A stretch of DNA of 64,000 nt, from NCBI RefSeq assembly GCF_030408855.1, contig NZ_CP047358.1, forward strand, positions 2,232,001 to 2,296,000, in the 5' to 3' direction. The DNA comes from Corynebacterium glaucum (GTDB lineage: Bacteria; Actinomycetota; Actinomycetes; Mycobacteriales; Mycobacteriaceae). Shown piece by piece: positions 1 through 64,000 of the stretch. The notes below the pieces were generated by a model, which saw only the letters and a list, made by a program, of their open reading frames with translations, was not told the origin of the DNA and did no database searches. Both the position numbers and the translations under genes were made by a program. The first letter of the stretch is position 1. Each line of letters starts with the position of its first letter.

Positions 1-899
1 CCGAAGATAGACGGCGGCGCCATCGTGCGGCGCGCCCGGGTCAGATCGCTCGGATTGTGCGCGGTCTCTGCGATGCCATCGGCAATCGCGCTCACCTGGT
101 CACCACCAAGCGCGTGCTCCTGCGCCGGCCCGCGCACCGCGCCGGTCGTGCGCGTCGGCAGCGCAAGCGGTTCCTCGGGACGCTGAACCTTCGGCGTGTT
201 CAGCGGCTCCTCGACCTCGGCCTCAACCGGAGCCACTACCAGCTTCGGCTCGGGCTCCGGCGCGTCCGGAATGTCGCGGGTGGGAAACGGCACCGCCAGC
301 GGCTGTGGGTTCGCGGGCGGGAGGGTCCGCGCGGCGTCGGCGAGCCTGGCCAGCGGCTCAAACGCGGCCTCCCACTCGCCCAGCTGCACGCCCTCGCCCA
401 CCTCCGCCAGCACCCACTCGCTCTCAAACCACACCGCAACCACAGTTGCGGGCAGGAGGTCGAGCGCATCGCGCACTCGCTTATCGACGAAGCGTTGCGC
501 CACCCCAGCGTCCGTCCCGAACACAGCGAAATCCCCGGCCTTCGCCACCTCAACGAGGTCTTCCGACGACGCCGCGTCGAAACCGTCGCGGCGCATGTCC
601 ACGACCACGTCGCTCACCGCGCCGGTGCTCATGGCGACCACCGTGGTCGGGCCAACATCGGCAACAACCGTCTCGTGTCCACCCCAGTTGCCAGTGGCCA
701 CGTTGGTTATGGCCGACCCGGTGGCTGCGGCGCCGCGTTGCCATTCGTCGACAAGCGATGTGTCCTGCTTGACGTAGCTGAAACCGTTCGCCTCGGCCCA
801 GGATTTGCGCCCGCGGTTAGGTGCCGACGAGTCGGACACCCACAGCCACACGCCGGCGATGAGCAGGACAATCGCCAGACAGATAAGTAAGTAAGCCAT
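1..899 (-). CDS. Partial membrane-anchored hypothetical protein (3' end outside window)
   Basis: I read this frame directly: from the ATG at 897-899 it stays open for 299 codons to the window edge, so the C-terminus is missing. The protein opens with a single hydrophobic helix (MAYLLICLAIVLLIAGVWLW, residues 1-20) with no lipobox, followed by a globular part beginning around GRKSWAEANGF and, from about residue 195, a Pro/Glu/Ala-rich stretch that looks unstructured. This suggests an N-terminally anchored protein. I do not recognise the family and assign no function. It lies downstream of the rhodanese-like gene on the same strand with a 64-base gap. Several long ORFs on the plus strand here are antisense shadows: they have no ribosome-binding site and low-complexity Arg/Ser-rich products. 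A GCTTATCGACG copy sits inside it at 479-489. Confidence 0.7.
   Translation of the reverse strand, partial: MAYLLICLAIVLLIAGVWLWVSDSSAPNRGRKSWAEANGFSYVKQDTSLVDEWQRGAAATGSAITNVATGNWGGHETVVADVGPTTVVAMSTGAVSDVVVDMRRDGFDAASSEDLVEVAKAGDFAVFGTDAGVAQRFVDKRVRDALDLLPATVVAVWFESEWVLAEVGEGVQLGEWEAAFEPLARLADAARTLPPANPQPLAVPFPTRDIPDAPEPEPKLVVAPVEAEVEEPLNTPKVQRPEEPLALPTRTTGAVRGPAQEHALGGDQVSAIADGIAETAHNPSDLTRARRTMAPPSIF
479..489 (+). repeat. Dispersed 11-mer GCTTATCGACG, copy 1
   Basis: Exact copy, antisense inside the partial membrane protein, where the coding strand reads it as Val-Asp-Lys. A GTCGAC-type variant lies at 746-756 in the same gene. Confidence 0.85.
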
Positions 900-963
900 C
901 AAGACGTGATGTTACTGCTCGGCGCGGCGTTTCCGCCGGTGGCACGGCCGAAAAGCGGCGTGG

Positions 964-1818
964 CTACATGTTGGTTGCGAGCGGGTTCTTCGGGTCCGCC
1001 GACCACTGCGACCAGCCGCCCACGAAGTGCGTGAGCACCGGCAGGCCCGCATGCGCCATCGCGGCGAGCATCAGCGAGGAGTGGTTACCGGAACCGGAGT
1101 AGACAATCGCGTCCTGCGGGTCGGTCTCAGAAGTGATGCCGAGGCCGGCGAAGATCTCGCGGATCGTGCCCGGGTCCTTCACCTTCACCTGATCGTGCTC
1201 GCCGTGCTTGATAAACAGCTCATCCACGGGCAGGTTCCGCGCGCTCGGGATGTGCCCGGCGCGCAGGTCGAAGACTTCGCGGCGGCCGTCGAAACGGTTC
1301 TTGGAGCGGGCGTCGATAAGCGTGCCCTCGAAAGCCTTGACTTCCTCGATGCTGGCGACGGGCATGTGCCCCTCCGACACCTCGACCTCGCGCGGCACGA
1401 CGACATTGCCGGGGCCGGCGACCGTGTCGAAGCCGTCGCCGTCCCAGTCGGCGAAGCCGCCGTCCAGGATGAACACGTCCTCAATGCCAGCCCAGCGCAG
1501 AATGAACCATGCGCGAGAGGCGAACAGGCCGTTGCCGCGGTCGTAGATGTAGGTCGGGCGGCCTGGCTCGATGCCCCACTCCTTGGTTGCCTTCGCCACA
1601 ACGTCAATGCTGGGCATTGGGTTGCGGCCTTCGTAGCGGCCCGGCATGCCAGCGAGCTGCGACGCGGGATCGCAAAACACCGCTGTCGGGATGTGCTCGG
1701 ATTGGAACTTCGACCAAGCTTTGCCATCGGTGCGCTCCCACAGGGCGGCGATGATGGTGTGCTTCTGGCCAGTCTTGATGCGTTCGTTCAGGGCTTCAGC
1801 GGAGACAAAGACGCTCAT
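964..1818 (-). CDS. Rhodanese-family (SseA/ThtR-like) protein lacking the catalytic cysteine
   Basis: The 284-residue product has the two-domain rhodanese layout of the 3-mercaptopyruvate/thiosulfate sulfurtransferases: CDC25-like motifs YDRGNGLFASRAWF and LDGGFADW in domain 1, a linker, then DARSKNRFDGRREVFDLRAGHIPSA and GGWSQWS in domain 2. The active-site loop that normally begins with the persulfide-forming Cys reads YSGSGNHSSL, with Ser at about residue 241; the only Cys in the protein is near residue 49. Conventional persulfide chemistry at that loop is therefore unlikely unless this subfamily works differently. I chose the ATG at 1818: an in-frame upstream start would run into the end of the preceding gene, while this start leaves a 20-base gap. 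In C. glutamicum thtR lies in the same neighbourhood as clpB. Confidence 0.85.
   Translation of the reverse strand: MSVFVSAEALNERIKTGQKHTIIAALWERTDGKAWSKFQSEHIPTAVFCDPASQLAGMPGRYEGRNPMPSIDVVAKATKEWGIEPGRPTYIYDRGNGLFASRAWFILRWAGIEDVFILDGGFADWDGDGFDTVAGPGNVVVPREVEVSEGHMPVASIEEVKAFEGTLIDARSKNRFDGRREVFDLRAGHIPSARNLPVDELFIKHGEHDQVKVKDPGTIREIFAGLGITSETDPQDAIVYSGSGNHSSLMLAAMAHAGLPVLTHFVGGWSQWSADPKNPLATNM
1311..1321 (-). repeat. Dispersed 11-mer GCTTATCGACG, copy 2
   Basis: Exact copy in sense orientation inside the rhodanese-like gene, encoding part of T-L-I-D-A. Confidence 0.85.
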
Positions 1819-1838
1819 GCGAGCCAGTCTAGCCGTGG

Positions 1839-2252
1839 TTAGGCCATGTAGCCGGGGGCTTGCTGGATCGCACCGTCGGACTCGAGGCCATCGAGCCACT
1901 CCATGATCCCCTCACGCGGGCAGTCCGCCCCAATCGACGCCGCGAGCATCCCGCCGGGGCCCAGCTCTACGCGGCACCCGAACGCGAGCAGCGTCTCCGC
2001 GATCTGATTCGGCTCCTCCGTCTCCGGCAGGATCCGAATTGTCGACGCCCCTCCGCGCACCACCACACGGTCCACGTGAAACTGCCCGCCGACCAGCACG
2101 CATTCGACGATGTCGCCGAGCGCCAGCGCCGTGTCCACAAATGGCACGCTCGCCACCACGAAGTGGTTGCTGGTCAGTTGCTGCGCCGCAAGCTGCTCGT
2201 TCTCCACGCCCGGAAGCGCGACGCGGGTGGTGATCGTCGTGGTCGGCTCCAT
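1839..2252 (-). CDS. DUF4265 domain protein
   Basis: 137 residues, no signal peptide or membrane helix. The pattern VPFVDTALALGDIVEC ... GGASTIRI ... LLAFGCRVELGPGGMLAASI matches my recollection of DUF4265, a small cytoplasmic family of unknown function; this is family recognition, not a search result. The ATG at 2252 is the natural start. It lies between clpB and the rhodanese-like gene on the same strand, 57 bases from the clpB stop and 20 bases before the next start, so co-transcription is plausible. No biochemical role is assigned. Confidence 0.75.
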   Translation of the reverse strand: MEPTTTITTRVALPGVENEQLAAQQLTSNHFVVASVPFVDTALALGDIVECVLVGGQFHVDRVVVRGGASTIRILPETEEPNQIAETLLAFGCRVELGPGGMLAASIGADCPREGIMEWLDGLESDGAIQQAPGYMA

Positions 2253-2273
2253 GCGTGCAGTCTAGAGCAGTTT

Positions 2274-2284
2274 GCTTATCGACG
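2274..2284 (+). repeat. Dispersed 11-mer GCTTATCGACG, copy 3 (intergenic)
   Basis: Exact copy in the 57-base gap between clpB and the DUF4265 gene, in the extended form TTTGCTTATCGACGGC. It is non-coding, so codon use cannot explain it. Confidence 0.9.
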
Positions 2285-2309
2285 GCCCCTTGTACGCGCT
2301 CCCGTCGCG

Positions 2310-4859
2310 TTACCTCGCGCTGACGTCGAGCATCTCGCCGCCGTCGGCTACGTCGACATGGACCTGGTCGCCGTCGCGGATGTCACCTGCGAGCAGCTTC
2401 TTTGCCAGCCGGTCGCCGATCGCTTGCTGGATCAAGCGGCGCAGCGGGCGTGCACCGTACGCCGGGTCATACCCGCGGTCGGCCAGCCAGGACTTGGCGG
2501 CATCCGAGACGTCGAGCGTGAGCCGGCGTGCGGAGAGGCGCTCTGCCAGACCCTCGAGCTGGATCTCCACGATGCCCACCAGCTGATCCTGGGTGAGCGG
2601 CTCGAAGACCACCACGTCGTCAAGACGGTTGATGAACTCCGGCTTGAAGTGGTGCTTCACGGCCTCCATGATCTGCTCGCGGTTGCCGCCCGCGCCCAGG
2701 TTGGACGTCAGGATGATCACCGTGTTGCGGAAGTCGACGGTGCGACCCTGGCCGTCGGTAAGCCGGCCTTCATCCAACACCTGAAGGAGCACGTCGAAGA
2801 CATCCGGGTGCGCCTTCTCGACTTCGTCGAAAAGCACGAGCGAATAGGGGCGGCGACGGACAGCTTCGGTGAGCTGGCCACCGGCATCGTAGCCGACATA
2901 TCCCGGAGGGGCGCCGACAAGGCGGGCGACGGAGTGCTTTTCGCCGTACTCGCTCATGTCGATGCGGACCATGGCGGACTCGTCGTCGAAGAGGAACTCC
3001 GCGAGCGCTTTCGCCAGCTCCGTCTTACCCACACCGGTCGGGCCGAGGAAGAGGAACGAACCGATCGGACGGTTGGGATCCGCGACCCCGGCGCGCGAAC
3101 GGCGCACCGCGTCAGACACAGCGACAACTGCTTCCTTCTGGCCAACGACGCGGCCCGCCAGCACCGACTCCATGTTGAGCAGCTTCTCGGTCTCGCCCTG
3201 CATCATCTTGCCGGCCGGAATGCCGGTCCACGAGGACACAACCTCCGCGATGACATCGGGCGTGACTTCCTCCTCCAGCATGGTCTTGGTGCTGGCCTGG
3301 CTTTCGGCAGCTGCGACCTCCGCCTCGAGCTCCGGGATGCGCCCGTAGCGCAGCTCGGAGACCTTGGCGTAGTCGCCTTCGCGCTCCGCGATCTCGGACT
3401 CGTTGCGCAGGCGTTCGAGTTCCTCCTTCGCGGACTGGACCTTGTTCACCTCGCCCTTCTCGTTCTCCCAGCGCGCCTTCATCTCGCCGAGCTTTTCACG
3501 CTGATCGGCGAGTTCCTGGCGCAGGTCGGACAGGCGCTGCTGCGAAGCCGCGTCGTTCTCCTTCGCCAAAGCGATCTCTTCGATCTCAAGGCGACGGACC
3601 ACGCGCTCAAGCTCGTCGATCTCCTGCGGGGAGGAGTCGATCTGCATGCGCAGGCGCGAGCCGGCCTCGTCGACCAAGTCGATCGCCTTGTCCGGCAGGA
3701 AGCGGTTAGTGATGTAGCGGTTGGACAGCTCGGCGGCAGCGACCAGGGCAGAGTCCTGGATGCGCACACCGTGGTGCACCTCGTAGCGCTCCTTCAAACC
3801 ACGCAGGATGCCGATCGTGTCCTCAACGGTCGGCTCACCCACGTAGACCTGCTGGAAGCGGCGCTCCAGCGCGGCGTCCTTCTCGATGTACTGGCGGTAT
3901 TCATCCAGCGTCGTCGCACCGACGAGGCGCAGCTCGCCGCGGGCCAGCATCGGCTTGATCATGTTGCCCGCGTCCATTGCTCCCTCGCCAGACGCGCCAG
4001 CGCCGACGATGGTGTGCAGCTCATCGATAAAGGTGATGATCTCGCCGTCCGAGGACTTGATCTCATCCAGCACCGCCTTGAGGCGCTCCTCGAACTCGCC
4101 GCGGAACTTCGCGCCTGCGACCATCGAGCCGAGGTCGAGCGAGATCAGCGTCTTGCCCTTCAAGCTCTCCGGCACGTCGCCGGCGACGATGCGGCGGGCG
4201 AGGCCCTCGACTACTGCAGTCTTACCGACGCCAGGCTCACCGATCAGCACCGGGTTGTTCTTCGTGCGGCGGGAAAGCACCTGCACGACGCGACGGATCT
4301 CGGCATCACGGCCAATCACCGGGTCGATCTTGCCCTCACGCGCGCGTGCAGTCAGGTCAGTGGAGTACTTCTCCAGCGCCTGGAACTGCTGCTCCGGGTC
4401 CTCGGAAGTGACCTTCTTCGAGCCACGCACGGACGGGAAGGCACCCTTGAGCACCTCGTAGGTGGCACCGCGCTTCTTCAGCAACTCGGCCGCCTCGTCT
4501 CCGCCCTTCGCAATGGCGGCGAGCAATACCTCGGTGGACACGAACTCGTCGCCGAGCTCGCCAGCCAGCTCCTGCGCTGCGTTGATCGCGTTGAGCGCAT
4601 CGCGGTTGAAATTCGGGTTCGCTAAATTCTGGCCCTCAGCCTTGGGGTATCCGTCCGTGATCTGCGCCGCCTCGCGGGCCACAGTGTCCGGATCGACGCC
4701 CGTGGCCTTCAACACGGGAGCGGCAATGCCCTCGTCCTGCGTCAAAATCGCCTCAAGCAGATGCGCTGGGCGGATGTCCGGGTTGCCGGCCGCCGACGCC
4801 TTCTGCAGCGCCTGCCGAATCGCCTCCTGCGTCTTGGTGGTGGGGTTAAAAGTTCCCAT
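2310..4859 (-). CDS. clpB: ATP-dependent disaggregase ClpB
   Basis: 849 residues, the usual ClpB length. In order: an N-terminal Clp repeat domain (about 1-145), AAA+ module 1 with Walker [10 protein letters not shown], a long coiled-coil middle domain (about 400-525; rich in Glu/Lys/Arg), AAA+ module 2 with Walker [10 protein letters not shown] and Walker [11 protein letters not shown], and a C-terminal D2-small domain. The protein threads aggregated polypeptides through a hexameric pore together with the DnaK system, encoded 8-12 kb away. The ATG at 4859 opens the canonical N-terminus [13 protein letters not shown]. Upstream are a candidate stress-sigma promoter and a HAIR-like repeat, consistent with the known HspR and SigH control of clpB in corynebacteria. 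Confidence 0.97.
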
Positions 4860-4905
4860 CAGTCGCGTTACTCCTTCGCTTTTATTACTTGGTTCTCGCT
4901 AGACG

Positions 4906-4932
4906 TAACGCACACGGGGTTGAGTCTGTTCC
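4906..4932 (-). promoter_or_regulatory. Candidate SigH/SigE-type promoter of clpB
   Basis: On the minus strand GGAAC (4928-4932) is followed after 17 bases by CGTTA (4906-4910), the arrangement of stress ECF promoters in actinobacteria (GGAA-N16-19-GTT). Transcription would start roughly 35-40 bases before the clpB ATG. Inferred from pattern only. Confidence 0.5.
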
Positions 4933-4939
4933 TATCAAT
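4919..4939 (-). promoter_or_regulatory. HAIR-like HspR operator upstream of clpB (imperfect)
   Basis: GTTGAGT-N7-TATCAAT resembles the HAIR inverted repeat CTTGAGT-N7-ACTCAAG; the left half is good and the right half weak. It overlaps the -35 element of the candidate stress promoter, where a repressor would be effective. Confidence 0.4.
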
Positions 4940-5042
4940 CCCAAAATTGCTGGAAAAAGTTGCGCGGGGGCCGCTAAGGTTCGCCCCGGGCTTACGCGAC
5001 CAAACCACGACAAGATGCGCGACCACGGCGACCCACAGCCAC

Positions 5043-5110
5043 AAACCCGGATAGTTACGCACGCTTACGTATGGAACTGCACACGTAAGGGGCTTCAACT
5101 ATCCGGGTTT
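5043..5110. repeat. Nested inverted repeat between the gltS remnant and clpB
   Basis: A perfect 14-bp inverted repeat, AAACCCGGATAGTT at 5043-5056 and its complement at 5097-5110, encloses a second one (CTTACGT / ACGTAAG). TCCGGGTTTG recurs directly at 5121-5130. It could terminate transcription from the gltS remnant, although no clear T-run follows, or it could be the remnant of a small mobile element. The rest of the 4940-5180 gap shows no gene that I can support. Confidence 0.6.
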
Positions 5111-5180
5111 GGGTGTGTTGTCCGGGTTTGTCGGTGCTCGGTGCTGCGGGTGGGTGCGGCAGGCGGGAGCGGGAAAGGCG

Positions 5181-5851
5181 TCAGACAGGCCGTCGAGAAG
5201 CGTCCGGCTCCCGCGACTGGCGCGAAACCGGAACCCAACGCAGCACATACGCGACGCCGACCACCCCGACCGCGATCGTGAAGGCGGCCCACCCGAAACC
5301 GGTAGTGAAACCGGCGATGACCGCGATCGGCGCGAGGATGGTCATGCCGATCTCAAACGGCGCGAAACCGACGTAGGCCACGCCGTACTCATTGAGTGTG
5401 CCGGATTTCAGCTTCGGATCGACCATCTTCAGCAACGCGATACCGGTGGCCACAGCGGCGGTCGCCCAGCCCCAGCCGAAGATGCCGCGCTCGAGCCACT
5501 TCTCGCCGAAGAACGTCGGCGCCGCCCACAGCATCCATACGACACAGAACACGGTGCCCAGCACGAAGATGAGTACGAGCGCCTGCCAGTAGCCGGCAAG
5601 CGCGGCGGGGACGATGGAGGCGATGCCGAACGCGATCATGTAGTCGGTCGCCGCGCCCGCGATCGAGCCGACGGTGTCGCGGTCGAGGTAGTTCGGGCGG
5701 CGCAGCACGCGCAGCAGCATGCGTCCAATCAGCCCGATCACAAAGGCCATTTCTGCAGGATGAGCAGCCGGTTTCGCAACACGTTGCCGACAATCAGCAG
5801 GATAGACAGCCAGCCAATGTCGGTGAGCAGGGTATATGGCGTGAATTCCAC
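5181..5851 (-). pseudogene. gltS: Sodium/glutamate symporter (GltS-like) pseudogene
   Basis: Two pieces in different frames resemble the two ends of a GltS-type symporter. From a GTG at 5851, preceded by AAAGGTGGG, 37 codons encode an N-terminal helix (VEFTPYTLLTDIGWLSILLI...) and stop at 5738-5740. The other frame, readable from an ATG at 5750, encodes 189 residues of a multi-spanning C-terminal part (NYLDRDTVGSIAGAATDYMI, LNEYGVAYVGFAPFEIG). A full symporter of this type is about 400-450 residues, so roughly 200 internal residues are missing and the join is out of frame. A gltS-like gene next to clpB fits the C. glutamicum arrangement. A longer in-frame extension upstream is antisense to the next gene and not credible. 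Confidence 0.75.
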
Positions 5852-5955
5852 CGGTTCCCACCTTTCGATTCTTCGGTTTTAGCAGCCACCTTAACTGACG
5901 CGCGGGGGCCTGCATAAAACCGGATCTGCCGGGTGAGCAGCTAATCTTATGGTCT

Positions 5956-7065
5956 ATGAGTATCCCTGCCGCACTCATACAGAGACCGGGCCTGGTGCGG
6001 GCCGCGATGTATAGCCGTTTCATCGATGCATACGGGCAGCAGGGAGCCGCAATCTTGCCGGAAGGCACGCGGGAAGTGCCACAAACACTTGTCGACGCCG
6101 CCTTTTGGATCTTGTCCCATTCCCCCAACGCCAAACTGCGCCCCGGTGTGATCAAACGTGTGCGGGCATGGGCGCTGGATCTGCGCCGCGTGGGCTTTCC
6201 GTCCGCGGAATTCCCGGCGGTCGCGAACATGCTTGCCGACGCCTCCGCCGCCGATTCCCAGTCCCGCGAGATCCTCGTCGCCGTCGCCGAAACGATGCGC
6301 ACCGCGGTTGAAGAAGCTGACTTAGCCGGGATCCCAGCGGCATCCGCCGCGCAGATCACTGAGGTCGCTCCGGCAGGTGGGACGGACAGCGGGGTGACCA
6401 TCGTCCAATTGGAAGCCGGCATCCAGGTGGATTACGCTCCCGGCCAGGTCTTGCCAGTCATGCAGGTGGGTCGGCAGGGGGTGTGGCGCGGTTTGGCGCC
6501 GGCGCTGCCGTCGAATAGCTTTGGCCAACTCGAGTTCCATGTGGACGGTGAGATTGAACCCGAGGCCGGGACGTACCTGACGCTGGGTGCCGCGCGCGGC
6601 CCGAGCCCGGTGCTGGATTGTGAACAGGCGATGATTGCCGCGGTGGGCACCGGCTGGGCGGCGGCCAAAGCCATGCTTTTCGGCATATTGGAGCGTGAGA
6701 CCCGCCCGGATGTCCACCTGCTGATCGGTGCGGACACGACTGATGAGCTCTACGATCTGCGCACCATCGGCGCGCTGAACCAGGCACATGACTGGCTGAC
6801 CGTCACCTGCGCCGTGACAGACGGCGAGGACGCCGGCCCCGCACAGGAGGCGGGGCTGAACCACGTGTGGGCGCCGCTGTCTGCCTTTCTCGCCGGTGCG
6901 GGCACGTGGTGGGGCCGCGAGGTGGTGCTGTGCGGGACGAAGGCGCGTACCGATGAGCTGGTGCGTTCGCTGCACGCGGCGGGTGCCGAGAGGGCACAGA
7001 ACGGGATTACCGTCGTTGCGCACGACGCGCAGTTCGACTGGACTACCCCGCCCGACGAGGGCTAG
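5956..7065 (+). CDS. Flavohaemoprotein-like oxidoreductase (globin-like N-terminus plus FAD/NAD-binding part)
   Basis: 369 residues, soluble. Residues 1-140 are helical and resemble a divergent globin domain. From about residue 145 the chain looks like a ferredoxin-reductase-type FAD-binding barrel (VDYAPGQVLPVMQV ... LPSNSFGQLEFHV) followed by an NAD(P)-binding Rossmann part (MIAAVGTGWAAAKAMLFGIL). The usual RxYS flavin motif is replaced by WRGLAPALPSN, so cofactor binding may differ. The nearest known enzymes are the Hmp nitric-oxide dioxygenases, but this protein is too divergent to claim that activity. It is divergent from the gltS remnant, with an ATG at 5956. Confidence 0.55.
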   Translation: MSIPAALIQRPGLVRAAMYSRFIDAYGQQGAAILPEGTREVPQTLVDAAFWILSHSPNAKLRPGVIKRVRAWALDLRRVGFPSAEFPAVANMLADASAADSQSREILVAVAETMRTAVEEADLAGIPAASAAQITEVAPAGGTDSGVTIVQLEAGIQVDYAPGQVLPVMQVGRQGVWRGLAPALPSNSFGQLEFHVDGEIEPEAGTYLTLGAARGPSPVLDCEQAMIAAVGTGWAAAKAMLFGILERETRPDVHLLIGADTTDELYDLRTIGALNQAHDWLTVTCAVTDGEDAGPAQEAGLNHVWAPLSAFLAGAGTWWGREVVLCGTKARTDELVRSLHAAGAERAQNGITVVAHDAQFDWTTPPDEG

Positions 7066-7081
7066 CCCCGCTGCCGCATTG

Positions 7082-7114
7082 TTACCGCTTCCTTACCGCA
7101 TCCTTACCGCATCA
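7082..7114. repeat. Triplicated 11-bp unit carrying the nitrilase stop codon
   Basis: Three tandem units (TTACCGCTTCC, TTACCGCATCC, TTACCGCATCA). On the minus strand each supplies a TAA, and the 11-bp period places these stops in all three frames; the unit at 7104 holds the real stop of the nitrilase gene. Confidence 0.85.
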
Positions 7115-7958
7115 CCGTGTTTTCGGTGATCGCGACCACCGGCAGCGCCTTGCGGGCCGCGGCGACTTCACTCAGATCGATGTCCACGATGAGCGTCTCT
7201 GGCGCGTAGCCAGCTTCGGCGATACGCACACCCTGCGGGTTGACCACTACGGAGTGGCCAATGCCGGTCGGGCCGGACTCCTCCCCCGCTCTCTCCTCCC
7301 AATCGGGCCGGGCTTGTCCGGTCGCTGCGATGAACACGCCCGCATCCAATGCACGCGCCGCGTTTAGCGCCCGCCACTGCTCGAGCTTGCCCGGCCCATC
7401 AGCCCAGCTCGTGGGCACCACGATGACCTCAGCGCCGCGTCGCGCAAGCTCCTTGAACTGCTCCGGGAAGCGGATGTCAAAGCAGATCGCCATGCCGACC
7501 ACCACACTCTCGCCGTCCGCTTCGTGCACGAACGTGACCAGCTCCTCACCGGTTCTCACCGTGTCAGATTCGCGGTAATCAAACGCGTCGTACGCGTGAA
7601 TCTTGTCGTAGCCCGTGTGCGTCCCGCCGCCGGTCACCAGCGCGGTGTTGCGCACCCGGTTCACCGTCTTTCGCTCACCGTTGCTCTCGAGCACGTTGGT
7701 GTCGGCGGGGCGGAACATGCCCGCGACCACGGTTACCCCGAGCTCGTCGGCAAGCGTGCGCATCGCCGTCGAGAACTCCCCGTCGAGTTCTTCCGCCTGC
7801 GTGTCTAGTCTGCCCTGGTCAAAGGCCTGACTTGTGGCCTCTGGCAGCACGATCAGGCTGGCACCCGCGGCCGCTGCGTCGCGGATCAGCGGCTCGACGC
7901 GCGCAAAATTCTCGCTCTTATCGGCGCCGGTGATCACTTGCAATAAGGCAATCCTCAT
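7104..7958 (-). CDS. Carbon-nitrogen hydrolase (nitrilase superfamily amidase)
   Basis: 284 residues with the Glu-Lys-Cys catalytic triad of the nitrilase fold: Glu40 in IVLPEATSQ, Lys119 in GYDKIHAYD and Cys159 in GMAICFDIRFPE. These cytosolic enzymes hydrolyse amides through a thioester intermediate; the family includes omega-amidases and deaminated-glutathione amidases, and the substrate cannot be read from sequence. The ATG at 7958 lies inside one of a pair of inverted DnaA-box sequences shared with the divergent operon, so both promoters lie in an 80-base region. The 3' end carries a triplicated stop-codon unit. Confidence 0.88.
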   Translation of the reverse strand: MRIALLQVITGADKSENFARVEPLIRDAAAAGASLIVLPEATSQAFDQGRLDTQAEELDGEFSTAMRTLADELGVTVVAGMFRPADTNVLESNGERKTVNRVRNTALVTGGGTHTGYDKIHAYDAFDYRESDTVRTGEELVTFVHEADGESVVVGMAICFDIRFPEQFKELARRGAEVIVVPTSWADGPGKLEQWRALNAARALDAGVFIAATGQARPDWEERAGEESGPTGIGHSVVVNPQGVRIAEAGYAPETLIVDIDLSEVAAARKALPVVAITENTVMR

Positions 7959-7997
7959 GTGGATAACTCTAATGCGCGTGGCAGCGGGTTATCCACA
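7958..7997. promoter_or_regulatory. Pair of facing consensus DnaA boxes
   Basis: TGTGGATAAC at 7958-7967 and GTTATCCACA at 7988-7997 form a perfect 10-bp inverted repeat with a 20-bp spacer. Each contains TTATCCACA, the strongest DnaA-box consensus. They lie between the divergent nitrilase and DUF1023-operon starts, the left box overlapping the nitrilase ATG. No other replication-origin feature is nearby. Confidence 0.75.
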
Positions 7998-8038
7998 GAT
8001 CGTTCACTCGCTCTTGATTTTGTTTATTTCGCTTTGGC

Positions 8039-8329
8039 ATGGTTGTCGGCATGAACTTTCTCGCCCTTTCCGACACCACTGCCCCCACCGCCCGCGCACA
8101 CCTCCCCGACACCTCCACCCTCCCTACAGCACAGCTTTCCCCATCGCTCGCAGCCACAGCCCTCGCCGCAGTGCAGCACAAGGAGCATTTGCTTATCGAC
8201 GGCACACTGCGCCGCCTAACCAACCACCTCGACTCCATCGCCACTTTTGCCCAGACAGCCGCCGACATCGACACTGCTCTTGACACTGCACTCGACACTG
8301 CCCTCGCGAGGTCGCTGCGCAATGGCTAG
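8039..8329 (+). CDS. Small helical protein, partner of the DUF1023 hydrolase
   Basis: 96 residues if the ATG at 8039 is used, 92 from the ATG at 8051 (MNFLALSDTT). There is no signal peptide. The protein is Ala/Thr-rich with a predicted helical C-terminal half that ends in a threefold repeat DTALDTALDTALA, encoded by a 12-bp DNA repeat at about 8272-8307. Its stop overlaps the start of the next gene by 8 bases, implying translational coupling. The size and pairing with a DUF1023 protein that has its own helical N-terminus recall WXG100/Esx-type partners, but no WXG motif is present. Function unknown. Confidence 0.6.
   Translation: MVVGMNFLALSDTTAPTARAHLPDTSTLPTAQLSPSLAATALAAVQHKEHLLIDGTLRRLTNHLDSIATFAQTAADIDTALDTALDTALARSLRNG
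8191..8201 (+). repeat. Dispersed 11-mer GCTTATCGACG, copy 4
   Basis: Exact copy in sense orientation in the small gene before the DUF1023 hydrolase, in the long context AGCATTTGCTTATCGACGGC. Confidence 0.85.
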
Positions 8330-9515
8330 CCCTGCGACCCTTCCTACATACGCGCCCCGCCTCGACCCCAATGAGTTGCGCGCGGCTGCGTCCCTCGTGT
8401 CGAGCGCAGGGGCGACCGTATCGGCCCGCGCACGCGCCACGCGTGAGGCGGCTACTGCTATCAGTGCGACCGGGTTCGCAGGCCCCGCTCCCGATCTTGC
8501 GCTTGTTCGGCTGGCCGATTTCTCAACTGAGCTGGATGGCCACGCGCAGAGTTTGCGCCGCATCGCTGAGCTGCTCATCTGGGCCGCCCGTGCACAATCG
8601 GCGCTGGATGCCGCCGCCCACGCCGCCCAGGCGGCTGGCCATTACCGGATCATCGTCTGGCTCAACGCACTGTCGATGCAGCTTGATACGGAGCTTGCCC
8701 GCGAGATCAACCGCACCCGCGGCGCAGGGTTCGACGCGTTGGTGAACCACCCGGACACCGCGGTCCACGAGCTCCACGCGCACCACATGTCCACCCTGCC
8801 TGCGAGCACACAAGCGGTGATCGACGCTGCAGGCGGCATAGTGCTTGAGGCTGGTCCCAGCGGGAGCACAGTCCTTGTCGGTGACTCCATCGACCCGGCG
8901 CGCGTGATCACCATGGTCGCTGGCGCAACGACAGGCCACCCCGACTCCCTCGGCCACGAACTGCAGAAGGCACAGTTGATCGCCCAACGCACCGGGGCGA
9001 CGGTGGTTGTGTGGCAGGGTTACCAGCCGCCAAAGACACTGCCGCGGGCGCTGTCGCCGGCGTCGGCAAGCGAAGGCGCAGTAAACCTCGCGATGTTCCA
9101 GGCCGCGCTGGAGGAACGCTACCCCGATGCCCAGAAAACCGTGGTCGCCCACTCCTACGGAACGGTAGTGGCCACTCGTGCGGCACAGCGCAGCGGTCTT
9201 CTCGCAGACGAGTTGTGGCTGCTCGGCAGCCCGGGCGTGTACGGAGAATCCGTCAATGACCTCACCCTTGCTGGGCCAGATTCTCAAGTATTTGTGGTCG
9301 ACGCTGATCGAGACCCCATTCTGGCCCTCCGACGAGGAAATCAAGGTGTGCTCGGGGGGTCGTCGCCAAGCACTGCGAGCTATGGCGCAACTGTTGTGGA
9401 GGGGGTAACGGGCGACCATTCCTCGTATTTCACAGACGAGGCATTCCTGACTGCTCTGTCACAGCCACCGGGGTCCAAGCTGCAGAAATCGGTAGGCTCG
9501 ACGGTCGAGCGGTGA
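8322..9515 (+). CDS. Alpha/beta hydrolase of the DUF1023 family
   Basis: 397 residues from the ATG at 8322 (MASPATLPTYAPR). Residues 1-150 form a helical region with repeated Ala/Arg heptads; the C-terminal part is a DUF1023 alpha/beta-hydrolase with the nucleophile motif VVAHSYGTV (Ser278), an oxyanion-side GYQPPKTLP segment, an acid in VVDADRDPI and a likely catalytic His in GDHSSYF. DUF1023 proteins are common in actinobacteria and often carry or neighbour helical Esx-like modules; substrates are unknown. The start overlaps the upstream small gene by 8 bases. Longer upstream in-frame starts fall inside that gene and are unlikely. Confidence 0.8.
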   Translation: MASPATLPTYAPRLDPNELRAAASLVSSAGATVSARARATREAATAISATGFAGPAPDLALVRLADFSTELDGHAQSLRRIAELLIWAARAQSALDAAAHAAQAAGHYRIIVWLNALSMQLDTELAREINRTRGAGFDALVNHPDTAVHELHAHHMSTLPASTQAVIDAAGGIVLEAGPSGSTVLVGDSIDPARVITMVAGATTGHPDSLGHELQKAQLIAQRTGATVVVWQGYQPPKTLPRALSPASASEGAVNLAMFQAALEERYPDAQKTVVAHSYGTVVATRAAQRSGLLADELWLLGSPGVYGESVNDLTLAGPDSQVFVVDADRDPILALRRGNQGVLGGSSPSTASYGATVVEGVTGDHSSYFTDEAFLTALSQPPGSKLQKSVGSTVER

Positions 9516-9552
9516 GAACGCGCTAACAAATAGATGAACCAAGGAGCACACC

Positions 9553-11316
9553 ATGACTAACTTTGCCACCCAGCTTGTGGCCCACTTGGAGGAGTTGGGC
9601 GTCAAGCGCATTTACGGTCTTGTCGGCGACTCGCTGAACCCGCTTTCGGACGCGGTGCGCAAGCACGGTCTCGAGTGGGTGCACGTGCGCAACGAGGAGG
9701 CTGCCGCCTTCGCTGCGGGTGCCGATGCCCTTGCAAGCGATGAGCTCGCTGTCTGCGGTGGATCCTGCGGCCCAGGCAATACCCACTTTGTACAGGGACT
9801 CTTCGAAGCGCACCGGAACGGCTCAAAGCTGCTTGCAATCGCCTCCCATATCCCGTCTGCGGAGATTGGTTCCTCCTTCTTCCAGGAAACTCACCCGGAA
9901 CTGCTCTTCCAAGAGTGCTCCGGTTACTTGGAAATGGTGCACTCTGCAGATCAGGGCATGCGCGTGCTGCACAACGCGATTCAGTCGACACTGGCAGGCA
10001 ACGGCGTCTCCGTGCTGGTTGTGCCAGGCGACGTATTCGCTGATGACGTGGCCGACGATGCCTACACCGCCAGCGGCAACTACGCAGTGGGTAAGGAACG
10101 TCGCGTGTATCCGGACCCGCATGAGGCGGCGCGTCTCGTCGAGGCAATTAATAAGGCCGACACGGTCACAATCTTCGCCGGTTACGGCGCACGCAACGCC
10201 CGCGAGGAGCTATTCGCCCTTGCCGAGAAGATCAAGGCACCGGTTGGCCACTCCTTCCGAGGCAAGATGTACATCGAGCACGACAACCCATTCGACGTGG
10301 GTATGTCCGGCCTGCTCGGTTACGGTGCCTGCCACGAAGCGTCGAAGGAAGCTGACCTCTTCCTCATGATCGGCACGGACTTCCCGTACGTCGATTGGCT
10401 GCCAAGCAAGAATGTCGGTCAGATCGACATCGACGGCTCCCACATCGGCCGTCGCACCCCGGTTGCGTACCCGGTGGTGGGCGATGTCGCGAGCGTGATC
10501 GACAACATCCTGCCGCACATCGAAGAAAAGAAGAACCGCAAGTTCCTGGACAAGATGCTCAAGCGCCACGCCGAGCTGCTTGAAGACGTGGTGGACAAGT
10601 ACACCCACAAGGCCGCTGAAGCGAAGAAGCCGATTCACCCGGAGCTTGCTGCTTCGGTGCTTGATGAGCTTGCCGATGACGACGCGTACTTCACCGTGGA
10701 CACCGGCATGTGCAACGTGTGGTCCTCTCGCTACCTCACCCCGAACGGCAAGCGCGACGAGCAAGCGTCGTTCCTCCACGGCACCATGGCCAACGCGCTG
10801 CCGATGGCGATTGGTATCCAGTGCGCGTTCCCGGATCGCCAGGTCATCTCCTGGCACGGTGACGGCGGCTTGGGCATGCTGCTCGGCGAGCTGCTCACCG
10901 TGCGCCTGCACAACCTGCCATTGAAGATGATCGTGTTCAACAACTCCTCGCTTGGCATGGTCAAGCTGGAGATGCTCGTTGCCGGCTTCCCCGACTTCGA
11001 AACTGACCACGAGCACGTGAATTTCGCGGCGATCGCCGAGGGTGCAGGCATCAAGTCCTTCCGCATCGAAGAAGCGAAAGACCTCAAGCCGGTCCTTACC
11101 GAGGCGCTTGCGTTCAACGGCCCAGTACTGGTGGACATTGTCACTGACCCCGACGCGCTTTCCCTGCCGCCGGATATCACCTGGGACATGCTGAAGGGCT
11201 TCACCACTGCGGGTGTAAAGACCTTGACGCTCGAGGGTGGCGTGGGCCGCATGATCGACTTGGCGCGATCGAACCTGCGCCACATTGGTGCCGCGGCATC
11301 GATCGAGTTCAAGTAG
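9553..11316 (+). CDS. poxB: Pyruvate:quinone oxidoreductase
   Basis: 587 residues, the PoxB/Pqo length. It shows the thiamine-diphosphate enzyme layout: N-terminal pyrimidine domain with the catalytic Glu in VHVRNEEAAAFAAGADA, a central FAD-binding domain, and a C-terminal pyrophosphate-binding domain with GDGGLGMLLGELL and the metal-binding NN of VFNNSS. The C-terminus is the short amphipathic type that binds membrane lipid. It oxidises pyruvate to acetate and CO2, passing electrons to quinone; in corynebacteria it matters around the transition to stationary phase. A clear ribosome-binding site (AAGGAG) precedes the ATG at 9553. The gene stands alone, convergent with hspR. Confidence 0.96.
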   Translation: MTNFATQLVAHLEELGVKRIYGLVGDSLNPLSDAVRKHGLEWVHVRNEEAAAFAAGADALASDELAVCGGSCGPGNTHFVQGLFEAHRNGSKLLAIASHIPSAEIGSSFFQETHPELLFQECSGYLEMVHSADQGMRVLHNAIQSTLAGNGVSVLVVPGDVFADDVADDAYTASGNYAVGKERRVYPDPHEAARLVEAINKADTVTIFAGYGARNAREELFALAEKIKAPVGHSFRGKMYIEHDNPFDVGMSGLLGYGACHEASKEADLFLMIGTDFPYVDWLPSKNVGQIDIDGSHIGRRTPVAYPVVGDVASVIDNILPHIEEKKNRKFLDKMLKRHAELLEDVVDKYTHKAAEAKKPIHPELAASVLDELADDDAYFTVDTGMCNVWSSRYLTPNGKRDEQASFLHGTMANALPMAIGIQCAFPDRQVISWHGDGGLGMLLGELLTVRLHNLPLKMIVFNNSSLGMVKLEMLVAGFPDFETDHEHVNFAAIAEGAGIKSFRIEEAKDLKPVLTEALAFNGPVLVDIVTDPDALSLPPDITWDMLKGFTTAGVKTLTLEGGVGRMIDLARSNLRHIGAAASIEFK

Positions 11317-11517
11317 CTCCGGCTTCGCCCTCTCCTGTCTGGATCGTTCGCCAGTGTGATTGAACCTAGGAAAACGGGACGCCTTTCAGCCGGGGCCAAT
11401 TCGACTGAGGCAGAGTCATGGTTCCGAGGGCAACTATCACAATGCCAGCGCCTAGCCTCAGTGTTGCCAGGTTGTTATCTATCCATCGCTCGAAACTTGG
11501 GTTGAGTCGATAACATA

Positions 11518-11561
11518 AGTGAGGTCGCTACCGGGTCCCCTTTCCCGGTAGCGGCCTCACT
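11518..11561 (-). terminator. Strong hairpin terminator between poxB and hspR
   Basis: An 18-bp stem with one G-U pair (11518-11535 with 11544-11561) and an 8-base loop. It lies 40 bases after the hspR stop, so it most likely ends the dnaK operon, and it may also stop poxB read-through. The upstream stretch 11330-11515 contains further imperfect inverted repeats (11404-11411 with 11455-11462) but no gene that I can support. Confidence 0.75.
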
Positions 11562-11600
11562 GTCTCCATCACCAAGATGCGTTTCGCCGGGGTGCCGGGT

Positions 11601-12032
11601 CTAGCGGTTGCGCGACCGTCGTGAAGCGAATGGCTCCCAAGCCACCACCGCAGTGGAGCGCGGCACGTGAACCAGCTCGGCACCGCGACGGCGCGTTGAC
11701 AACTGCGAGCGCAACTCTGACGCAGCCGCACGCTCAGCCTGCAGTTCTTCCTCAAGCACCTCGATCTGCTCGGTCAGCTCGATGATCGTCTTGATGCCGG
11801 CGAGGTTCACACCCTCCTCCTGGGAGAGGTACTGCACGCGACGCAAGAGCTCAATGTCGCGCGCGGAGTAGCGGCGCCCGCCCCCGCGGGTACGCATCGG
11901 AGAGACGAGACCGAGCCGATCGTAGGTGCGCAGCGTTTGTGCGTGCATGCCTGTCAGCTCGGCGGCAACGGAGATGACGTAGTACTGCTCGTCATCACGC
12001 ACCTTGTTGGTTGATGAGTTTGAGTCAGCCAC
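11601..12032 (-). CDS. hspR: Heat-shock repressor HspR (MerR family)
   Basis: 143 residues. The N-terminal winged-helix MerR domain reads YVISVAAELTGMHAQTLRTYDRLGLVSPMRTRGGGRRYS and is followed by a coiled-coil dimerisation helix (IIELTEQIEVLEEELQAERAA). HspR represses the dnaK operon and clpB by binding HAIR repeats, with DnaK as co-repressor in actinobacteria. It is the last gene of dnaK-grpE-dnaJ-hspR, 21 bases after dnaJ. HAIR elements upstream of dnaK in this window support autoregulation. Confidence 0.95.
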   Translation of the reverse strand: MADSNSSTNKVRDDEQYYVISVAAELTGMHAQTLRTYDRLGLVSPMRTRGGGRRYSARDIELLRRVQYLSQEEGVNLAGIKTIIELTEQIEVLEEELQAERAAASELRSQLSTRRRGAELVHVPRSTAVVAWEPFASRRSRNR

Positions 12033-12053
12033 TTCTTCTCACCTCCTTGGGAG

Positions 12054-13268
12054 TTAGCGGGCTCCGGCCCACCCGGCGCGCGGGTTGAAACCGGAGTCCT
12101 TTTCCGCCTGCGCGTAGGTGCGCAAGGCGCTCATGGCGTTGGCATCCAGCGCACCGTCGCTCGGCACTGTCACCTCGACGGTGACCAAAAGGTCACCTGC
12201 AGCACCGGATTTGCGCTCGATGCCGCGTCCCTTCACGCGCAGAGTTCGCCCGTTCGGCGTACCCGCGGGCACCTTGACCTTGACCGCCTTTTCCAGGGTC
12301 GGAACCGTCACAGTGCCGCCGAGCGCCAGGTCACCGAACGACACCGGCACGGTGATCTCCAGATCGTCACCGGAGCGGGTGAACACCGGGTCAGGGCGTA
12401 CCTGAACATGCACGAACAGGTCGCCGGATGGCGTGCCGTTCGGCCCCGCTTCGCCTTGTCCCGCGAGCCGCACCTTCTGTCCATCAACGACCCCAGCGGG
12501 GATCCGCACGGTGATCGAACGGGTGCGACGCACGGTGCCGGTACCGTCACACGTCGGGCACGGGTCCTCGATGACCTCACCGGATCCGCCGCAGTTCGTA
12601 CACGGCCGGGCCATGCCGAACGCGCCGGAGCTTTCACGGATGAAGCCGGAGCCGGCGCACACCTCACAGGCGTGCGTCTTGCCGGTGCGGGACCCAGATC
12701 CGTGGCATGTCGTGCACGGCGCTTCGCCGGTGAGTTCCACAGGGAACGTCGTACCCTTCGCGGCCTCGCGGAAGTCCAGGGCTATTTCGGTTTCGACATC
12801 CGCCCCCCGCGACGGCCGAGCGCTCCTGCTAGCACTGCTGCCGCGGTTAAAGAAGCCACCGAGGATATCACCAAGGCCGCCGTCTCCAGCTTGTCCAGCG
12901 CCCCCTCCGAAGAGGTCGTCGAAGTCGGCGGCGTCGAAGTCGGTTTGCGTCGTCGTGCGAAACCCGCCCGGAAATCCGGTGCCTCCTCCCCCTCCGAAGC
13001 GGCCACCGAATCCTCCGAAGCCGCCGGAGCCGATCATCGACTTGAACTGGTCGTACTCTTTCCGCTTTTCCTCATCGCCGACTACGTCGTACGCCTCGGC
13101 CACACGCTTGAACTTCTCCTCGGCTGCTTTGTTGCCAGGGTTGGAGTCCGGGTGGTTTTCGCGTGCGAGCTTGCGGTACGCCTTTTTAATGTCGGCGGCA
13201 GAGGCGCTTGAGGATATTCCGAGGTCACCGTAGTAATCCTTGTTGGCCCATTCTTGCTGCATCGCCAT
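12054..13268 (-). CDS. dnaJ: Chaperone DnaJ
   Basis: 404 residues, a type I J-protein: J domain with the HPD triplet in ENHPDSNPG, a Gly/Phe-rich linker (about 85-130), four CxxCxGxG zinc-binding repeats ([32 protein letters not shown]) and two C-terminal beta domains. It stimulates DnaK ATPase and delivers substrates. The start is MAMQQEW at 13268 or MQQEW two codons later. A GAAAGGAGGG ribosome-binding site lies upstream. It is separated from grpE by a 100-base gap with a hairpin, so its level may be set separately from dnaK-grpE. Confidence 0.96.
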
Positions 13269-13310
13269 CTCGCACCCTCCTTTCGCAATCGTTCAATATG
13301 GTTTTAGCAA

Positions 13311-13347
13311 GAAAGCCGGGGCGAGCGGTGTGTAGCTCGCGCCCGGC
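13311..13347 (-). terminator. Intra-operon hairpin/attenuator between grpE and dnaJ
   Basis: On the minus strand a GC-rich stem (GCTCGCCCCGGC pairing with GCCGGGCGCGAGC, one bulge) with an 8-base loop is followed by TTTC. This resembles a weak intrinsic terminator or an RNA-processing/stability hairpin that would lower dnaJ-hspR relative to dnaK-grpE. Confidence 0.5.
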
Positions 13348-13368
13348 CGTCGGGGATTTTTGCAGGCA

Positions 13369-14085
13369 CTAGTTGCTTGTCGACGCTTCGCCGCCAGCCG
13401 CGTTAGCAGCATCCCCAATGATCACCATTGCGTTACGGATCAGACGGTCGCCCATCTTGTAGCCCTTCCGCAATACAGTGCCGACGACTTTTTCGTCGCT
13501 TTCCGACAGGTCCTGCACTGCCTCGTGGATCTCCGGGTCGAAGGCTTCGCCCTCGGCACCGAAAGCCTGCAACTTCTGGCCTTCCAGGATGCTGTGGAAC
13601 TTGTCGCTGAAGGACTTCAGCGGGCCCTCGTTGAGGTCACCGTGCTGGGCCGCGAGGTCGAGGTCGTCGAGCAGCGGTAGCAGCTTCTCAGCGAACTTCG
13701 CCTTCGACTGCTCCGCCACCGCGGCACGCTCACGCTCAGAGCGGCGCCGGTAGTTGGCGTACTCTGCGCTAACGCGCTGCAGATCTTCGGTGCGCTCGGC
13801 GAGCTGGAGCTCAATGTCGGTCACTGTGCCGTCGCCGTCCGCATCGGGGTTGACCTCCCCGAGTTCAGCCTCGACCGCGTCGGCGATTTCCGCGTCCGAG
13901 ACCTCCGTAAGGGGATCCTCTGCGTCCGGATCGGCCATGGTCTCGAAAGCTTCTGCCTCCGCGGCCTCGTCCGCCATGGTCTCCGCCTGATCCGGCGAGA
14001 CGTACTGCTCGTCGGTGTTATCCGGTGCACCCGGGTTATCTGCCATCTCGCGGGCGGAGTTGGGGTTCACGTTTGGGTTCGTCAT
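13369..14085 (-). CDS. grpE: Nucleotide-exchange factor GrpE
   Basis: 238 residues. About 90 N-terminal residues are acidic and disordered (repeats of [19 protein letters not shown] type), followed by the GrpE coiled coil ([25 protein letters not shown]) and the C-terminal beta domain ([34 protein letters not shown]). It releases ADP from DnaK. The start at 14085 follows the dnaK stop by 14 bases. Its last codons contain a variant of the dispersed motif, GCTTGTCGACG (13375-13385). Confidence 0.95.
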
Positions 14086-14099
14086 ATCCCGCTCGCTCC

Positions 14100-15983
<1,884 letters not shown>

Positions 15984-16023
15984 GGTGGTTGTTTCCTCCT
16001 GATTGGAAGTCGTTTTTCATTAA

Positions 16024-16044
16024 GTTGCAGCGCTTCCGCTCAAC
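16024..16044 (-). promoter_or_regulatory. HAIR-type HspR operator, proximal copy (imperfect)
   Basis: GTTGCAG-N7-GCTCAAC: good right half, degenerate left half. It is one of three elements with the same 7-7-7 architecture, 45 and 44 bp apart. Confidence 0.45.
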
Positions 16045-16068
16045 TTCACCGGGCCTACTGTACCAGTG

Positions 16069-16089
16069 GTTGAGCCGAGCGCGCTCAAT
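16069..16089 (-). promoter_or_regulatory. HAIR HspR operator, central copy (strong)
   Basis: GTTGAGC-N7-GCTCAAT, a near-perfect palindrome matching HAIR (CTTGAGT-N7-ACTCAAG) at the core TTGAG/CTCAA. It lies 86-106 bases upstream of the dnaK start, next to a TACAGT -10-like sequence on the minus strand. Confidence 0.75.
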
Positions 16090-16094
16090 GGTTA

Positions 16095-16120
16095 CAACGC
16101 GTCCATTCCAAAGTTGTTCC
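16095..16120 (-). promoter_or_regulatory. Candidate SigH-type promoter of the dnaK operon
   Basis: Minus strand GGAAC (16116-16120), a 16-base spacer, then CGTTG (16095-16099), matching the stress-sigma pattern also seen before clpB. It overlaps the distal HAIR-like copy. Confidence 0.5.
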
Positions 16121-16133
16121 CAACACGCTCAAC
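16113..16133 (-). promoter_or_regulatory. HAIR-type HspR operator, distal copy (imperfect)
   Basis: GTTGTTC-N7-GCTCAAC. The right half matches and the left half is partial. It overlaps the -35 element of the candidate SigH promoter. Confidence 0.45.
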
Positions 16134-16192
16134 TTTTCCTGAGCAGATGGCAGAACCCCGTTTGACCTTGCCGAAGGCTGGGTCAAACGGGG

Positions 16193-16203
16193 CGTCGATA
16201 AGC
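16193..16203 (-). repeat. Dispersed 11-mer GCTTATCGACG, copy 5 (intergenic)
   Basis: Exact copy 10 bases past the ald stop, in the context AGCTTTTCGCTTATCGACGC on the minus strand. It is non-coding. Confidence 0.9.
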
Positions 16204-16212
16204 GAAAAGCTC

Positions 16213-17733
16213 CTAGAAGAGACCGGTCTCCTGCTCGGAGTAGGACCAGAGGAGGTTCTTGGTGTTCTGGTAGTGAGCGAGCATCATGAGGTGGTTCTCG
16301 CGGCCGATGCCGGACTGCTTGTAGCCACCGAACGCGGCGTGGGCCGGGTAGGAGTGGTACTGGTTCACCCACACGCGACCCGCCTGGATCGCGCGGCCGG
16401 CGCGGTACGCGGTGTTGCCGTCGCGGGACCACACGCCGGCACCGAGGCCGAAGATCGTGTCGTTGGCAATCTTGATCGCTTCGTCGAAGTCCTTGAACGT
16501 GGTCACGCTCATGACCGGGCCGAAGATCTCCTCTTGGAAGATGCGCATGTCGTTGGTGCCCTTGAACACGGTCGGCTCGATGTACAGGCCCTCTTCGAGG
16601 CCCTCAATCTTGTTCACCTTGCCGCCGGTAAGCACCTCAGCGCCCTCCTGCGGGCCGAGCTCCAGGTAAGACTGGATTTTGTTCATCTGCTCGACGGACG
16701 CCTGCGCACCCATCTGCACGTCGGTATCCAGCGGGTTGCCCGTGGTGATCTGCTGGACTCGCTTCACACCGAGTTCCAGGAACTCGTCCGCGATGGACTC
16801 GTGTACCAGCGCACGCGACGGGCAGGTGCAGACCTCGCCCTGGTTGAGCGCGAACATCGCGAAGCCCTCAATGGCCTTCTTGCGGAAATCGTCGTCCTTA
16901 GCCAGCACGTCCGGGAAGAAGATCGACGGACTCTTGCCGCCAAGCTCGAGGGTGACCGGGATGATCTTCTCCGCGACTGCCTTGTTGATGATCTTCCCCA
17001 CGTCGGTCGAGCCGGTGAACGCGATCTTGGCAATGCGGTCCGAGCTGGTCAGAGCCACACCGGCCTCATCACCCATACCGTTAACAATGTTCAGCACGCC
17101 CGGCGGGATCAGGTCCCCGATAAGGTCCATCAGGTAGAGGATCGAGACAGGAGTTTGCTCCGCAGGCTTGAGGACGATTGCGTTACCGGCGGCGAGCGCC
17201 GGGGCCAACTTCCACGCGGCCATCAGGAGCGGGAAGTTCCACGGGATGATCTGGCCGACAACGCCGAGAGGCTCGTTGAAGTGGTAGGCCACGGTGTCCT
17301 CATCGAGCTGGGAAAGGCGGCCCTCCTGAGCGCGGATCACGCCGGCGAAGTAGCGGAAGTGGTCGATGGCCAGCGGGATGTCGGCGGCGAGGGTCTCGCG
17401 CACAGCCTTGCCGTTCTCCCAGGTCTCGGCGACGGCGATTTCCTCGAGGTGCTCCTCCATGCGGTCCGCAATGCGAAGCAGGACGAGGGAGCGTTCGGCT
17501 GCTGAGGTCGCACCCCAGCCCGGTGCGGCCTTCTCCGCAGCGTCGATCGCCTTCTCAATGTCAGCTTCTTTGCCACGCGCAACCTGGCAAAAGATCTCGC
17601 CGGTGACCGGGGTGATGTTGTCGAAGTACTCGCCGTCAGCAGGGGCAACCCACTCGCCACCGATGTAGTTGTCGTAGCGCTTGCGGTAGTTGACAATCGA
17701 GCCTTCGGTGCCGGGGTTGGCGTACACGGTCAT
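16213..17733 (-). CDS. ald: NAD-dependent (acet)aldehyde dehydrogenase
   Basis: 506 residues from the ATG at 17733, which has a GGAAAGGAC ribosome-binding site; a longer in-frame start at 17760 lacks one. It has the aldehyde-dehydrogenase fold with the nucleotide motif FTGSTDVGK, the general-base Glu in LELGGKSP and the catalytic Cys in [11 protein letters not shown] at about residue 300. It oxidises aldehydes such as acetaldehyde to the acid. In C. glutamicum ald (needed for growth on ethanol) has this length and this position beside hspR. A GlxR-like site lies upstream. Confidence 0.93.
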
Positions 17734-17769
17734 GGTTCGGGTCCTTTCCATCAGGAACATAAATCAAGG

Positions 17770-17785
17770 TGTGCGCCAGATTACA
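17770..17785 (-). promoter_or_regulatory. GlxR/CRP-like site upstream of ald
   Basis: TGTGC-N6-TTACA matches the GlxR consensus TGTGA-N6-TCACA at 8 of 10 positions and lies 37-52 bases upstream of the ald start. It could also affect the divergent permease gene. Confidence 0.35.
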
Positions 17786-17880
17786 CCGTTTGAGCGTTGT
17801 GGGCTAGGGCATAACGATTCCAATGGCGTACCAAAAGCTTTGGACGCTGCGAGTGAGGAAATACCAACACTTCTGGCACA

Positions 17881-19359
17881 ATGACGCGCGTGACTGATAA
17901 CGACAATTCGGATTATGTGGGCGCACTCGACACTGCTGTCGAAGACGTGCACATGATGCCCACCCCGGCCGACGCAGCCCAAGAGCTCTCAGGCGAACCA
18001 ATCGACCGCGGCGATGTGATCGCGGCCGACGCCAGAACCGCAGCCGCCTGGGCGCTGCGGTTCATCATTGTGGTCATCGCGACCGGCATCATGCTCTACC
18101 TCCTTCGCTACGTCTGGATGGCACTCCTGCCGATCCTGCTAGCGCTGATTTTCTGCACTGTGCTCTGGCCCCCTGTGCGGTGGCTCCGGAACAAGAAGGT
18201 GCCCGCAGCGCTCGCCGTTTTCATCGTGTTGTTGGGTTTCTTCGGCGCGATCATCGGCATCTTTTCTGCGATGGCGCCGACGGTGCGCACACAAGGCGTG
18301 CAACTCTACGAGCAGGCGCAGCAGGGCATCCAGCAGATCCTGGACTTTGTCGAGCAGCGGGTCGACCCACAGCTGATCGACCCGGACAAGATCCAAGATG
18401 GTCTGCAGCAGGTCACGAACGCGCTGCGCGGCAACGCCTCGAACATCGCCTCCGGCGTGTTCTCCGGCATCGGCACCATCGCTTCGCTCGGCACCACGCT
18501 GGTACTCACGCTGATCCTTTCCTTCTTCTTCTTGAAAGACGGCGACCGCTTCTTGCCGTGGCTGCGCAAGTACACCGGCGTGAAGACCGGTTGGCACCTC
18601 ACTGAGGTGCTCATGCGTTCCTGGAACACGCTGTCCGGCTTCATCCGCACCCAGGCAATCGTTTCCATGGTGGACGCAATCTTTATCGGCGTGGGCCTGC
18701 TGCTGCTGGGTGTGCCGCTGTGGCCGGTGCTGGCCGTGATCACCTTCTTCGCCGGCTTCATCCCGATTGTTGGTGCGTTCACCGCAGGCGCCTTGGCCGT
18801 GATCATCGCATTGGTGTCCAACGGTTTCTGGAACGCAATCTTCGTGCTGATCCTCATCATCGCGGTGCAGCAGATTGAGGGCAACGTCCTCCAGCCGATC
18901 CTGCAGTCGCGCGCAATGGGTCTGCACGCTGCGATCGTGCTGCTTGCGGTTGCCCTCGGCGGCACCATCTTCGGCATCGTGGGAGCGTTCTTGGCGGTGC
19001 CAATCGCTGCGGTCCTCGCCGTGTGGTTCCGCTACTGGGCCGAGATGGTCTCCCTGCGCGCGGGGCAGATCACTGCCGACGACATCCAAATCGCGACCCA
19101 GCAATCGCAAGCGCTTGATTCCAAGGAAGCGTTCCTCGCGGTACGTAACCACATGATGCGGATGGCCCGCCGCGAAAGCCCAGACTTGGACGAGCCAGTG
19201 AAGACTTCACTGGGCTCCACCCGCGTACCGGCGGGCAAGGAAGCCCCGAAGAAGACCTACGACCGGGAGGTGCCGGGCAAGGCCCGCAGCATTGATCCCG
19301 ACGGGGAGAACACATCCGACAAGGAGCGACAGCGCAAGCTCGAAGACGACGAGGCGTAG
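17881..19359 (+). CDS. AI-2E family transporter (permease)
   Basis: 492 residues; a GTG three codons downstream is an alternative start. After an acidic cytoplasmic N-terminus (about 1-60) there are membrane helices at about 60-135, a large extracytoplasmic segment (about 135-190), then five further helices with the conserved FVPIVGAF-like motif (here FAGFIPIVGAFTAG) and QQIEGNVLQPIL, both hallmarks of the YhhQ/TqsA/AI-2E permease family. The charged tail (about 425-492) is disordered. Substrates in this family are poorly defined; some members are Na+/H+ antiporters rather than autoinducer exporters. It is divergent from ald. Confidence 0.88.
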   Translation: MTRVTDNDNSDYVGALDTAVEDVHMMPTPADAAQELSGEPIDRGDVIAADARTAAAWALRFIIVVIATGIMLYLLRYVWMALLPILLALIFCTVLWPPVRWLRNKKVPAALAVFIVLLGFFGAIIGIFSAMAPTVRTQGVQLYEQAQQGIQQILDFVEQRVDPQLIDPDKIQDGLQQVTNALRGNASNIASGVFSGIGTIASLGTTLVLTLILSFFFLKDGDRFLPWLRKYTGVKTGWHLTEVLMRSWNTLSGFIRTQAIVSMVDAIFIGVGLLLLGVPLWPVLAVITFFAGFIPIVGAFTAGALAVIIALVSNGFWNAIFVLILIIAVQQIEGNVLQPILQSRAMGLHAAIVLLAVALGGTIFGIVGAFLAVPIAAVLAVWFRYWAEMVSLRAGQITADDIQIATQQSQALDSKEAFLAVRNHMMRMARRESPDLDEPVKTSLGSTRVPAGKEAPKKTYDREVPGKARSIDPDGENTSDKERQRKLEDDEA

Positions 19360-19451
19360 TTGCCGTCGTCAAGCTATGGTCCCGACACGATTTCCAGACT
19401 TTCCGTACCGTGGAGAGACACAACGGAAAAATCTTACGAAAGGAACCCACC

Positions 19452-19976
19452 ATGGCTGACTTGAGCTCCAAGAAGATCGCGATCATTTCTACCGACGGCT
19501 TCGAAGATTCCGAGCTGACTTCGCCGAAGGAAGCTGTCGAGGCTGCGGGCGCGACCGCGCACGTGATCGCACCGGAGGCAGGCGAAATTGAGGGCAAAAA
19601 GGGCACCAAGGTGTCCGTGGATGTAACCACCTCGGAGGCCAACGCCGCTGATTACGACGCATTGATCCTGCCGGGTGGCACTGTGAACGCGGACGCAATC
19701 CGCATCAACGCGGATGCTGTGAACTTGGTCAAGGAGATCCAGGGCGCAGGCAAGCCAATCGGTGTGATCTGCCACGGCGGCTGGATCCTCACCGATGCGG
19801 ACCTGATCAAGGGTGTCAAGCTCACTTCTGTAGAGAACGTGAAGACCGACCTGATCAACGCTGGTGCGAACTGGGTCGACGAAGAAGTTGTGGTCGATTC
19901 CGGCTTCATCTCTTCCCGCACTCCGGACGACCTGCCGGCGTTCAACGCGGCACTCGTTGAGGAGTTTGCGAAGTAA
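19452..19976 (+). CDS. DJ-1/PfpI family protein
   Basis: 174 residues from the ATG at 19452, preceded by GAAAGGAA. The fold is type 1 glutamine-amidotransferase-like with the nucleophile elbow GVICHGGWIL (Cys107, followed by His108) and an upstream acid in DGFEDSEL. Members are proteases/chaperones (PfpI, YhbO) or protein/nucleotide deglycases; YhbO-type stress protection is the nearest analogy. It is monocistronic with its own terminator. An earlier in-frame ATG at 19410 is unlikely because it lacks a ribosome-binding site. Confidence 0.9.
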   Translation: MADLSSKKIAIISTDGFEDSELTSPKEAVEAAGATAHVIAPEAGEIEGKKGTKVSVDVTTSEANAADYDALILPGGTVNADAIRINADAVNLVKEIQGAGKPIGVICHGGWILTDADLIKGVKLTSVENVKTDLINAGANWVDEEVVVDSGFISSRTPDDLPAFNAALVEEFAK

Positions 19977-20000
19977 ACGCGTTCTCGCTTCCAGTACAAA

Positions 20001-20022
20001 CCCGCGCCAATGGCGCGGGTTT
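20001..20022 (+). terminator. Intrinsic terminator of the DJ-1/PfpI gene
   Basis: CCCGCGCC-AAT-GGCGCGGG followed by TTTT: a perfect 8-bp stem, 3-base loop and T-run, 24 bases after the stop codon. Confidence 0.92.
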
Positions 20023-20045
20023 TGTCATTTCCGATTCCCTGGCGT

Positions 20046-20744
20046 TTACCTTCTAGCCCGAGCTTGTGCCTGGCGGCGCTCTTCCTCGATGATCGCGACG
20101 ATCGATTCCCGAACGGCCTGCACCGTGTCCGACAGCAGGGTGCCAGTGCGCTCGAGCTCCGGTGATATCAAGGAGTACGCGATCTCACCGAGGGTCTCGC
20201 GCCGATCGCGGCGCTTGGTTCCCTTCGTCTCTTGCTTGAGCACAGGGCCGATCGCCTCAATCGCGTCCAACAGGGTGAGTACCACGGCTTCGTCCCAGGA
20301 CTCCTGGCCTTGACCGTGCAGCGTCTGCTGAAGACGCGCCCGCAGGTTCGCTTCAACGCTCGGGTCCAACGTCGGGTACTTGTTCCAATTCACAAAAAGG
20401 AAGCCCTTTTGCTCCTCAGCAAGCACACCATTTGCGACGAACCGCTGCGCCACCACACTCGGCTGTGCAAACTTCCCCGATTCGAGCAGGGAGGTAAGCC
20501 GCCGTTCGCCCTTGCGTTCCAGCTCCGCAACGCCGTGTCGCAGCAGCGGGTCTTGCACCGACTTCGACGGCACCGTCGCGCTCACACGCAGGCTGAGCCG
20601 CTTGCGCTCCAACGCGATGTAATTGTGCGCGGCCAAATCGCACAGCAGCGCACCGTTGAGGGCGAGGTTGCGGTGGGACACCCACGCTTCGCCGCCGCCT
20701 TTGTCGTTGGTCAGCAGCAGGAAGACTTGCTCCGCGATCAGCAT
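20046..20744 (-). CDS. GPP34 (GOLPH3-like) domain protein, paralogue 3
   Basis: 232 residues from the ATG at 20744 (MLIAEQVFLLLTNDKG), the start shared by its two neighbours. It contains the GPP34 fold seen in eukaryotic GOLPH3: an N-terminal LLLTNDKGGGEAW segment, a Leu/Ala-rich core helix (ALNGALLCDLAAHNYIALE) and the segment LGEIAYSLISPELER towards the end. No signal peptide or membrane helix. Bacterial GPP34 proteins are abundant in actinobacteria but mostly uncharacterised; some are thought to bind acidic lipids. It is the last of three tandem same-strand copies. Confidence 0.82.
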   Translation of the reverse strand: MLIAEQVFLLLTNDKGGGEAWVSHRNLALNGALLCDLAAHNYIALERKRLSLRVSATVPSKSVQDPLLRHGVAELERKGERRLTSLLESGKFAQPSVVAQRFVANGVLAEEQKGFLFVNWNKYPTLDPSVEANLRARLQQTLHGQGQESWDEAVVLTLLDAIEAIGPVLKQETKGTKRRDRRETLGEIAYSLISPELERTGTLLSDTVQAVRESIVAIIEEERRQAQARARR

Positions 20745-20763
20745 GGCCACGATCCTAGCGACC

Positions 20764-21450
20764 CTAGCCGGAGGCCACCGAGGCGTTCGCCGCTGCAACG
20801 GTGGCGATCAGCGCTGTGGTCGCGCCTTGGACTGCCATTGCCACGCTTTCCACGGTGCGGTTCAGTGCCGGATCAGTCAGCGAATGGCGGATCTCCTCAA
20901 TCGTTCCCTTCACCTGTTTGCGCTCAAGCCCTCTGATCTCTTCCTTGAACACATTCCGCGTCCCGTTGACCGCATCCACGATGAGCAGGGTGACGCCTTC
21001 GTCGATAGTCTCTTGTGCCTGGCCGTGAAAGACCTGCTGCAACCGGGCGCGCAACCGCTGCTCAATAGAGGCGTCGCGGGTGGGATACTGCGCCCACTGG
21101 ATGAAGAGGAAGCCTCGGGAGTGCTCCTCGAGCACACCCTGTTGGACGAGATTCGCTGCCGAAAGGTCGATGCGCCCGAAGTCGCTGTGACCAATCCAGC
21201 GCTGCGCACGCCGGTTCGGCTTCTCGCGGATCATTTGGTGCGCGTTGACCAGCGCCGGGTGCGCATCCGGCGGCAGTTCGCCGGTCACATTCACGCGCGG
21301 ACGCTTCTCATCGGTGAAGGCAACCACGTCGTGCAGCGCAAGATCAGCGAGGATCGCCGCGCCAAGACCGAACCTGCGGTAGCCCACCCAAGGCTCGCCG
21401 CTGCCCTTGTCGGTGGTGAGCAGCAGGAAAACCTGTTCCGTGATCAGCAT
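20764..21450 (-). CDS. GPP34 (GOLPH3-like) domain protein, paralogue 2
   Basis: 228 residues starting MLITEQVFLLLTTDKG. It aligns by eye with both neighbours at the N-terminus, the glycine-containing turn (GEPWVGYRRFGLGAAILADLALHDVVA) and the C-terminal helix (LTDPALNRTVESVAMAVQGA). Cytoplasmic, no known catalytic residues. It lies 19 bases before the next paralogue and 28 bases after the previous one, so the three are probably one operon produced by duplication. The divergence between copies implies an old event. Confidence 0.82.
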   Translation of the reverse strand: MLITEQVFLLLTTDKGSGEPWVGYRRFGLGAAILADLALHDVVAFTDEKRPRVNVTGELPPDAHPALVNAHQMIREKPNRRAQRWIGHSDFGRIDLSAANLVQQGVLEEHSRGFLFIQWAQYPTRDASIEQRLRARLQQVFHGQAQETIDEGVTLLIVDAVNGTRNVFKEEIRGLERKQVKGTIEEIRHSLTDPALNRTVESVAMAVQGATTALIATVAAANASVASG

Positions 21451-21478
21451 GGTCCCGATGCTACAAAAACGCGCAGCG

Positions 21479-22159
21479 CTACGCGGACGCTCCGTGGTTA
21501 TTCTGCGCCTGACGCAGCGATTTCATGCACGCCTTGAGCGAATGCCCGAGCAGCGGATCAACCCACCCGTACGCGGGATCCGTCGCCTTCTCTCGAAGTT
21601 CCCGGATTCGCGCCCGACTCTCGCCTCTCGGCATCCCGGTCAGCTCAGCTTTCAGAATCCCTCGCACAGACCACAGCGCATCAAGCGCCAGCAGGACAAC
21701 CGCCTCATCGAGCGCCGCCTGCTTGTGCCCGAACATCACCGCTTGCAGCCGCGCGCGCAATTGCTTTTCGACGGAGGCGTCGCGGGTGCGGTAGTAGGTT
21801 GAAGAGAGGAAGATGCCCTTGCTGAACTCTGGTATCAACACGCCGCGGTGCACGAGCCCTACAGTCACATCCTCATGCTTGCCAATGTTGCCGCGGCTCA
21901 TCCAATCCTCCGCGCGACGATCAGGCTTCTCGAGGATCTTTGAATGCGCAGCAGCCAGTGCGGGATGTGCGTTCGGGGGCAATCCAGCAATGACACGAAC
22001 CCGCCGGGCGCGGTTGTCTGAGTACTGCAGTGCACCGTAACCCAGAGAGAGGTCCGCCATCACGCCAGCGGCGACACCCGCATCGTTGAAGCGACCGTGG
22101 CCTGTGCCGAACCCATGATCGTCATACAGCAGCAGATAGAGCTGCTCGGCAATCAACAT
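21479..22159 (-). CDS. GPP34 (GOLPH3-like) domain protein, paralogue 1
   Basis: 226 residues starting MLIAEQLYLLLYDDHG. It has the same architecture as the two downstream copies, with GRFNDAGVAAGVMADLSLGYGALQYS as the core helix and a shorter C-terminus ending in YGWVDPLLGHSLKACMKSLRQAQ. It is the most divergent of the three. It follows the cysZ stop by only 20 bases on the same strand, so it might be reached by read-through from the sulfur operon or have its own promoter in the cysZ end. No function is assigned. Confidence 0.8.
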   Translation of the reverse strand: MLIAEQLYLLLYDDHGFGTGHGRFNDAGVAAGVMADLSLGYGALQYSDNRARRVRVIAGLPPNAHPALAAAHSKILEKPDRRAEDWMSRGNIGKHEDVTVGLVHRGVLIPEFSKGIFLSSTYYRTRDASVEKQLRARLQAVMFGHKQAALDEAVVLLALDALWSVRGILKAELTGMPRGESRARIRELREKATDPAYGWVDPLLGHSLKACMKSLRQAQNNHGASA

Positions 22160-22179
22160 GCCGTTAAACCTACGCGGTC

Positions 22180-23115
22180 TTAGGCGCGTTGGGGTTCCAC
22201 GACGATTTCAGTGGCGGTCGCACCCTCAAGTTCGGACGCAGCTTTCGAGTTCGCGCGTGCTTTCATTACACCCCGCCACGACAGCACCGCGCCGATTGCC
22301 AGGATGAGGACTCGCACGATCCACAGGTGCTGGTCCAGACCGAGCGCCGCGAGCACCACAGGCAGGTTGAGCATGGTGATCACGGTGCCCACGAGTCCGC
22401 CAAGCAGGATCGGGTTGAGGCGGGAGACCAGCCAGGCTGCGATCGGCGCAGCGATCACGCCGCCGACCAAGAGTGCGCCCACCGCCGCGAGGTTGGCCAG
22501 CAGGTCGTGCCACATGCCGACGACGAAGCCTGTGGTCGCTGCGGCAGTGACTAAGAACTCGGCGGTGTTGACGGTGCCGACGATGCGGCGCGGCTCGGAA
22601 CGGCCTGCGGAAAGCAGCGCGGTGGTGGTCACCGGCCCCCAGCCTCCGCCGCCGGTGGCGTCGACGAAGCCGCCGAACAAGCCAAGCCCGCCGAGGAAGC
22701 GCTTCGAGTGCGGTTTCGGAGAAAGCTTGCGCCGGGTCAGCCCGCGCGCGAAGCGCAGCATGAGGTTCGCGCCGATGATGGCGAGGATCGCCGACATGAT
22801 GGGGCGCGCGTGCTCCATCGGCAGCTGGGTGAGCACGACGGCGCCGGTGAACGCGCCGATCGCGCCCGGAATGCCGACGGCGAAGGCGGTGCGCCAATCC
22901 ACGTTGCCGAAGCGCCAGTGCGCCACACCGGATACCAAGGTGGTACCCAACTCGGCGGTGTGCACCACAGCAGAGGCGGTAGCGGGGGTTAAGCCCGCGA
23001 GCATGATCAGGATGGTGGTGGAGGTGACGCCGAAGCCCATCCCCAACCCACCATCGACAAGCTGTGCGGCGAAGCCGGCGACCGAAATCAGCAGCAGCGC
23101 GGTCAGGTTACGCAT
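22180..23115 (-). CDS. cysZ: Sulfate permease CysZ (TauE/SafE-type)
   Basis: 311 residues from the ATG at 23115; the start overlaps the cysY stop by 8 bases, and a longer in-frame start inside cysY is unlikely. About eight hydrophobic segments form the duplicated TauE/SafE fold, with conserved LVDGGLGMGFGVTSTTIL in the first half and GGFVDATGGGGWGPVTTTALL in the second. This corynebacterial CysZ is unrelated to the E. coli protein of that name. Being last in cysI-X-H-D-N-Y-Z argues for sulfate import across the cytoplasmic membrane to feed the pathway. Confidence 0.9.
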   Translation of the reverse strand: MRNLTALLLISVAGFAAQLVDGGLGMGFGVTSTTILIMLAGLTPATASAVVHTAELGTTLVSGVAHWRFGNVDWRTAFAVGIPGAIGAFTGAVVLTQLPMEHARPIMSAILAIIGANLMLRFARGLTRRKLSPKPHSKRFLGGLGLFGGFVDATGGGGWGPVTTTALLSAGRSEPRRIVGTVNTAEFLVTAAATTGFVVGMWHDLLANLAAVGALLVGGVIAAPIAAWLVSRLNPILLGGLVGTVITMLNLPVVLAALGLDQHLWIVRVLILAIGAVLSWRGVMKARANSKAASELEGATATEIVVEPQRA

Positions 23116-23800
23116 GGCAAACCTCCAATGCGGTGGTGTAGCGGCTGGCGACGATGCCGGCCAGATCGGTGGTGAGCGGACCGGAGCACGACATTCGCGC
23201 GCCGGTTTCCGCCTCGATGCGCGGTATGGCCTCCCGCGCTTTATCCAGCAGCAGCCCATCGGCGACGAAGAGGGGCAGCACGTGAACGTTCCCGCGCTCG
23301 CGGGCAAGTTCGGTGAGCGCAGTGATGCCGCCGCGTGTTGCCGCGACCACGCTCACGCTGTGACCACTGCGCTCCCCCACGTTGACGGCGAGCGCCTCGT
23401 ATCCCTGCGTCTGCTGCGCATTCGATGTCCCCACTGGGTACAGCGCGATGTGGGCGCTAGGTGGTGCATCAAGTGCAACACGCTCGGCAAGGACCTCGGC
23501 GATGTCTTCGCCCATCCCAAGGCCGGGCGTCAGCTTCAGCGGCGCGTGCGCGGAAGCCGCCTTGAGGTGCTCCGGCACGTCGTGCGTGGCGTGGAATGCC
23601 TCGGTGAACAGCAGCGGTACGACTACCGCGGGTTCGCCGAGTTCGCGTGCCGCCTCCTCAAGGCTGGGCGCGATGAACTCGAGGTGGGCGTCAGTGCCGT
23701 TCACCCCGAGCCGCTCTGCAGCCGCGTGGGTGAGCGCCTGAACGCCGGCGCGGGCATTCGGGTGGCGAGACCCGTGCGAGAGCGTGATCAGCGCAGTCAT
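23108..23800 (-). CDS. cysY: Sirohydrochlorin chelatase-like protein CysY (CbiX/SirB family)
   Basis: 230 residues with two CbiX-type halves: LITLSHGSRHPNA with the metal-binding His at the N-terminus, and PLLFTEAFHATHDVPEHL; the second half has FVADGLLLDKAREAIPRIE. The family inserts Fe2+ or Co2+ into sirohydrochlorin, which fits production of sirohaem for CysI in the same operon. The ATG at 23800 is preceded by TAAGGA, which also belongs to the repeated unit that carries the cysN stop. The 3' end overlaps cysZ by 8 bases. Confidence 0.9.
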   Translation of the reverse strand: MTALITLSHGSRHPNARAGVQALTHAAAERLGVNGTDAHLEFIAPSLEEAARELGEPAVVVPLLFTEAFHATHDVPEHLKAASAHAPLKLTPGLGMGEDIAEVLAERVALDAPPSAHIALYPVGTSNAQQTQGYEALAVNVGERSGHSVSVVAATRGGITALTELARERGNVHVLPLFVADGLLLDKAREAIPRIEAETGARMSCSGPLTTDLAGIVASRYTTALEVCHA

Positions 23801-23806
23801 GGCCAG

Positions 23807-23833
23807 TCCTTAGCGTCCTTAGCGTCCTTAGCG
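23807..23833. repeat. Triplicated 9-bp unit carrying the cysN stop codon
   Basis: TCCTTAGCG three times without interruption. On the coding strand it gives TAA GGACGC TAA GGACGC TAA GGA, so the cysN stop is repeated twice in frame and the last AAGGA serves as the cysY ribosome-binding site. Confidence 0.9.
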
Positions 23834-25117
23834 CAGGCGCGTGCCCACAAACCCGGCGGCGAGCGTGTTCCCGCTTGCCTGGTCAATCAACAGGAAACTA
23901 CCGACGGCACCGCGGGCGGCGTAGTCCTCCACCGGAAGCTCGTCAGCGACCTGGATCGTCACGTGCGCGATGTCGTTCAAACCCACTCCCGCAGGATCGA
24001 TGACGTCGCTATCAGCGGAGTCGATGTCCAAGATCCGGTCCACGCTGGCCAGGCGAGCGCGCACGAGCGAAGTACCGTAGCGCAGCTTCACTGGCTTGCC
24101 CGGCGCGAGGTCCTTCTCGGTTAGGCCCACCACGGTGGCGGCGAACTCGGTGACGTCCTCGGGGCGCGGCTGCGCCGCCAGCAGGTCACCACGGGTGAGG
24201 TCGATCTCGTCTGCCAGGCGAAGTGCCACGGAGTCACCTGCCTCTGCGTGCTCGACTTCGCCGTCGGCGGAGTCGATGCCAACGACTCGGGTTTCGCGCC
24301 CGTTGGGGGCAGACACCACGTCGTTAAGCGAAATGCTCCCTGCGGTGACCTTGCCTGCATAGGCGCGGTAGTCGGAGGCGTGCTCGCGAAGGACGTACTG
24401 GATGGGGAAACGGAACGGCAGCTCGAGCGCGCGACCGGAGTTGACGGGGATGGTTTCGAGAAGCTCGAGCACGGTGGGGCCGGTGTACCAGTCCATGTTG
24501 GAAGAGCGCTCGGCGACATTGTCTCCCTTGAGCGCAGAGATCGGCACCGCGATCGGCTCCTCGATACCCAACTCCTGCGCCTTCGCCTCGAACGCAGCGC
24601 GGATGTCCTCGAAGACTTCCTGCGAGTAGTCAACCAGGTCGATCTTGTTCACGCCGAGGATGACCGTTTTCACGCCCAGCAGCTTGGACACGGTGAGGTG
24701 GCGGATGGTTTGTTCGACGACGCCGTTGCGGGCATCGACAAGCAAGACCACCACCTGGGAGTTCGACATGCCGGTGACCGTATTGCGGGTGTACTGGACG
24801 TGCCCCGGGGTGTCGGCGAGGATGAAGGTGCGCTTGTCCGTAGCGAAGTAGCGGTAGGCAACGTCGATGGTGATGCCCTGCTCGCGCTCGGCCCGAAGGC
24901 CGTCGACAAGCAAGCTCAAGTCGAGCCCCTCGAAACCGCGATCGGCGCTGGTGCGCTCCACCGAGGCGAGCTGGTCGGCGAGCACCGACTTGGTGTCGTG
25001 CAGCAGGCGGCCGACGAAGGTGGACTTGCCGTCGTCGACGCTGCCGGCGGTGCAGAGGCGCAGCGTTGCGCGCTCTGCTAACGCAGCGGCTGCGCCCGCA
25101 AGAGTGGTGTTCGACAT
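23828..25117 (-). CDS. cysN: Sulfate adenylyltransferase subunit 1 (GTPase)
   Basis: 429 residues with an EF-Tu-like GTPase domain: P-loop GSVDDGKSTFVGRLLHD, DTPGHVQYTRN and NKIDLVD, then two beta-barrel domains. It couples GTP hydrolysis to APS synthesis by CysD. No APS-kinase (CysC) domain is fused at the C-terminus and no cysC is nearby, consistent with APS being reduced directly. Its start and the cysD stop share one base (TGATG). The end carries a triplicated stop-codon unit. Confidence 0.96.
   Translation of the reverse strand: MSNTTLAGAAAALAERATLRLCTAGSVDDGKSTFVGRLLHDTKSVLADQLASVERTSADRGFEGLDLSLLVDGLRAEREQGITIDVAYRYFATDKRTFILADTPGHVQYTRNTVTGMSNSQVVVLLVDARNGVVEQTIRHLTVSKLLGVKTVILGVNKIDLVDYSQEVFEDIRAAFEAKAQELGIEEPIAVPISALKGDNVAERSSNMDWYTGPTVLELLETIPVNSGRALELPFRFPIQYVLREHASDYRAYAGKVTAGSISLNDVVSAPNGRETRVVGIDSADGEVEHAEAGDSVALRLADEIDLTRGDLLAAQPRPEDVTEFAATVVGLTEKDLAPGKPVKLRYGTSLVRARLASVDRILDIDSADSDVIDPAGVGLNDIAHVTIQVADELPVEDYAARGAVGSFLLIDQASGNTLAAGFVGTRLR
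24901..24911 (-). repeat. Variant of the dispersed motif, GCTTGTCGACG
   Basis: One mismatch from GCTTATCGACG, in cysN. The same variant occurs at 746-756, 13375-13385, 28736-28746, 35293-35303 and 55976-55986. Confidence 0.7.
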
Positions 25118-26028
25118 CAGAAGTAGCCCTCCTTCTTGCGGTCCTCCATGGCGGACTCGCTCAAACGGTCATCCGCGCGGGTGGCGCCGCGCTCTGTCAA
25201 GGTGGAGGTGGCAATCTCCGCCAGCACCTGGTCAATGGTGGTGGCATCCGAATCCACGGCACCCGTGCAGGACATGTCGCCCACGGTGCGGTAGCGCACG
25301 CGACGAGTCTGAATCTCCTCGCCGTCGCGCGGGCCGCCCCACTCTCCAGCCGTCAGCCACATACCGCCACGGTTGAACACCTCACGGTCGTGCGCGAAGT
25401 AGATGCTGGGAAGCTCGATGCCGCGCGCGCCGATGTACTCCCACACGTCCGACTCGGTCCAGTTCGAGATCGGGAACACGCGGATGTTCTCGCCCGGCAA
25501 CTTGCCGCCGTTGTACAGATCCCACAGCTCAGGGCGCTGGCGGCGGGGATCCCAGCCGCCGAAAGAATCGCGCACGGAGAACACGCGCTCCTTCGCGCGG
25601 GCCCGCTCCTCGTCGCGCCGGGCACCGCCCAGCACCGCGTCATAGCCAACCTCGGCGATAGTCTCCACCAGTGGCACGGTCTGCAGCGGGTTGCGCGTGC
25701 CATCAGGCCGCTCCACCAGGTCGCCCCGGTCAATCCAGTCCTGCACGTGCGCCACCCGCAGCCGGGCATTGTGCTTATCGACGAGCGCGTCCCGGAACTC
25801 AATCACCTCGGGGAAGTTGTGGCCCGTATCCACATGCAACAGCTCAATCGGCATGGCGGCGGGATGGAAGGCTCGCCTGGCGAGTTCGAAGACCACGCAG
25901 GAGTCCTTGCCGCCGGAAAACAGCAGGCCAATCTTGTCGAACTGCCCGGCCACCTCACGCAGGATGTGGATGGACTCGTTCTCTAAATCTTTCAGGTGCG
26001 GCGAAAGCGCGTTCACTGTTGTACCCAT
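25117..26028 (-). CDS. cysD: Sulfate adenylyltransferase subunit 2
   Basis: 303 residues. It is a PP-loop ATP pyrophosphatase with SGGKDSCVV near residue 40, the LLHVDTGHNFPE segment and the conserved IFPISNWTESDVWEYI-type stretch (here VFPISNWTESDVWEYI). It adenylylates sulfate to APS together with CysN. The ATG at 26028 follows GAAGGACTGAGTAC. It follows cysH by 41 bases, a gap largely filled by a triplicated 11-bp stop-codon repeat. It ends KKEGYF, as typical CysD. Confidence 0.97.
   Translation of the reverse strand: MGTTVNALSPHLKDLENESIHILREVAGQFDKIGLLFSGGKDSCVVFELARRAFHPAAMPIELLHVDTGHNFPEVIEFRDALVDKHNARLRVAHVQDWIDRGDLVERPDGTRNPLQTVPLVETIAEVGYDAVLGGARRDEERARAKERVFSVRDSFGGWDPRRQRPELWDLYNGGKLPGENIRVFPISNWTESDVWEYIGARGIELPSIYFAHDREVFNRGGMWLTAGEWGGPRDGEEIQTRRVRYRTVGDMSCTGAVDSDATTIDQVLAEIATSTLTERGATRADDRLSESAMEDRKKEGYF
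25773..25783 (+). repeat. Dispersed 11-mer GCTTATCGACG, copy 6
   Basis: Exact copy, antisense in cysD, read as L-V-D-K-H. Confidence 0.85.
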
Positions 26029-26045
26029 GTACTCAGTCCTTCAAT

Positions 26046-26078
26046 ACTTACTGGTGACTTACTCGTGACTTACTCGTG
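26046..26078. repeat. Triplicated 11-bp unit carrying the cysH stop codon
   Basis: ACTTACTGGTG then ACTTACTCGTG twice. On the coding strand every unit supplies TAA, and the 11-bp period gives stops in all three frames; the first (26070-26072) is the cysH stop. Confidence 0.9.
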
Positions 26079-26870
26079 CAAGCCGCACTCGGTCTTGTTG
26101 GCAAATGCCCATCGCCCGGCGCGCGGGTCCTCGCCCTCGGCCACCGGCATGGTGCAGGTGGCGCAGCCAATGGAGGGGTAGCCCTGGCGCGTGAGCGGGT
26201 GGATGATCAGGTTCTCGTCGCGCTCGAAGGCCTCGGTGTCTTCCAGCGACCAGGTGACCAGCGGGGAGATCTTGAGGCGTCCGGTGTTGTCCAGCGATAG
26301 CGCCGGCGCTTCCGCGCGGGTCGGGCCGTCGGCGCGCCGCAGACCGGTCACCCAGCCCACGTAAGGGCTCATGTGCACGGCGAGCGGCTCCACCTTGCGC
26401 ATCCGGCAGCAGGCGGACGGCTCGCGCAGGAACAGGTTCGGCCCGTAGACCTTGTCCTGCTCGGCACGGCTCAATACCGCCGTCGCACGCACCAGGCGGT
26501 GTTCCGGGTAGCGCTGCTCCACCTCAGCGGCCACATCCAGGGTCTCCGGGAAGTGGTACTCGGTGTCTAGGAACAGGAAGTCGGCGCCGGGCAGGTGACG
26601 CTCGGCGAGCTCCGCCAGCACCGTGTTCTCCATCGACAGCGTCACCGCCACCGGCCCCGGGGCGTGCTCGTGGGCCCATGCAAGGATTGCGTCAGCCGGA
26701 GCGTCGTAAAGCGAATCGGCGAACTCCTCAACCAGCGCGGCATTGCGCTCGGCGATCTCGGGTGGGAGGGGCTCCGTCGTGGTGGGCCCATCGGGGCTGA
26801 TGGCAGGGTCGCGGTAACCTGAGTCGCCGCTGCCGCCAGTGTGCAGCAAGTTGATCATGTTAGTACTCAT
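26070..26870 (-). CDS. cysH: Adenylylsulfate (APS) reductase
   Basis: 266 residues. The PP-loop-type reductase core has AVTLSMENTVLAEL, DTEYHFPETL and the C-terminal ECGLHE motif carrying the catalytic Cys. The pairs CCRMRK and GCATCT are the four cysteines that bind a [4Fe-4S] cluster in APS reductases and are absent from PAPS reductases. With no cysC present, the pathway runs sulfate to APS to sulfite. Two starts are possible, MSTNMINLL at 26870 or MINLL four codons later. It overlaps cysX by 11 bases. Confidence 0.95.
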   Translation of the reverse strand: MSTNMINLLHTGGSGDSGYRDPAISPDGPTTTEPLPPEIAERNAALVEEFADSLYDAPADAILAWAHEHAPGPVAVTLSMENTVLAELAERHLPGADFLFLDTEYHFPETLDVAAEVEQRYPEHRLVRATAVLSRAEQDKVYGPNLFLREPSACCRMRKVEPLAVHMSPYVGWVTGLRRADGPTRAEAPALSLDNTGRLKISPLVTWSLEDTEAFERDENLIIHPLTRQGYPSIGCATCTMPVAEGEDPRAGRWAFANKTECGLHE

Positions 26871-27138
26871 CCTTGCCAGTATCTCCGGTTGCGCGCAGGA
26901 CCGCAGTATGCCCGCTGCGCTTCAGTGACGCTTGCAGCGCGTCGGGGGTGGACAGCGCAGGCGCAGGAGCGTTTGCGGGCGCGTCCTGGCCATAGAACTT
27001 GACCTCGTAGATCCGCAGGCATTCGCCGCATTTCCACGCAAAATCGGTCTCCTCGTTCGGCCACAGCTCCTCGCCGCCGCAGTAGGGGCAAAACGTCGGG
27101 TGGTTGCGATTCGGGTTCGGCTCCCGGCGGAAATTCAT
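26860..27138 (-). CDS. cysX: CysX, small zinc-ribbon/ferredoxin-like protein
   Basis: 92 residues. Two CxxC pairs (CPYC at 17-20 and CGEC at 37-40) can hold one Zn or Fe atom in a ribbon or rubredoxin-like site; the C-terminal half is Ala/Pro-rich and probably disordered. In C. glutamicum the cysX product was proposed to serve electron transfer to sulfite reductase, and fpr2 across the divergent promoter could be its reductase; I see no 4Fe-4S spacing, so a structural zinc site is equally possible. It overlaps cysI by 4 bases and cysH by 11, implying tight coupling. Confidence 0.85.
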   Translation of the reverse strand: MNFRREPNPNRNHPTFCPYCGGEELWPNEETDFAWKCGECLRIYEVKFYGQDAPANAPAPALSTPDALQASLKRSGHTAVLRATGDTGKDEY

Positions 27139-28799
27139 CGCAGGTCATCCTCTTCTGCGCGCTGGACCCAGTCGCGGAACGTCTCGCCGTCAACGCGCTG
27201 GTCCACGTAGTGCTGCACCACGCGCGTGACGTATTCCGTCAGCTCGGATGAAAGCACCTTGTGCCCGCGCAGCTTGCGGCCGAAGTTCGCACCCTCGCCG
27301 ATCGTGCCGCCGAGGTGCACCTGGAAACCCTCCACCTTCTCCCCGTCGGGTCCGGCCACCATCTGGCCCTTCAACCCGATGTCGGAGACGTGGTGGCGCG
27401 CGCAGGCATTCGGGCAGCCGTTCAGCGAGATCGAGATCGGCGAGTCCAAGTCGCCGAAGCGCTCCTCCAATTCGTCGGCAAGCTCAATCGCCCGCGACTT
27501 GGTGGTGACGTGCGCGAGCTTGCAGTATTCCAGCCCCGTGCACGAAATCAGGCCGCGGCGGAACTCGCTCGGCTCGCTGCTCAGGCCCAGCTGGTCAAGC
27601 TCGAGCTTGAGCTTATCGACGTCTGCGGGATCAACCCCCAACAGCAAGAGCTCCTTGAACGGGGTAAACCGCAGCTGCGAAACACCGAAGCGCTCAGCCA
27701 AGTCTGCAATCGCGATGAGCTGCTCACCGGACATGTGGCCGAGCGTGGGCTTCACGCCGATGTAGACGTTGCCGTCCTTTTGCTCGTGCACGCCAATGTG
27801 GTCACGGTCGACGAGGTTGTTCGGCGCGTGCGGCCCGTCCGGCAGCGCGTAGCCGAGGTAGTCCTCCTCGAGGATCTGGCGGAATTTTTCCACGCCCCAC
27901 TCGGCGACCAGGAACTTCAGGCGTGCGCGGTTGCGTAGGCGGCGGTAGCCGTAGTCGCGGAAGATGCGCACGACGTTCGCCCACACCTCCGGCACCTGCT
28001 CAAGGGTGACAAACGCACCGAGCGACTGCGCGAGCATCGGGTTGGTGGACAAGCCGCCGCCAACGTAGCACTCGAAGCCGGGCCCGAGCTCTGGGTGCTC
28101 GACGCCGATGAAGGCGAGGTCATTGATCTCGTGCACCACGTCCTGGCGCGCGTTGCCAGAAATCGCCGACTTGAACTTGCGCGGCAGGTTCTGGAACTCG
28201 GCGTCGGTGAAGATCTCCTGGATGCGCTCGATGGCCGGGGTCGCGTCAATGATTTCGTCCTTCGCGATACCGGCAACCGGGCTACCAAGCACCACGCGCG
28301 GCACGTCGCCGCAGGCGTCCCAGGTATTCAGGCCGTGAGTTTCGAGCTTGTCCCAGATCGCCGGCACGTCTTCCACTCGCACCCAGTGCAGCTGGATGTT
28401 CTGGCGGTCGGTGAGGTCCACCGTGGAGCGGGCGTAGTCCCGAGAAATCTCGCCGACGGCGCGAGCTTGGGCGGTGGTGCAGCGACCCCCGTCGAAGCGC
28501 ACGCGCATCATGAAGAACTTGTCCTCCAGCACCGAGTTGTCCTCGCCCGTGTACTCACCGCCGAGGTTCTGCTTGCGCTGGGTGTACAGGCCCAGCCACT
28601 TGAACCGCGGGTACAAGTCCTCGCGCGCGATGGAGTCGAACCCCTCCTTGGAGTAGGTGTCGATAACGCGTTGCTTCACGTCCCAAATCTCGGAGGCCTG
28701 CTTGAGCTCCTCGTCGTGGTTCAGGGGGGCGGTGCCGTCGACAAGCCATTGCCCCTCCGGCTTGCGGACACGCTCGCGCTTCACCGTTGGTGCACTCAC
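27135..28799 (-). CDS. cysI: Ferredoxin-type sulfite reductase
   Basis: 554 residues with the duplicated sirohaem [4Fe-4S] reductase fold. The cluster/sirohaem ligands are the paired motifs ISCTGLEYCKLA and LNGCPNACARHH near residues 420-465. It reduces sulfite to sulfide with six electrons, probably supplied through a ferredoxin and Fpr2. First gene of the operon, start MSAPTVKRERVRKPEGQW at 28799. The leader holds a McbR-like box 15-31 bases before the ATG, a position suited to repression. Confidence 0.96.
   Translation of the reverse strand: MSAPTVKRERVRKPEGQWLVDGTAPLNHDEELKQASEIWDVKQRVIDTYSKEGFDSIAREDLYPRFKWLGLYTQRKQNLGGEYTGEDNSVLEDKFFMMRVRFDGGRCTTAQARAVGEISRDYARSTVDLTDRQNIQLHWVRVEDVPAIWDKLETHGLNTWDACGDVPRVVLGSPVAGIAKDEIIDATPAIERIQEIFTDAEFQNLPRKFKSAISGNARQDVVHEINDLAFIGVEHPELGPGFECYVGGGLSTNPMLAQSLGAFVTLEQVPEVWANVVRIFRDYGYRRLRNRARLKFLVAEWGVEKFRQILEEDYLGYALPDGPHAPNNLVDRDHIGVHEQKDGNVYIGVKPTLGHMSGEQLIAIADLAERFGVSQLRFTPFKELLLLGVDPADVDKLKLELDQLGLSSEPSEFRRGLISCTGLEYCKLAHVTTKSRAIELADELEERFGDLDSPISISLNGCPNACARHHVSDIGLKGQMVAGPDGEKVEGFQVHLGGTIGEGANFGRKLRGHKVLSSELTEYVTRVVQHYVDQRVDGETFRDWVQRAEEDDLR
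27611..27621 (+). repeat. Dispersed 11-mer GCTTATCGACG, copy 7
   Basis: Exact copy, antisense in cysI. Confidence 0.85.
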
Positions 28800-28814
28800 G
28801 GGCAGCTCCTTTAC

Positions 28815-28830
28815 TAGACCGATCTGTCTT
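28815..28830. promoter_or_regulatory. McbR-like operator at cysI
   Basis: TAGAC-CGATCT-GTCTT, one mismatch from the C. glutamicum McbR consensus TAGAC-N6-GTCTA, just upstream of the cysI start. McbR is the S-adenosylhomocysteine-responsive repressor of sulfur genes. Confidence 0.75.
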
Positions 28831-29011
28831 ATGTCGCCATTGCCTGACGACGTTTACGGGAAGCTTGCCGTACCATGTTGTCTACCGCAACGTAGCTCCG
28901 TTGAAAACGCTACAGAGCTTGGGGTTTCAGCATGAATAGAATCCTCAAGTGCACAATCTCGGCGGCAAGTCAGGCACTGTAGGGGCTGGATAAAATTTTC
29001 CGACCGGTTTA

Positions 29012-29027
29012 CAGACCGCATTGTCTA
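29012..29027. promoter_or_regulatory. McbR-like operator at fpr2
   Basis: CAGAC-CGCATT-GTCTA, one mismatch from the McbR consensus, 53-69 bases upstream of the fpr2 ATG. Together with the box at 28815 it places both divergent units of the sulfur locus under one regulator. The rest of the 281-base gap (28800-29080) holds half-sites (for example GTCTA at 28880) and no gene that I can support. Confidence 0.75.
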
Positions 29028-29080
29028 TCGTCTATATTGTCCTGGAGAAAACGCCACAACGCGAAAGGAACGTGTGAACT

Positions 29081-30448
29081 ATGAGTCTGCGAGTCGCCGT
29101 GATCGGTGCCGGACCCGCCGGGATTTACGCCTCTGATCTGCTCATCCGCAACCAGGAGTTGGACATCCACGTGGATCTGTTCGAGCAGATGCCCGCGCCG
29201 TTCGGCCTGATCCGCTACGGCGTCGCGCCGGATCACCCGCGCATTAAGGGCATTGTGAAGAGCCTGCACAACGTGCTGGACAAGCCGAAGTTGCGCCTGA
29301 TCGGCAACGTCACCGTGGGCCGCGACATCACCGTGGAAGAGCTCCGCGAGTACTACGACGCCGTAGTCTTCTCCACCGGTGCTGTGCGCGACCGCGACCT
29401 GCTTATTCCAGGCGGCGACAAGTCCATCGGCGCTGGCGAATTCGTGGGCTTTTACGACGGCAACCCGCGCTTTGAGCGCAACTGGGATCTCTCCGCAAAG
29501 GAAGTCGCAGTGGTCGGCGTGGGCAACGTCGCGCTCGACATCTCGCGCGTGCTGGCAAAGACTGGCGACGAGCTCTTAGTCACCGAGATCCCGGACAACG
29601 TCTATGAGTCGCTCAAGGGCAACCAAGCACAAACGGTGCACATGTTCGGCCGCCGCGGCCCCGCACAAGCGAAGTTCACCCCGAAGGAACTGCGTGAACT
29701 CGACGAGTCCGAGACCATCCAGGTGCTCGTTGCCCCCGAGGACATCGACTACGACCAGCTCAGCGAAGAGGTGCGCCGGGCCGACAAGTCCGTCGACCTC
29801 GTCTGCCAGGTGCTGGAGCAGTACGCCATGCGCGAGCCGGACGATTCGCCGCACAAAATCTACATTCACTTCTTCGAGGCACCCGTAGAGGTGCTCACCG
29901 AGGGCGACGCAATTGTGGGCATCCGCACGGAACGCCAGGAACTTGACGGCGAAGGCGGCATCCGCGGCACCGGCAAGTTCACCGATTGGCCGGTGCAGCA
30001 GGTCTACCACGCGGTGGGCTACCGCTCCGAGCCGGTCGAGGGCGTGCCCTTCGACACCGAGCGCCACGTCATCCCGAACGACGGCGGCCACGTCCTCACA
30101 GACCCAGACGGCGAGATCGTCCCAGACCTCTACACCACCGGCTGGATCAAGCGTGGCCCGATCGGCCTGATCGGCAACACCAAGTCCGACGCCAAGGAAA
30201 CGACGGACATGCTGGTCAGCGATGCCCTTGCCGGCCGCCTCACCGCTCCGGCGCACGAGGATCCGGATGCGATTCTGGGGCTGCTGCAGTCGCGCGACAT
30301 CGAATACACCACCTGGGATGGCTGGTACCGCCTGGATGAGGCCGAGCGCGCCGCAGGTGCAGACTGCGGAACCAACGCCCGCGAGCGCAAGAAGATCGTC
30401 GAGTGGGAGGACATGCTCGCACACTCCACCCACAAGCGCGAGGGTTAG
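29081..30448 (+). CDS. fpr2: Ferredoxin/flavodoxin-NADP+ reductase (FprA type)
   Basis: 455 residues of the adrenodoxin-reductase-like family: FAD-binding RVAVIGAGPAGIYASDLL at the N-terminus, RYGVAPDHPRIK, the NADP-binding VVGVGNVALDISRVL near residue 150, and the C-terminal GWIKRGPIGLIGNTKSDA. It moves electrons from NADPH to a ferredoxin. The position divergent from cysI with a McbR box indicates that it powers sulfite reduction. GAAAGGAAC precedes the ATG at 29081. Confidence 0.95.
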   Translation: MSLRVAVIGAGPAGIYASDLLIRNQELDIHVDLFEQMPAPFGLIRYGVAPDHPRIKGIVKSLHNVLDKPKLRLIGNVTVGRDITVEELREYYDAVVFSTGAVRDRDLLIPGGDKSIGAGEFVGFYDGNPRFERNWDLSAKEVAVVGVGNVALDISRVLAKTGDELLVTEIPDNVYESLKGNQAQTVHMFGRRGPAQAKFTPKELRELDESETIQVLVAPEDIDYDQLSEEVRRADKSVDLVCQVLEQYAMREPDDSPHKIYIHFFEAPVEVLTEGDAIVGIRTERQELDGEGGIRGTGKFTDWPVQQVYHAVGYRSEPVEGVPFDTERHVIPNDGGHVLTDPDGEIVPDLYTTGWIKRGPIGLIGNTKSDAKETTDMLVSDALAGRLTAPAHEDPDAILGLLQSRDIEYTTWDGWYRLDEAERAAGADCGTNARERKKIVEWEDMLAHSTHKREG

Positions 30449-30464
30449 CGCTTCACGCGGTTGA

Positions 30465-30522
30465 TGTTAAGCTTTGCCTCTCTGGTCGACATCAGAGGGG
30501 CAAAATGCTTATCGTCTTAACA
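30465..30522. promoter_or_regulatory. Palindromic element at the fic start (TGTTAAG-N44-CTTAACA)
   Basis: TGTTAAG at 30465-30471 and CTTAACA at 30516-30522, the latter running into the fic ATG. Between them lies an 11-bp hairpin, TTGCCTCTCTG (30474-30484) with CAGAGGGGCAA (30493-30503). An element with the same ends and the same 58-bp length follows the gene at 31626-31683. Confidence 0.6.
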
Positions 30523-31625
30523 TGACGCGCATGTTCGACCCAGAGGCGCCTTTCAACCAACTGCCCCCATTGCCACCGAGCCAGGTACTCGAAACACCCA
30601 AGGTGCTTAAGGCGGTAATCGAGGCTCGAGTCGCCCTAGCTGCGCTGAACACAGCATGCCGGCTTATTCCAAACCCCGACATCATCACGAGCACGATACC
30701 TCTTAGAGAAGCACAAGCTTCAACGGAGATTGAAAACATTGTCACGACAAACGACGAACTTTTTCGTGCCGAGTACAACGTTAACCCCGCCCCCGACCCT
30801 GCGACTAAGGAAGCGCTTCGATATCGAGACGCTCTTCGACACGGCGTGAAGCTTCTTGGAAACCGCCCAGTGTCAGAAAAGGTCGCAATTGAGATCGCTT
30901 CAACACTTACCGGTAATCCCGCCACGGTGAGATCAACCCCCGGAACCTACATCGGCGATCCCGTGACCGGAACTCGTAGATACACACCGCCGGAGGGTCG
31001 AGATGTTATCGAGCGGCATCTCACCGAATGGGAAAGATTCATCTATTCGGATCACGGGTTGGATCCCCTCGTACTTATGGCGGCAACACACTATCAGTTC
31101 GAGGCAATCCACCCGTTCTACGACGGAAATGGCCGCACTGGAAGAATCCTCAATATCCTCCTCTTGCTGCAAGAAGACGTGCTCGATCTTCCTGTTCTTT
31201 ACCTTTCCGGCTACATCGTTCAGAACAAATCCAGCTACTACCGTCTGCTTCGAGCCGTCACAGCTGACAACGCCTGGGAAGATTGGATTCTTTTCATGGT
31301 TGATGCAGTGGCTTCATCGGCTCGCGCCACAGCAGACCTCATCGATGAACTCACGAGGGCGCAGGCAGAGACGAGGGATCACATTCGCGAGTTGGGCATC
31401 CAGCCTGCGGCAGAGCTTTCCGAACTTCTTTACATGCAGCCGTACGTGCGAATCGCTGACCTGCCAGCGAAAGACCTTGCTACGCGGCAGACCGCCTCGA
31501 TCTGGTTGAGTTCACTTGCGCAAGCCGGGATCCTTGAGGAACAAAAGGCCGGTCGCACGAAAATCTTCCTCAACACTGCAGCTTTGGAAATACTCACCGG
31601 CGCTGGCACCACAACCAGACCTTAA
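30522..31625 (+). CDS. Fic domain protein, class II (self-inhibited AMPylase-type)
   Basis: 367 residues from the ATG at 30522; an earlier in-frame start would fall in the palindromic leader. The active-site motif HPFYDGNGRTGR is at 197-208 and the N-terminal inhibitory motif STEIEN (S/T-xxx-E-G/N) at 67-72, which defines class II, where the Glu blocks productive ATP binding. The C-terminal 80 residues resemble a winged helix (LPAKDLATRQTASIWLSSLAQAGIL). Fic enzymes transfer AMP or other nucleotides to protein hydroxyls; the target is unknown. GC and codon use are visibly lower than in the neighbours, suggesting transfer. No separate antitoxin is present. Confidence 0.92.
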   Translation: MTRMFDPEAPFNQLPPLPPSQVLETPKVLKAVIEARVALAALNTACRLIPNPDIITSTIPLREAQASTEIENIVTTNDELFRAEYNVNPAPDPATKEALRYRDALRHGVKLLGNRPVSEKVAIEIASTLTGNPATVRSTPGTYIGDPVTGTRRYTPPEGRDVIERHLTEWERFIYSDHGLDPLVLMAATHYQFEAIHPFYDGNGRTGRILNILLLLQEDVLDLPVLYLSGYIVQNKSSYYRLLRAVTADNAWEDWILFMVDAVASSARATADLIDELTRAQAETRDHIRELGIQPAAELSELLYMQPYVRIADLPAKDLATRQTASIWLSSLAQAGILEEQKAGRTKIFLNTAALEILTGAGTTTRP

Positions 31626-31683
31626 TGTTAAGAGATCCGCCTACAATTAACGTCAATCTAGTCATGTGTTAAACCGCTTAACA
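31626..31683. repeat. Palindromic element after fic (TGTTAAG-N44-CTTAACA)
   Basis: TGTTAAG at 31626-31632 and CTTAACA at 31677-31683, the right end itself being a compact palindrome TGTTAAACCGCTTAACA (31667-31683). It has the same length and ends as the element at the fic start, with unrelated interior. The remaining 66 bases to the next gene show nothing else. Confidence 0.6.
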
Positions 31684-31749
31684 TTCCGGCCAGGAATGTC
31701 CGCAAACTCAGACGTGCGTTGTCGATGATGGCGGGTCTACGATTGCCCG

Positions 31750-33471
31750 GTGGATCTTCTCCGAATCATCGGCACATACGGCAAGCGCTACTCCGGCGCG
31801 ATTCTTGCCGTGATGGTGCTCCAGCTCGTCACCACCCTGGCTACGCTCTACCTACCGGACCTCAACGCAGACATTATTGATAACGGTGTCGCGCGCGCGG
31901 ATGTGCCCTACATTTGGAACGTGGGTCTGCGCATGCTCATTGTCGCGCTCATCCAGGTCGCAGCGGCGGTTGCTGCCGTATGGTTCGCCTCGCAAGCCGC
32001 GATGAAGACAGGCCGCGACGTGCGCGCAGACGTCTTCGACAACGTCACGGGCTTCAGTAAAGAGGACATGAGCCAATTCGGCACCCCGACGCTGATCACC
32101 CGCGGCACCAACGACGTGCAGCAGATCCAGATGACGATGCTGCTTGCCCTTAATTTCATGATCGCAGCGCCCATCATGGCGATCGGCGGCATCATCATGG
32201 CCCTGCGCCAGGACGCGGGCATGTCCTGGCTGGTGGTCCTCGCCGTGGTCGCACTCGCGATCGTGGTGAGCATCCTCGCAGGGGTGCTCATGCCCATGTT
32301 CCGCAAGATGCAGGAACGCCTCGACGCCATCAACGGCCTGCTCCGCGAACAGATCGCCGGTATCCGCGTCGTGCGCGCTTTTGGCCACGAAGCACACGAG
32401 ATGGACCGCTTCACCGACGCGAACACCGCGATTAGCAAACTCAGCCTCAACATCGGACGTCTCTTTGTCACGATGTTCCCGGTCATCATGCTCATCCTGA
32501 ACTTGGCCACGGCCGCAGTGCTGTGGTTTGGCGGCCACCGAGTGGATCAAGGCTTGGTTGAGGTCGGTGCGCTCACCGCGTTCATGCAGTACCTCATGCA
32601 AATCCTCATGGCGGTGATGATGGGCGTGTTCATGCTCATGATGCTGCCGCGCGCGATTGTGTGCGCTCGGCGCGTGGCCGAGGTACTTGACCATGAGGTT
32701 TCCGACCACGGGGTGAACAGCGCCACGGAGGCGTCGATAAGCAATAGCTCCGGCGAGGTCGAGTTCGACCGGGTGAGCTACACCTACCCTGGCGCCGAGC
32801 ACCCTGTGCTGAACAATGTGAGCTTTACTGCGAAGCCTGGCACGACCACCGCGATCATCGGTTCGACCGGCGCCGGCAAATCGACGCTGCTCGGGCTGAT
32901 TCCGCGGCTGTACACGGCGAGCGAGGGCGAGGTGCGCGTGTCCGGCACCGATGTCCGCGCGATTCCCCGTGCCGAGCTGGTGCGCTTAGTCAGCATGGTG
33001 CCGCAGAAACCCTGGCTGTACTCAGGCACGGTGGCGTCGAACCTGCGCATTGCCAACCCGGAGGCGAGCGACGAGGAGCTGTGGCAAGCACTGGGGATCG
33101 CGCAAGCCAGCTTCGTCGAAGACCTCGAGATGCCGATCGCTCAAGGCGGCACAAACGTCTCGGGCGGTCAGCGGCAGCGGTTGTGCATCGCTCGCATGCT
33201 CGTGGCTCGCCCAAGCATTTTGCTTTTCGACGACTCCTTCTCAGCGCTCGATGCAGTCACCGAGGCGAATTTGCAGGCAGCGCTGCGTGAGCACGCAGCG
33301 GGGATGACACAGATTGTGGTGGCGCAACGGGTGGCGTCGATACGCGATGCCGACCAGATCCTGGTGATGGAGGCCGGTGAGATTGTCGCGCGCGGCACGC
33401 ACGAAGAGCTGATGGCCTCGAGCGAGACCTACCGGGAGATTGAACGCAGCCAACAGGTGGTGGACGCATGA
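31750..33471 (+). CDS. ABC exporter half-transporter with degenerate ATPase site
   Basis: 573 residues from a GTG at 31750: six membrane helices (about 15-300), then an ATPase domain with Walker A GSTGAGKST and signature VSGGQRQR. After Walker B the catalytic Glu is Asp (ILLFDDSFSALD), and the switch His is Gln (VAQRVASI). These two substitutions mark the non-hydrolysing site of heterodimeric exporters such as TM287/288 and BmrCD. It overlaps the next gene by 4 bases (ATGA). Substrate unknown; drug or lipid export is typical. Confidence 0.92.
   Translation: MDLLRIIGTYGKRYSGAILAVMVLQLVTTLATLYLPDLNADIIDNGVARADVPYIWNVGLRMLIVALIQVAAAVAAVWFASQAAMKTGRDVRADVFDNVTGFSKEDMSQFGTPTLITRGTNDVQQIQMTMLLALNFMIAAPIMAIGGIIMALRQDAGMSWLVVLAVVALAIVVSILAGVLMPMFRKMQERLDAINGLLREQIAGIRVVRAFGHEAHEMDRFTDANTAISKLSLNIGRLFVTMFPVIMLILNLATAAVLWFGGHRVDQGLVEVGALTAFMQYLMQILMAVMMGVFMLMMLPRAIVCARRVAEVLDHEVSDHGVNSATEASISNSSGEVEFDRVSYTYPGAEHPVLNNVSFTAKPGTTTAIIGSTGAGKSTLLGLIPRLYTASEGEVRVSGTDVRAIPRAELVRLVSMVPQKPWLYSGTVASNLRIANPEASDEELWQALGIAQASFVEDLEMPIAQGGTNVSGGQRQRLCIARMLVARPSILLFDDSFSALDAVTEANLQAALREHAAGMTQIVVAQRVASIRDADQILVMEAGEIVARGTHEELMASSETYREIERSQQVVDA
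32732..32742 (-). repeat. Dispersed 11-mer GCTTATCGACG, copy 8
   Basis: Exact copy, antisense in the first ABC gene and in a reading frame (A-S-I-S) different from most other coding copies. Confidence 0.85.
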
Positions 33472-35435
33472 GTGCGCCGACGGGACAAAACGCTGAACTG
33501 ACCGATGAGCAGCTGGCCGAATACGAAGAGAAGATGGCCGGCGACAACTTCTCCCAAAACGCGCCGCGCAAGGCAAAGCACTTCTGGCCGTCCGCGAAGC
33601 GGCTTTTAGGTCTGCTGGCCCCCTACAAGGTGGCGCTGACATTCGTGTTCTTGATGAATGCCGGCTCGGTGATCCTGGGCGTGTACGCGCCGCGGGTGAT
33701 GGGCCATGCAATGGACGTGATCTTCTCCGGCGTGGTGTCGAAGCAGCTGCCCGAGGGAATGGACAAAACGCAAGCGGTAGAGGCGATGCGCGCCGCGGGC
33801 CAGGACCAGTTCGCGGACATGGCTGAGGCGATGACACTCACGCCTGGTTCCGGCATCGACTTCGGTCGCCTCGGCGAGCTGATCATTGTGGTGCTGACGC
33901 TCTTTTTCCTGGCCTCGCTGCTGATGTGGGCGCAGGGTGCGATCTTGAACCGGCTGGCTGTGCGCGCCGTGTTTGAGCTGCGTCAAAAGGTGGAAGCGAA
34001 GCTGCACCGGCTGCCGCTGAGCTATTTCGACACCCGACAGCGCGGCGACGTGATGAGCCGCACCACCAACGACGTGGACAACGTCCAGCAAGCATTGCAG
34101 CAATCCTTGTCCTCGCTGTTCAACGCTCTCCTAACCTTGGTGGGCATCATCGTGATGATGTTCTCCATCTCCTGGCAGCTTGCGCTGGTCGCGCTGTTGG
34201 CCATTCCTTTGACCGGCGTGGTGATGGCCCTTGTGGGCACCCGCTCCCAGAAGCAGTTTGTCACCCAGTGGAAGGCCACCGGCGATGTCAACGGGCACGT
34301 GGAGGAGGCGTTCTCCGGCCACGACGTGGCAATGATCTTCGGGCGCACCGAGGAGCTGCGCGAGGAGTTCGACCGGCGCAATAACGAGCTTGCTGGCGCC
34401 GCGCAGAAGGCGCAGTTCTTGGCCAACTCGATGCACCCGATCATGCAGTTCATCTCATATTTGAGCTACGTGGCCATCGCGGTGCTCGGCGGCGTGCGCG
34501 TGGCCAATGGGCATATGACGCTCGGCGACGCGACCGCGTTCATCCAGTACTCGCGTCAGTTCAACCAGCCGCTCGGTGAGATCGCGGGCATGATGCAGAT
34601 GCTGCAGTCCGGTGTGGCGTCCGCGGAGCGCGTCTTCGAGCTGCTCGACGCGGAGGAAGAATCGGAGGACGCGGCGGACGCGCACCTGGATGGCCGCACA
34701 CGCGGCCTTGTGGAGTTCCGCGATGTCGAGTTCTCTTATGACAAGAGCGAGCCGCTGATCCGCGACCTGAGCCTGCGCGTCGAGCCCGGCCAGACCGCGG
34801 CCATTGTCGGCCCCACCGGCGCGGGCAAGACTACGCTGGTGAACCTGATCATGCGCTTCTACGAGATCGACGCGGGCCAAATCACGCTCGACGGCGTGGA
34901 TATCCGCGACCTCTCACGCGCCGAGCTGCGCGAGCAGATCGGTATGGTGCTCCAGGACGCGGTGCTGTTCAAGGGCACGATCATGGACAACATCCGCTAC
35001 GGTCGCCTCGATGCCACCGACGAAGAGGTTATCGCGGCTGCCAAGGCGACCTATGTCGACCGTTTCGTGCGCGCGCTGCCCGACGGATACAACACCGAGG
35101 TGGATCAGGATGGCGGTTCCATTTCCCAGGGCGAGCGCCAGCTGATCACCATTGCGCGTGCCTTCCTCGCGCAGCCGGCGTTGCTCATTCTCGACGAAGC
35201 GACGTCCTCCGTCGACACCAGAACGGAAGTGTTGGTGCAGCAGGCGATGAACGCCCTGCGCGCCAACCGCACCTCCTTCGTCATTGCCCACCGCTTGTCG
35301 ACGATCCGGGACGCCGACTTGATCTTGGTCATGCGAGATGGGCAGATCGTGGAGCAGGGATCGCATGCGGAGCTCGTCGATAAGCAAGGCTTTTACTACG
35401 AGCTAAGCCAGTCGCAGTTCGCCGACGACGACTAG
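33468..35435 (+). CDS. ABC exporter half-transporter with canonical ATPase site
   Basis: 655 residues. An N-terminal cytoplasmic extension (about 1-45), six membrane helices with a long external loop between the first two (about 85-140), then the ATPase: Walker A GPTGAGKTT, signature ISQGERQL (LSGGQ variant), Walker B LLILDEATSSVD with the catalytic Glu, and IAHRLSTIRD with the switch His. It pairs with the preceding protein to form an asymmetric heterodimer, with this subunit supplying the intact Walker B/His. The 4-base overlap ensures balanced synthesis. Confidence 0.93.
   Translation: MSAPTGQNAELTDEQLAEYEEKMAGDNFSQNAPRKAKHFWPSAKRLLGLLAPYKVALTFVFLMNAGSVILGVYAPRVMGHAMDVIFSGVVSKQLPEGMDKTQAVEAMRAAGQDQFADMAEAMTLTPGSGIDFGRLGELIIVVLTLFFLASLLMWAQGAILNRLAVRAVFELRQKVEAKLHRLPLSYFDTRQRGDVMSRTTNDVDNVQQALQQSLSSLFNALLTLVGIIVMMFSISWQLALVALLAIPLTGVVMALVGTRSQKQFVTQWKATGDVNGHVEEAFSGHDVAMIFGRTEELREEFDRRNNELAGAAQKAQFLANSMHPIMQFISYLSYVAIAVLGGVRVANGHMTLGDATAFIQYSRQFNQPLGEIAGMMQMLQSGVASAERVFELLDAEEESEDAADAHLDGRTRGLVEFRDVEFSYDKSEPLIRDLSLRVEPGQTAAIVGPTGAGKTTLVNLIMRFYEIDAGQITLDGVDIRDLSRAELREQIGMVLQDAVLFKGTIMDNIRYGRLDATDEEVIAAAKATYVDRFVRALPDGYNTEVDQDGGSISQGERQLITIARAFLAQPALLILDEATSSVDTRTEVLVQQAMNALRANRTSFVIAHRLSTIRDADLILVMRDGQIVEQGSHAELVDKQGFYYELSQSQFADDD
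35375..35385 (-). repeat. Dispersed 11-mer GCTTATCGACG, copy 9
   Basis: Exact copy, antisense near the end of the second ABC gene, read as L-V-D-K-Q. A GTCGAC-type variant lies 80 bases upstream at 35293-35303. Confidence 0.85.
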
Positions 35436-35442
35436 CTGGGAG

Positions 35443-35745
35443 CTACGCTCCGCGGGCAGAAGAGATGAGTCTGCGCAGCTCCCTGACAGGGATGACGGCG
35501 TCATCGCTCATTGAGTCTGCAACACCCTGCTCGATGATCGCCCGCATCGCCGCCCCCGTGGAGCAATTCTCCTGCTCTGCTATCGCGCGGACCCGGTTGA
35601 GCACGTGGGTTGGAAGGCGAACCGTAAACGCGCTCATTGCCTCGGGCGTTACATGATCGCCAAAATCCACCTCCTCGGCGGAGTCAATGAGCTCGGCGAC
35701 ATCCGTGTTGTCGTAGTGATCCCTTAGTTCTTCGATCTTTGTCAT
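35443..35745 (-). CDS. Ribbon-helix-helix (CopG-like) protein, orphan antitoxin-like
   Basis: 100 residues from the ATG at 35745 (MTKIEELRDHYDNTD). The segment AFTVRLPTHVLNRVRAIAEQENCSTGAAMRAIIEQGVADS fits the beta-helix-helix of RHH DNA-binding proteins, with a charged N-terminal arm. Such proteins usually serve as antitoxins, but no toxin ORF adjoins it: the neighbours are the ABC exporter and an Na/Pi transporter. A longer in-frame start at 35877 would read through the operator-like repeat and is less likely. It is a candidate for a solitary regulator. Confidence 0.7.
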   Translation of the reverse strand: MTKIEELRDHYDNTDVAELIDSAEEVDFGDHVTPEAMSAFTVRLPTHVLNRVRAIAEQENCSTGAAMRAIIEQGVADSMSDDAVIPVRELRRLISSARGA

Positions 35746-35755
35746 TGTTTCCAAC

Positions 35756-35772
35756 GTGCACGTTTCGTACAC
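35756..35772. promoter_or_regulatory. Operator-like inverted repeat upstream of the RHH gene
   Basis: GTGCACG-TTT-CGTACAC, an imperfect inverted repeat 11 bases before the RHH start, well placed for autorepression. Confidence 0.45.
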
Positions 35773-35921
35773 GATCTTGAACCAGTTAGCAGCAGGGATT
35801 CTCATCTCGCTCTCAGTTTTCCCAAAATTCACCTCGGGGCCACCCGCCGACAACCCTGCCGCCGTACGGTCGGGCATGCACGTGTGTGTTCACGGCGTGA
35901 GACGACCAACCAAACGATTGG

Positions 35922-37253
35922 GTGAGCATGAGTAGAGACAAAGAAGTGTCCCAAAAGCACGACACTGACCGCAGCGCCGAAGCCAGCGGAAGCACGGCAG
36001 TGAGCTTTGCTGATGACGACTCGACCAAGACCGATGACGAAAATCGAAACCTCGACGACAACGAGGTCGACGAGGATGACGAAAAGAAGGACCCGCTAGC
36101 CTGGCTCCCACTCGAAGGCACCGCCAAGCAGGTTGCCAACTGGATCGCAGTCCTCCTCGGCATCTGGCTGCTGCTCAACGGCGTGGGCATGATCGGCGAC
36201 GGCTTCAAGATGATCGCCGGCGATCAAGCACAGGAGCTGTTCTCCTTCGCTGAGAACCCGTTCGTGGGTCTGGCGATCGGTATCGTCACCACGGCGATTA
36301 TTCAGTCCTCCTCCACCACCACCTCCATCGTGGTGGGCATGATCGCTGGTGGCCTGCCGCTGAACATCGCGATTCCGATGCTCTTCGGTGCGAACATGGG
36401 TACCTCGGTCACCTCGACCCTGGTGGCCCTGGGTCTGGCAGGTAACAAGCAGCAGTTCCAGCGCGGTTTCTCCATGGCAACCGTGCACGACTTCTTCAAC
36501 CTCATCGCCATCCTGATCTTCTTCCCGCTGGAGATGTTCACCGGCTTCCTGGGCAAGACCGCGACCGCGATCGCACCGTCGCTGTCTGGCCAGGGCGAGG
36601 GCGTTGTTTCCGGCATCTTCGAGGCGATTGGCGACTTCATCGACCTGATCACCGAGCCGCTGGTAGAGCTGGTGAGCGGCTTGGTTGAGCCGCTTGGCGA
36701 CATCTGGGGCGGCATCCTGCTTTCCGTCATCGGTATTGCTCTGATCCTGTTCTCCATTAGCTTCATCGGCAAGATCCTGAACCTGCTCCTCGTGGGCAAG
36801 GCACAGGAGATCCTCTACGCCGCGTTGGGCAAGAACGCGTTTGTCGGTGTGCTCTCCGGCGCCCTGATCACCGCCCTGGTGCAGTCTTCTTCCACCACCA
36901 CCGCACTGACCGTTCCGCTGGCAGCGTCGGGCAAGTTCGAGGTACGCACCCTCTTCCCGTTCGTGGTGGGCGCAAACATCGGTACCACCGTCACCGGCCT
37001 GATCGCGGCGTTCTCCGCATCCGGCGCTGAAGCCGAAGCTGCAATGTCCGGTGCGCTGGTCCACACCCTGTTCAACACCTTCGCAGCGCTTGTGATCCTG
37101 GGTATCCCGTTCATGCGCAAGCTGCCACCTGCGGGCTCCGACTGGCTCGCCGCCCTGGCGACGAAGAACAAGCTCTACGTCTTCCTCTGGATTGGTGGCG
37201 TGTTCTTCATCATCCCGATCCTGGCCGTCTTCATCTCCAACGCGCTTTCCTAA
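35922..37253 (+). CDS. nptA: Na+/phosphate cotransporter (NptA/PNaS family)
   Basis: 443 residues from a GTG at 35922 (an ATG two codons later is possible). An acidic cytoplasmic N-terminus (about 1-60) precedes two inverted halves, each with the family signature: TTAIIQSSSTTTSIVVG followed by GANMGTSVTSTL in the first, and TALVQSSSTTTALTV followed by GANIGTTVTG in the second. These QSSS motifs bind Na+ and phosphate. It starts a three-gene cluster: 10 bases to the next gene, which overlaps a PstS-like lipoprotein gene. Phosphate uptake at the cytoplasmic membrane is the likely role. Confidence 0.92.
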   Translation: MSMSRDKEVSQKHDTDRSAEASGSTAVSFADDDSTKTDDENRNLDDNEVDEDDEKKDPLAWLPLEGTAKQVANWIAVLLGIWLLLNGVGMIGDGFKMIAGDQAQELFSFAENPFVGLAIGIVTTAIIQSSSTTTSIVVGMIAGGLPLNIAIPMLFGANMGTSVTSTLVALGLAGNKQQFQRGFSMATVHDFFNLIAILIFFPLEMFTGFLGKTATAIAPSLSGQGEGVVSGIFEAIGDFIDLITEPLVELVSGLVEPLGDIWGGILLSVIGIALILFSISFIGKILNLLLVGKAQEILYAALGKNAFVGVLSGALITALVQSSSTTTALTVPLAASGKFEVRTLFPFVVGANIGTTVTGLIAAFSASGAEAEAAMSGALVHTLFNTFAALVILGIPFMRKLPPAGSDWLAALATKNKLYVFLWIGGVFFIIPILAVFISNALS

Positions 37254-37263
37254 GGAGCACGCA

Positions 37264-37704
37264 ATGACGAATCCGAACGAGAACAACCAGACCCCGGACC
37301 TGTCCCCGCTCGCCCAGGATCTGATCCAGACCGAGGCACCGGACAACGCGCTCGAAGCCCTGCTGGCCGAGCTCGAGGAGACTGCTGACGAGGTGCGCAC
37401 CGAGCTTGAGGCTCGTCGCCGCAACGCGCAGAAGCTGATCAACGACGATGCAGCTGCTCGCGCAGAGACCGAGACCGACTCCCAGGAGCCGGTGACCGAG
37501 CGCACCGAGGCCGTTGTCACGCCGGAGAGTGCTGCAAAGCCGGCGTACGCCAAGAAGCTCAACCCGAATGTGACCCCGGAGCAGGCAGAGGAGCTGGAGC
37601 ACTTCCCGGAGTACTTCGGTACTCAGCGGGGTACCTGGGCGAACCTGTTCAAGATGCTGCGCGATTTCCGCGCCGAGATGAGGGAGAGCAAGCACGATGC
37701 GTAA
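37264..37704 (+). CDS. Unknown acidic/helical protein between nptA and pstS-like genes
   Basis: 146 residues from the ATG at 37264, preceded by AAGGAGC. No signal peptide or membrane helix. The first half is a Glu/Ala-rich coiled coil (LAELEETADEVRTELEARRRNAQ), the middle is acidic and disordered, and the C-terminal 50 residues look folded (LNPNVTPEQAEELEHFPEYF ... WANLFKMLRDFRAEMRES). I do not recognise it. The 8-base overlap with the following lipoprotein gene and the short gap after nptA make a link to phosphate transport likely, perhaps as a cytoplasmic partner of NptA. Confidence 0.75.
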   Translation: MTNPNENNQTPDLSPLAQDLIQTEAPDNALEALLAELEETADEVRTELEARRRNAQKLINDDAAARAETETDSQEPVTERTEAVVTPESAAKPAYAKKLNPNVTPEQAEELEHFPEYFGTQRGTWANLFKMLRDFRAEMRESKHDA

Positions 37705-38635
37705 GCAACTCACTGCCGCAGCGCTGGCCGCTGTAACTCTGTTCGCAGCTGGCTGCTCGAACGACAACACCCCGGGCGAGGACGCCATCAAGATCACAGG
37801 CTCCTCCACCGTTGAGCCGATCACCAGCTACATCGCGAACCGCTACGACTACGACGTGAACATCGAGGCCGTCGGCTCCACCGACGGTTTCGAGCTGTTC
37901 TGCAACGGCGAAGCTGACATCAACGACGCCTCCGTTGCCATCCCCGGTGCAGATGCCCCGACCGACTTCCAAAAACAGTGCGCAGACAACGATGTTGAGT
38001 ACGTCGAGCTGCCGATCGCCCTCGACGCGATCACCATTGTGAAGCACCGCGACAACGACTGGGCGACTGATCTGAGCATCGACCAGCTCGCCGAGATCTG
38101 GTCGAGCGACTCCGAGGTGTCCAAGTGGTCCGACATCGATCCGTCCTGGCCGGACGAGGAAATCAACCTGTACGGCCGCCCGGAGGGTTCCGGCACCTTG
38201 GGCGTGTTCCAGTCGCTGGTGCTGGGCGACATGGAGCTGCGCGACGACTACGAGGCAACCGACGACATCCAGGAACTTTCCGGTTGGGTGGCTGAGGACG
38301 TCAACGCGCTGAGCTTCATGGGTATTGGTAACTACCTGGCGACCGAGGACCCGACCCGTAACAAGATTGACAATGTGCTCGTCGACGGCATCGCACCAAC
38401 CGCCGAGGAAGCCCGCAACGGTAACTACCCGCTGGCGCGTCCGCTGTTCATTTACGTGAACACGAAGTCGGCAGACCGCGAAGGTGTTGACGGCTTCGTC
38501 AACACCTACCTCGAGCATGTGGAGGGTGTCTTGCCGCGCGTGTACTTCTACCAGCTCCCGGAGCAGGAGTACATCGACGCGAAGCAGCGCTACGAGGACC
38601 GCAAGACCGGTACCGACGAGCGCTGGCACGCATAA
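37697..38635 (+). CDS. PstS-like phosphate-binding lipoprotein
   Basis: 312 residues. Signal peptide with lipobox LFAAGC (lipidated Cys20), then a type II periplasmic binding fold beginning IKITGSSTVEPIT, the phosphate-pocket segment of PstS/SphX proteins, with a matching RPEGSGTLGVFQ in the second lobe. No pstC, pstA or pstB is adjacent; the partner genes are an Na/Pi cotransporter and an unknown cytoplasmic protein. The ATG at 37697 overlaps the preceding stop by 8 bases. Anchored outside the membrane, it could pass phosphate to NptA or act as a sensor. Confidence 0.88.
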   Translation: MRKQLTAAALAAVTLFAAGCSNDNTPGEDAIKITGSSTVEPITSYIANRYDYDVNIEAVGSTDGFELFCNGEADINDASVAIPGADAPTDFQKQCADNDVEYVELPIALDAITIVKHRDNDWATDLSIDQLAEIWSSDSEVSKWSDIDPSWPDEEINLYGRPEGSGTLGVFQSLVLGDMELRDDYEATDDIQELSGWVAEDVNALSFMGIGNYLATEDPTRNKIDNVLVDGIAPTAEEARNGNYPLARPLFIYVNTKSADREGVDGFVNTYLEHVEGVLPRVYFYQLPEQEYIDAKQRYEDRKTGTDERWHA

Positions 38636-38668
38636 CCCTTCGCCGCCGTACAGGGTAGAATCGGCGAC

Positions 38669-39298
38669 GTGAGCACCCCTTACGGCAACTACAGAATCAG
38701 TGACGCCGAGCGCATCGACGCAATGGATGCGCTCGGTCGCGCGCTTGGCGAGGGCCGTCTGAACATGGACGAGTTCGACCAACGCTGCAGCCAGGTCGCC
38801 GATGCGCAGTATCACGACGACCTTGCAACGGTGTTGCGTGACTTGCCACCGATGGCGGTTGAAAGAGCCGTCGATAAGCAAGTGCCCAATGAAGCGGTGC
38901 TGTACTCCCAAGCTGAAATCGTGCAAGCGCGACGCGCGAGCCAACGGATGCGCGCGGGCGTGTTCTGGCTGGGCACGGTCGGGTCGCTAGCAGGAACGGT
39001 GCTGTTTACGGAACTGGGCCTGGATATTCTCACTGGCGTGGCGCTACTCATGATCCCGACTTTGTTCATCCTGCTGTACGTGATGAAGATCGGCCCAGAC
39101 AGCTGGTACACCCCGAGCCTGCGGCAGCTGGAAATTCAGCGCCGCCAGCAGCTCAAGGCGCGTCAGCTGGAGATTGAGGCGGCGAAGGTACACCAACAGG
39201 CGCTCATGCGACAGCAGCGCAGCGACCAGCTGAACCAGCTGACTTCCGACGCGCTGGATGTTGCGCAACAGACTGTGAAGCGGTTTAAAAGGCAGTAG
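38669..39298 (+). CDS. DUF1707 (SHOCT-like) membrane protein
   Basis: 209 residues from a GTG at 38669. The first 55 residues are the DUF1707 domain (RISDAERIDAMDALGRALGEGRLNMDEFDQR), common at the N-terminus of actinobacterial membrane proteins. Two hydrophobic segments follow at about 100-120 and 122-142, then a long Gln/Arg-rich coiled coil (LEIQRRQQLKARQLEIEAAKVHQQA) to the end. Function unknown; a small membrane scaffold is a reasonable description. The stop is 11 bases before alaT, so the two may be co-transcribed. Confidence 0.8.
   Translation: MSTPYGNYRISDAERIDAMDALGRALGEGRLNMDEFDQRCSQVADAQYHDDLATVLRDLPPMAVERAVDKQVPNEAVLYSQAEIVQARRASQRMRAGVFWLGTVGSLAGTVLFTELGLDILTGVALLMIPTLFILLYVMKIGPDSWYTPSLRQLEIQRRQQLKARQLEIEAAKVHQQALMRQQRSDQLNQLTSDALDVAQQTVKRFKRQ
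38869..38879 (-). repeat. Dispersed 11-mer GCTTATCGACG, copy 10
   Basis: Exact copy, antisense in the DUF1707 gene, read as A-V-D-K-Q. Confidence 0.85.
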
Positions 39299-39309
39299 TC
39301 TCATGGTGC

Positions 39310-40542
39310 ATGAGTGACAAGCACCGGCATTTCGATCAGGCGAACAAACTCAAGGATGTGTTCTACGACATCCGCGGGCCCGTGTCCGCCACGGCCGAGC
39401 AAATGGAGCGCGACGGCCACACGATCTTGAAACTGAACACCGGTAACCCGGCCGTGTTCGGCTTCGAAGCGCCGGACGTGATCATGCGCGACATGATCGC
39501 AAACCTGCCCACCTCCCAGGGCTACACCACCTCCAAAGGCATTATCTCGGCCCGCCGCGCAGTGGTCACCCGCTACGAGATGATCGATGCCTTCCCCCGA
39601 TTCGATGTCGACGATGTTTATTTGGGCAACGGGGTCAGCGAGCTGATCACCATGGTCACCCAGGCCCTGCTAAACGACGGCGACGAGATCCTCATCCCCG
39701 CCCCCGACTACCCGCTGTGGACCGCCGCGTCCACGCTCGCCGGCGGCAAGGTCGTCCACTACATGTGCGATGAGGACAACGACTGGAACCCGGATCTTGA
39801 GGACATCCGCGCGAAGGTCACCGACAAGACCAAAGCCATCGTGGTGATCAACCCCAACAACCCGACTGGCGCGGTCTACTCGCGGGAAGTACTGGAGGGC
39901 ATCGCCAACATTGCGCGCGAGCATGAGCTCATGGTGCTTGCCGACGAAATCTACGACCGCGTTCTCTACGACGACGCCCAGCACATCTCCATGGCTGAGG
40001 TCGCTCCGGACTTGATCACTGTCACGTTCAACGGCTTGTCCAAGGCGTACCGTGTCTGCGGGTACCGCGCTGGGTGGATGATCATCACCGGTCCCCGCCG
40101 CCGCGCCGCCGGCTTTATCGAGGGCCTGGATCTGCTGAGCGGCACCCGCCTGTGCTCAAACGTGCCCGGCCAGCACGCGATCCAGGTGGCGCTCGGGGGC
40201 CGCCAGTCGATCTACGAACTGACCGGGCGAGGCGGCAGGTTGCGGAAGCAGCGTGACGTCGCCGTCGCTAAGCTTCGCGAGATCCCTGGCGTTTCGGTGG
40301 TCGAGCCAATGGGCGCGATGTACTGCTTCCCGAAGATCGACACTGAGATGTACGAAATCCACGACGACGAACGCTTCATGCTCGACCTGCTCAAGAGCGA
40401 GAAGATCCTCATGGTCCAAGGAACCGGCTTCAACTACCCCACCCCGGACCACTTCCGCGTGGTGTTTTTGCCGTGGGCATCACAGCTGGAAAACGCGATC
40501 GAGCGCCTCGGCAACTTCCTCGTCGATTACCACCAGCATTAG
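39310..40542 (+). CDS. alaT: Alanine (pyruvate) aminotransferase
   Basis: 410 residues, fold-type I PLP aminotransferase: NPNNPTGAVYS, the Schiff-base Lys in TFNGLSKAYRVCGYRAGW, and the Arg that binds the substrate carboxylate in FRVVFLPW. The length and N-terminus (YDIRGPVSATAEQMERDGHTILKLNTGNP) match the AlaT class that makes alanine from pyruvate and glutamate in corynebacteria. The ATG at 39310 was chosen. It is convergent with the AraC-type gene, and the two coding ends overlap by 4 bases. Confidence 0.92.
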   Translation: MSDKHRHFDQANKLKDVFYDIRGPVSATAEQMERDGHTILKLNTGNPAVFGFEAPDVIMRDMIANLPTSQGYTTSKGIISARRAVVTRYEMIDAFPRFDVDDVYLGNGVSELITMVTQALLNDGDEILIPAPDYPLWTAASTLAGGKVVHYMCDEDNDWNPDLEDIRAKVTDKTKAIVVINPNNPTGAVYSREVLEGIANIAREHELMVLADEIYDRVLYDDAQHISMAEVAPDLITVTFNGLSKAYRVCGYRAGWMIITGPRRRAAGFIEGLDLLSGTRLCSNVPGQHAIQVALGGRQSIYELTGRGGRLRKQRDVAVAKLREIPGVSVVEPMGAMYCFPKIDTEMYEIHDDERFMLDLLKSEKILMVQGTGFNYPTPDHFRVVFLPWASQLENAIERLGNFLVDYHQH

Positions 40543-41489
40543 TTTGCTTGACGACGAAGCGCCGTCTGCCTGTACGCGCTAGGTGAGATCCCGACGCTGC
40601 GGGCGAACGCTTTGGAGAAGGCGGATTCGGAAGAATACGACACCGAAGAACCAACTACTGCGATCGGCTCGTTGGTCTCAATCAACCGGGTTTTTGCGAC
40701 CTCCATGCGCCAGTTCGTCACGTACGCTGCTGGTGCTACTCCGACGACCTCTCGGAACTTCTCGATAAACGATGTGCGTGACATGGCGGAAATTTTTGCC
40801 ATATCTGCGATCGCCCACGGTTTTTCTGGCTCATCATGGATTGCGTGTAGGACTCTCCCGATCGCAGGATCAGCTAATCCCGCGATGAGCCCAGGTTCGA
40901 AGGAGCTTTCCTCGTAGAACCATTTTCGAATGATCTGCACCACGATGATGTCGGCCAGCCGAACCGCTACGGCGTCCCCGCCCAACCTATCTTCTGAGAG
41001 TTCGTCTGCCAAGAGGCCGACTAGCTTCACGACGGACGAATCGTCGTTTAAGTTCATGCCTCTTGCGGAGACCACAGGGGGAAGGGCTTGCACGATGTTG
41101 TGAACATCTGGAGCGTCAAAACTCACCATCCCGCAGAGCAACCGCGTGAATGAGCCGTCGCAACCTACGTTGACGATTGAGTAGTTCTCGCTGAGATACC
41201 TTTGGGGCAATTGATCGACCCGGGGAGCTACCGTTCTATCCGGGCTGGCGGAGAGCATGTGCTCCCTTCCGAGCTGCACGAGAGCAACATCCCCTTCCCG
41301 GAGTTGGAGCTTCGGCATGTCGTCCGAAATCAACCAGCATGAGCCCTCGGTGACCACGTGAAAACTCAGACATTGGGGATCAACTGGCATCCGCAGACCC
41401 CAATCACCGCGGGCAGTCGTATTGCAGTAGAACACACCGCTCATACGCAACTGCCTCAGGAAGTGCGCTACCTCCGGTTTCACATTCAT
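40539..41489 (-). CDS. AraC-family regulator with cupin N-terminus
   Basis: 316 residues. The N-terminal 170 residues form a cupin-like sensor domain (LSFHVVTEGSCWLIS ... LREGDVALVQLGREHML); the C-terminal 100 carry two helix-turn-helix motifs (IADMAKISAMSRTSFIEKFREVVGVAPAAYV and SESAFSKAFARSVGISPSAYRQ). It is divergent from an NmrA/DUF1772 pair, with 156 bases between starts, the layout of a dedicated activator. The ligand is unknown; similar modules often respond to quinones or small organics. The last codons contain a motif variant (GCTTGACGACG, 40546-40556). Confidence 0.9.
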   Translation of the reverse strand: MNVKPEVAHFLRQLRMSGVFYCNTTARGDWGLRMPVDPQCLSFHVVTEGSCWLISDDMPKLQLREGDVALVQLGREHMLSASPDRTVAPRVDQLPQRYLSENYSIVNVGCDGSFTRLLCGMVSFDAPDVHNIVQALPPVVSARGMNLNDDSSVVKLVGLLADELSEDRLGGDAVAVRLADIIVVQIIRKWFYEESSFEPGLIAGLADPAIGRVLHAIHDEPEKPWAIADMAKISAMSRTSFIEKFREVVGVAPAAYVTNWRMEVAKTRLIETNEPIAVVGSSVSYSSESAFSKAFARSVGISPSAYRQTALRRQAN

Positions 41490-41645
41490 AGAACGATGAT
41501 CGCACCCTCGGAGTTGTCAACTCCACATATCCGGACGATCGGCAAAGAAAAATGGACTGACGGGCCTACTGACGGTCGCTGGCGATTCCTAACGTGAATT
41601 GAGCCAGTCTCCGTAACCCTCCCTACTTTGAGAAAAGAGGCCCCG

Positions 41646-42515
41646 ATGTTTGTTATTTCCGGTTCGACGGGACGCGTTGGATCCAACGTTGTCGCCGAAC
41701 TACTCAAGCACGACCAACCCGTTCGAGCTCTCGCGAGATCGGAAGAATCCTTGAAACAGTGGTCAGCGCAAGGCGTCGAGACTGCAGCGGTTGACCTGCT
41801 CGACAGCGCGGCATTGTCCGAGGCGCTGAAGGGTGCGGAGGGATTCTTCGCATTGCTCCCGTTCCACTTCGGTGCAGACGACCTTGACCGCTACGCAGAT
41901 GCAGTCATCGCATCAGTGCGCTCTGCGGTCGAATCCGCAAACGTTCCTCACGTCGTCATGCTCTCGTCGGGAGGCGCCCAACACGAGCATTCAACGGGCC
42001 CAATCACAGGACTGCACCGAATGGAGCAGGCACTCCTGTCCGCTACTCCCCTGCTCACCGCCCTTCGGCCGGGACATTTTCAAGAGAAGTTTCAGGATGT
42101 GCTGCCCGCAATTCTCCAGGAGGGCGTGTACCCCGTTTTCGGCGCAGCTGATGAGCCGAAGCCGATGGTCGCGACCAAGGATATCGGTGTCTTCGCCGCA
42201 CACAACTTGATGAATCCTCCCGTCTCTCAAGAGCCGGTTGACATCATCGGTCCGAGCTACACCGAACGGGACGTGGCCGGTGTGATTGCGGAGCAGCTTC
42301 ACAAAGACGTGGCGGTCGTCGAAATTCCCGATGAGGCGTGGGAGTCCGAGCTCGAGCGGGCTGGTTTTTCAACCGGCGTCGCTCACAGCCTTGCCCAGAT
42401 GTACCGGGCGGACAGTGATGGGTTGCTTGCACCTTGCGCGTCGAAATCGATCTCGGCCCTGACGCCGCTTACCGAGACGGTCAGCACCGTCCTACAGAAT
42501 CGGGAGGGCGCGTAG
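41646..42515 (+). CDS. NmrA-like NAD(P)-binding oxidoreductase
   Basis: 289 residues from the ATG at 41646. An N-terminal Rossmann fold, FVISGSTGRVGSNVVAELL, with a following basic segment that favours NADPH (LARSEESLKQW), then VMLSSGGAQHEHS, typical of the NmrA/QOR2 group of atypical short-chain dehydrogenases, which reduce quinones or act as redox sensors. There is no Tyr-x3-Lys catalytic pair, as usual for NmrA. The stop is immediately followed by the DUF1772 start, so both belong to one AraC-controlled unit. Confidence 0.85.
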   Translation: MFVISGSTGRVGSNVVAELLKHDQPVRALARSEESLKQWSAQGVETAAVDLLDSAALSEALKGAEGFFALLPFHFGADDLDRYADAVIASVRSAVESANVPHVVMLSSGGAQHEHSTGPITGLHRMEQALLSATPLLTALRPGHFQEKFQDVLPAILQEGVYPVFGAADEPKPMVATKDIGVFAAHNLMNPPVSQEPVDIIGPSYTERDVAGVIAEQLHKDVAVVEIPDEAWESELERAGFSTGVAHSLAQMYRADSDGLLAPCASKSISALTPLTETVSTVLQNREGA

Positions 42516-42986
42516 ATGAATCTTCCCATCATCACCAGTGCAGTGGCGCTTTGCGCAACCGTCACCGGCGGGCTGCTCAGCGGTCTCTATTTTGCCTTTG
42601 AGGTCAGTACTCGGAAGAGCTTCGCACGTTTACCCGATGATCAGTACGTCGAGGTCTTCGCAGGCATCAACCAGGCGATCCTCAACCCCCGATTCCTGAC
42701 AGTATTCGCGCTTGCACCACTGTCCTCAGTATTACTGGCCATCCTCGTACCGACCAGATGGACGATTCTCGCTGCAACAGCGTCGCTCGTCGCACTGGGC
42801 ATCACCGTCGCGGGAAATGTCCCACTGAACAACTACCTCGACAATGCGTTCACAAGTCAGAATGCGGTGTCCGAGATTCGCGCGAACTTCGAGTCCCGGT
42901 GGAACTCGCTCAACGCTGCCCGATGCGTAGCGCAGACGGTCGCTGTTGGAGCGACGCTGCTCTTTGCGCTGAACACGAAGGGATAA
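42516..42986 (+). CDS. DUF1772 (anthrone oxygenase-like) membrane protein
   Basis: 156 residues with four hydrophobic segments (about 5-27, 52-72, 76-98 and 130-152). It matches the DUF1772 layout including NVPLNNYL and RWNSLNAARCVAQTVAVGATL, conserved in fungal anthrone oxygenases and bacterial homologues. The ATG directly follows the preceding stop. The bacterial role is unknown; with NmrA and an AraC/cupin regulator it suggests a small detoxification module for an aromatic or quinone compound. Confidence 0.8.
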   Translation: MNLPIITSAVALCATVTGGLLSGLYFAFEVSTRKSFARLPDDQYVEVFAGINQAILNPRFLTVFALAPLSSVLLAILVPTRWTILAATASLVALGITVAGNVPLNNYLDNAFTSQNAVSEIRANFESRWNSLNAARCVAQTVAVGATLLFALNTKG

Positions 42987-42993
42987 AAACCCC

Positions 42994-44322
42994 TTACAGG
43001 CTGCGCCCCAAAGCGCGAATCTCCCAGCCTCCGGCCTGCCACGCGTCGACAGGCAGGACGTTGCGGCCGTCGATAATGCGCTGCTCCGCGACTAGCTCGG
43101 CGGCATGCTTCGGATCGAGCTCCTTGAATTCGGCCCATTCGGTAGCGAGGATGACAAGTTCCGCGCCGCGGAGAGCGTCGTCAAGCGAGGTGGCGTAATC
43201 CAGCGTCGGGAAGACCTTCTTCGCGTTCTCCATCGCCTGTGGGTCGTAGATGCGCACCGAAGCGCCGGCGAGGGAGAGCTGGCCCGCAACCGCGAGTGCA
43301 GGCGAGTCGCGCACGTCGTCGGAGTTCGGTTTGAACGCCGCGCCGAGGACGGTGATGCGCTTGCCGATGAGACTGCCCAGCACTTCGCGGGAGAGGTCCA
43401 CCGTCCGCTGGCGGCGGCGCATGTTGATTGCGTCGACCTCGCGAAGGAAGGTCAGAGCCTGGTCGGCACCGACTTCGCCGGCGCGGGCCATAAACGCGCG
43501 GATGTCCTTCGGCAGGCAGCCACCGCCGAAGCCGAGGCCGGCGCCGAGGAACTTGCGGCCGATGCGGTCGTCGTAGCCAATGGCATCAGCGAGCTGGGTG
43601 ACGTCAGCGCCGACGATCTCGCAGACCTCCGAAACGGCGTTGATGAAGGAGATCTTGGTAGCCAAGAATGCGTTCGCAGAGACCTTGACCAGCTCAGCGG
43701 TTTGCAGGTCCGTGACGATGAACGGGGTCTCGTTCTCCAACGCCTGGGCGTAGATCTCGCGGGCCGCTTGCTCAGCGTTGGTGTCCTCGCCGCGCACGCC
43801 AACGACGATGCGGTCCGGCTCGATGGTGTCCTTTACCGCGTAGCCTTCGCGAAGGAACTCGGGGTTCCAAGCGATTTCCACACTCGCCTTGTTGCCTGCC
43901 TCGGCGACGAGCTCGTCGGCACGCTCCTGGAGCGCGGCTGCGGTACCAACCGGCACGGTCGATTTACCGAAGATGATGTGGTTGCCCTCGAGCTTGGGCA
44001 CGAGGTCCTCGATGACTGCTTCAACGTAGCGGGTGTCAGCAGCATAGGATCCGCGCTGTTGCGGGGTGCCAACGCCGATGAAGTGGACGCTGGCAAACTC
44101 CGCGACGCGCTCGTAGTCGGTGGTGAAGTCGAGGCGGCCTGCCTCGAGGTTGCGTTCGAGCACCTCGGGCAGACCCGGCTCGTAGAACGGCACGCGACCG
44201 TTCTTCAGCGCTTCAATTTTTGCCTCGTCCACATCCACGCCGAGCACTTCGTGGCCCAGTTCAGCCATGCAGGCTGCGTGGGTGGCACCGAGGTAACCCG
44301 TTCCAATCACCGTCATACGCAT
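42994..44322 (-). CDS. ugd: UDP-glucose 6-dehydrogenase
   Basis: 442 residues: NAD-binding MTVIGTGYLGATHAACMAELGH, VGTPQQRGSYAADTRYVE, STVPVGT, and the catalytic Cys in GLGFGGGCLPKDIRAF near residue 263; the C-terminal UDP-binding domain begins VLGAAFKPNSDDVRDSP. It oxidises UDP-glucose to UDP-glucuronate in two NAD+-dependent steps for envelope glycans or glycolipids. The ATG is at 44322. It is followed on the same strand by no gene; DUF1772 converges with a gap of 7 bases. Confidence 0.95.
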   Translation of the reverse strand: MRMTVIGTGYLGATHAACMAELGHEVLGVDVDEAKIEALKNGRVPFYEPGLPEVLERNLEAGRLDFTTDYERVAEFASVHFIGVGTPQQRGSYAADTRYVEAVIEDLVPKLEGNHIIFGKSTVPVGTAAALQERADELVAEAGNKASVEIAWNPEFLREGYAVKDTIEPDRIVVGVRGEDTNAEQAAREIYAQALENETPFIVTDLQTAELVKVSANAFLATKISFINAVSEVCEIVGADVTQLADAIGYDDRIGRKFLGAGLGFGGGCLPKDIRAFMARAGEVGADQALTFLREVDAINMRRRQRTVDLSREVLGSLIGKRITVLGAAFKPNSDDVRDSPALAVAGQLSLAGASVRIYDPQAMENAKKVFPTLDYATSLDDALRGAELVILATEWAEFKELDPKHAAELVAEQRIIDGRNVLPVDAWQAGGWEIRALGRSL

Positions 44323-44362
44323 AAGTCACCATTATGCCGGTGATCGAACGAGTGCGCGCTGT

Positions 44363-44713
44363 CTAGTTGATCTGGTCCTTGGCGTTGTCGCTCGCACCGC
44401 TTGCGGTGGCGTCGCCACCCTCGGTGGGACGGATGCCGTCGTTCCAACCGGCGTTCGGGTTGTGGCCTTCGCCCTCGTCGACGGTGCGCACTGCCGGGTT
44501 GGTGCCATCTGCGCGGGTCACGTCCGGATCGGAGAAGTCCTTGTCGGCGTCCTCATCGTGGGCCCCGTGGTTGTGGCCGCACTGGCAGCTGTTCGGCTCG
44601 CAGCCGCAGGAGTGCATGCCTTCGGCCTTCTTCGCGTGGTGGCCACAACCGCAGCCGCCCTTGGCGTGCTTATCGCCAGCAGCAGAAATGTGAAGCTCGT
44701 TCGGGTTAGTCAT
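44363..44713 (-). CDS. Cys/His-rich small protein (putative metal-binding)
   Basis: 116 residues from the ATG at 44713, three codons after a poorer in-frame start. The first 50 residues hold seven Cys and seven His (GGCGCGHHAKKAEGMHSCGC, then EPNSCQCGHNHGAHDED), a composition able to bind Zn, Ni, Cu or Co. The rest is acidic, Gly/Asn-rich and apparently disordered. No signal peptide. It lies between ugd and dcd, 45 bases from the dcd stop. I do not recognise a family; a metal store or metallochaperone is an inference from composition only. Confidence 0.75.
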   Translation of the reverse strand: MTNPNELHISAAGDKHAKGGCGCGHHAKKAEGMHSCGCEPNSCQCGHNHGAHDEDADKDFSDPDVTRADGTNPAVRTVDEGEGHNPNAGWNDGIRPTEGGDATASGASDNAKDQIN

Positions 44714-44758
44714 GGGAAACACCTTTCGTCGTCAAGCGAAACTGCCTTGACCCCCACG

Positions 44759-45322
44759 CTACCGAAAGTTGAGGTAGGCCTTCGACGGTGTTGGCCCGCG
44801 CTGACCCTGATACTTCGAGCCAAGCTGCGACGAGCCGTAAGGAGTTTCTGCCGCCGAAGTCATGGCGAACAGTGCGAGCTGGCCCACCTTCATGCCCGGC
44901 CACAGCGTGATCGGGAGGTTGGCCACATTCGACAGCTCCAGGGTGATGTGGCCGGAGAAACCCGGATCGATAAATCCTGCGGTGGAGTGCGTGAGCAGGC
45001 CGAGACGACCGAGCGAGGACTTGCCTTCCAGGCGACCCGCGAGGTCAGTGGGCAGCGTGAACCGCTCCAGCGTTGCAGCAAGGACGAACTCGCCGGGGTG
45101 AAGAACGAAGGATTCGTCCTCGGGCACCTCGACGAGCTCGGTGAGATCCGGCATCTCCAGCTTCGGGTCGATGTGGGTGTACTTCGAGTTCTTGAACACG
45201 CGGAAAAGGTTGTCCATCCGCACGTCGATCGAGCTCGGCTGGATCAGAGACGCATCGAACGGGTCGATGCCGAGGCGGCCGGAGTCAATCGCGTCGCGGA
45301 TGTCATGATCAGAGAGCAGCAC
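44759..45322 (-). CDS. dcd: dCTP deaminase
   Basis: 187 residues from a GTG at 45322, giving the conserved N-terminus [12 protein letters not shown]; an ATG seven codons upstream (45343) is possible. It shows [21 protein letters not shown] with the catalytic Glu/Ser region and [16 protein letters not shown], and the C-terminal [13 protein letters not shown] lid that closes over the nucleotide. It converts dCTP to dUTP, supplying dUMP for thymidylate synthesis; some actinobacterial and related enzymes are bifunctional with dUTPase activity. Confidence 0.95.
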
Positions 45323-45398
45323 AGTTGTGATTGTAACTGCCACTTTTTGGGCTCCGGTGGCGCGGTGCTAGAGTGAGCCAAAGGTCCGCGTGACCAGT

Positions 45399-45469
45399 GC
45401 CGGCGTAGTTTAGTGGTAGAACATCAGCTTCCCAAGCTGAGAGTGCGAGTTCGATTCTCGTCGCCGGCT
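45399..45469 (+). tRNA. tRNA-Gly (anticodon CCC)
   Basis: A 71-base cloverleaf: acceptor GCCGGCG pairs with CGCCGGC (45462-45468), discriminator T. D-arm with TTTAGTGGTAGAA, anticodon stem TCAGC/GCTGA around loop TTCCCAA (anticodon CCC, reading GGG), and T-arm with GTTCGATTC. CCA is not encoded. The discriminator base is shared with the stop codon of the minus-strand gene that follows. Confidence 0.96.
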
Positions 45470-46038
45470 CAAATTTTCTCCGCAGTGCAGTCACTCAGGG
45501 GGTGCAGGGACACGCTGTTCATCTCGTAGCTTTGGTGGCCATGCTCGTCGCGTTTCAATGGCCCTTTAAGGAGCTTCCAGTCCGGGAGGTACTCGATCGC
45601 GCGGCTGCAGCGTTCGGGGTCATGGTTGTAGACGGTCAGCTTCCCATCGGGAGTGGCGAAGGTGAGCTTCTTTCCCTCCACGCTGATCAGAGTGACCGGC
45701 ACCTTCTCGCCGGGCTCGCGGAATGAGCGCAGAGCGGGCACCCAGTGCGGTTTGTGCCCCGGCGAAAGACTTTGGCATTCGTCCTTGTCCACCACCCTGC
45801 GTGGAGCAGGAGGAGCCGGGAACTCCCATTCTTCGCCGTCCGCCGTTCGCACCGCGTTCCGCGCCGCGGAAAATTCAAACGGCTTGTTCAGAGTGCACAC
45901 GTAAAACACCGCCGAGATGAGTGATGGCAGCTCCCTCACAACCGTGGCCCCTGCCGCACTGAATGTCACGGTGGTGTCGGCGACGTTGATGAGCGTCGCT
46001 GGCACCCAGTCGTCGGGCATGAACATGTCATTAGACAT
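45469..46038 (-). CDS. Unknown protein with an internal duplication
   Basis: 189 residues, soluble, unrecognised. Two halves share a pattern: VPATLINVADTTVTFSAAGA near residue 12 and VPVTLISVEGKKLTFATPDG near residue 112, i.e. V-P-x-T-L-I-x-V followed by a beta strand T-F. This suggests two copies of a small beta domain separated by a Pro-rich linker. The ATG at 46038 has a ribosome-binding site AAGGAGAAC. The stop abuts tRNA-Gly, a typical integration position, but no integrase or second attachment site is visible. Function unknown. Confidence 0.65.
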   Translation of the reverse strand: MSNDMFMPDDWVPATLINVADTTVTFSAAGATVVRELPSLISAVFYVCTLNKPFEFSAARNAVRTADGEEWEFPAPPAPRRVVDKDECQSLSPGHKPHWVPALRSFREPGEKVPVTLISVEGKKLTFATPDGKLTVYNHDPERCSRAIEYLPDWKLLKGPLKRDEHGHQSYEMNSVSLHPLSDCTAEKI

Positions 46039-46236
46039 GTGTTCTCCTTATGGAATTCGCACTTCCGGTGCGCAGGTTTGCAAGTCACCGGCCGATCTTC
46101 TCCCGGGGGCACCGTGCGCGAATCGCGCGGTTGCCAGTCGACGTGCCGGGAGGCATTCGTCGAACTTCTGGATCGTGGAAGCGAGAATAACAGACCGCTT
46201 GGTCTAGCGCAACCGTCGTCAAGCAAAATGCTCTGT

Positions 46237-47058
46237 ATGAGACTTGTGATTGCCCTGCTGTGGCTGGTCGGCGCCTCGCTGGGGCTCAAGCGGCGCCCCG
46301 CCTCGCCGTTCAACGACCCGGATTTTGTGCCCGCGCACGAGACTCCGGTGCTGTACGTACACGGGATCAATAGCCGGACGATGGCGTTTCGGCAGAACGC
46401 GGAGCACCTGCGCGACCACGGGTTTTGGGTGTGGGGCTACGACTACGGCGACATGATTGCGCCGGGGTTCTTCGGCATCGGCGACCTAGACGAGATTGTC
46501 GGAGACGTTGCAGAAAACGTCGACCACGTGCTGGCCGAGACGGGCGCTGAGCAGGTGGACATTGTGGCGCACTCGCAAGGCGGACTGATGGTGAAGCTTT
46601 ACATCGCCGACGGAGAGGCGGACAAGGTGCGGCGCGTCGTGGCGCTCGGCGGCAACTTCCACGGCACCGACTTTCACGGCCGAGTGAGCTGGCTGCATCC
46701 GCTGCTCACGCGCTGGCCGTGGCTGGGCATGCTGTTTGCCACCCGCGGCGCTTCGCAGCAACTCGCAGGTTCGCCGTGGTCCACCGAGCGCTCGAACCTG
46801 CCGGACACCGATCCGCGCGTCATGTACACCTCGCTGTACTCGCCGGCGGATACGGTGGTCACCCCGACTTCAGCATCGGAGCTTTTGCCTATCGACGGCG
46901 CAGACGTAGCGAACATCAACGTCGCCGATTTCTACGACGGCTACGCACCTTTGCACCCGCTGATGCCGCGCGATCCTCTCTTGGCGGAGTTGACCCGGTG
47001 GGGCCTGGAGCGGGCTCCCGGTGAGCACGAGCCGCCGGAATCAGCCGCCCGCGCGTAG
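46237..47058 (+). CDS. Secreted lipase/esterase-like alpha/beta hydrolase
   Basis: 273 residues from the ATG at 46237 (an ATG three codons earlier is possible). A short N-terminal hydrophobic segment (MRLVIALLWLVGASLGL) looks like a signal peptide or anchor. The oxyanion-side motif is VLYVHGINSR and the nucleophile elbow VDIVAHSQGG (Ser113), as in triacylglycerol lipases of the LipA/EstA type; a catalytic Asp may be in YSPADTVV and His in APLHPLMP. The same segment contains motif variant GCCTATCGACG (46887-46897), and another variant lies just upstream (46214-46224). Confidence 0.82.
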   Translation: MRLVIALLWLVGASLGLKRRPASPFNDPDFVPAHETPVLYVHGINSRTMAFRQNAEHLRDHGFWVWGYDYGDMIAPGFFGIGDLDEIVGDVAENVDHVLAETGAEQVDIVAHSQGGLMVKLYIADGEADKVRRVVALGGNFHGTDFHGRVSWLHPLLTRWPWLGMLFATRGASQQLAGSPWSTERSNLPDTDPRVMYTSLYSPADTVVTPTSASELLPIDGADVANINVADFYDGYAPLHPLMPRDPLLAELTRWGLERAPGEHEPPESAARA

Positions 47059-47067
47059 CCTGACGGC

Positions 47068-47578
47068 ATGATCTCTTTCATCATTCTTGGAGGCACGAGC
47101 GACCTGGCGATGCGGCTGCTGCTGCCGGGACTTGGCGAGTACATCGCGGCCAGCGGCGCGGAGATGGAAGTCATCGGCGCCGGGCGTGAGGACGTGGACG
47201 ATTACCAGGCACAGGTCGATGATGCTGTGCAGGCCAATGTGGATCAGGACCTGCGCGTGCCCGCCACCTACCTTGCCGGGTGTCGACCCGGCCCGCGAGA
47301 CGGAAACCCTGGTGCAGCTCGAGATCGCTTCGTCGCTGCCAGGTTGGGAGCGCACCCACATCCTGCTGCGCACCGGCAAGGGGTTCCGGCGGGACCGGAA
47401 GGAAGTCATGGGCATTTCGCTTTTCGACGGCCCGTTGTCCCCGTACGGCGCAGTAATCCAAGCCCTCGCCCGCCGCGATCACACCGCCTTCGTCCCGGAG
47501 GGTGCGCCGCAGCTCGGCTGGCGCATCATGGACGCGCTTGCCGACGAAATGGCGAACGCCCCACTGGACGAGTACTAA
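47068..47578 (+). pseudogene. zwf: Glucose-6-phosphate dehydrogenase-like remnant
   Basis: The first frame from the ATG at 47068 encodes the nucleotide-binding start of a Zwf protein (MISFIILGGTSDLAMRLLLP) for about 70 residues. The matching end is in another frame, from about 47282: RETETLVQLEIASSLPGW, HILLRTGKGFRRDRKEV, then SPYGAVIQALARRDHTAFV, ending at 47578. Joined, they cover only about 170 residues of an enzyme normally near 450-510, and the central coenzyme and substrate regions are absent. So this gene has both a large internal deletion and a frameshift. A second intact zwf elsewhere would be expected. A motif variant (GCTTTTCGACG) lies at 47419-47429. Confidence 0.75.
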
Positions 47579-47581
47579 CTG

Positions 47582-49339
47582 CTACTCGCCTTCCGGCGGT
47601 TCCGGTGCAGGTGCTGGACCGGAATCGCCACCATCGCCGCAGCGGACGATCGGCTGCGGGCTGTACACCGTGGTCTGGGTTTCGCGCTTGATTTCGTTGC
47701 CACTCAGGTCGCTGATGATGCGGGTGTCGGACGTGGTGAAGCCCGGGATGCCCGAAGACGGGATACAGCTCGACTCGGTGACCACCTGTTCCTGGGGCGA
47801 AGTGTGCGCCCAGCGACCGCCGTTGACGGATTCGACGTTCACCGTCTTCACGCCCATGAGGTTGACGGTGACCTCTCCCCCGCCGACCGAGGTCTCGATC
47901 TTCACCGGGTGCGGCGAATCGTTGCGGAACTGCAGGTCGATCGCACCCTCGTAGACCGTCGCCTCGCGCCCTGCCGGGTAGCGGGAGATGTAGTACGAGT
48001 GCGCGGTGTGCGCGATGTCCGTCATGCCGGCGAAGTAAGACGCGTTGTAGAGCGTGGTCGCGAATTGCGAGATGCCGCCGCCGACCGCGGTGTCCGCGCG
48101 GCCGTTCAGGATGATGCCGGACTCCACGTACCCCTGTGCGGCGCCGCGCGGACCGGTGTGGCCGTTCAGCGAGAAGGTCTCACCCGGGTTCACGATCGCA
48201 CCGTTGACCGCCCGGGCGACGATGCCGATGTTAGTGCCGGAAGCACCCGAGTATCCGCCCGTGGTGAAGGAACCTACCACCTGGTCGAAGGTCGCGTTCT
48301 GCGCCATATCCGTGGTGAAGTTCGCAGGCTCCTCCTTGTAGGTGGCCTCCCAGTCTCGCGGGGAGTCTCCGAGGAGGCGGTCTTCGAAACGCTCCAGTGT
48401 CTTGCCCCAGTCGACCACGATGCCGTCGACCGACGGCTCCACCCCGCCGCTGGCAAGGACCCGGGCGTTTTGCTTCTCGGTTTCGGTTTCTTTGAGCTGC
48501 TCAGCGAAAATCGCCTCCGCCGCCTCGGGATGGACCAGTGGTGTTATCTTGCCGTCCACCACGGGGAACTCCACGATCTCGCCGAGTCGCTCCTGCGGAA
48601 TGGACGCCGCCACTTCGCCCTCGCCGTCGCCGTGTCGCTTGCCGCGGACCGTCAGGGGACCGTCTAGGGCTGAACGAACCGGGCCTTGCATGGCATCCTT
48701 CAACACGCTTTCGTCAATCGCGGGGGTCAGCGTCTCAAGCTTGGTGATCTCCACACCCTCAGGCCGCAGCCACTGACCGGTCACGTACTCGCGAAGTACC
48801 TCGTTAGTCACGTCCTGGCCGTTCTCGGGGGCGTGTTCGACCGCGCGGCCGTTTTCGACTGCAATAGAGCCGTCGATGGGTTCCACCCGAAGTTCACCGT
48901 TCACGCGGTCGATCTCGGGCGCGAACCGTGCCTCATCCACGGTGGTCACCACGTCGACTTCACGGGTGGAGACCAGGTTGCGCAGCCGAATGAACGGGTT
49001 CATCGGTTCCACCCCGGCAGCCTCTACTGTGGCTGGCCAGTCCACCGCAAGGCCTGCCGCCTCCGGCACCAGCGTCGAACGCTGGCTCCCTGCGCGAATC
49101 TCCACTGCGTTCTTCTCAACGCCGCCAAGCTCCTGCTCGAGCTTGGCCTCCGCCTCAGCCGGACTCATCCCCCCGATAGCCACGCCGCCAACCTCAGTCC
49201 CGCGAGGCACATTGCCTCGGTTAAACGCCAGGTCGGCTACGTAGATGGCAAGGAGCACCGCAAGCGCGCCCAGCACCACGCCGAGCGCGATCTTGCCGCC
49301 GCGCCCTAAGCGCTGCGTTGTCGCATTTACCGTACTCAC
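47582..49339 (-). CDS. VanW family protein with peptidoglycan-binding-type domains
   Basis: 585 residues. A single N-terminal membrane helix (IALGVVLGALAVLLAIYVAD, about 16-35) anchors an extracellular part: a repeated beta domain of the PG_binding_4 type (about 45-330) and a C-terminal VanW domain (GSFTTGGYSGASGTNIGIVA, VNPGETFSLNGHTGPR, GGGISQFATTLYNASYFAG, HTAHSYYISRYPAGREAT). The tail is Pro/Glu-rich. VanW proteins are cell-wall associated and of unclear biochemistry. It lies directly before lpqI on the same strand, 44 bases away, in an envelope gene cluster. Confidence 0.9.
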   Translation of the reverse strand: MSTVNATTQRLGRGGKIALGVVLGALAVLLAIYVADLAFNRGNVPRGTEVGGVAIGGMSPAEAEAKLEQELGGVEKNAVEIRAGSQRSTLVPEAAGLAVDWPATVEAAGVEPMNPFIRLRNLVSTREVDVVTTVDEARFAPEIDRVNGELRVEPIDGSIAVENGRAVEHAPENGQDVTNEVLREYVTGQWLRPEGVEITKLETLTPAIDESVLKDAMQGPVRSALDGPLTVRGKRHGDGEGEVAASIPQERLGEIVEFPVVDGKITPLVHPEAAEAIFAEQLKETETEKQNARVLASGGVEPSVDGIVVDWGKTLERFEDRLLGDSPRDWEATYKEEPANFTTDMAQNATFDQVVGSFTTGGYSGASGTNIGIVARAVNGAIVNPGETFSLNGHTGPRGAAQGYVESGIILNGRADTAVGGGISQFATTLYNASYFAGMTDIAHTAHSYYISRYPAGREATVYEGAIDLQFRNDSPHPVKIETSVGGGEVTVNLMGVKTVNVESVNGGRWAHTSPQEQVVTESSCIPSSGIPGFTTSDTRIISDLSGNEIKRETQTTVYSPQPIVRCGDGGDSGPAPAPEPPEGE

Positions 49340-49383
49340 CCATATCAGGGTAATCGAGAGCCGTTCGATTTACTGTGTTCACG

Positions 49384-50544
49384 CTACAACCCACCGTCGA
49401 TAAGCTGCTGCTGCACGCGCGTGGCAGCCTCGTCAACGCGCGCCATCGGAATCTCACCAGACATCACTGCGCCAGTTACCAGGTCGATGATGTACGGCAG
49501 GTCGGCGCCGGATGACCAGAGCGCTTGATCTGCGCCGGCGGCGATTGCCCGCTTCACTGCTTCCGGTGTTGGGGTGTAGTCCAAAAGCCCCCGCATTCCG
49601 GAGAGATCGTCGGTGACCACCACCCCGTTGAAAGGCACGCCACCCGGATAGTCCCCCTCGCGCAGCACGCGGTACGCCTCGGGGTTCAGCGAACTCGGCA
49701 CACCGTCTTCACCCATCCCGGGCACGATCATGTGGCCCATCATCACACTCGCGTGTGGGAAGCGCTCCAGCAGCGGGCCGTAAGGAACCATGTCCAAACC
49801 GCGCACATCTTCCAGAGGCGGGGTGATCGCGAGCTGATGGTGCGTGTCACCTGAGGCGCGCCCATGGCCGGGAAAGTGCTTGAACGTGGGTGTCACGCCG
49901 GCGTCGAAAAGCCCTTGCGAAAACAGGCCACCGATCCGGACAACCTCATCGGGAGCTCCGTGGAACGAACGGTCGCCGACAATGTCCAAATTAGTCACGT
50001 CGAGGTCCAACAGCGGCGCGTAATCCACGTTGATGCCGTGAGCGCGCAGCGAGACCCCGATGTCGTACCCGGTGCCCTGAATCACCTCAGGCGGCATGCC
50101 AGCCAGCACCCGCGGCGGCATGAAGTCCCCGAGCACGCCGCTGTGGCGCTGCACGCGCCCGCCCTCGAAGTCGATCGTCACCGAGAAGGGCCGGTCGTAC
50201 TCGGCACGCAAAGCGTTGATGTTGCGCCCCTCGTCAGTGAGCAGACCCGGATCCGCCCAGCTGGGAATGATCAACCCACCCGCGCCCTGATCGAGCGCAA
50301 ACCGGGCCTGGTCGTAGTTCGACACCCCAACCACCATCAGCGACGCCACCTTCGCTCGCAAGTCCTGCGGCACCCGCTCCTCCGCGGTCGGAGATGGCTG
50401 TGGCGGTGGCGGCGGGGGCTCGCTCGTGGGAGAAGCTTCAGAGGTGGCAGGAGCTGGCGTGTCGTCGTCAAGCGAGCATGCGCTAATCGACGCCACCGTG
50501 AGCGCGCAGACGAGCGCAACTGCTGCTGAGCTTCGCAAACGCAA
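49384..50544 (-). CDS. lpqI: Glycoside hydrolase family 3 lipoprotein (LpqI/NagZ-like)
   Basis: 386 residues from a TTG at 50544, which has an excellent ribosome-binding site (AGGAAAGGAG, 7-base spacing); ATGs at 50568 and 50580 lie upstream of that site. A signal peptide with lipobox ASISAC makes it a lipoprotein. The GH3 domain has KHFPGHGRASGDTH and the nucleophile in VVTDDLSGMRGL. LpqI-type enzymes cleave terminal N-acetylglucosamine from wall fragments. In M. tuberculosis lpqI (Rv0237) also adjoins Rv0236A and aftD. The lipobox Cys codon runs into a motif variant (GCTTGACGACG, 50463-50473). Confidence 0.92.
   Translation of the reverse strand: MRLRSSAAVALVCALTVASISACSLDDDTPAPATSEASPTSEPPPPPPQPSPTAEERVPQDLRAKVASLMVVGVSNYDQARFALDQGAGGLIIPSWADPGLLTDEGRNINALRAEYDRPFSVTIDFEGGRVQRHSGVLGDFMPPRVLAGMPPEVIQGTGYDIGVSLRAHGINVDYAPLLDLDVTNLDIVGDRSFHGAPDEVVRIGGLFSQGLFDAGVTPTFKHFPGHGRASGDTHHQLAITPPLEDVRGLDMVPYGPLLERFPHASVMMGHMIVPGMGEDGVPSSLNPEAYRVLREGDYPGGVPFNGVVVTDDLSGMRGLLDYTPTPEAVKRAIAAGADQALWSSGADLPYIIDLVTGAVMSGEIPMARVDEAATRVQQQLIDGGL
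49395..49405 (-). repeat. Dispersed 11-mer GCTTATCGACG, copy 11
   Basis: Exact copy in sense orientation at the lpqI C-terminus, read as Q-L-I-D-G-G. Confidence 0.85.
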
Positions 50545-50622
50545 CTTGTCGCTCCTTTCCTGCCGCATACCTGAAGCCACTCTACGCAGGGATTCGCACG
50601 ATCCGCTGGTAGGCTCCTACGC

Positions 50623-50850
50623 ATGTCTTACCGAGTCACCATCGACCTCGACAACGCCGACGATGCTGGCGGCGTCGCGGGGTCCTCGGTGTCCTCGGTG
50701 CTCGCCAGCGCCGTTGTAGGTGTGGTGCTGGGCGTGGTGGGGGTGCTCGGCATCGCCGCGTTTTCCGGCCAGACCACGGTGCCTACCGGCGGCGCGGTGC
50801 CCGCTGACGAAGCTGTCCTCGGCGGCCCGGAGTACGGCTCGCGGGACTAG
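50623..50850 (+). CDS. DUF2613 small membrane protein (Rv0236A-like)
   Basis: 75 residues. A hydrophobic, Val/Gly-rich helix (VLASAVVGVVLGVVGVLGIA, about 27-46) lies between a short acidic N-terminus and an external Gly/Pro/Ala tail ending EYGSRD. This is the DUF2613 family, found just upstream of aftD in mycolata. The stop is directly followed by the aftD start, so the two are translated together. A role as a small accessory subunit of AftD is an inference from the conserved pairing. Confidence 0.88.
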   Translation: MSYRVTIDLDNADDAGGVAGSSVSSVLASAVVGVVLGVVGVLGIAAFSGQTTVPTGGAVPADEAVLGGPEYGSRD

Positions 50851-53820
50851 ATGCGCACACACTGGCTCGGGTGGCTGGCGCTGACCCTGCTCGCGTTGTT
50901 GCAACCCCCGGGCCAGATCGCCGCTGACACCAAGTTCGACCTCACCGCCAACCCAGCGGGGTTTTTGCGCAATGCGCTGCACATCTACACCGACGAGTTT
51001 CCGCTCGGCCAGGTGCAGAACCAGGCCTACGGCTACCTCTTCCCCCAGGGCCCGTTTTTCCTGCTGGCGGACTGGCTGCACGTCCCCGATTGGGTGGCGC
51101 AGCGTGTTTGGTGGGCGTTGCTTTTATCCATTGCGTACTCCGGCACGCTGGTCCTGGCCCGACGCATCGGAATCACCGCGACGCTGCCGGCTGTCACCGC
51201 CGCGGTGCTCTACGCACTGTCGCCGCGCATCTTGACCACGCTCACCGCGATCTCCTCAGAGGCGTGGCCGGTGGCGCTGGTGCCGTGGACACTGGTGCCG
51301 TTGCTGGGCAAGCGCCCGAACGTGGCGGCGGCGGTGGTGCCGGTCGCACTGATGGGCGGGGTGAACGCCTCCGCCACTATCGCGGCGTGCGTGCCGGCCG
51401 CGGTGTACCTGCTTGCGCGGGGGAAGTTCAGGAATCTTTCGTGGTTCACCGTCGGAGCAATAGCCGTCTCCGCGTGGTGGATCGGGCCGCTTATCATGCT
51501 CGGCACGTACTCTTCGCCGTTTTTGGATTACATCGAGTCCGCCACGGTCACCACGGCCTGGCTCAATCCCGTGGAGATCCTGCGCGGCACCACCAGCTGG
51601 GCACCGTTCGTGGAAACGGAGCGCCGCGCGGGGTTCCTGCTCGTGGCCGAGCCGACCTTCATTATCGCCACCTGCCTCGTCGCCGCGCTCGGATTGGCTG
51701 GACTTGCTAAGGCCGACTTCCCCCAGCGCCGCGCCTTCGTATCCATCTTCGCGGTCGGGTTCGCGCTGCTGGCCAGCGCGCATTTCCTGATCCCGGAGTA
51801 CGACACCCTTCTCGCACCGTTTCGCAACCTGCACAAGTTCGATCCTCTGGTGCGTCTGCCGCTGGTGCTCGGAGTGGGGTGGCTGCTGGCAAGTATGAGC
51901 AGAGATTCAGTCAAGCACGCTGCGCCGAAAACCACCGCCGCCATTCTCGCTGCCACCATTGCCGTCGCCCCCGCATGGTCGCTGCGGCTTCTACCCCAGG
52001 GCACCTGGGATGAAGTCAGCGAAGACTGGGTCGCTGTCGGCGAGTGGCTGGATGAGCACGCCGCTGGGACCCGCACCCTTGTCGTCCCGGCTGCCCCGTT
52101 CGCCCGTCAGGAGTGGGGGTGGACCCGAGATGAGCCGATTCAGGCACTCACCAATTCTCGCTTCGTCTTCCGTGACGCGATCCCGCTGGTGAATCCGGAG
52201 GCGATTCGGGGTCTGGATGGGCAGGTGGCAGTCGTCGATAAGCAAGCCCTGCTTTCGATCGGAGTGGGTGCAGTCGTGGTACGCCGCGACCTCGAGCACC
52301 AAACTCCCACGCCGAGCTTGGGCAAGCCGACCGCAAGCTTCGGTGATGTCGACATCTTCATGCTGGACGCTAGCCGCGACATGATGATCACTGCCGACGA
52401 ACCGCTGCGTGCCCAGGTCGGCGGCGAGGGATTGCCTCTATTGTGGCGCGAGCTGGGTTACTTCCCGGTGATGCTGGACCGCGGCGGTGAGAACCCGCGC
52501 CACACAATCGTCACCGATACCCCGGCGCTGGCCAACCGGAACTACGGCAATGGTGCGCAGTCTGCCCACCTGGCCACACCCGATGAGGACAAGAGCGTGC
52601 ACAACGCGGTGAAGGACTACGTGTCGCAGAGCCGGCGCACCAAGGTGCACATGCAGGGCGAGGCGCGTGCGTCCTCCTCCGCTGCCGACGCAGGCACGTT
52701 CCGCACCGATGCATCGAAATCGCTCACCGCCGCGTTCGACGGCCTCGAGGACACCGCATGGTGGCCCGCGCCCGGCGACACGGACGCCTATATCGAGTTC
52801 GCGCCGGAAACCGACGCCTTCTCCATCACCGCCACCGCGAACACCGAGGTCATCATCTCCGGCGACGGTCCGGATCGCACCGTCTCGCTCGTCGGCGGGC
52901 AGCCGCGCACACTCGCCACCAACGGCGCGCGCCGCATCACGCTCACCGAACCCGTCGGCATCACTGAGATCGACGCCGGCATCTCCCGCATTGTGGATGT
53001 CGATCGCCCCGGCGACGCCTATTTCTTCCAGCGCATCTTCCCCGCCACCGAGGTGCTGCAGCGCCGCTTCGTCACCGACGTCGACGCCGAATGGACGCTC
53101 TCCGCCCCGGCGCGCATCGACGGCCGCGACGTCGAGGGCACCGTCTCCCTCCCCGCCGGCCACCACGAACTGGTCACCACCGCCGAGACCATCATGCTCA
53201 CCCACGGCCCACTCGACCTGCCCAGCTGGGAACCGTTCGCCGGGCAGGCACAACCAGCCGACACCGACCGGATCATCCTCACCACCCGCGCGTTCAATCA
53301 AGGTTTGCGGGCAAGTGTCGGCGGCACGGAGCTCGAGCCTTTGCTTATCGACGCCGGCGCCCAGGCGTTTCGCCTCCCCGCCGGAGCCAGCGGCGAGTTC
53401 ACCATGTGGCACGAAGGAGACCAGCTGTACCGCCGCACCCTCTTCTTCGGTGGCGCGTTGTCGCTGCTCGCGTTGGCTGCGTGTGTGATGCTGCCGCGAC
53501 GCCGACAGGAGCGCCACGAAACCCCCACATCAACATTCGCCGTTCTGCCGCTGCTCGCAGTGCTGGTTGCGAATCCGGTGCTCGGGGCCGCCGCTGTTGT
53601 ACTCGTCTGGGCCGTGCGCCGCTTCACGCTGATTCCGAGTACGTGGCTCGCCGGCGGCGCGATGACGTTCGCAGGGCTGTGGCTGGCCCGCGCTCCGTGG
53701 CCGAACCCGAACTACGCAGGCGATACGTGGTTGCTCGCGCTCGCCGGCTGCCTCGCGGTGGCGTGCCTTGCCTTCCCAGAGAGCACCAACCGAGCCCCCG
53801 GAACCTCCACCAATTCGTAA
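50851..53820 (+). CDS. aftD: Arabinofuranosyltransferase AftD
   Basis: 989 residues. The N-terminus has the AftD signature (PGQIAADTKFDLTANPAGFL, then QNQAYGYLFPQGPFF) followed by about ten membrane helices to residue 375, a long external region (about 380-855) with carbohydrate-binding-like beta domains, and C-terminal helices from about 865. It adds arabinofuranose from decaprenyl-phospho-arabinose to arabinogalactan/lipoarabinomannan at the outer face of the membrane. Shorter than the roughly 1400-residue mycobacterial enzyme, as expected for corynebacteria. It follows DUF2613 with no gap and its 3' end overlaps the convergent acyltransferase gene by 109 bases. Confidence 0.94.
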   Translation: MRTHWLGWLALTLLALLQPPGQIAADTKFDLTANPAGFLRNALHIYTDEFPLGQVQNQAYGYLFPQGPFFLLADWLHVPDWVAQRVWWALLLSIAYSGTLVLARRIGITATLPAVTAAVLYALSPRILTTLTAISSEAWPVALVPWTLVPLLGKRPNVAAAVVPVALMGGVNASATIAACVPAAVYLLARGKFRNLSWFTVGAIAVSAWWIGPLIMLGTYSSPFLDYIESATVTTAWLNPVEILRGTTSWAPFVETERRAGFLLVAEPTFIIATCLVAALGLAGLAKADFPQRRAFVSIFAVGFALLASAHFLIPEYDTLLAPFRNLHKFDPLVRLPLVLGVGWLLASMSRDSVKHAAPKTTAAILAATIAVAPAWSLRLLPQGTWDEVSEDWVAVGEWLDEHAAGTRTLVVPAAPFARQEWGWTRDEPIQALTNSRFVFRDAIPLVNPEAIRGLDGQVAVVDKQALLSIGVGAVVVRRDLEHQTPTPSLGKPTASFGDVDIFMLDASRDMMITADEPLRAQVGGEGLPLLWRELGYFPVMLDRGGENPRHTIVTDTPALANRNYGNGAQSAHLATPDEDKSVHNAVKDYVSQSRRTKVHMQGEARASSSAADAGTFRTDASKSLTAAFDGLEDTAWWPAPGDTDAYIEFAPETDAFSITATANTEVIISGDGPDRTVSLVGGQPRTLATNGARRITLTEPVGITEIDAGISRIVDVDRPGDAYFFQRIFPATEVLQRRFVTDVDAEWTLSAPARIDGRDVEGTVSLPAGHHELVTTAETIMLTHGPLDLPSWEPFAGQAQPADTDRIILTTRAFNQGLRASVGGTELEPLLIDAGAQAFRLPAGASGEFTMWHEGDQLYRRTLFFGGALSLLALAACVMLPRRRQERHETPTSTFAVLPLLAVLVANPVLGAAAVVLVWAVRRFTLIPSTWLAGGAMTFAGLWLARAPWPNPNYAGDTWLLALAGCLAVACLAFPESTNRAPGTSTNS
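52233..52243 (-). repeat. Dispersed 11-mer GCTTATCGACG, copy 12
   Basis: Exact copy, antisense in aftD, read as V-V-D-K-Q. Confidence 0.85.
53343..53353 (+). repeat. Dispersed 11-mer GCTTATCGACG, copy 13
   Basis: Exact copy in sense orientation in aftD, read as L-L-I-D-A, in the context CCTTTGCTTATCGACGCC. Confidence 0.85.
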
Positions 53821-54764
53821 GAGACGTAGCCGACCGCCGAAGTTACCACGGCTGTGAAAACCCAAATTGGGATAAAGGGGGCGTCGAAAAGCGAAAGCCC
53901 CAAGACTGGAAACGCGAAGTGGAGCACGGACATATGCCACAAGAAAATGGAGTAGGACCAGCGGCCGAGGGTGATCATGGGACGCGAGGAGAGGAGCGTG
54001 CCGCTGGAGCGCGGGCCGAGGGCGAACGGCGCGACGAAGCACGCGGCGAAGATGGTGCCGCAGATGACGCGGGCGTTGAATTCGTGCGGGGTGGGATGGA
54101 TCAAACCAGGCGGGCCGATGAGGCCGGCGAGCCAGGCAACGACTAATCCGCACAGCGGGAACGGCCAGCGTGGGCCGGAATAGCGAACCTTGAGCCGTTC
54201 AAGTTCGGCGAGGACCAACCCAACTGCGAACCAGGGGGCAAACGACGGCGGCCAGATCTGGAGGTTGAGGATGGCGGGGTCGTAAAACGGCCGGACGAAC
54301 CACGGCCAGCACAAACCGAGCGGGACCGCCGCCATGATCACAGCCCAACGGCCGCGCTGCCCGAGCCTTAAATACAGCGGCAGGACCAGGTAAAACGCGA
54401 CTTCGACGCAGAGCGACCAGATGTGGGTGAGGCCGTCGATGAGCCCGCCCGGCACGTAGATCTGCACCATCGCGAGGTTGGCAGCGGCTTGGCTTGCTGT
54501 GACCGTGCTCAGCGACGGCAGCGTCACTAGCACCACAGCGACGCAGACCAGGTACGCGGGCGCGATGCGGGCGACTCGACGGCGGTAATAGCCCGGGCGC
54601 TGGCCGCCGCGTGCGAGGAGGAACGCGGAGAGGGCATAGAAAACGGGTACGAAGAAATCGAAGCGCTCCAAAAACCGCGAGCCGGTGCCGGCCTGAAACG
54701 CGACGTGCGTGGTCAGGATCCCAAACGCCGCGACGGCGCGCAGCCCGTCCAGCTCAGGGAGCAC
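53712..54764 (-). CDS. Membrane acyltransferase 3 family protein (TmaT-like)
   Basis: 350 residues from a GTG at 54764 (xLPELDGLRAVAAFGILTTH), the acyltransferase-3 (OafA/YrhL) signature with catalytic His in TTHVAF; about ten membrane helices. In C. glutamicum TmaT, a protein of this family, acetylates trehalose monocorynomycolate for export, and the M. tuberculosis counterpart (Rv0228) lies in this same conserved neighbourhood. That makes TmaT the best candidate, but other envelope O-acetyltransferases of this family cannot be excluded. It overlaps aftD by 109 bases tail-to-tail. A motif variant lies at 53882-53892. Confidence 0.8.
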   Translation of the reverse strand: MLPELDGLRAVAAFGILTTHVAFQAGTGSRFLERFDFFVPVFYALSAFLLARGGQRPGYYRRRVARIAPAYLVCVAVVLVTLPSLSTVTASQAAANLAMVQIYVPGGLIDGLTHIWSLCVEVAFYLVLPLYLRLGQRGRWAVIMAAVPLGLCWPWFVRPFYDPAILNLQIWPPSFAPWFAVGLVLAELERLKVRYSGPRWPFPLCGLVVAWLAGLIGPPGLIHPTPHEFNARVICGTIFAACFVAPFALGPRSSGTLLSSRPMITLGRWSYSIFLWHMSVLHFAFPVLGLSLFDAPFIPIWVFTAVVTSAVGYVSYELVEVPGARLVLSGKARHATARQPASASNHVSPA

Positions 54765-54800
54765 AGGGGGCGTGTGGGTCTTTCCGTTAGTCTTTCCGAT

Positions 54801-56216
54801 GTGGTCAGTATACGAGCCGTTGTGGGCGTAGACGCAGGGCTCAAGGCCTATGGCGCGCTGCTCGTGCTGGCTGTTACCTGGCCGTTTCTGGTCCCGGCGG
54901 GCGTTGGCGAGGCGTTCGCGCTGCGCGACATGCTGGTGTTTGACCAGATGGCGCTCACGCGGGCGTCGTTAGGCTACGGCGATCTGGCCGCCCGCAACGT
55001 CCCGCAGGACGCGCTGCTCGGGATCGTGCCGTGGCCGATGCTCGCGCTGCGCATGATCATGGTTGGCGCAGCTATCGCCGCGGCCGTGAGCGCGTATCGG
55101 CTCAGCCGCTCTTCTCTGGGCAAAGCAGCCGCGATGACGGTGCTGCTGTGGAACCCGTTCGTTATCGAGCGCCTGCTTCAAGGCCACTGGTCGCTCGTCG
55201 CCGCCGCCTGGCTGCTGCCCGCGGTCGCGTTCGCGCCGCCCGCCCAAGCCACGTTGGCGCACTGGCTCGCCTCGCTCACACCCACCGGCGCGATCGCCGC
55301 CGCCACCTTTGCGCGCGGGTGGCGCGGCATACTCACGACGGCGCTGACCTGCGCACCATGGGTGGTTGCGGGCCTATTAACCCCGGCCTCCGCCACCTCG
55401 AGCGCCGCCTCTGCCGCCCTGTTCGCGCCCCGCGCGGAGACATTCGTGGGCACCCTCGGCGCGCTGCTCGGCCTCGGCGGGATCTGGAACGCAGACGCCG
55501 TGCCGGAGTCGCGCAACCTCGGTTTCGCTCTGTTCGGCATCGGACTCTTCGCCATCTTGGCACTCGGCTGGCGCGCCGTGAACACCCGCTGGCTTGTGCT
55601 CGCCGGCATCGGCTTTGCCATCGCGCTCGCGTCGTGGGCGGGCCTGCTCGCCCCCCTCATCGAGACCGTCCCCGGCGCCGGCCTGCTTCGCGACTCCCAA
55701 AAGTGGCTCATCCTCACCCTCCCCGCCTGCACCGCCGCCGCCGGCGCGCTCACCCCAAAACTCGCTGGCACTGCGCTGTTAATGGCGCTCCTCCAGGTCC
55801 CTGACGCACCGCTCGCGCTGCGCGCCCTCACCCCCACCGCCATCGAGTTCCCCGCCATTGATCACCGCGGCCGGGACGTCTTCTTCGTCGATCGCCCAGC
55901 GCTGATTGACATCGGCGGCAGAGTGGTCGTCGACCCCGCCCCCAAAGCCATGAACGCGGTCGAATCGGGGCTTTTGCTTGTCGACGGCACCGTTGCCGAT
56001 CCTCCCTCGCCCCGGTGGCTCGCGGCGCAGCGGGCGCAAAACGATCTCGAAGCACTCAAATCCTTGGGCATTGGAGTGGTGGTGTACCCGGATGGAGATC
56101 TTCTAGAAACCGGTGCCGAACAACGGGGTTTACCACCCCTCGGCATCGCGCTTTTCGCCCTCTGGTGCGCCGCCCCGCTTTTTGGTGTGACGAGGATCAC
56201 TCTTAGGAAATATTAA
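54801..56216 (+). CDS. Conserved polytopic membrane protein (Rv0226c-like)
   Basis: 471 residues from a GTG at 54801 (xVSIRAVVGVDAGLKAYGAL); another GTG seven codons on is possible. Ten or so hydrophobic segments up to about residue 375, then a periplasmic-facing segment and a last helix near the end. It resembles the M. tuberculosis Rv0226c type in order and character; I see no catalytic motif. The 36-base gap to the divergent TmaT-like start must hold both promoters. A motif variant (GCTTGTCGACG) is at 55976-55986. An envelope role is inferred from context. Confidence 0.78.
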   Translation: MVSIRAVVGVDAGLKAYGALLVLAVTWPFLVPAGVGEAFALRDMLVFDQMALTRASLGYGDLAARNVPQDALLGIVPWPMLALRMIMVGAAIAAAVSAYRLSRSSLGKAAAMTVLLWNPFVIERLLQGHWSLVAAAWLLPAVAFAPPAQATLAHWLASLTPTGAIAAATFARGWRGILTTALTCAPWVVAGLLTPASATSSAASAALFAPRAETFVGTLGALLGLGGIWNADAVPESRNLGFALFGIGLFAILALGWRAVNTRWLVLAGIGFAIALASWAGLLAPLIETVPGAGLLRDSQKWLILTLPACTAAAGALTPKLAGTALLMALLQVPDAPLALRALTPTAIEFPAIDHRGRDVFFVDRPALIDIGGRVVVDPAPKAMNAVESGLLLVDGTVADPPSPRWLAAQRAQNDLEALKSLGIGVVVYPDGDLLETGAEQRGLPPLGIALFALWCAAPLFGVTRITLRKY

Positions 56217-56394
56217 GTCTTTTAGGCCTCTGACCTGCACGTTCATGCAACTTAGTTGCTTTTAACCCATTAATGGCGAGGTCCAATGATGGACGCCCTT
56301 GCATGGCCCACCTGCCACTTCTAAAGTGAACTCCAGATGAACACAAGGTTACGCAATTGAGCGTAGCCGCAGTTAGAGAAAGGAGGCCACCCCG

Positions 56395-56484
56395 ATGCAA
56401 TTCGACGCAGACAAGTTTCACGACGATCGCCTTGAAGAAATGGCGCTCGCATACTTCCTGGCCTTCGGCAGGTCAGATCGCTAA
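56395..56484 (+). CDS. Small ORF, 29 residues
   Basis: MQFDADKFHDDRLEEMALAY continues for nine more residues to a TAA at 56482-56484. It has a strong ribosome-binding site (AAAGGAGG, 7 bases before the ATG) and is amphipathic, with an acidic first half. It stands 64 bases before the DUF3562-like gene, with a 10-bp repeat filling most of the gap, so it could be a genuine micro-protein or a leader peptide. The 178-base gap before it shows no other gene. Confidence 0.6.
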   Translation: MQFDADKFHDDRLEEMALAYFLAFGRSDR

Positions 56485-56531
56485 ACATCACTGAACATCA
56501 CTGAACATCACTGAACATCACTGAACATCAC
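56482..56531. repeat. Five tandem 10-bp units starting with stop codons
   Basis: TAAACATCAC followed by four TGAACATCAC. The first TAA is the stop of the 29-residue ORF; later units repeat TGA every 10 bp, so all frames are closed. The ribosome-binding site of the next gene (GAAAGGAAA) follows directly. Confidence 0.92.
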
Positions 56532-56548
56532 CGAAAGGAAACAACACC

Positions 56549-56803
56549 ATGCGCAGCTACACCGACATAAATAACATTGACTTCTCCATCATCCGCGAGC
56601 GCGTCCTGCGCAACATCCGTCAGGATCTGTACCAGGAGCACGGCTACAAGTTCGACGAGGTCGAATTCCACGACGCGTTCGATGCCGTCGTGCGCAAGCA
56701 CAACGCCAACGCCGTGATCGAGGATTTCGTTCCCCTGCTCGTTGAGGCAGAGATGAAGGACCGCCTGGCCAAGGGCGAGCTCTTCCCCAACCAGGCCGCT
56801 TAA
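56549..56803 (+). CDS. Small helical protein (three-helix bundle, DUF3562-like)
   Basis: 84 residues from the ATG at 56549 with ribosome-binding site AAAGGAAA. Predicted as three helices (IIRERVLRNIRQDLYQEHG, FHDAFDAVVRKHNANA, DFVPLLVEAEMKDRLAKGE). It resembles the small actinobacterial family described as a three-helix-bundle dimerisation domain, but that is recollection rather than a search result. No membrane helix or signal peptide. Probably co-transcribed with the 29-residue ORF. Confidence 0.72.
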   Translation: MRSYTDINNIDFSIIRERVLRNIRQDLYQEHGYKFDEVEFHDAFDAVVRKHNANAVIEDFVPLLVEAEMKDRLAKGELFPNQAA

Positions 56804-56886
56804 GCCCTGCCTGGTATCTTTACCCGTTAGTCGGTAACGCGCGAACTTAGCGAACGTCAACCCCGCCCCGAGGGTAAGAGGGGCTC

Positions 56887-57066
56887 ATGGCGCCCTGGTG
56901 GTCGCTCGGGGCAGAGAGGTTCGAGACCTACTTCTGCACAGAAAGCGACCGGCACGGAGCACATCAGCACAGCGCAAACCCCAACCAACTCTCTGAAGTG
57001 GTGGGGTGCACAGTGCACTACCGCGACGTTGGAAGTTCCGCGCGTGAGGGTGGGATCGGGGACTGA
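56887..57066 (+). CDS. Possible small ORF, 59 residues
   Basis: The frame runs from the ATG at 56887 (MAPWWSLGAERFETYFCTES) to a TGA at 57064-57066, 18 bases before the DIP1984-family ATG. GGGTAAGAGGGG lies upstream as a possible ribosome-binding site. Third-position GC is about 73%, near that of the neighbours, and the composition (two Cys, five His, aromatic residues) is protein-like. The same 280-base gap could alternatively be a structured leader, since GC-rich inverted repeats are present (for example around 56862-56925). I cannot decide between these. Confidence 0.35.
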   Translation: MAPWWSLGAERFETYFCTESDRHGAHQHSANPNQLSEVVGCTVHYRDVGSSAREGGIGD

Positions 57067-57084
57067 TACCAAGGAGGTTGTGCC

Positions 57085-57540
57085 ATGTTGTTGGCTGAAG
57101 CGCTCGCGCGCCGTTCTGAAGCGCAGGACCGGCTGAACAAGCTGCAGGGCCGACTCAACGCAGTCGCGCGCGTCCAGGAAGGGGATACCCCGTCAGAAGA
57201 CCCCCAAGCATTGCTCAGAGAAGCCGAACAACTCCTCGAAGAGATCGAAATCTTGGTTCGCCGGATCAACCACACCAACGCGAACACTCCATTCGACGAA
57301 GGCATGACGCTTACCGACGCCATCGCCCGACGCGACGGTCTTTTGCGTGCGCGACGGATATACACCTCCGTTGCCGATGCCGCCGCCATCCGCGGCGATC
57401 GCTACAACCGCAGCGAGATCAAGTTCGTGTCCACGCTTAATGTCGGGGAGCTGCGCCGCAACGCCGATCAGATGAGCAAGGATTTCCGCGCGTTGGATAT
57501 GAAGATCCAGCAGCTCAACTGGACCACCGAGCTGCTTTAA
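57085..57540 (+). CDS. DIP1984 family protein
   Basis: 151 residues: helical coiled coil (RRSEAQDRLNKLQGRLNAVA, LLREAEQLLEEIEILVRRIN) followed by the family pattern NTPFDEGMTLTDAIARRDGL and QLNWTTELL at the end. The family is named after a C. diphtheriae protein and has no established function. A very strong ribosome-binding site (AAGGAGG) precedes the ATG at 57085. Its end overlaps the convergent glycosyltransferase gene by 26 bases. Confidence 0.9.
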   Translation: MLLAEALARRSEAQDRLNKLQGRLNAVARVQEGDTPSEDPQALLREAEQLLEEIEILVRRINHTNANTPFDEGMTLTDAIARRDGLLRARRIYTSVADAAAIRGDRYNRSEIKFVSTLNVGELRRNADQMSKDFRALDMKIQQLNWTTELL

Positions 57541-58579
57541 GCACGCTCAAGACCTTCCGGCCGGTCGCTTCCCAGGAGAACTGCGCAGCAAACGCGCGCG
57601 CCGCGTCTGCCATGTCAGCGCCAAGCGTCTCGCACACCACGGCCGTGAAGTCCTCGTCAGCGCGCACCAGCCTGCCGGTCTCGCCGTCCCGGATCGACTC
57701 GTTCACCCCGCCGGCATCAGCAAACCCCACGGTAGGCACCCCGTGCTGAGCCGCCTCAATTACCGCGATCCCCCAGCCCTCCTTCGCCGACGGCAAGAGG
57801 TGCACGCGGGCGCGTTCGAGCAGCGCGTGCTTGTGCGCCTCTGAGACATGCCCGTGGAAGACCACTTTGTCGGACGGGTACCGCGCCGCGTACTCGCGCA
57901 GGTTGTCCTCCCACCAGCCGGACCCCACCACATCCAGCACCGCGCCGTCGATCTGCGCCGCGGCATCGATAGCCAACTCTATCCGCTTGTGCGGAACGAG
58001 TCGGGACAAGGTGATGAGGTGGACACGTCCGTCGTCGTGAAGCAATGGCCCGTCAAGTGGCACCTCGTCGACTCCATTTTCCACGATTTCAATGTCGCGC
58101 CCGCGCACGCCCAGCGCAACCAGGTCGCGCTTCGAGGCCTGCGAGACCGTCACGTACTGGGCGCCTCGGTACACGCGCGGCGCGACCCGCGATTCCAGGA
58201 ACCAGCCCAACCGCCCGATGATCGGGCCTGCCACCGGCCACTGCTCGCGGTGGCAGTGGTGCGTAAGCAGCACCACCGGCCGGCGTGTGAAGAGCCTCGC
58301 AAAGAACGGGATGCCGTTTTGCGTATCCACGATAATGTCTGGCCGGTTGCGCCAGATCGACAGCGGCGCCAGCACGTACACCCCGTACTTCCCGCCGCCG
58401 CGCTCGTAGCGCACCCCGTTTCGCCGCGAGCGCCGCGGCGCATCCGTGTGCTTCGCCGACCGGAAAATTACCTCGTGGCCCTCACGCGCCAGGTACTCGC
58501 CGACGCGCTCGAGGTAGCGCTCTGAGCCACCGCCTTGCGGGTGGGTGGTGTCGCGCCAGCACATCAGCAGTATCTTCAT
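57515..58579 (-). CDS. Glycosyltransferase family 4 (Rv0225-like)
   Basis: 354 residues from the ATG at 58579 (MKILLMCWRDTTHPQGGGSE). GT-B fold: an N-terminal acceptor domain with the GGGSERYLE loop, and a C-terminal donor domain with LSRLVPHKRIELAIDA, SAKEGWGIAVIEAAQHGVP and the E-x7-E motif that binds nucleotide-sugar. Retaining mechanism expected; acceptor unknown, envelope glycan or glycolipid likely from its neighbours. Its ATG lies only 4 bases from the divergent methyltransferase ATG. Upstream in-frame starts would lie in that gene. Confidence 0.9.
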   Translation of the reverse strand: MKILLMCWRDTTHPQGGGSERYLERVGEYLAREGHEVIFRSAKHTDAPRRSRRNGVRYERGGGKYGVYVLAPLSIWRNRPDIIVDTQNGIPFFARLFTRRPVVLLTHHCHREQWPVAGPIIGRLGWFLESRVAPRVYRGAQYVTVSQASKRDLVALGVRGRDIEIVENGVDEVPLDGPLLHDDGRVHLITLSRLVPHKRIELAIDAAAQIDGAVLDVVGSGWWEDNLREYAARYPSDKVVFHGHVSEAHKHALLERARVHLLPSAKEGWGIAVIEAAQHGVPTVGFADAGGVNESIRDGETGRLVRADEDFTAVVCETLGADMADAARAFAAQFSWEATGRKVLSVLKAARWSS

Positions 58580-58583
58580 CGCT

Positions 58584-59327
58584 ATGTACCGTACCCGTCG
58601 CCTTGCCACGCTTCGCCGTTCGCTGCGCTTGCTCCGCTCGTTCGGCTACGAGCAGTTCCGGCCGCGCATTTTTTACGAAGGTTTGGCGCGGGACACACAT
58701 TTGCTTATCGACGCCCTGTTGCGCGACCTTACCGGCACCCCTCTCCGCGGCCGCAGCGTGCTCGATGTCGGTGGCGGCCCCGGGTATTTCGCCGAAGCAT
58801 TCGCAGACACTGCCTATATCGGCCTCGAGCCCGACGTGTCCGAGATGTCCGCGGCCGGCATCACCGGCTACGGCGCGGTGCGCGGCGACGCTCGTGCGCT
58901 GCCGTTCGCCGACAGTGCCTTCGATATCGTGTATTCCTCAAACGTCGCGGAGCACATCCCTGGCTGGGAGCAGATGGGCGACGAAATGCTGCGCGTGGCC
59001 AAGCCCGGTGGGTTGATTGTCCTGAGCTACACCGTCTGGCTTGGGCCGTTCGGCGGGCACGAGACTGGGGTGCTCCCCCACTACATTGGCGGTAATTTCG
59101 CCCGCCGCCGCTACGAGCGCATTCACGGCCACCCGCCGAAGAACGTCTTCGGCGAATCGCTGTTCAACGTCTCGGCGACAGAAGGTCTGCGATGGGCAGA
59201 GTCAACCGGCCAGCTCGCCTTCGCGTTCCCGCGCTACCACCCGCACTGGGCGTGGTGGCTCACTCGCGTACCTGTTCTCCGCGAGTTCGCTGTCTCCAAC
59301 CTCGTGTTAGTGCTGGTCAAGCACTAG
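58584..59327 (+). CDS. SAM-dependent methyltransferase (Rv0224c-like)
   Basis: 247 residues from the ATG at 58584 ([20 protein letters not shown]). Class I methyltransferase motifs: [16 protein letters not shown] (SAM-binding loop), [10 protein letters not shown], and [17 protein letters not shown] basic N-terminus and a hydrophobic C-terminus suggest association with membrane lipid. In M. tuberculosis this gene also lies divergent to the glycosyltransferase Rv0225, implying a shared envelope substrate. The gene ends overlapping the pckA stop by 4 bases. Confidence 0.88.
58703..58713 (+). repeat. Dispersed 11-mer GCTTATCGACG, copy 14
   Basis: Exact copy in sense orientation in the methyltransferase gene, read as L-L-I-D-A, in the context ACATTTGCTTATCGACGCC. 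A further variant, GCTTAGCGACG, is at 61638-61648 in trmB. Confidence 0.85.
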
Positions 59328-61255
59328 TTCGCGCCAGCGCCCTTCGCTGCAGACCGTGCGCTGCTCTCTTCCGAGATCGCGGCGGATACTGCCTCGGCGA
59401 TCTGGTCTTCCATTTCGCGGCGAACGCGGGTAGCCACTTTGATGCGGCCGGACAAGAGGTCGAGTTCGTCGAAAATCTCCTGCGGTACGCGGGCACCCAG
59501 CTCCTCGAGGTACTGACGCGAGTCGCGGAGATCCTCACGCCACAGCGCCGGCTCTGCAGTGAGCGCCTCCCGCACGTCCTCGATCGGCGTATCAAGGCCC
59601 TCAAGATCCAGGTCCTCAGCGCGGGCGGTGTGGCCCACGACAGTCTCGGTTGCGCCTACGCGGCCCTCGATGCGGTCCACGATCCACTTCAGCACGCGGG
59701 AGTTCTCGCCGAAGCCCGGCCACAGGAAGCGGCCGTCGTCGCCACGGCGGAACCAGTTCACAAGGAACACGGCCGGCATGCGGTCGCCACCGCGGCGACC
59801 CATGTCGATCCAGTGCTGAAAGTAGTCGCCCACGTTGTAGCCGATGAACGGCAGCATCGCCATCGGGTCATGGCGCAGGGTTCCCACCTTCGCCTCCACA
59901 GACGCCGCAGTCTGCCCAGAGGACAGCATCGCACCGATCATGGTGCCGTGCTCCCAGTCGTAAGCCTCAGTCACCAGCGGGACGGTGTCCGGGCGGCGCC
60001 CACCGAACAGGATGGCGTCGATCTTCACGCCCTGCCAGTCGTTGAACTCGGGAGCAGCGTTCGGGCACTGTGCAATCGGCACGCAGTACCGGGAGTTCGG
60101 ATGGGCCGCCTTGCGTTCGTCGTCAGGCGTCCACTCCTTGCCGCGCCAGTCGATGAGGTGCTCCGGAGCGTCGCCGTCCATGCCCTCCCACCAGACGTCG
60201 CCGTCATCGGTCAGCGCAACGTTGGTGAACAGGGTGTTGCCCGGCTCCATGGCACGCATCGCGATCGGGTTGGACGCGTAGTTCGTGCCCGGCGCGACAC
60301 CGAAGAAACCGTTCTCCGGGTTCACGGCGTACAGGCCGTCGTCGCGAAGCTTGAGCCATGCGATGTCGTCGCCGACGACCTCTGCCGACCAGCCCTCGAG
60401 GGTCGGGGTGATCATGGCGAGGTTGGTCTTGCCACACGCGGACGGGAACGCGCCGGCGATGTGGTAGGCCTTGCCCTCCGGAGAGGTGAGCTTGAGGATG
60501 AGCATGTGCTCCGCCATCCAGCCCTCTTCCTTGGCCATCACGGAAGCGATGCGCAGGGCGTAGCACTTCTTCGCCAAAATCGCGTTGCCGCCGTAGCCCG
60601 AGCCGTAGGACCAAATTTCCTTGGTCTCCGGGAAGTGGGAGATGTACTTCGTCTCGTTGCACGGCCACGCGACATCTTCTTCGCCCTCTTCAAGCGGCGC
60701 GCCCACGGAGTGCAGGCACGGCACGAAGTTGTCGCCCTGGATCTTGTTCAGTGCCTCGGTGCCCATGCGCGTCATCACACGCATGGACATAACCACGTAC
60801 TCGGAATCGGTCAGCTGTACACCCAGCTTCGGGTCCGGATCGTCGATCGGGCCCATGCAGAACGGCACGACGTACATCGTGCGGCCCTTCATTGCGCCGT
60901 CGAAGTGCTCGAGCATCTCTTCTTTCAGCGCGTCCGGGCGCATCCAATTGTTCGTGGGACCCGCGTCCGCCTGCTTGTGGGTGGAGATAAAGGTGCGCGA
61001 TTCCACGCGAGCCACATCCGACGGGTTCGAACGGGCCAGGAAGGAGTTCGGGCGCTTTTCCTCGTTGAGGCGGATCAGCGTACCTTTTTCCACGAGGTCG
61101 GCGGCCATGCGATCCCACTCTTCGTCGGAGCCGTCCGCAAACACCACACGGTCCGGGTTGAAGATGTCCACGGCGTTGTTGATCCATTTGATCAGCGCCT
61201 CATTGTCGGTGGGCAGCTCGCCTTCGAGTCGCTGGACGGTGGTGCTCTCGGTCAC
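59324..61255 (-). CDS. pckA: Phosphoenolpyruvate carboxykinase (GTP)
   Basis: 643 residues, GTP-dependent class: the kinase-1a P-loop [15 protein letters not shown] near residue 280, VGDDIAWL (metal-binding Asp pair), the mobile lid [13 protein letters not shown] and guanine-binding FLVNWFRRG. About 30 residues longer at the C-terminus than usual (a helical Ala/Glu-rich tail). It converts oxaloacetate and GTP to phosphoenolpyruvate, CO2 and GDP in gluconeogenesis. The ATG is at 61255. The 194-base gap to the divergent trmB shows no gene. Confidence 0.97.
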
Positions 61256-61449
61256 TGTGTCTCCTTGTGCCAGGGCTAGGCCAATTTGTGCGTCGGCCCC
61301 AGCCTAACCAACTCCACCCACACCGGGCAGGAAGTTGCATCACCCCAGCACAAACCTGTGAACAAATGGGGGTACGCACCAAAATTCCAACGCGGCGCAA
61401 GAGGCGCGCCCATTTGGCATCCGCGCACGTCACGTGCACAATTGTCGCA

Positions 61450-62214
61450 ATGAATAATCCTGATTCCCCAATTCAACGCCCGGGCACCGGCGAATTGCCG
61501 CATGGTCGCCCACTCCAAACGGAGTTCGACACCGGGCTCGACTACCCCCGCCTCGGTTCCGTCACCTTCCGCCGCGGCACGCTCACCGACAACCAGGAGG
61601 CCCTCTTCGAGGAGCATTGGCCCAGGTTAGGGCTTGTGCTTAGCGACGAACAATTAGACGTCGATTCCTGGTTCGGACGCCACGCAAAGACTGTCGTGGA
61701 AATCGGCTCCGGCACCGGCACATCCACCGCCGCCATGGCACCGCTCGAACCGGACACCAACGTCATCGCCGTGGAGCTGTACAAACCCGGCCTTGCCAAG
61801 CTGCTCGGCTCGGTGGTGCGGGGCAACATCGACAACATCCGCATGATCCGCGGCGACGGTGTCGAGGTGCTCGCCCGCATGATCGCGCCCGAATCCCTCG
61901 ACGGAGTGCGCATCTTCTTCCCCGACCCGTGGCCGAAGGCGCGACACCACAAGCGCCGCATCATCCAGTCCGGCACCTTGAACTTGATCGCGACCAGGCT
62001 GAAGCCGGGCGGCGTGCTGCACGTGGCCACGGACCACGCCGACTATGCGGAGTGGATCGATGCGCTGGTCGACGTCGAGCCACAACTCACCTACAAGGGC
62101 TGGCCGTGGGAAGCCGCGCCGTTGCTCACAGACCGGCAGGTGATCACTAAATTCGAGGGCAAAGGCATGGACAAAGACCATGTGATCCGCGAGTACCTGT
62201 GGGAGAAGAAGTAG
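61450..62214 (+). CDS. trmB: tRNA (guanine-N7)-methyltransferase
   Basis: 254 residues from the ATG at 61450; the upstream in-frame extension to 61267 is not TrmB-like. Motifs: [16 protein letters not shown] (SAM-binding), [31 protein letters not shown] (the TrmB catalytic signature) and [11 protein letters not shown]. It makes m7G46 in tRNA. It heads the unit trmB-NYN-mmpL, with 2 bases to the NYN gene. The short leader and CACGTG palindrome just upstream suggest a nearby promoter. Confidence 0.95.
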
Positions 62215-62216
62215 GG

Positions 62217-62894
62217 ATGGACCTGCACGAAATGACGCACCCATACACCCCCGGGGCGGCGCCGGGCCCAGCCAGCTACCTGCTGGTGTGGGACGCTCCG
62301 AACCTGGATATGGGCCTGGGCGCCATCCTGGGCGGTCGCCCTACCGCCGCCTACCGTCCACGCTTTGACGCAATCGGCCGCTGGCTACTTGGCCAGGCGA
62401 GCGACCTCACTGAGTCCACCGGCGAACGCGTTGAACCGGAAGCGACCGTGTTCACGAACGTCTCCCCCGCCGGTGCCGACGCAGTGCGCCCCTGGGTCGA
62501 AGCGTTGCGCAACGTCGGCTTCGCAGTCTTTGCCAAACCGAAGAGCGACGAAGATTCCGATGTGGACCAGGACATGCTCGCCCACATCGAGCGCCGCTCC
62601 GACGAAGGCGTACTGCGCGGTGTCGTTGTCGCATCCGCCGACGGGCAAAACTTCCTCGAGCCAATCGAGGCGTTAGCCGCGCAAGGCATCCCGGTCACGG
62701 TGCTCGGCTTCCACGAGCACGCCTCCTGGGCTGTGAACTCGGAGTGCGTCACATTCGTCGACCTCGAGGACATCCCCGGGGTGTTCCGTGAACCCCTGCC
62801 GCGCATCAACCTCGACCAACTTCCCGAAGGCGGCGCCTGGCTGCAGCCGTTCCGTCCGCTTGCAGCGCTGCTCAACAACACCCGAGGAGAGTAA
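62217..62894 (+). CDS. NYN domain protein (Rv0207c-like)
   Basis: 225 residues from the ATG at 62217. PIN-like NYN nuclease fold: first acidic site VWDAPNLDMG, then SDVDQDMLAHI and VVASADGQNFLEPI carrying the remaining conserved Asp residues. Predicted metal-dependent ribonuclease; target unknown. The gene order trmB-NYN-mmpL3 is kept in M. tuberculosis (Rv0208c-Rv0207c-Rv0206c). Its TAA is immediately followed by the mmpL start. Confidence 0.88.
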   Translation: MDLHEMTHPYTPGAAPGPASYLLVWDAPNLDMGLGAILGGRPTAAYRPRFDAIGRWLLGQASDLTESTGERVEPEATVFTNVSPAGADAVRPWVEALRNVGFAVFAKPKSDEDSDVDQDMLAHIERRSDEGVLRGVVVASADGQNFLEPIEALAAQGIPVTVLGFHEHASWAVNSECVTFVDLEDIPGVFREPLPRINLDQLPEGGAWLQPFRPLAALLNNTRGE

Positions 62895-64000
62895 GTGTTC
62901 TACAGGTGGGGCCACTTTGCCTTCCGCCACCGCAAAATCATTCCTGTCGTGGTGGTGGCGATCATCATCATTTTGCAGGTGCTCTTCGGCTCGAAGCTCG
63001 GTGACCGCCTTTCCCAGGAAGGTTGGGAGGACCCGGGCGCTGAATCTACCGCCGCAGCCGTCATCGAGCAGCAGACCTTTGGCCGCGACAACTCCGGCGA
63101 CGTCGTGCTCATGGTCACCGCCGACAACGTCAACGACCCGGCTGTATTCCACGCCGCGAACGAGCAGATCAACGCGCTAAAGACCAATTACCCGAACGAG
63201 GTCGACGCGATCCGCAGCTACTTTGCAGCGCCGAACTCGCAGCAGATGAGCCCGGACGGGACCAAAGCCTTCTCCGCGATCGGCCTGGCTGGCGACGGCG
63301 AGCAGACGCTCAAAGACTTCCGCACGATCAAGCCGGCGCTTGAAGCGATCGACATTCCAAACGCAACCGTCCAGATTGCCGGCGCCACCGCTGTCGCGGA
63401 CGCGCTGGATACCGGCATGGCCAACGACATTGCCCGCGCAGAACGCATCGGCCTCGTCTTCGTCGCCATCATCTTGCTCTTCGTCTTCGGAGGCGTGGTT
63501 GCGGCCGCAATGCCGCTGATCGTGGGCATCTTGTCCATCGTCGGCTCGCTGTCGCTGTTGGCTATCCTTGCCCAGTTCCAGCAGGTCAACATCTTTTCTC
63601 AGTCCATCATCACCTTGCTGGGCCTGGGTCTGGCCATCGATTACGGCCTGTTCATGGTCTCGCGATTCCGTGAGGAGCTGGACCGGAAGCTCGATACCCG
63701 CGAGGCTGTCGCAGTCACCACGACCACCGCAGGCAAGACCGTGTTCTTCTCCGCGCTGATGGTGGGTGTCGCACTCTCCGGCCTGCTGATGTTCCCGCAG
63801 GCCTTCCTTAAATCGGTGGCGTACGGCGCGATCAGCGCGGTCGTCCTCGCCGCGATCATCTCGGTCGCCGTGCTTCCGGCGCTTTTCGGCTTGCTGGGGC
63901 GCAACATTGACAAGTGGTCTGTCCGCAGAACGCGCCGCACCGCACGCCGGATCGAAGACACCATCTGGTTCCGCATTCCCGCCTGGGCTATGCGCCACGC
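62895..64000 (+). CDS. MmpL3-like mycolate transporter (CmpL), 5' part only
   Basis: I read this frame to the window edge; 368 codons from a GTG at 62895 (GAGGAGAG ribosome-binding site) and still open. An N-terminal membrane helix (about 13-33) is followed by a periplasmic porter domain, then four helices including LGLGLAIDYGLFMVSRFRE, which holds the Asp-Tyr pair of the proton-relay site in MmpL3. In corynebacteria CmpL1 and CmpL4 flip or export trehalose monocorynomycolate; which one this is cannot be told from half a protein, but the trmB-NYN-mmpL order is that of M. tuberculosis mmpL3. Confidence 0.9.
   Translation, partial: MFYRWGHFAFRHRKIIPVVVVAIIIILQVLFGSKLGDRLSQEGWEDPGAESTAAAVIEQQTFGRDNSGDVVLMVTADNVNDPAVFHAANEQINALKTNYPNEVDAIRSYFAAPNSQQMSPDGTKAFSAIGLAGDGEQTLKDFRTIKPALEAIDIPNATVQIAGATAVADALDTGMANDIARAERIGLVFVAIILLFVFGGVVAAAMPLIVGILSIVGSLSLLAILAQFQQVNIFSQSIITLLGLGLAIDYGLFMVSRFREELDRKLDTREAVAVTTTTAGKTVFFSALMVGVALSGLLMFPQAFLKSVAYGAISAVVLAAIISVAVLPALFGLLGRNIDKWSVRRTRRTARRIEDTIWFRIPAWAMRH

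Follow-up and report, generated by a model that had tools for sequence, protein, structure and literature searches.

To our knowledge, uptake words that accumulate in the genome are known only from the Neisseriaceae and the Pasteurellaceae, and we know of no earlier DNA-uptake sequence in the Actinobacteria. The DUS of the Neisseriaceae is a word of about 10 bases that occurs in thousands of copies; its dialects differ between related species, and its inner core is conserved (PMC3630211). The USS of Haemophilus influenzae is described as a sharp short core within a longer weak motif of 29 bp, its over-representation declining gradually with mismatches (PMC1939737), and terminator-type inverted pairs as well as an intergenic excess have been reported for it (PMC5217627). 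Among the Actinobacteria, work on Micrococcus luteus counts tadA1, tadA2 and comEA as competence genes (PMC6667448). In the pages cited here, a survey of spaced motifs named CRISPR patterns alone for its three Corynebacterium genomes (PMC5217627). The literature searched, partly judged by title, yielded no earlier report of a word of this kind in Corynebacterium, nor was a report of natural competence in the genus found there.

The window analysed here, a stretch of 64,000 nucleotides from Corynebacterium glaucum, is studded with an 11-bp word, GCTTATCGACG, which from its sequence properties is probably a DNA-uptake sequence of Corynebacterium, a DUS/USS-like label resembling those with which Neisseria and Haemophilus tell DNA of their own kind apart and take it up.

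Abundance and shape of the word

Fourteen exact copies of GCTTATCGACG were counted in the window, whereas dinucleotide shuffles average 0.02 copies and never exceed 1, and the coordinates and the 7:7 strand split given in the preliminary description were reproduced throughout. By sense and antisense labels that rest on crude gene calls, here and for the variants below, the exact copies lie sense at 1311..1321 and 49395..49405 (minus strand) and at 53343..53353 and 58703..58713 (plus); antisense at 479..489 (within a called gene), 25773..25783 and 27611..27621 (plus) and at 32732..32742, 35375..35385, 38869..38879 and 52233..52243 (minus); and outside called genes at 2274..2284 and 8191..8201 (plus) and 16193..16203 (minus), the first and last of these three having been described as intergenic before. 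The family fitting GCTTNNCGACG amounts to 50 sites in the window (20 plus, 30 minus) where 1.5 are expected (maximum 5 in 100 shuffles); its existence had been recognised earlier, with its size understated. All the variants listed at that time (the GCTTGT, GCTTTT and GCTTGA types, GCTTAGCGACG at 61638 and GCCTATCGACG at 46887) were found.

Among the variants, GCTTGTCGACG occurs sense at 746..756, 24901..24911 and 28736..28746 (minus) and at 35293..35303 and 55976..55986 (plus), and antisense at 13375..13385 (plus). GCTTTTCGACG is sense at 2825..2835, 49902..49912 and 53882..53892 (minus) and at 33222..33232 and 47419..47429 (plus), and antisense at 21763..21773 (plus), while GCTTGCCGACG is sense at 6231..6241, 39936..39946 and 47536..47546 (plus) and at 7745..7755 and 27473..27483 (minus), and antisense at 9061..9071 (minus). 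For GCTTGACGACG, the sites are outside called genes at 19364..19374 and 44727..44737 (minus), sense at 43176..43186 and 50463..50473 (minus), and antisense at 46214..46224 (minus) and 40546..40556 (plus). GCTTCACGACG lies sense at 11617..11627 and 58033..58043 (minus) and antisense at 41024..41034 (plus); GCTTACCGACG is sense at 2753..2763 (minus) and 57309..57319 (plus); and GCTTAGCGACG is antisense at 40263..40273 (minus) and sense at 61638..61648 (plus). Single sites, all on the minus strand, belong to GCTTCTCGACG (5191..5201, outside called genes), GCTTGGCGACG (9361..9371, antisense), GCTTAACGACG (24319..24329, sense), GCTTTACGACG (26702..26712, sense) and GCTTCGCGACG (60340..60350, sense).

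The far-above-chance abundance that is a hallmark of DUS and USS extends to the whole genome (2.53 Mb), in which 508 exact copies (245 + 263) stand against a single one (0 + 1) of the reversed-word control, and 1,606 GCTTNNCGAYG sites against 131. In a 464-kb set that joins the window to 20 sampled stretches of 20 kb each (18% of the genome), a Markov-4 model derived from the same DNA predicts 1.09 exact copies where 100 were observed, an enrichment of about 90-fold; a count no higher than a Markov expectation had been named beforehand as refuting the signal, and it is thereby ruled out.

Few core positions tolerate substitutions. In the same 464 kb, the over-represented single substitutions fall at core positions 4 and 5, together with T2->G, and at seven core positions each substitution occurs 0-1 times. 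Flanking bases are conserved, intergenic and antisense sites included, and the longer context proposed in the preliminary description, AGCATTTT-core-G, survives as a partial consensus and not as a full one. Copies of TCGACGCCAC numbered 13, 9 and 3 in 80-kb samples of three genomes (G142, G230 and G007, respectively). Site density follows local GC content, being 0.86 per kb above 65% and 0.32 at 55-60%, and composition by itself may explain the sparse sites at low GC. Between two strains, the core was changed in 3 of 567 cases and a shuffled-word control in 23 of 1,629, too few changes to give the comparison power.

Distribution, dialects and competence genes

The comparison with other corynebacteria, suggested in the preliminary description, placed 189 of the 242 Corynebacterium genomes at 3-fold or more over control for GCTTNNCGAYG (counted by hand) and none of 140 genomes from 30 other genera of the same family, confining the enrichment to a single genus among 31. 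On many Corynebacterium chromosomes the scattered copies number from some hundreds to roughly two thousand, in species-specific dialects; as with DUS and USS, these occur in related species, and sister clades use different words. CGACG is the dialect of most carriers and CGATG dominates in 14 of the 242 genomes, the two differing at one otherwise fixed position. A further word, CGCGRCGTCAT, reaches 644 copies in one genome (G012) and at most 42 in each of the 57 others among the 58 searched. Dialect samples from G012, G106, G001 and G056 all exceeded synonymous shuffles, in sense and antisense alike.

The carriers possess competence genes, as expected of species with a DUS or USS, yet word-free species carry them too. 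Matches to ComEC were found in 241 of 242 Corynebacterium genomes, to T2SSF in 233 and to Flp/DUF4244 in 238; the presence of tad or comEC therefore fails as a discriminator of word carriers, since nearly all species, word-free ones included, have both. The notion of word-free species without tad, which stemmed from weak T2SSF matches, was likewise overturned by the Flp matches and by a TadA search of 55 mostly word-free genomes, 33 of which matched less strongly (44-52% identity, E 1e-87 to 1e-75) and others more strongly, with no TadA match in G168, G189, G198 and G203. One genome (G171) has 679 exact copies, yet neither a T2SSF nor a Flp match and a TadA at a contig edge, and G198 and G168 each have more than 1,400 GCTTNNCGAYG sites without T2SSF or TadA matches; the missing parts in such word-rich genomes are perhaps assembly gaps. 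A ComEA-like match was present in 22 of 24 genomes searched and missing in G128 and G185, both of which bear CGATG-type sites; there the sole match was another protein of about 780 residues, and G185 also lacks a ComEC match.

No column separating the dialects was seen in Flp, TadE or TadF (35 genomes: 16 CGACG, 11 CGATG, 8 word-free), nor in ComEA across 47 genomes (21 CGACG, 13 CGATG, 3 weak CGATG, 10 word-free), a count that leaves out G128, G185 and G022 (no ComEA in the stretch taken). ComEA columns that had seemed diagnostic in 21 genomes broke down once G024 and G096 joined. The ComEA residue after the hairpin is V in 13 of 13 CGATG genomes and in 8 of 21 CGACG genomes, a pattern confounded by descent. 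The eight V-bearing CGACG genomes share a lineage. They contain 127-159 CGATG-type sites, against 26-101 in the other 13.

Strand, spacing and coding context

Over the whole genome the strands of GCTTNNCGAYG are balanced (795:811). Fewer gaps than expected are shorter than 300 bp (29 of 253, against 44.8), and the spacing is slightly even at 0.5-2 kb, an evenness absent at the 4-kb scale (variance/mean 1.00). Terminator-type inverted pairs, which are common in DUS and USS without being defining, were not seen among the 253 gaps, in which two opposite-strand neighbours within 80 bp were found, their starts lying 35 and 69 bp apart. A cytoplasmic protein specific to Corynebacterium that occupies the word at intervals of about 1.5 kb and structures the chromosome, with dialects following changes in the protein, would agree with a chromosome-wide, strand-neutral and slightly evenly spaced site that has extended flanks and is limited to one genus. 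Repeated loss and switching among species would, however, be unexpected for an essential organiser, and nine fixed bases are unusually sharp for nucleoid proteins, so that an organising or nucleoid site is considered unlikely.

With respect to replication, summed counts place 138 of 274 sites on the leading strand and 136 on the lagging strand. The orientation bias of Chi and KOPS is thus absent, polar signals are ruled out on this balance, and the earlier judgement that such a signal is improbable was borne out; the presence on both strands without replication polarity is that of a DUS or USS. A recombination signal of the Chi type, recognised by AdnAB or a different helicase-nuclease that resects ends, would account for a word spaced by kilobases across the chromosome and dependent on the taxon, as Chi words are. 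In addition to the missing bias, an enrichment of about 90-fold over Markov-4 exceeds that known for Chi, and sister clades have different words, leaving this reading very improbable. Hardly better placed, and if anything slightly worse, is a restriction/methylation target or a HIP1-like repeat: cyanobacterial HIP1, a very abundant word of unknown role, provides a precedent, but HIP1 is palindromic and the present word is not, its dialects vary at an otherwise fixed position, and a restriction target is disfavoured because such sites are generally avoided rather than enriched.

The 100 exact copies in 464 kb divide into 48 sense, 34 antisense and 18 intergenic, and synonymous-codon shuffles give 1.5 sense and 0.55 antisense. 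The constraint thus acts on DNA, coding and non-coding, as it does in DUS and USS and as the preliminary description had proposed. Intergenic DNA holds 36 of 274 sites, with non-coding DNA at 14%, which is no clear intergenic excess. The leucine codons CTT and TTG, earlier called rare, are less used and not rare (12.5% and 12.1% of Leu codons). Codon or protein bias, or chance, is next to inconceivable as the source of the word: the Leu-Ile-Asp frame accommodates 44 of the 100 exact copies and so cannot be all that the copies track, and the antisense and intergenic copies, the dinucleotide and synonymous shuffles and the Markov-4 prediction refute it.

A proposed DNA-uptake word and its relation to known systems

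Of the three options entertained in the preliminary description, an uptake-like word fits best because of the balanced strands, the roughly 90-fold enrichment, the few tolerated substitutions, the dialects and the competence genes running through the genus. In the proposed mechanism, a receptor on the cell surface that belongs to the competence machinery, such as a Tad-pilus subunit or the DNA-binding protein ComEA, would prefer double-stranded DNA bearing GCTT-NN-CGACG, ideally with AT in the gap, a T-rich stretch just upstream and C/T-rich sequence downstream. The Tad pilus would draw this DNA across the mycomembrane, ComEA and ComEC would import it, and recombination would replace the resident allele. 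Word-bearing alleles would be imported more often and the word would therefore build up on either strand wherever coding constraint permits (molecular drive), and a shift in receptor specificity would let the genome drift toward a new dialect. On somewhat less firm ground, though still the favoured view, a genus-wide uptake-signal system may be envisaged whose nine-base split word is read across the mycomembrane by the Tad pilus together with ComEA and ComEC, whose dialects, at least three in number, keep species genetically apart, and whose receptor is not related to ComP. If so, natural competence would be active, now or recently, across Corynebacterium, uptake words would have arisen independently in another phylum, and gene flow between species would be predictable from word counts; the dialect comparison over 242 genomes offers a ready route toward the receptor.

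The word resembles Chi, KOPS and HIP1 in being short, chromosome-wide and over-represented, and differs from them in that Chi and KOPS are polar and HIP1 palindromic, the Corynebacterium word being neither. With the Pasteurellaceae USS it shares a short sharp core within a longer weak motif; unlike the USS, its over-represented mismatches are concentrated at three core positions, and it showed neither the terminator-type inverted pairs nor the clear intergenic excess of H. influenzae. The Neisseriaceae DUS is likewise an abundant short word with dialects and a conserved core, but it belongs to another phylum, is a different word with the minor pilin ComP as its receptor, and forms terminator-type inverted pairs, whereas the Corynebacterium core is split by a free dinucleotide and is accompanied by Tad and ComEA/ComEC genes. 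Alike in phylum and in its tadA and comEA genes is the Tad-linked natural transformation of Micrococcus luteus, where competence is demonstrated and no uptake word is mentioned in the part of the report cited (PMC6667448).

Abundance and shape of the word

All 14 exact copies of the 11-bp word GCTTATCGACG, seven per strand, which the preliminary description had counted, were recovered in the window, where shuffles give 0.02; its variant family GCTTNNCGACG occupies 50 sites in the same DNA against 1.5 expected. The C. glaucum genome, a single contig of 2,529,320 bp in which the window spans 2,232,001-2,296,000, carries 245 + 263 exact copies and a single copy of the word read backwards. The excess also holds against a Markov expectation in a sample made up of the window and 20 stretches of 20 kb, which together cover 464 kb or 18% of the genome: 100 exact copies were observed in it and 1.09 predicted by a fourth-order model of the same DNA.

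Within this sample, variants with a single substitution were in excess when the changed base was the fifth (G 34, C 21 and T 18 copies), the sixth (A 10, C 6 and G 4) or, for T to G, the third (10 copies), while those at the fourth base numbered 2, 6 and 2 against 0.2, 2.9 and 2.0 expected and those at the other seven positions 0-1 copies each. This pattern across the 11 positions delimits the core as GCTT-NN-CGACG, with AT preferred in the gap. The flanks are conserved too: upstream, T is favoured from -3 to -1 and G is nearly absent at -1; downstream, C is favoured from +12 to +15 and T at +16/+17, with a weak A at +20. The downstream signal is partly codon periodicity. In an analysis of 273 of the 274 sites (one lay too close to an end), the 126 that fall outside the main sense frame keep distinct bases at -3 to -1, +12, +13, +15, +17 and +22, and the 36 intergenic sites show the complete pattern.

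The proposal that the constraint acts on DNA, not protein, was upheld when synonymous codons were shuffled within genes (20 shuffles): 48 exact copies are sense, 34 antisense and 18 intergenic, classes that are approximate given simple, crude gene calls that take in 86% of the sampled DNA, and shuffling leaves 1.5 sense and 0.55 antisense. For GCTTNNCGACG, 164 sites are sense and 74 antisense, where the shuffles give 8.75 and 11.3. Forty-four of the 48 sense copies lie in the Leu-Ile-Asp frame.

Placement on the chromosome and between strains

GC skew reverses from the stretch at 1.20 Mb to that at 1.32 Mb, a later stretch (L019) being slightly positive again. Summed over stretches, 138 of the 274 sites lie on the leading strand and 136 on the lagging strand, in agreement with the earlier argument against polar signals. 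Spacing is slightly even: the variance-to-mean ratio of counts is 0.90, 0.87, 0.88 and 1.00 for windows of 0.5, 1, 2 and 4 kb, gaps shorter than 300 bp number 29 of 253 against 44.8 expected, and only two of the 253 gaps in the 464-kb sample separate opposite-strand neighbours within 80 bp. Density falls with local GC, from 0.86 per kb above 65% through 0.56 at 60-65% to 0.32 at 55-60%, with one site in the three windows below 55%; a scarcity of the word in acquired DNA would give such a trend, and composition alone could suffice. A type VII secretion-like locus, assigned by eye from small WXG100-like and large ATPase-like proteins, was also observed in the word-poor stretch L003 (240,001-260,000; 5 sites in 20 kb).

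Between this strain and a second one of C. glaucum (G061), aligned over 106,689 bp at 2.0% divergence, 60 of 63 word sites are intact. Changes affect 3 of 567 fixed-core bases, 81 of 4,278 flank bases and 23 of 1,629 bases of shuffled-word controls, a comparison of low power whose direction fits present-day maintenance. An IS256-family transposase-like element (L001:3036-4481) has no counterpart at the corresponding position of the second strain, two sampled stretches of which hold copies at 86% identity.

Distribution and dialects

Across 242 Corynebacterium genomes, the number of exact GCTTATCGACG copies runs from 0 to 782. In 189 of the 242 (counted by hand), the degenerate form GCTTNNCGAYG, embracing a CGACG-type and a CGATG-type dialect, is threefold or more over its reversed control; it stays under that ratio in 53, G156 and G226 being just under. 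The family comparison took in 151 genomes, 140 of them from 30 other genera, among which the highest ratio was about 2.7 (G338) and most were about 1; the strong signal thus belongs to Corynebacterium. G338 and other genomes of its genus (g5, same family) show a mild excess over control, 449 versus 168 in G338, which is perhaps a composition effect.

At least 490 copies of GCTTNNCGATG were found in 14 of the 242 genomes (G001, G004, G024, G027, G096, G101, G106, G128, G143, G144, G151, G164, G175 and G209), 13 of which hold at most 97 CGACG-type sites (counts by difference), G024 being mixed, with 1,337 CGATG-type and, by difference, 352 CGACG-type sites. A weak and mainly CGATG-type signal characterises G028 (159 of 222 sites), G032 (223 of 291), G156 (213 of 277) and G185 (211 of 284), and the remaining Corynebacterium genomes have 12-165 CGATG-type sites each. 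G056 prefers GCTT(TA/GA)CGACG. The 2.03-Mb genome G012, without the common word, carries 315 + 329 (644) copies of CGCGRCGTCAT, found for example in stretches L069-L072, against 6 of the control; with at most 42 copies in the 57 other genomes searched (of the 242), this word is private to G012 among the 58. In the samples of G012, G106, G001 and G056, each genome's own word exceeds the mean of 30 synonymous shuffles, sense and antisense alike.

In a FastTree phylogeny of TadB-TadF from 35 genomes, a midpoint-rooted tree of pilus genes and not of the core genome, the CGACG genomes G105 and G222 form the fully supported sister group of a CGATG clade, amid CGATG lineages, a placement implying that the dialect changed at least twice. 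Three genomes without enrichment of the common word over-represent TCGACGCCAC, at 13 (G142, L055-L058), 9 (G230, L077-L080) and 3 (G007, L027-L030) copies per 80 kb; all three have a weaker TadA match, and in G142 and G230 T-rich bases lie upstream of the TCGACGCCAC copies. TCGACGCCAC may be another dialect or unrelated. About 52 copies of one repeat within the 80 kb sampled from G131 (L035-L038) are probably a CRISPR array.

Competence genes and known uptake systems

The C. glaucum genome carries a tad locus at ~178.6-182.9 kb and comEA-comEC at ~1.934-1.936 Mb. TadA, the T2SSF proteins, Flp and ComEC were identified by family matches; CpaE, TadE, TadF and ComEA are presumed identities, named from gene order, length and resemblance. 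ComEC is matched in 241, T2SSF in 233 and Flp (DUF4244) in 238 of the 242 Corynebacterium genomes. Since these genes also occur in word-free species, their presence is no proof of use. Searches missed tad parts in the word-rich G171, G168 and G198, where assembly gaps are possible. A search with part of ComEA reported a match in 24 of 24 genomes, yet ComEA itself was not found in two of them, G128 and G185, the sole match there being a second protein of ~780 residues that the other genomes searched also have. G128 has a weaker ComEC match; G185 (90% complete) has none, and its sites are reduced to 284 (control 74), a hint at most. The many CGATG-type sites of both genomes alongside missing ComEA could reflect recent competence loss or assembly gaps.

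Four proteins compared across dialects for a receptor gave no clean separation. The best candidate lead lies in ComEA, at the position that follows its hairpin: V occurs there in all 13 CGATG genomes and in 8 of the 21 CGACG genomes. These eight have 127-159 CGATG-type sites and the other 13 have 26-101. Shared descent also explains the pattern.

In copy number, strand symmetry, constraint on DNA, sharpness and the existence of dialects, the word fits a known class, the uptake sequences of Neisseriaceae and Pasteurellaceae, and we infer this as its best reading. In the sequence tests done it behaves like a DUS, save that terminator-type inverted pairs and a clear intergenic excess were not seen; strict membership of the class would be decided by uptake. 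Among the matches listed in the open-access literature, preprints aside, for Corynebacterium or Actinobacteria with uptake words, competence genes or these words, there was no earlier report of such a signal. Frye et al. describe eight neisserial dialects and demonstrate that these act as transformation barriers (PMC3630211), Bakkali attributes accumulation to uptake bias and mutation in unconstrained DNA (PMC1939737), and work on the actinobacterium M. luteus counts tadA1, tadA2 and comEA among the competence genes (PMC6667448). The same logic as that of the neisserial and Pasteurellaceae uptake words, together with Tad/ComEA competence of the M. luteus kind, may operate in Corynebacterium.
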